NCBI GenBank assembly: GCA_024223125.1
Contig: JAAEOP010001169.1
Span: forward strand, 1-11,984
Reading direction: 5' to 3'
DNA: 11,984 bases
Source of the DNA: Chloroflexota bacterium
GTDB lineage: Bacteria; Chloroflexota; Anaerolineae; Promineifilales; Promineifilaceae
Position 1 is the first letter of the stretch, and the number at the start of each line of letters is the position of its first letter. Positions 1-11,984 of the stretch are shown here, piece after piece. A program made the translations under genes and the position numbers. The notes below the pieces were generated by a model. It saw nothing but the letters and a program-made list of their open reading frames with translations, did no database searches and was not told the origin of the DNA.

Positions 1-510
1 CTGATGCTGCTCTACAAAAGCGGGCATATTGGGGCTGCCAATCTCCTCCTCTCCTTCGATGACAAATTTGATGTGGCAAGGTAGCTCGCCCACAGCATCT
101 TTAACAGCCGCCAGAGCAGCCAGACGGCAGATGATGTGTCCTTTGTCATCGCTGATGCCGCGAGCGTACAGGGTATCGTTTCGTCTGGTCAGAGTGAAGG
201 GATCGGATTCCCATAAATCCAGCGGGTCAGGTGGCTGCACATCGTAATGGAGGTAAAGGAGAAGGGTTTTGTCATGACGGCCGTGACCGCCTCCCACCAC
301 CACCGGATATCCATTAGAAGGCATGATTTCAGCGCTGAATCCCTGTTCTTGCAGCATTGTGGCTACCAGGTCGGCACATTCGTCTATGCCCCAATTTTGG
401 GCGGACACACTGGGTTGAGCGCACAGATGGGCTAATTGTTCAATCCAATAATTCAGATTAGCTTCTATGTGGGCGTCAATTTTTTGATATAGATCAGTTT
501 GTGGGGACAT
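1..510 (-). CDS. M20 family metallopeptidase (dipeptidase-like), C-terminus cut by window edge
   Basis: The 170 visible residues are the N-terminal catalytic part of a zinc-dependent M20 peptidase, a cytoplasmic family that cleaves dipeptides or short peptides. Seen directly: the metal-binding HYDVQP motif (His88, Asp90), the bridging-Asp motif RGISDDKG (Asp121/122) and EGEEEIGS, where Glu155 and Glu156 align with the catalytic base and a metal ligand. The carnosinase-like order and spacing suggest the M20 dipeptidase subgroup rather than acetylornithine deacetylase, but the dimerisation domain and the rest of the catalytic domain lie outside the window, so the substrate cannot be named. The ATG at 508-510 lies inside the upstream phosphatase gene, overlapping its end by 17 nt, with GGAG about 10 nt upstream. 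The overlap suggests translational coupling. No stop codon occurs before the left edge, so the gene is partial. Confidence 0.9.
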   Translation of the reverse strand, partial: MSPQTDLYQKIDAHIEANLNYWIEQLAHLCAQPSVSAQNWGIDECADLVATMLQEQGFSAEIMPSNGYPVVVGGGHGRHDKTLLLYLHYDVQPPDPLDLWESDPFTLTRRNDTLYARGISDDKGHIICRLAALAAVKDAVGELPCHIKFVIEGEEEIGSPNMPAFVEQHQ

Positions 511-1123
511 GGGGGACCAACTCCAAATGACTGGTATCATTTAGCCGGGTTAAATAAGGTTGCTTATTTATCACTTCCACAATGCTCAGGCCAGTATTAC
601 CACGCAAGGAAAAACGGCCGTATTCATCTTCATGTAGTCCAATCAACTGCCCGATGAGTGAATGGAGTAAACCGCCATGGGATACAACAGCCACCATTTC
701 ATTGGGGTGATCTGCCAACACTTTTTCATAAGCAGTTTGGGCGCGGCGGCGCACTTCATGGAAAGGTTCGCCGTTGGGGGGATCAATCAGTCCCCGTTTG
801 CCATTTTGCCCAATTTTGGAGAAGCGTGCCCTTACCTCCTTGCTGGTCATACCGGAAAAATCACCCACATCACGTTCGCGCCAGATGGCGTCGAAGTGTG
901 GTTCCAGGTGATGGTGAGTGGCGAGGACTACGGCCGTTTGCCTACAACGCTGCAAATCACTGCTAATAACTGCTTCAATCGGCCAATCGGACAGACGGAC
1001 AGCTAACTGGGCTGCTTGCTGCCGTCCCGTTTCATTCAATGGAATATCGGCATGGCCTTGCCAACGGCCGGCTTCATTCCAGTCGGTAATACCGTGTCGA
1101 ATTAAGAGTAAGGTTGTGGTCAT
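494..1123 (-). CDS. histidine phosphatase family protein (phosphoglycerate mutase-like)
   Basis: This 209-residue protein is a single-domain histidine phosphatase. Visible active-site elements are LIRHGITDWN (Arg9, and the phospho-accepting His10), SSDLQRCRQTA (Arg59), WRERDVGDFSG (Glu83, the proton donor position) and VVSHGGLLH (His149). This complete set predicts a working phosphotransfer site. The family includes cofactor-dependent phosphoglycerate mutases, alpha-ribazole phosphatase and many broad-specificity phosphatases. The length and the short region between residues 83 and 149 fit the broad-specificity/CobC-like members better than true glycolytic mutase (about 230-250 residues), but no cobalamin gene is nearby to support CobC. 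The ATG at 1121-1123 has AAGGAA just upstream. The 3' end overlaps the start of the M20 peptidase by 17 nt, so the two are probably co-transcribed. Confidence 0.9.
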   Translation of the reverse strand: MTTTLLLIRHGITDWNEAGRWQGHADIPLNETGRQQAAQLAVRLSDWPIEAVISSDLQRCRQTAVVLATHHHLEPHFDAIWRERDVGDFSGMTSKEVRARFSKIGQNGKRGLIDPPNGEPFHEVRRRAQTAYEKVLADHPNEMVAVVSHGGLLHSLIGQLIGLHEDEYGRFSLRGNTGLSIVEVINKQPYLTRLNDTSHLELVPHVPTN

Positions 1124-1153
1124 GGGTTCCTTGTGCAGTGTGCAGGACGGGAC

Positions 1154-1183
1154 ACTGAAAACTGATTACTGATTACTGAAAAC
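1154..1183. repeat. short direct repeats between the Mrr-like and phosphatase genes
   Basis: The nine-mer ACTGAAAAC occurs at 1154-1162 and 1175-1183, bracketing two tandem copies of TGATTAC (1163-1169, 1170-1176). The repeat supplies the last codons and stop of the Mrr-like gene (VFSNQ-stop). It resembles, in word style, the degenerate repeats at 2658-2709, 9363-9437 and 10148-10175. No function is evident. Confidence 0.55.
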
Positions 1184-1750
1184 GGCCGCCAAATGAGCCA
1201 GGACAGCGCCATCAATCAAGGTCATCGGTTTACCTTGTGCCCAGGTGCGGGCGGAATGTGAAATGTCGGCCGTGGTAACAAGAAAGGCGTGGGCTACCCG
1301 TTCGTGCATAAGCGTACCGTATAGTTCTCGCACAATATCGGGACCGATGGTGTTTCGGTACCGTTTGCATTGCACGATGGCCTGTTTGCCATTCGCCTGG
1401 GTCAACATCAAATCCACACCATTGTCTCCACGACGGCCGCGCAGCTTCACCCGATATCCTTTGCGCCGGAACAAATCGGCTACATACCGTTCAAATTCGT
1501 AAGGGTTCAAGGCATATAGTTCTTCGATATCGAGGGGGTGGACGGTCACGGCCGTTTTCCGCTGCCCTCGCCACCACAACATCAGCCACAACAGGGTTAA
1601 GGTTACAAAACCGGCAATCTCGGCCAAACGCAGCAGTTCATCAATGGTGGGCGGCAGATTTGCCAGCCAATCGGGGCGACTAACCAAACGTACAAACAGC
1701 CACAAGAGGTACACGGCCGTTAATATTCCAATCATCAACCGACTACTCAT
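1166..1750 (-). CDS. membrane-anchored Mrr-like restriction endonuclease domain protein
   Basis: From the ATG at 1748-1750 the product is 194 residues. Two hydrophobic helices (about residues 6-22 and 46-60) are followed by an Mrr-type PD-(D/E)xK nuclease domain. Seen directly: the helix NPYEFERYVADLF, then GYRVKLRGRRGDNGVDL with Asp113, then QAIVQCKRY with the Gln127-x-Lys129 variant of the catalytic ExK, which is usual in Mrr proteins. The C-terminal ARTWAQGKPMTLIDG is also typical of the family. Mrr enzymes cut modified DNA, and the TM-Mrr architecture is a recurring membrane-tethered form of unknown target. An open frame continues upstream to a GTG at 1966, but those 72 extra residues are Arg/Pro-rich, lack the family's character and overlap a transposase relic, so I chose the internal ATG although its ribosome site is weak. 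No methylase or other restriction gene is adjacent. Confidence 0.82.
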   Translation of the reverse strand: MSSRLMIGILTAVYLLWLFVRLVSRPDWLANLPPTIDELLRLAEIAGFVTLTLLWLMLWWRGQRKTAVTVHPLDIEELYALNPYEFERYVADLFRRKGYRVKLRGRRGDNGVDLMLTQANGKQAIVQCKRYRNTIGPDIVRELYGTLMHERVAHAFLVTTADISHSARTWAQGKPMTLIDGAVLAHLAAVFSNQ

Positions 1751-1865
1751 TTTGGGTCTGGTAGACGGCCGTGTTGTCAGATGGGGTGATTGTTGACGGA
1801 ACTTCAAATCATATCGGGCCAGCATTCGGCAATTGTAAAGGGGAAGCGGGAAAACCCCAAATTCT

Positions 1866-1994
1866 TCAAGTCCTCGGCGCTTGGGAAGATACCTTGAGAG
1901 ATAGTCCCCGATGCGAAAACAGGGTCGTAAATTGCTGATCGCGATACAGTGACCCCATTTCGTCACGCATGGTCATATTCACATTTCCTTGAGG
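1866..1994 (-). pseudogene. relic of an IS1182-like transposase N-terminus
   Basis: Reading the minus strand from about 1994, the frame gives VPQGNVNMT, MRDEMGSLYRDQQF and TTLFSHRG, then diverges and stops at 1866-1868. This closely follows the N-terminal pattern I know from IS1182-type (DUF772-containing) transposases, roughly FPKGN-x-Y-x-RLRDELG-x-(I/L)Y-x(3)-F-x(2)-LF-x(2)-RG, which in intact proteins continues into a QPAEAPWRLALVTV-like segment. That continuation is absent, as are the DDE residues and terminal inverted repeats, so only some 30-35 codons survive (about 1905-1994). The fragment sits between the Mrr-like and peroxidase-related genes and accounts for most of that 266-nt spacer. 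The rest of the spacer (1751-1865) shows nothing I recognise beyond one ACGGCCGT copy. Similarity is judged by eye only. Confidence 0.55.
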
Positions 1995-2016
1995 GACAAG
2001 TTGCCAGGACGGCCGT

Positions 2017-2598
2017 TCAGCGCGCCAATGTATGATATTCTCGATTGGGCATCATGCCTGTGGCCGCCGCTAAACGGTTGGTAAAGTTGTACATGGCAGC
2101 AATTTCGGCAATGTCAAAAATAGCCTCGTCCGAGAATCCTAACTGACGCAGATGTTCAATATCATCCTGGTTACATTCAACAGGGTTGAGCGTGATTTTG
2201 ACGGCATAATCCAACATAGCGGTTGTTCTTTCATCTAACCCCGCTCGCCGGTAATCTAATGTAATACGATCTCCCAGAACGGGGTCTTCTAGCGCCGCCC
2301 TTAAATCAGCCCCATGACTGACCAAACAGTATAGGCAATGGTTTTCTGAGGAAACGACCACACTAATCATCTCTCGTTCGGCCGAAGATAAATCTGATTC
2401 GCCGCTTGTTAATTCCCGAAAATGAGTAAACCAGGGCCAAAAATGTGTCGGCCGAAAAGAGTAAGCGACAAAGACATTGGGCACAAACCCTATTTTTTCT
2501 CGTGCTTTAGCAAATAGTTTTTGCAAACCTTCATCCAGGGATTCCTCTTCGGGAAGTGTAAACCAACAAATTTGTTCTTTTTCAATCTTCATCGTCAT
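2017..2598 (-). CDS. AhpD-like / carboxymuconolactone decarboxylase family, peroxidase-related protein
   Basis: The product (193 residues from the ATG at 2596-2598) is an all-helical AhpD-like protein. The diagnostic motif SSENHCLYCLVSHG carries the redox pair Cys88 and Cys91 and His95, the proton-relay arrangement of alkylhydroperoxidase AhpD. The preceding segment, with KIGFVPNVF and LSSAEREMISV, and the following KITLNPVE and LRQLGFSDEAIFDIAEIAAMYNFTNRLA, fit the 'uncharacterized peroxidase-related enzyme' subgroup. Probable role: thiol-dependent reduction of hydroperoxides in the cytoplasm. The electron donor is unknown. Several in-frame starts (GTG 2607, ATG 2601, 2598, 2592) are possible; AGGTG at 2605-2609 gives the best spacing, 6 nt, to 2598. 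An ACGGCCGT copy begins immediately after the stop. The gene is 142 nt downstream of the baeRF10-like gene, with a hairpin between. Confidence 0.85.
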   Translation of the reverse strand: MTMKIEKEQICWFTLPEEESLDEGLQKLFAKAREKIGFVPNVFVAYSFRPTHFWPWFTHFRELTSGESDLSSAEREMISVVVSSENHCLYCLVSHGADLRAALEDPVLGDRITLDYRRAGLDERTTAMLDYAVKITLNPVECNQDDIEHLRQLGFSDEAIFDIAEIAAMYNFTNRLAAATGMMPNREYHTLAR

Positions 2599-2657
2599 CA
2601 TTGTCACCTATTGAATGTTAAGGGATTAGGGTTGGGGATAAAATATATGTCTTGAAT

Positions 2658-2709
2658 GAGATTAGGAGATAGAGAGATTCAATCTCCTAATCTCTCTATC
2701 TCTAATCTC
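2658..2709. repeat. inverted repeat of AATCTC words (possible 3' hairpin)
   Basis: The arms at 2658-2679 and 2689-2709 pair almost perfectly, with one unpaired G, around a loop of about 9 nt. The sequence is built from AATCTC/GAGATT words and is also partly direct-repetitive. It lies 30 nt past the stop of the baeRF10-like gene on the minus strand, so it could protect or end that transcript. No U-run follows the stem directly, so I do not call a standard intrinsic terminator. Confidence 0.55.
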
Positions 2710-2740
2710 TAAAGTGGAACAGCTAATAAATCATGGTTTG

Positions 2741-3847
2741 TTAATAACGCAAAATCGCTCCGATACGGCCGATATCTTCCAGTTTGGGGTTGTCGCGAAT
2801 GACTTCTACGTGGCCGCCATTGCTCATTGTGCTGGCGCAGGCGGTATCTACTATGTCGTCTACGGCCGTTAGCTCAGTGTCGCTAAACGGGCTTTTGGTC
2901 AGGTTAGCCACCAAAAAACCAGAGGCGCCATCCATGTAGCCAGGATAACGATAGCCGTCGCTGATGATGAGAGTTTGCACCCGCTTTTCGCTGACTGCTT
3001 GTAATGTTTCATCCAGTCCGATGACGGCCGTACCCCCCTTTGCCTGAGTGGTAAGCAAACGTTCTACTAGATTTTGTTCTCGTTCCATATTTGTCTTTTG
3101 AAGCAAGTCAAGCGATTGTTGACGCACGGCATGTTCACCGGCATTCATGTCCATGGCAAATGTACCGGCAATGCAGCTTTGCAACTGTTTGGGCAGCAGT
3201 TCCCGAAACTCAGCTACCGTTTCCGAAGTGCCGCCTAAGAAGAGGCGTCGAATAGGGGCGCTGTTGAAAAAGTCTACGGCTGCTTCGGCTGATTCACGAA
3301 TATTACGATGAACCATTTCCTCTTCATGACGGCCGCCGCCTACCCCGCCACGCATACCTACCGCTGAGGAGCCACCCCCTTGCTTCTGTTTGTGTATTTC
3401 TTCACCCATAAAGCCTTCCGTGGCCTGCAACTCGCCGAGATGATACTCAAAGAAGCGAGCGCCTATCCGGTCCACCAGGGTGACACCATAATGGGCATAA
3501 AAATCGAGCAAATGGGCCAGGGGTTTTACATAGGGTTTGGGGCCGACACGCACACGATTACGAAACGAGACGCCCGCTGGATAAGCCCGGAAAAAATTGT
3601 CACTATTGCTGCTAAAGAGAGCCAGACCGGGGCTGTCCCAGCTATAGCTCAAATTAAGGTACCGTTCAATAGCGGCTATATCTTCTTCCTGGTCTACGTT
3701 TGCCTCCCGAAGCATTCCTTTGACCTGCAACTTAATAGTCTCCTGGGATTCTTGAGCGGTATCCGCATCCAGGTATAGACTAATGACTTTACGGCCATTG
3801 TTCGTTTGATGAGACAACAATTCATGTAACTGGTCTTGAGTTATCAT
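2741..3847 (-). CDS. baeRF10-like bacterial eRF1-domain protein (putative ribosome-associated release factor homologue)
   Basis: This 368-residue protein has the three-part order of the bacterial/archaeal eRF1-like (baeRF) families. The N-terminal region (1-115) contains VISLYLDAD. A middle domain (about 118-200) has strands LVDRIGARFFEYHLGEL, a glycine-rich loop at 157-173 and the helix EEEMVHRNIRESAEAAVDFF. The C-terminal alpha/beta domain (about 198-368) contains RRLFLGGTSETVAEF, VERLLTTQAKGGTAVIGL and VQTLIISDG. The loop takes the place of the eRF1 GGQ loop but reads GGVGGGRH, with no GGQ tripeptide. Eukaryotic relatives act at the ribosomal peptidyl-transferase centre; the function of most baeRF families is not established, so ribosome rescue is an inference. 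AGGAGGT lies 3 nt before the ATG, an unusually strong ribosome site predicting good expression. A REP-like element lies in the upstream region. Confidence 0.78.
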   Translation of the reverse strand: MITQDQLHELLSHQTNNGRKVISLYLDADTAQESQETIKLQVKGMLREANVDQEEDIAAIERYLNLSYSWDSPGLALFSSNSDNFFRAYPAGVSFRNRVRVGPKPYVKPLAHLLDFYAHYGVTLVDRIGARFFEYHLGELQATEGFMGEEIHKQKQGGGSSAVGMRGGVGGGRHEEEMVHRNIRESAEAAVDFFNSAPIRRLFLGGTSETVAEFRELLPKQLQSCIAGTFAMDMNAGEHAVRQQSLDLLQKTNMEREQNLVERLLTTQAKGGTAVIGLDETLQAVSEKRVQTLIISDGYRYPGYMDGASGFLVANLTKSPFSDTELTAVDDIVDTACASTMSNGGHVEVIRDNPKLEDIGRIGAILRY

Positions 3848-3850
3848 GGT

Positions 3851-3857
3851 ACCTCCT
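3851..3857 (-). promoter_or_regulatory. near-perfect Shine-Dalgarno of the baeRF10-like gene
   Basis: On the minus strand AGGAGGT is followed by ACC and the ATG at 3845-3847. It is the strongest ribosome site I see in the window and fixes the start of the downstream gene. Confidence 0.8.
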
Positions 3858-3873
3858 ACATAAACTCAATGTA

Positions 3874-3901
3874 ACTATACAGGTGTTTCTTGACTGTCAT
3901 A
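3874..3901 (-). promoter_or_regulatory. possible promoter of the baeRF10-like gene, -35 inside a REP-like element
   Basis: On the minus strand TATAGT (3874-3879) is a good -10. The best -35 candidate is ATGACA (3895-3900, 15-nt spacing) or the overlapping TATGAC (3896-3901, 16-nt spacing). These -35 bases are the end of the palindromic element at 3894-3980. The spacing is short and the assignment rests on pattern alone. Confidence 0.35.
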
Positions 3902-3980
3902 CCCGCGAAGGCGGGTATCCAGGTGTGTGGCTTCCTGCCTTCGCAGAGCCTGCCCTCACGAAAATGGGGGAATGACCTGT
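3894..3980. repeat. REP/MITE-like palindromic element
   Basis: The left end reads GTCATACCCGC-GAAG-GCGGGTATCC, a compact hairpin. The right end reads ATGGGGGAATGAC, so the element is bounded by inverted GTCAT-x-CCC ends (3896-3904 and 3968-3976). An interior GCCTTCGCAGAG (3937-3948) looks like a worn copy of the opposite arm. This matches the style of the dispersed GTCATTCCCGCG-type palindromes seen in many bacterial genomes. It fills most of the 192-nt spacer between the HtrA-like gene and the baeRF10-like gene. The remaining part (3981-4039) shows nothing clear. Confidence 0.65.
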
Positions 3981-4039
3981 ATCGTCACAACTCAATAATA
4001 ATATGGGATCTATGTTAGCTGCGTTGCGTTGTTAAAATG

Positions 4040-5236
4040 TTACGGCCGTTCACCCAATGTCAACGGCACAGTAACCTCTTCTCCACGACGGATGACGGTT
4101 AAATCTACCGGATCACCCACCTGTGTTTCAAAAACAAGATAGCTCAACAAATCATCTGAATTACGAACCGGCACACCATCTATGGCTACAATGTAATCCC
4201 CTTCAGCGGCAAACTCTACACTGAGATTGTGTCCGATTAAACCGGCTTTGTCGGCTGGCGTATCTGATCCCACGCCACTCACCCAAACGCCATTGGGCGG
4301 CAATCCCAACTCGTTTAACTCGCGTAAATTAAACGGCTCGGAACGCATACTGATGCCCAGATAAGGGTAAATATATTCACCCATGTCTACCAGCGCAGGG
4401 GCGATATTCCGCACGGCATTAACGGGAATGGAAAAACCCACGCCCGAACTGGCTCCAGTACGGGAAAGAATGGCGCTGTTGACACCAATCACTTCCCCAT
4501 CCAAATTAAGGAGGGGACCGCCAGAGTTGCCAGGATTAATGGCGGCGTCTGTTTGAATGACCTGGGGGATGGAAAAGTAACCGCCAGCCACAACTCGCTG
4601 TGAATCCAATGTGCGCCCCAGCCCGCTGATGATGCCGATGGACATGGAGCTTTGTTCGCCAAATGGATTGCCGATGGCAATGACAAACTGCCCCACGCGC
4701 AGGGCGCTGGAATTACCCAGAGGGACGGGTTTCACATCGGCTGGTAATTCATCTACTTTGATGACGGCCAGGTCACTGTCTACATCTTTACCCACAACGT
4801 CGGCGTAGCGACGTTGTCCATTGGCAAAAACAACTTCGTAGTTGGTTCCGCCACCGACGACGTGGTTATTGGTGACGATGTCGCCATGGCTGTCAAACAC
4901 GAAACCGCTGCCGGTGCCGGCCAACTCATCCCCTTCATAAACAAAGATATGGACGACGGAAGGGTTGACACGGCCGTAAATCTCAATCATGCGCTGTTCC
5001 AAATCTGAGGTGATCTGAGTATTCAGCGCTGGGACGTTAACTGCGCTGGGCGACAGTTCGGTCTCAGACGATTGGGCTTCTATGGTAGCCACCGCGCGAG
5101 CTACAATGTCGCTTGTATTAACTTCTGCCGTTTGTGGGTCTAAGATGTCGGGGTTTGTGGCTGCCTGACAGGCAAGACCAAGCAGCAAGAACAGGCCAAT
5201 TAAAATTAAAATAGATTTATTTCGGGTGCGGATCAT
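4040..5236 (-). CDS. HtrA/Deg-like S1C serine protease, predicted lipoprotein with PDZ domain
   Basis: This 398-residue protein begins with a lipoprotein signal: a basic start, a hydrophobic stretch at 9-20 and the lipobox LGLAC, with Cys23 as the lipidation site. A flexible linker (24-75) leads to a trypsin-like domain (about 80-285) whose triad is visible as His125 in VTNNHVV, Asp155 in DVDSDLAVIKV and Ser238 in GNSGGPLL. A PDZ domain follows (about 290-398; YLGISM, GVGSDTPADKAGL, GDYIVAIDGVPV). It should act outside the membrane, degrading or refolding damaged envelope and secreted proteins. All catalytic residues are intact. The start is supported by the signal peptide and by GGAG 11 nt upstream. 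The stop overlaps an ACGGCCGT copy (Arg-Pro-stop). It lies 72 nt downstream of the DnaJ-like gene and has its own weak promoter candidate. Confidence 0.95.
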   Translation of the reverse strand: MIRTRNKSILILIGLFLLLGLACQAATNPDILDPQTAEVNTSDIVARAVATIEAQSSETELSPSAVNVPALNTQITSDLEQRMIEIYGRVNPSVVHIFVYEGDELAGTGSGFVFDSHGDIVTNNHVVGGGTNYEVVFANGQRRYADVVGKDVDSDLAVIKVDELPADVKPVPLGNSSALRVGQFVIAIGNPFGEQSSMSIGIISGLGRTLDSQRVVAGGYFSIPQVIQTDAAINPGNSGGPLLNLDGEVIGVNSAILSRTGASSGVGFSIPVNAVRNIAPALVDMGEYIYPYLGISMRSEPFNLRELNELGLPPNGVWVSGVGSDTPADKAGLIGHNLSVEFAAEGDYIVAIDGVPVRNSDDLLSYLVFETQVGDPVDLTVIRRGEEVTVPLTLGERP

Positions 5237-5262
5237 AAAACAAGTAGCTCCTTTTTAGCTTA

Positions 5263-5290
5263 AGTGTAAAAGCTGTATGCAGGGGAGCAA
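5263..5290 (-). promoter_or_regulatory. weak sigma70-like promoter candidate before the HtrA-like gene
   Basis: On the minus strand TTGCTC (5285-5290) and TACACT (5263-5268) are 16 nt apart, about 27 nt before the HtrA-like start. Both hexamers depart from consensus. The gene could instead be read through from the DnaJ-like gene. Confidence 0.35.
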
Positions 5291-5308
5291 GTAACGTTTA
5301 TGATTTTA

Positions 5309-6226
5309 TTAAGTCAGTTGGGCCAATTCCTGGTAAAGCTGACGCTGTTCAGTGGTCAGTTGTGCCGGAATGCGAATCTTGATTGTGGCGAATAGATCGC
5401 CAATCTTATCTTTTTTTTGTAGGGCAGGCATACCTTTGCCTCTGAGCCGGAATGTTTGTCCGCCTTGAGTTCCGGCGGGAACAGTCAATTGCACGTCACC
5501 ACTGAGGGTGGATACGGTCACTTTGCCACCTAACACGGCCGTTACCACATCTACTTCGGCTGTTGTTTTCAAATTGACGCCGTCTACAGTAAAAGTCGGA
5601 TGGGGCTGTATCTGCACAACGAGGTATAAATCGCCGCGGCCGTTTGGCCCCTGGTTTCCTTTACCGCGCAGCCGAATTTTAGCCCCATCTACAACGCCAG
5701 GCGGGATGATGGCCGTAAACTGTTTGCCGCCCTGGCTAAAGCTGCGATCTGTACCCTGGTACGCTTCTTCTAATGTGATTGTGATTGGTTCTTCAGCATC
5801 CATATTACGGGGAGCGTTTCTCTGCCCAAACTCGCTGCCAAAGATAGATTGGAAGAAGTCAGAAAAGCCGCCGTTACGGCCGTCGCCAAACAAATCGTTA
5901 AGATTTACATTTGTCTGATACTGGTAGCCGCCGCGGGGGCCGCCCTGGTTAAAATATTGGGAAAAATCAAAATCACCGGGACGGCCGCCCATTTGCTGGT
6001 AGCGGTGATAATTATGACCCAATTGGTCATATTTTTGACGATTGTCTGAGTTACCTAAAACTTCATACGCCTCATTGATTTGTTTGAATTTCTCTTCCGC
6101 TAATTTGTTGTTGGGATTTTTGTCGGGGTGATGCTGCCGCGCCAAACGACGGTAAGCACGTTTTATTTCTTTGTCGTCAGCCGATTTTGAGACTCCCAAA
6201 ATTTGATAGTAATCTTTGTAGTCCAT
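5309..6226 (-). CDS. DnaJ-family co-chaperone without zinc finger (CbpA / type II J protein)
   Basis: This 305-residue protein starts with a J domain (about 3-70) carrying the HPD tripeptide at 33-35, which stimulates DnaK ATPase. A Gly/Phe-rich linker follows (about 75-140; GDFDFSQYFNQGGPRGG, DLFGDGRNGGFSDFF), then two beta-rich client-binding domains (about 146-290; FTAIIPPGVVDGAKIRLRGKG and its repeat VPAGTQGGQTFRLRGKG) and a short C-terminal helix. There are no CxxCxGxG repeats and no cysteine at all, so this is the CbpA-like class rather than DnaJ proper. It works in the cytoplasm with DnaK, which is not in this window. The ribosome site is weak (AGGAA, far upstream), but a good promoter lies 42-70 nt before the ATG. 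Its position just ahead of the HtrA-like protease suggests shared stress expression, not shown. Confidence 0.94.
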   Translation of the reverse strand: MDYKDYYQILGVSKSADDKEIKRAYRRLARQHHPDKNPNNKLAEEKFKQINEAYEVLGNSDNRQKYDQLGHNYHRYQQMGGRPGDFDFSQYFNQGGPRGGYQYQTNVNLNDLFGDGRNGGFSDFFQSIFGSEFGQRNAPRNMDAEEPITITLEEAYQGTDRSFSQGGKQFTAIIPPGVVDGAKIRLRGKGNQGPNGRGDLYLVVQIQPHPTFTVDGVNLKTTAEVDVVTAVLGGKVTVSTLSGDVQLTVPAGTQGGQTFRLRGKGMPALQKKDKIGDLFATIKIRIPAQLTTEQRQLYQELAQLT

Positions 6227-6267
6227 TCGTATGCTTCTGTTCCTGTTTCCGTAAACGCTATAGTGTC

Positions 6268-6296
6268 ATTGTATGCGCCAGATGGAAGATGGTCAA
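6268..6296 (-). promoter_or_regulatory. sigma70-like promoter of the DnaJ-family gene
   Basis: On the minus strand TTGACC (6291-6296) and TACAAT (6268-6273) are exactly 17 nt apart; each matches five of six consensus bases. A start of transcription near 6261 would give a leader of about 35 nt. The -35 box overlaps the 3' end of the upstream cyclotransferase-like gene, so the DnaJ-family gene can be expressed independently of it. Confidence 0.65.
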
Positions 6297-6805
6297 GGGG
6301 AGGAATATGGCGATTTGGTATCATGCGCCTGATTATGCAGTCCGGCCACACTGTTGATATGCTGCCACCAGGTTTCCAGATTGTCTTGTTTATGGGCTGC
6401 GTGTGTTACCCAATCTCCGTTGGGGACAATGGGGAGGGAGAGTTGGTGGTTGACCTGACCTATGTACACCCAGACGGTCACGGCCGTGCCATCCTCCAAC
6501 TGTACTTCTCTGACCAAACGCGCATATTCACTTTCACCTGGTTTGTCAGGAAAATACCCTTCCAAATAATCTAGCCGGGTGAGGACAGTTTTGTAAGCCG
6601 ACGGCCGTACCGTCATCATCATCCCTTTCACCAGATCATCCCCCGTTTCCAGCAACATGGGGTAATTGCCGAGGTCGTAGAGACGGCCGTTAGCCAACGC
6701 AGCCACTTGCCGCTGTATAATGCTCTCGCCCCACAAATAATAATTCGGCTGCCCCGGCAACAATGTGCCATAAACAAAAAATGGGAGTTGGTTATATTGT
6801 GCCAT
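6293..6805 (-). CDS. gamma-glutamylcyclotransferase-like (GGCT/AIG2 family) protein
   Basis: This 170-residue protein has the family signature FFVYGTLLPGQPNY near the N-terminus (YGTL at 12-15, forming the substrate-binding loop) and Glu82 in LDYLEGY, the position of the catalytic acid. GDDLVKGMMM and TAVTVWVYIGQ are further typical strands of the small barrel. Known members cyclise gamma-glutamyl amines or peptides to 5-oxoproline, but many bacterial members have unknown substrates, so only the fold and a likely cyclotransferase activity are claimed. The last 50 residues (QVNHQLSL onward) extend past the core and are poorly conserved in appearance. The ATG at 6803-6805 lies 9 nt after the Uma2 stop with no clear ribosome site, which fits translational coupling to that gene. 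Confidence 0.85.
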   Translation of the reverse strand: MAQYNQLPFFVYGTLLPGQPNYYLWGESIIQRQVAALANGRLYDLGNYPMLLETGDDLVKGMMMTVRPSAYKTVLTRLDYLEGYFPDKPGESEYARLVREVQLEDGTAVTVWVYIGQVNHQLSLPIVPNGDWVTHAAHKQDNLETWWQHINSVAGLHNQAHDTKSPYSSP

Positions 6806-6814
6806 CTTGGATAT

Positions 6815-7495
6815 TTACGTAGGGTTGGCAAGATCCGTCTGAACAGTGGCCAAAACGGCCGCCAGGTCTTCGGTTAGTAGAGCGTTTACGTTAAGCCATA
6901 AACCGGAGAAAATTTGGCTGCGAATGATGCCGTTTTCATCGGTGAGCAGTTCTTTGTATATTCCTTTGTCCAGATAATGCCAAACGACACGGCCGTCATA
7001 AATTTGCCACACAATATATTCCTGCACACCATTACGCCGGTAAATGTCCTTCTTCTCATACAAATCATAAGAAGCGCTGCTGGCTGCAATTTCCACAATG
7101 AGTTCGGGAGCGCCTTCTATGTAATCATCTTCGCTGATACGAGATTGACCATTTTTCTTTTCATCCAGCCGCAATAAAGCATCTGGTTGTACTTCATTAT
7201 CGGTATCCAGGCATACTGTGGCATTATCGCCTAATGACGTGCCCGGTGTGGCCGCGCTATAAACGGCTAACCAACCAATAATATGGGCGTGAGGTTGGCT
7301 GTGGCTATAAAAATGGACGGAGGAGGGTATAATGACAACTCCTTCAATGAGTTCAGCTTTATTTATTCGGGGCATTGTCTTGTAACGGCGTTCAAATTCC
7401 TGTCGCGCCAATCTGTCGCCTGATTCCAGAGGGGGAATGGGGAGCAACCTTGTGGTATATGTGGCTTTTGGGGTCATCACGGCCGTATCGCTCAT
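6815..7495 (-). CDS. Uma2 family (DUF820) PD-(D/E)xK nuclease-like protein
   Basis: This 226-residue protein carries the Uma2 core: the N-terminal ELIEGVVIIPS, then PDALLRLDE (Asp105), GAPELIVEIAASS (Glu131/Glu135) and DLYEKKDIYRRNGVQEYIVW (Lys148/149). Together these form the nuclease-fold site of the PD-(D/E)xK type. Such genes are present in many copies in Cyanobacteria and Chloroflexota, often near mobile DNA. Their biological role is unsettled, and nuclease activity is inferred from fold. The protein is somewhat longer than the usual 180-200 residues because of about 25 extra N-terminal residues. The ATG at 7493-7495 has GGAG 9 nt upstream. The first codons contain an ACGGCCGT copy (Thr-Ala-Val). 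It is the first gene of the leftward block and probably co-transcribed with the cyclotransferase-like gene. Confidence 0.88.
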   Translation of the reverse strand: MSDTAVMTPKATYTTRLLPIPPLESGDRLARQEFERRYKTMPRINKAELIEGVVIIPSSVHFYSHSQPHAHIIGWLAVYSAATPGTSLGDNATVCLDTDNEVQPDALLRLDEKKNGQSRISEDDYIEGAPELIVEIAASSASYDLYEKKDIYRRNGVQEYIVWQIYDGRVVWHYLDKGIYKELLTDENGIIRSQIFSGLWLNVNALLTEDLAAVLATVQTDLANPT

Positions 7496-7611
7496 ATAAA
7501 TTATCTCCAGGTAGGGAATGGTTTTCCTTTAGCTTACCTGTACCGAACAAACTGACAGCTTGTTCTACAGTTTGGATTTGCATTTTATACCTTATCGGAA
7601 ATAAGAAATTG

Positions 7612-7669
7612 GACAGGATTTACGAGATTAACAGGATTATTTCATCCTGTAAATCTTGTTAATCCCGTC
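7612..7669. repeat. imperfect palindromic ACAGGATT/AATCCTGT element
   Basis: Arms of 26 nt at 7612-7637 and 7644-7669 pair with four mismatches around a 6-nt loop. Each arm also contains direct copies of the ACAGGATT-like word. Similar 'aggattaacaggatt' strings are widespread in bacterial spacers. The element lies between divergent genes, so it cannot be a terminator for either. The rest of the 7496-7776 spacer holds the promoter noted below and nothing else I can name. Confidence 0.6.
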
Positions 7670-7727
7670 AAAAAAGTTGTTTTCGATAATGTCTATTGTA
7701 CCATACGCCTGCCATATTTTGCGGTCT

Positions 7728-7736
7728 TGTTATAAT
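7728..7736 (+). promoter_or_regulatory. extended -10 promoter for the plus-strand block
   Basis: TGTTATAAT is a perfect extended -10 (TGn followed by TATAAT at 7731-7736). No good -35 is visible at 16-18 nt, which is normal for extended -10 promoters. Transcription would begin near 7743, which argues against translation starting at the upstream TTG (7696) or the ATG at 7738. Confidence 0.5.
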
Positions 7737-7776
7737 CATGCCTCTAATGAAGACAACAACATCAAAACCCCCTGAA

Positions 7777-9354
7777 ATGAACCCGAACCAATTGCCTGGT
7801 CAAAGCCAGAAACAGTTATATGTGACTGTTTTTGTAGCCGGCATGAGTACGCTGGCGGTGGAATTTACTACCAGCCGGATGTTGCAAACGGTATACGGCA
7901 CGTCCAACATCGTTTGGGCCAATGTTATTGGGCTGGTGCTGTTCTTCTTGACGATAGGGTATTTTTTAGGGGGGCGGTTGGCAGACAAACGGCCGTATCC
8001 TCACACCTTTTACACTCTTGTCACCCTCACCGGTTTTTGCAGCGTCTTCTTTTTGCTGTTGACCAGTATTATTTTGAAATCGGCCGCATCTGCGTTGGCG
8101 GCCGTGAATGTGGGCGCTATTGCCGGGTCGCTGTTGGCGGTGATTATGACACTGGCTGTGCCGGTAACGCTGTTGGGCTGTATTTCTCCCTTTGCCATCC
8201 GGCTAGCAGTGCGAGATGTGAATGAGGCAGGGCGTATTAGCGGCCGTATCTACGCCATCTCCACTATGGGCAGTTTATTAGGCGCGTATCTGCCGGTATT
8301 GTTCGTCATTCCGCTGGCTGGTTCGCGCATGTCGGCTTTTATTTTTGGGCTGATTTTGTTGTTGGCGGGACTGTTTGGCTTGTGGCGGAGTAGACCAAAA
8401 GCTGGTTTGGTGGCGGCCGTGCTGCTGCTGGCGCTGCTGCCGGTCGCTTATTTGTGGACACAGGGCAGCATCAAAACGTATGAAGGTCAGATTTTTGAGA
8501 CGGAATCAGCTTACAACTACATTCAAGTCATTCGCCAGGGAGAGTGCAATTATTTACTGCTCAATGAAGGGCAGGCGTACCACTCCTTTTATTGTGACGG
8601 CGGCACTGTGCCTCGCGTCTCCGTGTGGAGCATTATGTTGGCCGCTCCCTACTTCAATCCAGGCCCGGTGGAAGTGCAAAATCTGGGAGTGATTGGGTTG
8701 GCAGCGGGCACAATTCCCAAGCAGTATACGCGGGTTTTTGGCCCGATTGAGGTGGATGGTATTGAACTGGACCCGGCGATTATTGAGGCAGGAGTGGATT
8801 ATTTTGCGTTGGGAGAACCGAATATTAACCTGATTGCTGGCGACGGCCGTTACCAACTCAACCGCCTGGAAACCCATTATGATGTTATCACTATTGACGC
8901 CTACAAAGTGCCCTACATTCCCTGGCATCTAACAACACAACAGTTTTTCAATGAAGTGCAAGATCATCTAACAGAAAAAGGGGTGGTGGCGGTGAATGTC
9001 GGCCGCGCCCCACAAGACCGACGGCTGGTAGAGGCGATGTCGGCCACGATGTTGACCGTTTTTCCCACCGTCCATGCCATTGATGTGCCCGGTACGTTGA
9101 ACACAATTCTGGTGGCCACCATGCAGCCGACAACAGCCGACAATCTGACCCAAAACCTATCCCAATTAGACCCTAATGTAGACCCGCTGCTGCGGACGGT
9201 GTTGGAAACGGCCGCAACCCACCAAGTCCCCCTCAATCCCGCCGATGTCATCTTCACCGACGAACGCGCCCCGGTAGAAACCATTATAGATTCGCTGGTA
9301 CTGCGCTTTTTACTGCAAGAAGGACCGGGTGGATTGCCCGGTTTGGGATCGTAA
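7777..9354 (+). CDS. fused membrane / spermidine-synthase-like protein
   Basis: From the ATG at 7777 the product is 525 residues. Seven hydrophobic helices occupy about residues 14-226 (VTVFVAGMSTLAV, VIGLVLFFLTIGYFLGG, LVTLTGFCSVFFLLL, and others), followed by a spermidine-synthase-like domain (about 235-510). That domain shows the nucleotide-binding strand GVIGLAAGT (304-312), the acidic strand end GIELDP (330-333), AGDGRYQL and DVITIDAY (Asp374). The C-terminal FTDERAPVE is a usual family ending. Aminopropyltransferases carry an acidic D-x-x-D site after this strand; here it reads DAYKVPYIP, so spermidine synthesis is doubtful. Frames allow TTG 7696, ATG 7738 or 7747, but the promoter at 7728-7736 and the usual short N-terminus before the first helix favour 7777. 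Ribosome site weak. Function unknown; probably a membrane-bound SAM-dependent enzyme. Confidence 0.87.
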   Translation: MNPNQLPGQSQKQLYVTVFVAGMSTLAVEFTTSRMLQTVYGTSNIVWANVIGLVLFFLTIGYFLGGRLADKRPYPHTFYTLVTLTGFCSVFFLLLTSIILKSAASALAAVNVGAIAGSLLAVIMTLAVPVTLLGCISPFAIRLAVRDVNEAGRISGRIYAISTMGSLLGAYLPVLFVIPLAGSRMSAFIFGLILLLAGLFGLWRSRPKAGLVAAVLLLALLPVAYLWTQGSIKTYEGQIFETESAYNYIQVIRQGECNYLLLNEGQAYHSFYCDGGTVPRVSVWSIMLAAPYFNPGPVEVQNLGVIGLAAGTIPKQYTRVFGPIEVDGIELDPAIIEAGVDYFALGEPNINLIAGDGRYQLNRLETHYDVITIDAYKVPYIPWHLTTQQFFNEVQDHLTEKGVVAVNVGRAPQDRRLVEAMSATMLTVFPTVHAIDVPGTLNTILVATMQPTTADNLTQNLSQLDPNVDPLLRTVLETAATHQVPLNPADVIFTDERAPVETIIDSLVLRFLLQEGPGGLPGLGS

Positions 9355-9362
9355 TCCATTGC

Positions 9363-9437
9363 CCGTAATCCGTATTCGGTAATCGGAACACGGATTACGG
9401 ATTACGGAACACGGATTACGGAACACGGAACACGGAG
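9363..9437. repeat. degenerate direct and inverted ACGGATTACGGAACAC repeats
   Basis: The 88-nt spacer after the spermidine-synthase-like gene consists almost wholly of GGATTACGG and GAACACGG words. An inverted pair (9363-9377 with 9386-9400, one mismatch, 8-nt loop) forms a 15-bp hairpin, and GGATTACGGAACACGGA-like units repeat up to 9437. The last unit supplies GGAG at 9434-9437, the ribosome site of the next gene. The hairpin might also weaken read-through, but no U-run follows it. Confidence 0.7.
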
Positions 9438-9442
9438 AAAAA

Positions 9443-10135
9443 ATGGAACAATCAACCTGGCTAAAAATCATACGGTTCGCCATCATCATCGCCATGCCTT
9501 TTTTCCTGGGGTTGGGGATGATTTTAATGGTAATCAATTGGAATTCGCCGACGTACCCGGAATGGGAATACGGCCGTATCCCCCCCGACCAATTTGGTTT
9601 TAACCCCGAAGAACGGCTGGATTTGGCCCAAAAAACATTGCGTTACCTGCGCCATCCAGGGCAAGCCAAAGATGTCATTACCTTGCTGGAAGAATTGCAA
9701 ATTTCGGACACAGGCGAACCGCTTTATAACCCGGCCGAAATTGGACATATGCTGGATGTGAAAAATGTGACCGACAACATTCGTTTTGTGTGGCTTGTTT
9801 CCATGATTGTGGTCGTGGTTAGCAGTCTGGTTTTGTTGGTGAAACCGGAAACGGCCGTGACCGGCTGGCGCACTATCATGTTTGGCGGCATTTTTACGGT
9901 GATTGTGCTGTTGGCAATTGCCCTGTTTATCTTGCTGGCCTGGGACATCTTTTTTGTCCAATTCCACGAACTGCTCTTCCCGCCTGGCTCCTGGACATTT
10001 GCCTACAGCGATGGCCTCATCCGTCTATTCCCAGAACAGTTTTGGTTTGACATTGGCGTCATCATGAGCGGCGGAGCGCTATTGATGGGCGGAGTGACGG
10101 CCGTATTGGGCTACCTCATGGCCCGACGGGGGTGA
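9443..10135 (+). CDS. Lit-like (DUF1461/TIGR01906) membrane protein, putative lipoprotein intramolecular transacylase
   Basis: This 230-residue protein has four predicted membrane helices (about 8-32, 114-133, 145-171 and 203-226), with a large loop between the first and second. Family-typical motifs are EIGHMLDVKNV (His102) in that loop, FHELLFPPGSW (His175) after the third helix and DGLIRLFPEQFW before the fourth. This is the DUF1461/TIGR01906 family, whose characterised member Lit moves an acyl chain within diacylated lipoproteins to make the lyso form. The two conserved histidines are the likely active-site residues. I infer the same reaction here; it has been shown for Firmicutes proteins. 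The ATG at 9443 has GGAG with 5-nt spacing, formed by the upstream repeat. The HtrA lipoprotein in this window would be one possible substrate. Confidence 0.82.
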   Translation: MEQSTWLKIIRFAIIIAMPFFLGLGMILMVINWNSPTYPEWEYGRIPPDQFGFNPEERLDLAQKTLRYLRHPGQAKDVITLLEELQISDTGEPLYNPAEIGHMLDVKNVTDNIRFVWLVSMIVVVVSSLVLLVKPETAVTGWRTIMFGGIFTVIVLLAIALFILLAWDIFFVQFHELLFPPGSWTFAYSDGLIRLFPEQFWFDIGVIMSGGALLMGGVTAVLGYLMARRG

Positions 10136-10147
10136 GGGGCGACAAGG

Positions 10148-10175
10148 CAATCTCCCAATCTCCAATCTCCCAATC
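10148..10175. repeat. CAATCTCC tandem-like repeat before the SDR gene
   Basis: Three 7-8 nt CAATCTC(C) units and a final CAATCAC fill the short leader between the Lit-like and SDR genes. The words match those of the inverted repeat at 2658-2709. They precede the ribosome site and carry no coding signal. Confidence 0.6.
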
Positions 10176-10177
10176 AC

Positions 10178-10183
10178 AGGAGG
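10178..10183 (+). promoter_or_regulatory. Shine-Dalgarno deciding the SDR start
   Basis: AGGAGG is followed by 5 nt and the ATG at 10189-10191. It rules against the upstream in-frame ATG at 10132, whose extra residues would be encoded by the CAATCTCC repeat. Confidence 0.85.
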
Positions 10184-10188
10184 CTTCC

Positions 10189-11049
10189 ATGGAATCTATT
10201 CTCATCACCGGCGTCTCGACCGGCATTGGTTATGACGCCGCCAGGACATTGGTTGGGCGCGGCTACCGGGTTTTTGGCAGTGTGCGTAAACAGGCAGATG
10301 CAAACCGGACGCTGGCGCAGTTGGGAGAGGGGTTCACCCCACTGCTGTTTGATGTGACTGATGTGGCGGCAATTGAAACGGCCGTAAGCCACATACAATC
10401 AATCATCGGCCAGGAAGGGTTGACGGCCGTAATCAACAACGCCGGCATTGCCGAACCTGGCCCGTTGATGCACATGCGTCTGGATGATTTTCGTAGACAT
10501 CTGGAAATTAATGTGATCGGCGTCTTGGCCGTTACTCAAGCCTGCCTGCCACTTTTGGGGGCGCGGCTGGATGCGCCTCATCCACCAGGACGAATTATTA
10601 ATATCAGTTCCGTCAGCGGCCGAATTGCCTATCCCTTTATGGGCGCGTATACCGCTTCCAAACACGCTCTGGAAGCAATGTCAGACGCACTACGGCGGGA
10701 ATTGCTGCTGTATGGCATTGATGTGGTTTTGATTGAACCGGGTACAGTGAAAACGCCTATCATTGGCAAATTTGCAGCGCAAGTAGAGCAGTATATGGGA
10801 ACAGATTACGGCCGTTTTCTGCAACCACTGGCCGCTACCATTGAGAAACGGGAACAGTCTGCCCTACCTGTAGAACGAGTGACCGGGACGATTGTCCAGG
10901 CATTAGAAAGCGCTTCCCCCAAAACCCGCTACCCCATCCCCCGCAAAAAATTAACCGGCTGGCTCATTCCCCGTCTGCTGCCAGACCGTTTGTTTGACCG
11001 GCTTGTGGCGCGGCAACTTGATATGCGTAAACTGCAAAACGGCCGTTAA
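10189..11049 (+). CDS. short-chain dehydrogenase/reductase (classical SDR)
   Basis: This 286-residue enzyme is an NAD(P)-dependent oxidoreductase of the classical SDR family. Visible elements are the cofactor motif TGVSTGIG (7-14), FDVTD (54-58), NNAG (83-86), the catalytic Ser141 in INISSVSG, YTASK with Tyr154 and Lys158, and PGTVKT (184-189). Arg33, with no acidic residue at the end of the second strand (GSVRK), favours NADP(H). The C-terminal 80 residues (after about 205) resemble retinol/hydroxysteroid dehydrogenase-like SDRs, but the substrate cannot be read from the sequence. The start is fixed by AGGAGG. The gene follows the Lit-like gene by 53 nt on the same strand. Its last codons and stop (Asn-Gly-Arg-stop) are an ACGGCCGT copy, and its end faces the M23 gene with an 11-nt gap. 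Confidence 0.93.
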   Translation: MESILITGVSTGIGYDAARTLVGRGYRVFGSVRKQADANRTLAQLGEGFTPLLFDVTDVAAIETAVSHIQSIIGQEGLTAVINNAGIAEPGPLMHMRLDDFRRHLEINVIGVLAVTQACLPLLGARLDAPHPPGRIINISSVSGRIAYPFMGAYTASKHALEAMSDALRRELLLYGIDVVLIEPGTVKTPIIGKFAAQVEQYMGTDYGRFLQPLAATIEKREQSALPVERVTGTIVQALESASPKTRYPIPRKKLTGWLIPRLLPDRLFDRLVARQLDMRKLQNGR

Positions 11050-11060
11050 CAAAAATTTGT

Positions 11061-11984
11061 CTAATCCTCAATCACAATTTCCACAAACGACGTGCGCCGC
11101 GGGTAGACCCATACTTCTTCTGTAAACTTTTCGTCGCCTACATGGACAGTCACTTCATAATAACCGGCGACCACATCATCAATGGCAAAATTTTCCTGCC
11201 ACACATCATCCAGGTTTAAGGCTTCTCTGGCATAGCTGGTTGTGGTCGCATAACGGGAAGCGGCGTCTACACGAGAAAGGCTGACCGGGGCTTCATATGC
11301 CAGACTGCCATCCGGGAAAATAACACGGCCGACAACTGTCCCCCGATCTGGAAAAGGCCACAACCACAACAATGGGTTGACTGTGGATTCATAGCTATTT
11401 TCCCCAATTCGGACTTCAAAGTGCATATGCGGCCCATCAGCCACCCCGGTTGCGCCAGAAAGCCCTAATAACTCGCCAGCCTCTACATGCTGCCCCTCGT
11501 TTATCCTAACTTCGTTTAGATGGCCGTAAAGGGTATAAAGAGGATGTCCCCGGTAGGGAGTGTCATGTTCTAATATGACCAGGTTTCCATAGAAGTTGGT
11601 ATGCGGACCGTGAGCGATGAGGTCGTCTCGTCCGGCGGCAATGACTGTGCCGCTGGCGGCCGCAAGAATTTCCGTATTGTAGGCCACATCAAACTCCACC
11701 CCATGATGGGGACGCAGTTCGCCGCCGCGAGTGCTGCCATAGGGATAATGTTTGTTTGTCCAAACGATGCCATCTTCAGCGACAGGCCGCCGCAGCCAGT
11801 AATGTTCGTCGGGCAAGGTTTGGGGTAGGGCGGGCGGGGTAAAGGTGGGCATGGGGGTGTTGGTGGCAGTTCTGGTGGGCAAGACGGCCGTCGGGCTGGG
11901 AAATGGCGTTGGTTCTTTTGTTAACTCATTGGGGTCAGGCAATGAGAACGAGGGCATATTGGTGGGCACGGCCGTAGGCGTGGA
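11061..11984 (-). CDS. M23 (LytM-like) metallopeptidase with Thr/Pro-rich linker, N-terminus cut by window edge
   Basis: The 307 visible residues begin inside a low-complexity Thr/Pro linker (PTRTATNTPMPTFTPP, to about residue 55) that runs off the right edge without a start, so the secretion signal is probably outside the window. The GTG at 11967-11969 is only a Val in this linker. The peptidase domain (about 80-208) shows RPHHGVEFD, YGHL and GPHMHFEV. Zinc ligands by alignment are His93, residue 97 (Glu instead of the usual Asp) and His188, with His186 as the catalytic partner. A C-terminal beta-rich domain (about 212-307; GRVIFPDGSLAYEAPVSL, YYEVTVHVG) resembles an Ig-like or carboxypeptidase-regulatory fold. 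Family members cut peptidoglycan cross-links or serve as scaffold for amidases. It probably acts outside the cell in wall remodelling. It is convergent with the SDR gene, with no terminator visible between them. Confidence 0.88.
   Translation of the reverse strand, partial: STPTAVPTNMPSFSLPDPNELTKEPTPFPSPTAVLPTRTATNTPMPTFTPPALPQTLPDEHYWLRRPVAEDGIVWTNKHYPYGSTRGGELRPHHGVEFDVAYNTEILAAASGTVIAAGRDDLIAHGPHTNFYGNLVILEHDTPYRGHPLYTLYGHLNEVRINEGQHVEAGELLGLSGATGVADGPHMHFEVRIGENSYESTVNPLLWLWPFPDRGTVVGRVIFPDGSLAYEAPVSLSRVDAASRYATTTSYAREALNLDDVWQENFAIDDVVAGYYEVTVHVGDEKFTEEVWVYPRRTSFVEIVIED

Follow-up and report, generated by a model that had tools for sequence, protein, structure and literature searches.

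The palindrome in the window

The window analyzed here, an 11,984-nt stretch of DNA whose closest proteins and loci are those of Chloroflexota, in agreement with the lineage assumed in a sequence-only reading of this DNA, carries 12 tabulated genes, 11 of which contain the palindrome ACGGCCGT; the CMD gene (2017–2607) is without it. No 8-mer occurs more often in the window than ACGGCCGT. The reading had reported 29 copies and about 50 CGGCCG cores, spread at a mean interval of about 400 nt through unrelated genes of both strands. Exactly 29 words and 50 cores were found, the first word at 277 and the last at 11968–11975, which gives a mean interval of 418 nt [(11968–277)/28]. Two copies lie outside the tabulated genes and another spans the start of a gene, whereas the genic copies, on genes of both strands, are spread over the three reading phases (13, 9, and 4), a distribution which the reading had proposed to determine.

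Copies of ACGGCCGT (exact word count, no strand assigned):
277..284, copy 1, outside tabulated genes
614..621, copy 2, histidine phosphatase gene
930..937, copy 3, histidine phosphatase gene
1548..1555, copy 4, Mrr_cat gene
1713..1720, copy 5, Mrr_cat gene
1765..1772, copy 6, Mrr_cat gene
2009..2016, copy 7, intergenic
2862..2869, copy 8, baeRF/eRF1-like gene
3024..3031, copy 9, baeRF/eRF1-like gene
4042..4049, copy 10, trypsin/PDZ protease gene, 3′ end
4970..4977, copy 11, trypsin/PDZ protease gene
5535..5542, copy 12, DnaJ gene
5876..5883, copy 13, DnaJ gene
6480..6487, copy 14, GGACT gene
6601..6608, copy 15, GGACT gene
6683..6690, copy 16, GGACT gene
6989..6996, copy 17, Uma2 gene
7479..7486, copy 18, Uma2 gene
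7989..7996, copy 19, spermidine-synthase-like gene
8843..8850, copy 20, spermidine-synthase-like gene
9570..9577, copy 21, ORF 9443-10135
9851..9858, copy 22, ORF 9443-10135
10097..10104, copy 23, ORF 9443-10135
10378..10385, copy 24, ORF 10132-11049 (SDR-like by eye)
10423..10430, copy 25, ORF 10132-11049
10808..10815, copy 26, ORF 10132-11049
11039..11046, copy 27, ORF 10132-11049
11884..11891, copy 28, M23 peptidase gene
11968..11975, copy 29, straddles M23 ORF start

CGGCCG cores without A..T flanks (core count, no strand assigned):
1065..1070, core
1183..1188, core
1267..1272, core
1434..1439, core
2379..2384, core
2449..2454, core
2766..2771, core
3330..3335, core
5637..5642, core
5982..5987, core
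6856..6861, core
8081..8086, core
8099..8104, core
8241..8246, core
8414..8419, core
9000..9005, core
9209..9214, core
9732..9737, core
10617..10622, core
11326..11331, core
11657..11662, core

An abundance of more than 100 times the chance level, as originally claimed, holds under a uniform model only (about 0.18 copies expected); against the third-order Markov model that had been suggested as a check, 1.5 copies are expected and the excess is about 19-fold. A maximal-order model expects 25.8 copies, which says only that the 7-mers within ACGGCCGT are enriched too. Synonymous-codon shuffling of the window genes gave 3.07 expected copies against 26 observed, with a maximum of 8 in 300 shuffles. 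Codon and amino-acid usage therefore do not explain the enrichment in the window; the reading had named codon bias as a possible full explanation. The cyanobacterial HIP1 word GCGATCGC does not occur in the window (0 copies), and its relatives are Chloroflexota, so that it is no case of cyanobacterial HIP1.

Spread through related genomes

Enrichment was tested genome-wide in 56 genomes of the order-level relatives of the window. Twenty-seven are word-rich, with about 990–2,100 copies of ACGGCCGT per Mb (about 1.0–2.1 per kb) or 2,984–15,176 per genome, whereas the reversed word, a control of the same composition, occurs 40–459 times in these 27 genomes. The enrichment thus extends over the whole genome in these relatives, on which the reading's alternative, a Markov-expected rate outside the window, was tested. 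Among 400 Chloroflexota drawn evenly, the centre genome alone, a member of this order, is word-rich. The word is evenly distributed over the loci of many rich genomes, which bears out the view that the signal belongs to the genome and rejects a mobile-element origin. It occurs in coding (1.69 per kb) and non-coding DNA (1.34 per kb), in all phases and outside longer repeats; a single tandem array, in genome G003, is the exception. As the most frequent octamer of the window, with a density in the 27 genomes that lies within about 500–2500 copies per Mb, ACGGCCGT is a highly iterated palindrome (HIP) of one order-level Chloroflexota group, and the proposed HIP1-like palindrome outside cyanobacteria exists.

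The CGGCCG core is constant across lineages, while the outer base pair is lineage-dependent: A..T in most lineages, T..A in two, G..C in one, and without preference in several. One-off words of the A..T form differ mainly at the outer bases.

The spacing of the sites is near Poisson (CV 0.92), which rejects regular spacing. Pairs 30–40 nt apart are in excess (68 against 29 expected), mostly in loci of contig C12 of G003, which holds 45 of them, 38 in L270 and L271. Spacing below 30 nt is avoided in the A..T (41 against 92 expected) and G..C dialects (2 against 15); in T..A (25 against 30) and in phages (31 against 25) such avoidance is not clear.

Conservation of single sites

Orthologous sites remain intact far more often than 8-mers in general. 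At 93.5% identity 38 of 39 were intact (all 8-mers 0.62), at about 90% 68 of 77 (0.51), at 81.7% 52 of 61 (0.25), at about 78% 94 of 114 (0.20), and at about 75% still 70 of 86 (0.16). Single copies of ACGGCCGT have thus been maintained at their positions over long evolution. The flanks more than 4 nt from the site diverge between genomes at about the background rate.

Dyad-symmetric skew of the flanks

Each site is the center of a dyad-symmetric skew, G exceeding C in the 5′ flank of each strand, which is a new observation. It peaks within 20 nt and is clearest at four-fold degenerate sites, where the values on the 5′/3′ side are +0.55/–0.50 at 5–10 nt, +0.42/–0.42 at 11–20 nt and +0.14/–0.16 at 31–50 nt. 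The four-fold skew of the T..A and G..C dialects has the same sign. At 11–20 nt, the word shows a 5′–3′ difference of 0.84, while none of four control words exceeds 0.11. Counted over all bases at 11–30 nt, the word has a skew of +0.165 (SE 0.005), compared with an SD of 0.026, a maximum of +0.058 and a minimum of –0.069 for 26 control palindromes. All 27 genomes and the window (+0.26) have a positive skew, which lies beyond 2 SE in 26 of these 28 sets, and the three motif phases behave alike. Where the site is missing from one genome (84 positions), the skew was +0.145 with the site and +0.036 without (SE 0.020 each). The skew is therefore tied to the presence of the site.

The purine skew stops about 20 nt from the site, and the A..T dialect retains hardly any skew past 20 nt in non-coding DNA (+0.02 to +0.04 at 21–100 nt), whereas the four-fold G-over-C tail reaches 100 nt and beyond. 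In A..T genomes, an extended G is found at –3/–4.

Several explanations were rejected. The skew comes neither from site clusters nor from the tandem array. A flank hairpin or cruciform is contradicted by the complementarity sums over k=2..25, which were 0.265 for A..T (shuffled 0.268), 0.261 for T..A (shuffled 0.260) and 0.272 for G..C (shuffled 0.262, sd 0.005); RNA folding energy likewise gave no hairpin sign (–14.54 with the site's own flank, –14.50 with that of another site, SE 0.23). Single outliers of A..T complementarity occur, with z +5.2 at k=1 and z +4.1 at k=10, the latter perhaps via codon phase. Cytosine deamination on an exposed single strand is rejected, since T is not raised at four-fold sites, C giving way to G and, in part, to A.

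In genome pairs of 77–82% identity, four-fold divergence is 0.46 both near the site (5–20 nt) and far from it, with fewer C–G differences near (30/343 against 241/2,061). Pairs of 88–94% identity show a somewhat higher divergence near the site (0.23 against 0.18) and slightly more C–G differences (16/255 against 60/1,355). Because the closer pairs point the opposite way, the substitutions do not single out biased fixation, or any other process, as the cause of the skew.

Phage-like contigs dense in ACGGCCGT exist and lack the long skew, which is absent past about 10 nt. For the T..A dialect, no clearly dense viral contig was found among those listed, the densest ten holding at most 11 copies.

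Methyltransferases and alternative explanations

A methylation mark would require an orphan methyltransferase acting on CGGCCG, with methylation-directed mismatch repair ratcheting the flanking bases towards the 8-mer, as proposed by Elhai for cyanobacterial HIPs (PMC4390886). With its palindromic core and changing outer base, the word is reminiscent of HIP1 and its alternates, the GGCC holds the GC which this model requires, and the one-off words of the A..T form deviate mostly at the outer bases, as those of HIP1 are reported to do (PMC4390886). However, none of the searched families (PF00145, PF01555, D12) is common to the word-rich genomes, which are drafts, and the methylation tie suggested from the sequence found no support. 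PF00145 was found in 16 of 32 genomes and is missing in 12 of 25 word-rich drafts, while PF01555 matches are weak in word-rich G002, G010, G012, and G015; the drafts G002, G012, and G015 have no strong match to either family. The 26 best-hit PF01555 proteins are split between SPPY (10, of which six cluster), which we take to be an N4C-type motif, and DPPY/DPPF (16). The D12 methyltransferase, presumably a GATC-type Dam by its motifs, is rejected as cognate enzyme, as its presence in 45 of 56 genomes does not track the word: it is found in word-poor G035, G036, and G038 and not in core-rich G050–G053. Furthermore, the core shows no general C-to-T excess (one position reaches 1.8-fold, on 6 counts), and the long symmetric skew is not predicted by the model. 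Judged from these profile matches, methylation appears weakened and is an unlikely explanation of the word.

Phosphorothioation and Vsr-type repair were also rejected, DndE being present in 3 and Vsr in 8 of the 56 genomes. Long AddB-like frames (PF12705, 900 aa or more) occur in only ten of the 56 drafts; by this profile, a RecBCD/AddAB-Chi system is therefore not general, and AddAB/Chi was set aside as such.

An abundant nucleoid-associated or chromosome-structuring protein might bind ACGGCCGT and leave the purine flank to about 20 nt as a soft footprint of about 48 bp. This is consistent with the dyad symmetry, the extended G, the end of both purine and non-coding skew at about 20 nt, the scarcity of close pairs in the A..T and G..C dialects and the strong site conservation. 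A footprint leaves the four-fold tail unexplained, though, and it fits poorly with flanks that are neither conserved between genomes beyond 4 nt nor present past about 10 nt in dense viral contigs, so that we regard it as improbable to the same degree as methylation.

A signal for DNA uptake or transfer that is maintained by drive and has lineage dialects, as DUS and USS do, would agree with the density near 1–2 per kb, the constant core, the occurrence in coding and non-coding DNA and the high conservation. It is still less likely, as uptake words are stated not to be palindromes (PMC1939737), word-dense viral contigs exist and the skew is not predicted.

Finally, bias alone, whether mutational, of codons or of dinucleotides, with no function behind the word, has nothing in its favor beyond the general GC-richness of the word and has hardly any probability in view of the synonymous shuffle (63 copies expected against 480 observed in 20 loci), the reversed-word control, the third-order Markov model, a non-coding density near that of coding DNA and the conserved sites.

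Proposed mechanism and significance

Our preferred, though tentative, reading is that ACGGCCGT is a maintained recognition site of a putative symmetric complex, most likely in strand-directed repair or recombination. It draws on the genome-wide enrichment, the dialects around a constant core, the conserved sites, the site-bound skew, the lack of a hairpin sign and the phage-like contigs without the long skew. The skew also bears on two suggestions of the sequence-only reading, a repair or recombination signal and a site for chromosome organisation. Each copy would be recognized by this sequence-specific complex, which may nick, cut or stop at the palindrome. The single strand thereby exposed or loaded would have its 3′ end at the site, i.e., it would be the 5′ flank of each strand. 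On this strand of host chromosomes, either biased mutation or biased fixation would have replaced C by G and, in the nearest 20 nt or so, by purines generally; the observed dyad-symmetric skew may be the trace of this replacement. In phages dense in the word, the host machinery might spare or use word-bearing DNA, or the density might reflect amelioration to the host. It counts against this explanation that no protein binding or cutting ACGGCCGT was identified, and so do the near loss of the A..T skew past 20 nt in non-coding DNA, the divided substitution data, the restriction of long AddB-like frames to ten drafts and the lack of clear site avoidance in T..A and phages.

A broader proposal, which we consider unlikely, is that HIPs as a class are sites of DNA processing which act like Chi, but in both directions, and which would have arisen independently in Chloroflexota and Cyanobacteria without need of methylation, the symmetric G/C skew marking the 3′-ended single strand and phages carrying the sites to be spared or processed.

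With ACGGCCGT, a second, unrelated HIP core is found in another phylum, with dialects, viral copies and strong site conservation. Because of these features and since no accompanying methyltransferase was found among the families searched, the HIP phenomenon is separated from GATC methylation. HIPs were previously a cyanobacterial riddle, and the skew around ACGGCCGT offers a new route to their function: its symmetry makes a direct strand-specific prediction of the events at such sites, and other candidate HIPs can be checked for it cheaply from sequence. The word-rich Chloroflexota are poorly known bacteria.

Comparison with known systems

The closest parallels are HIP1 (GCGATCGC) and the alternate HIPs of cyanobacteria, which are GC-rich 8-bp palindromes like ACGGCCGT and, to our knowledge, without agreed function. 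ACGGCCGT and HIP1 both occur densely in viral contigs, where HIP1 reaches 4.2 per kb in one piece of 4 kb. One cyanobacterial plasmid shows a flank skew of the same sign, that of ACGGCCGT being about 3.5 times stronger at 11–20 nt. ACGGCCGT differs in its core (CGGCCG), its phylum and the lack of an accompanying methyltransferase among the families searched. Cyanobacterial HIPs reach about 500–2500 copies per Mb, and in some lineages the core has outer-base alternates such as TCGATCGA, as stated by Elhai (2015, PMC4390886).

DNA uptake sequences (DUS/USS) share the density, the genome-wide spread and the dialects with a common core, the latter being typical of DUS. In contrast to them, ACGGCCGT is a palindrome, occurs in viral contigs and has a symmetric skew.

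Chi sites are likewise overrepresented short words and are linked to a 3′-ended single strand, a tie which is plausible for ACGGCCGT as well. However, ACGGCCGT is palindromic and denser, and AddB-like frames are restricted as described above. For E. coli, 1,008 Chi sites in 4.64 Mb are tabulated (PMC1939737).

REP elements are repeated palindromes too, whereas ACGGCCGT has 8 bp and lies mostly within genes. An 18-bp palindrome of Caldithrix, with 38 exact and mostly intergenic copies (PMC5317091), is of this REP-type kind and unlike ACGGCCGT.

Abundance of the palindrome in the window

The palindrome ACGGCCGT, eight nucleotides with a CGGCCG core and an A..T outer pair, is a real word that is genome-wide in the relatives of the window, bound to their lineage and conserved, with flanks that are skewed symmetrically. 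An exact recount in the window (11,984 nt, GC 50.2%) gave 29 copies of ACGGCCGT and 50 of CGGCCG, the numbers stated in the sequence-only reading (29 and about 50), whereas the third-order Markov model proposed there leads to an expectation of 1.5 and 14.8, respectively. Codon bias had been named as a possible refutation and does not account for the excess, as shuffling of synonymous codons in the window genes yielded 3.07 copies (sd 1.65, maximum 8, 300 shuffles) versus 26 observed genic copies. Eleven of the 12 tabulated genes contain the word, which also occurs outside them, and the suggested check of codon position placed copies in all three reading phases. A Pfam scan of ten of the genes returned ordinary families only (His_Phos_1, Mrr_cat, CMD, baeRF, trypsin/PDZ, DnaJ, GGACT, Uma2, spermine synthase and M23).

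Further features of the window are:

1166-1966 (-): Mrr_cat nuclease-like protein (PF04471, E 3.9e-30), with hydrophobic stretches on the N-terminal side that by eye have a membrane-spanning look
2681-2709: short tandem repeats of 7-8 nt, CCAATCTC / GGAGATTG type
2741-3847 (-): bacterial eRF1-like protein, baeRF family 10, encoded in many, not all, genomes of the order
10148-10175: short tandem repeats of the same type

The tandem repeats also occur in relatives, namely in 14 of the 74 sequences scanned, including the loci L271, L264, L019 and L008.

Distribution among relatives

The baeRF family 10 protein is a useful marker. It shares 72-78% identity with its best relatives, and those that bear a name are of Ardenticatenaceae, Anaerolineae and Chloroflexi origin. 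Genome contigs were scanned with an alignment of 20 eRF1-like relatives, which gave 33 loci; the records of 32 carry Chloroflexota or one of its classes in the title. The commonest 8-mer was ACGGCCGT in 24 of these 32 (ties included, N runs ignored), TCGGCCGA (outer pair T..A) in locus L027 and GCGGCCGC (G..C) in locus L028. The word-bearing group is probably Promineifilales, because one of the relatives is Promineifilum.

The order of the centre genome G001 was covered by 56 genomes, 27 of which carry about 990-2,100 ACGGCCGT per Mb (2,984 to 15,176 copies; rates computed from rounded genome sizes), versus 40-459 copies of a reversed word of the same composition. Densities are intermediate in G005, G034 and G049 (420-510 per Mb) and at most about 180 per Mb in 26 genomes. 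The claim of a genome-level signal thus withstood its test on the relatives. In an even draw of 400 genomes from the phylum, G001 alone was rich in ACGGCCGT; the next highest counts were 646, 549 and 471, of which the two higher ones belong to members of the order.

Outer-pair dialects

In pooled stretches, the majority of the genomes have A..T as the outer pair of CGGCCG. The pair is T..A in G027 (68/83) and G033 (51/70) and G..C in G028 (71/79), and G034, G049-G051 and G053 show no clear preference. Genome-wide counts agree, with 9,414 copies of TCGGCCGA in G033 and 7,668 in G027 (at most 2,070 in others), and 12,040 of GCGGCCGC in G028 (at most 1,959 in others). For G037 the prominent word is instead TGCCGGCA, with 43 copies in 44.5 kb; none was prominent in 14-29 kb each of G035, G036 and G038. 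The core exceeds its reversed control in, for example, G034 (21,019 vs 132), G050 (22,240 vs 1,218) and G028 (13,814 vs 51), and lies below it in G035 (6,534 vs 11,589) and G037 (447 vs 7,315). In the whole of G037 (4.0 Mb) the different palindrome TGCCGGCA, with 3,665 copies and a similar flank skew, replaces CGGCCG. GCCGGC is nearly absent from G028 (51 in 8.0 Mb) and G034 (132 in 4.1 Mb), as if avoided under restriction.

A tree of the single eRF1-like protein, with several low supports and without G033, G034, G038, G044-G047 and G049-G052, in which the protein was not found, unites the sampled A..T genomes and a GC-rich, word-poor group adjoining the A..T genome G022 in one clade. G027 (T..A) and G028 (G..C) are sisters, and the core-only G053 is located near the base. 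This topology suggests that the core is ancestral and that dialects and losses came later.

Conservation of the sites

In aligned relatives the word remains intact far more often than 8-mers in general (see the table). One-base-off variants of the A..T word reach 1.0-4.9 times expectation at the outer positions, the only place where they are common, and at most 1.8 times within the core.

Intact copies of the word and intact fraction of other 8-mers in aligned relatives; counts take in both directions of each pair
Identity; word intact; all 8-mers; GC-/CpG-matched 8-mers
93.5%; 38/39; 0.62; 0.62
about 90%; 68/77; 0.51; 0.50
81.7%; 52/61; 0.25; 0.24
about 78%; 94/114; 0.20; 0.18
about 75% (further set); 70/86; 0.16; -

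Skew of the flanks

Along either strand, the 5′ flank of the word is enriched in G and depleted of C, with a skew of +0.28 at 5-10 nt, +0.16 at 11-30, +0.07 at 31-50 and +0.04 at 51-100. Beyond 10 nt, 10 of 12 control words stayed within about 0.02 of zero; GGCGCC reached 0.04, and CGATCG, with 52 site-strands, swung up to about 0.1 in AT and 0.06 in GC skew. At four-fold degenerate sites around 1,348 genic copies, the 5′/3′ values are +0.55/-0.50 (5-10 nt), +0.42/-0.42 (11-20), +0.22/-0.31 (21-30) and +0.14/-0.16 (31-50), compared with a 5′-3′ difference of at most 0.11 for four control words at 11-20 nt. Two layers can be distinguished at these sites: purines are in excess out to about 20 nt, and at 60-120 nt a tail of G over C continues at about +0.10. 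In non-coding DNA the skew is +0.35 (5-10 nt) and +0.22 (11-20), then just +0.02 to +0.04 out to 100 nt.

The same four-fold skew was found at TCGGCCGA and GCGGCCGC, and over all bases at TGCCGGCA of G037; core-only genomes show it weakly (+0.04 to +0.10). All 28 sets give a positive skew, and it persists after dropping clustered sites and array loci. At 84 orthologous positions with the word in one genome and CGGCCG absent in the other, the skew was +0.145 versus +0.036 (SE 0.020), and at 388 shared sites +0.174, the errors being optimistic since the sequence pairs overlap in phylogeny. The skew goes with the presence of the site.

The substitution counts do not tell biased mutation from biased fixation as its source. 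In pairs of 77-82% identity, four-fold divergence is 0.46 both at 5-20 nt and at 101-200 nt, with fewer C-G differences near the site (30/343 sites vs 241/2,061 far). Pairs of 88-94% identity gave 0.23 near versus 0.18 far and C-G differences of 16/255 versus 60/1,355. Within 1-4 nt of the site, both sets diverge less (0.36 vs 0.46; 0.11 vs 0.18). Deamination of C to T was dismissed as the source, since the four-fold sites show no elevated T. The flanks showed no general positional complementarity, and folding was no better with a site's own flank than with that of another site.

Arrays and viral contigs

Contig C12 of G003 carries a non-coding array of ACGGCCGT (stretch L271, 1-6400, from 160 kb; also stretch L270). 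No ORF of at least 150 aa lies in the first 7.3 kb of L271, which contain several clusters with one ACGGCCGT per about 45-46 bp, mostly after a G-rich run; one cluster consists of tandem 92-bp units.

Among the matches listed were 120 viral stretches, from a scan requiring two copies within 30 nt, which favours dense contigs. At least four viral contigs among these are dense, with 3.46, 3.25, 2.98 and 2.42 copies per kb over the parts analysed. A tail tape-measure protein (E 6e-68) is encoded on one dense contig; a second has genes for an anti-repressor and for a lytic-tail or endolysin-like protein. In seven dense viral contigs (550 site-strands) the skew amounts to +0.23 at -3/-4, falls to +0.05 at 5-10 and is close to zero farther out.

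Methyltransferases and nucleases

The methylase tie considered in the sequence-only reading found no backing, as none of the families searched (PF00145, PF01555 and PF02086) tracks the word in these draft genomes. PF00145 occurs in 16 of 32 genomes and is missing from 12 of 25 word-rich drafts (G001, G002, G008, G009, G012, G015, G016, G018, G019, G024, G025 and G030). Each of the 32 has a PF01555 match at E <= 0.001, but no more than a weak one in the word-rich G002, G010, G012 and G015; G010 has a PF00145 match, which leaves three word-rich genomes without a strong match to either family. Of the best PF01555 matches per genome, 30 loci, 26 yielded a protein, with an SPPY motif in 10 (six forming one cluster) and DPPY or DPPF in 16. 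The Dam-like PF02086 was found in 45 of 56 genomes, including the word-poor G035, G036 and G038, and is absent from the core-rich G050-G053. With draft genomes, this is an absence of support and not proof against an association. PDDEXK_1 nuclease-like proteins, mostly short frames of about 265-330 aa, are encoded in 47 of the 56 genomes, word-rich and word-poor alike.

Comparison with HIP1

Among the open-licence PMC articles listed in literature searches, none was recognisable as a description of this word in Chloroflexota or of such a skew. As to mechanism, a processing site is our best guess, held tentatively. The word is not HIP1, the cyanobacterial highly iterated palindrome (HIP), and as far as testable no methyltransferase association was found for it. 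HIP1-dense viral contigs exist too, with up to 4.2 copies per kb. In the Calothrix sp. NIES-4105 plasmid2 (L298), 50 kb contain no HIP1 and the most enriched palindromes are GGCGCC-containing words, an enrichment that PMC4390886 also gives for another Calothrix.

In 700 kb of one Kovacikia plasmid, which contain 433 HIP1, the skew amounts to +0.082 (SE 0.020) at 5-10, +0.047 (0.015) at 11-20, +0.025 (0.015) at 21-30 and +0.034 (0.011) at 31-50. Controls there are mostly near zero, the exceptions being CAGCTG (76 site-strands; +0.134, SE 0.052, at 11-20), TGATCA (+0.047, SE 0.014, at 31-50) and CGATCG outside HIP1 (+0.03 to +0.05 at 5-30). A Pseudanabaena plasmid stretch (122 site-strands) shows skew beyond 4 nt at 21-30 only (+0.14, SE 0.04). 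On these two plasmids the HIP1 skew has the sign of that of the Chloroflexota word and is much weaker, a likeness that is suggestive only. By density and spread, the Chloroflexota word is a HIP, and it works like one.
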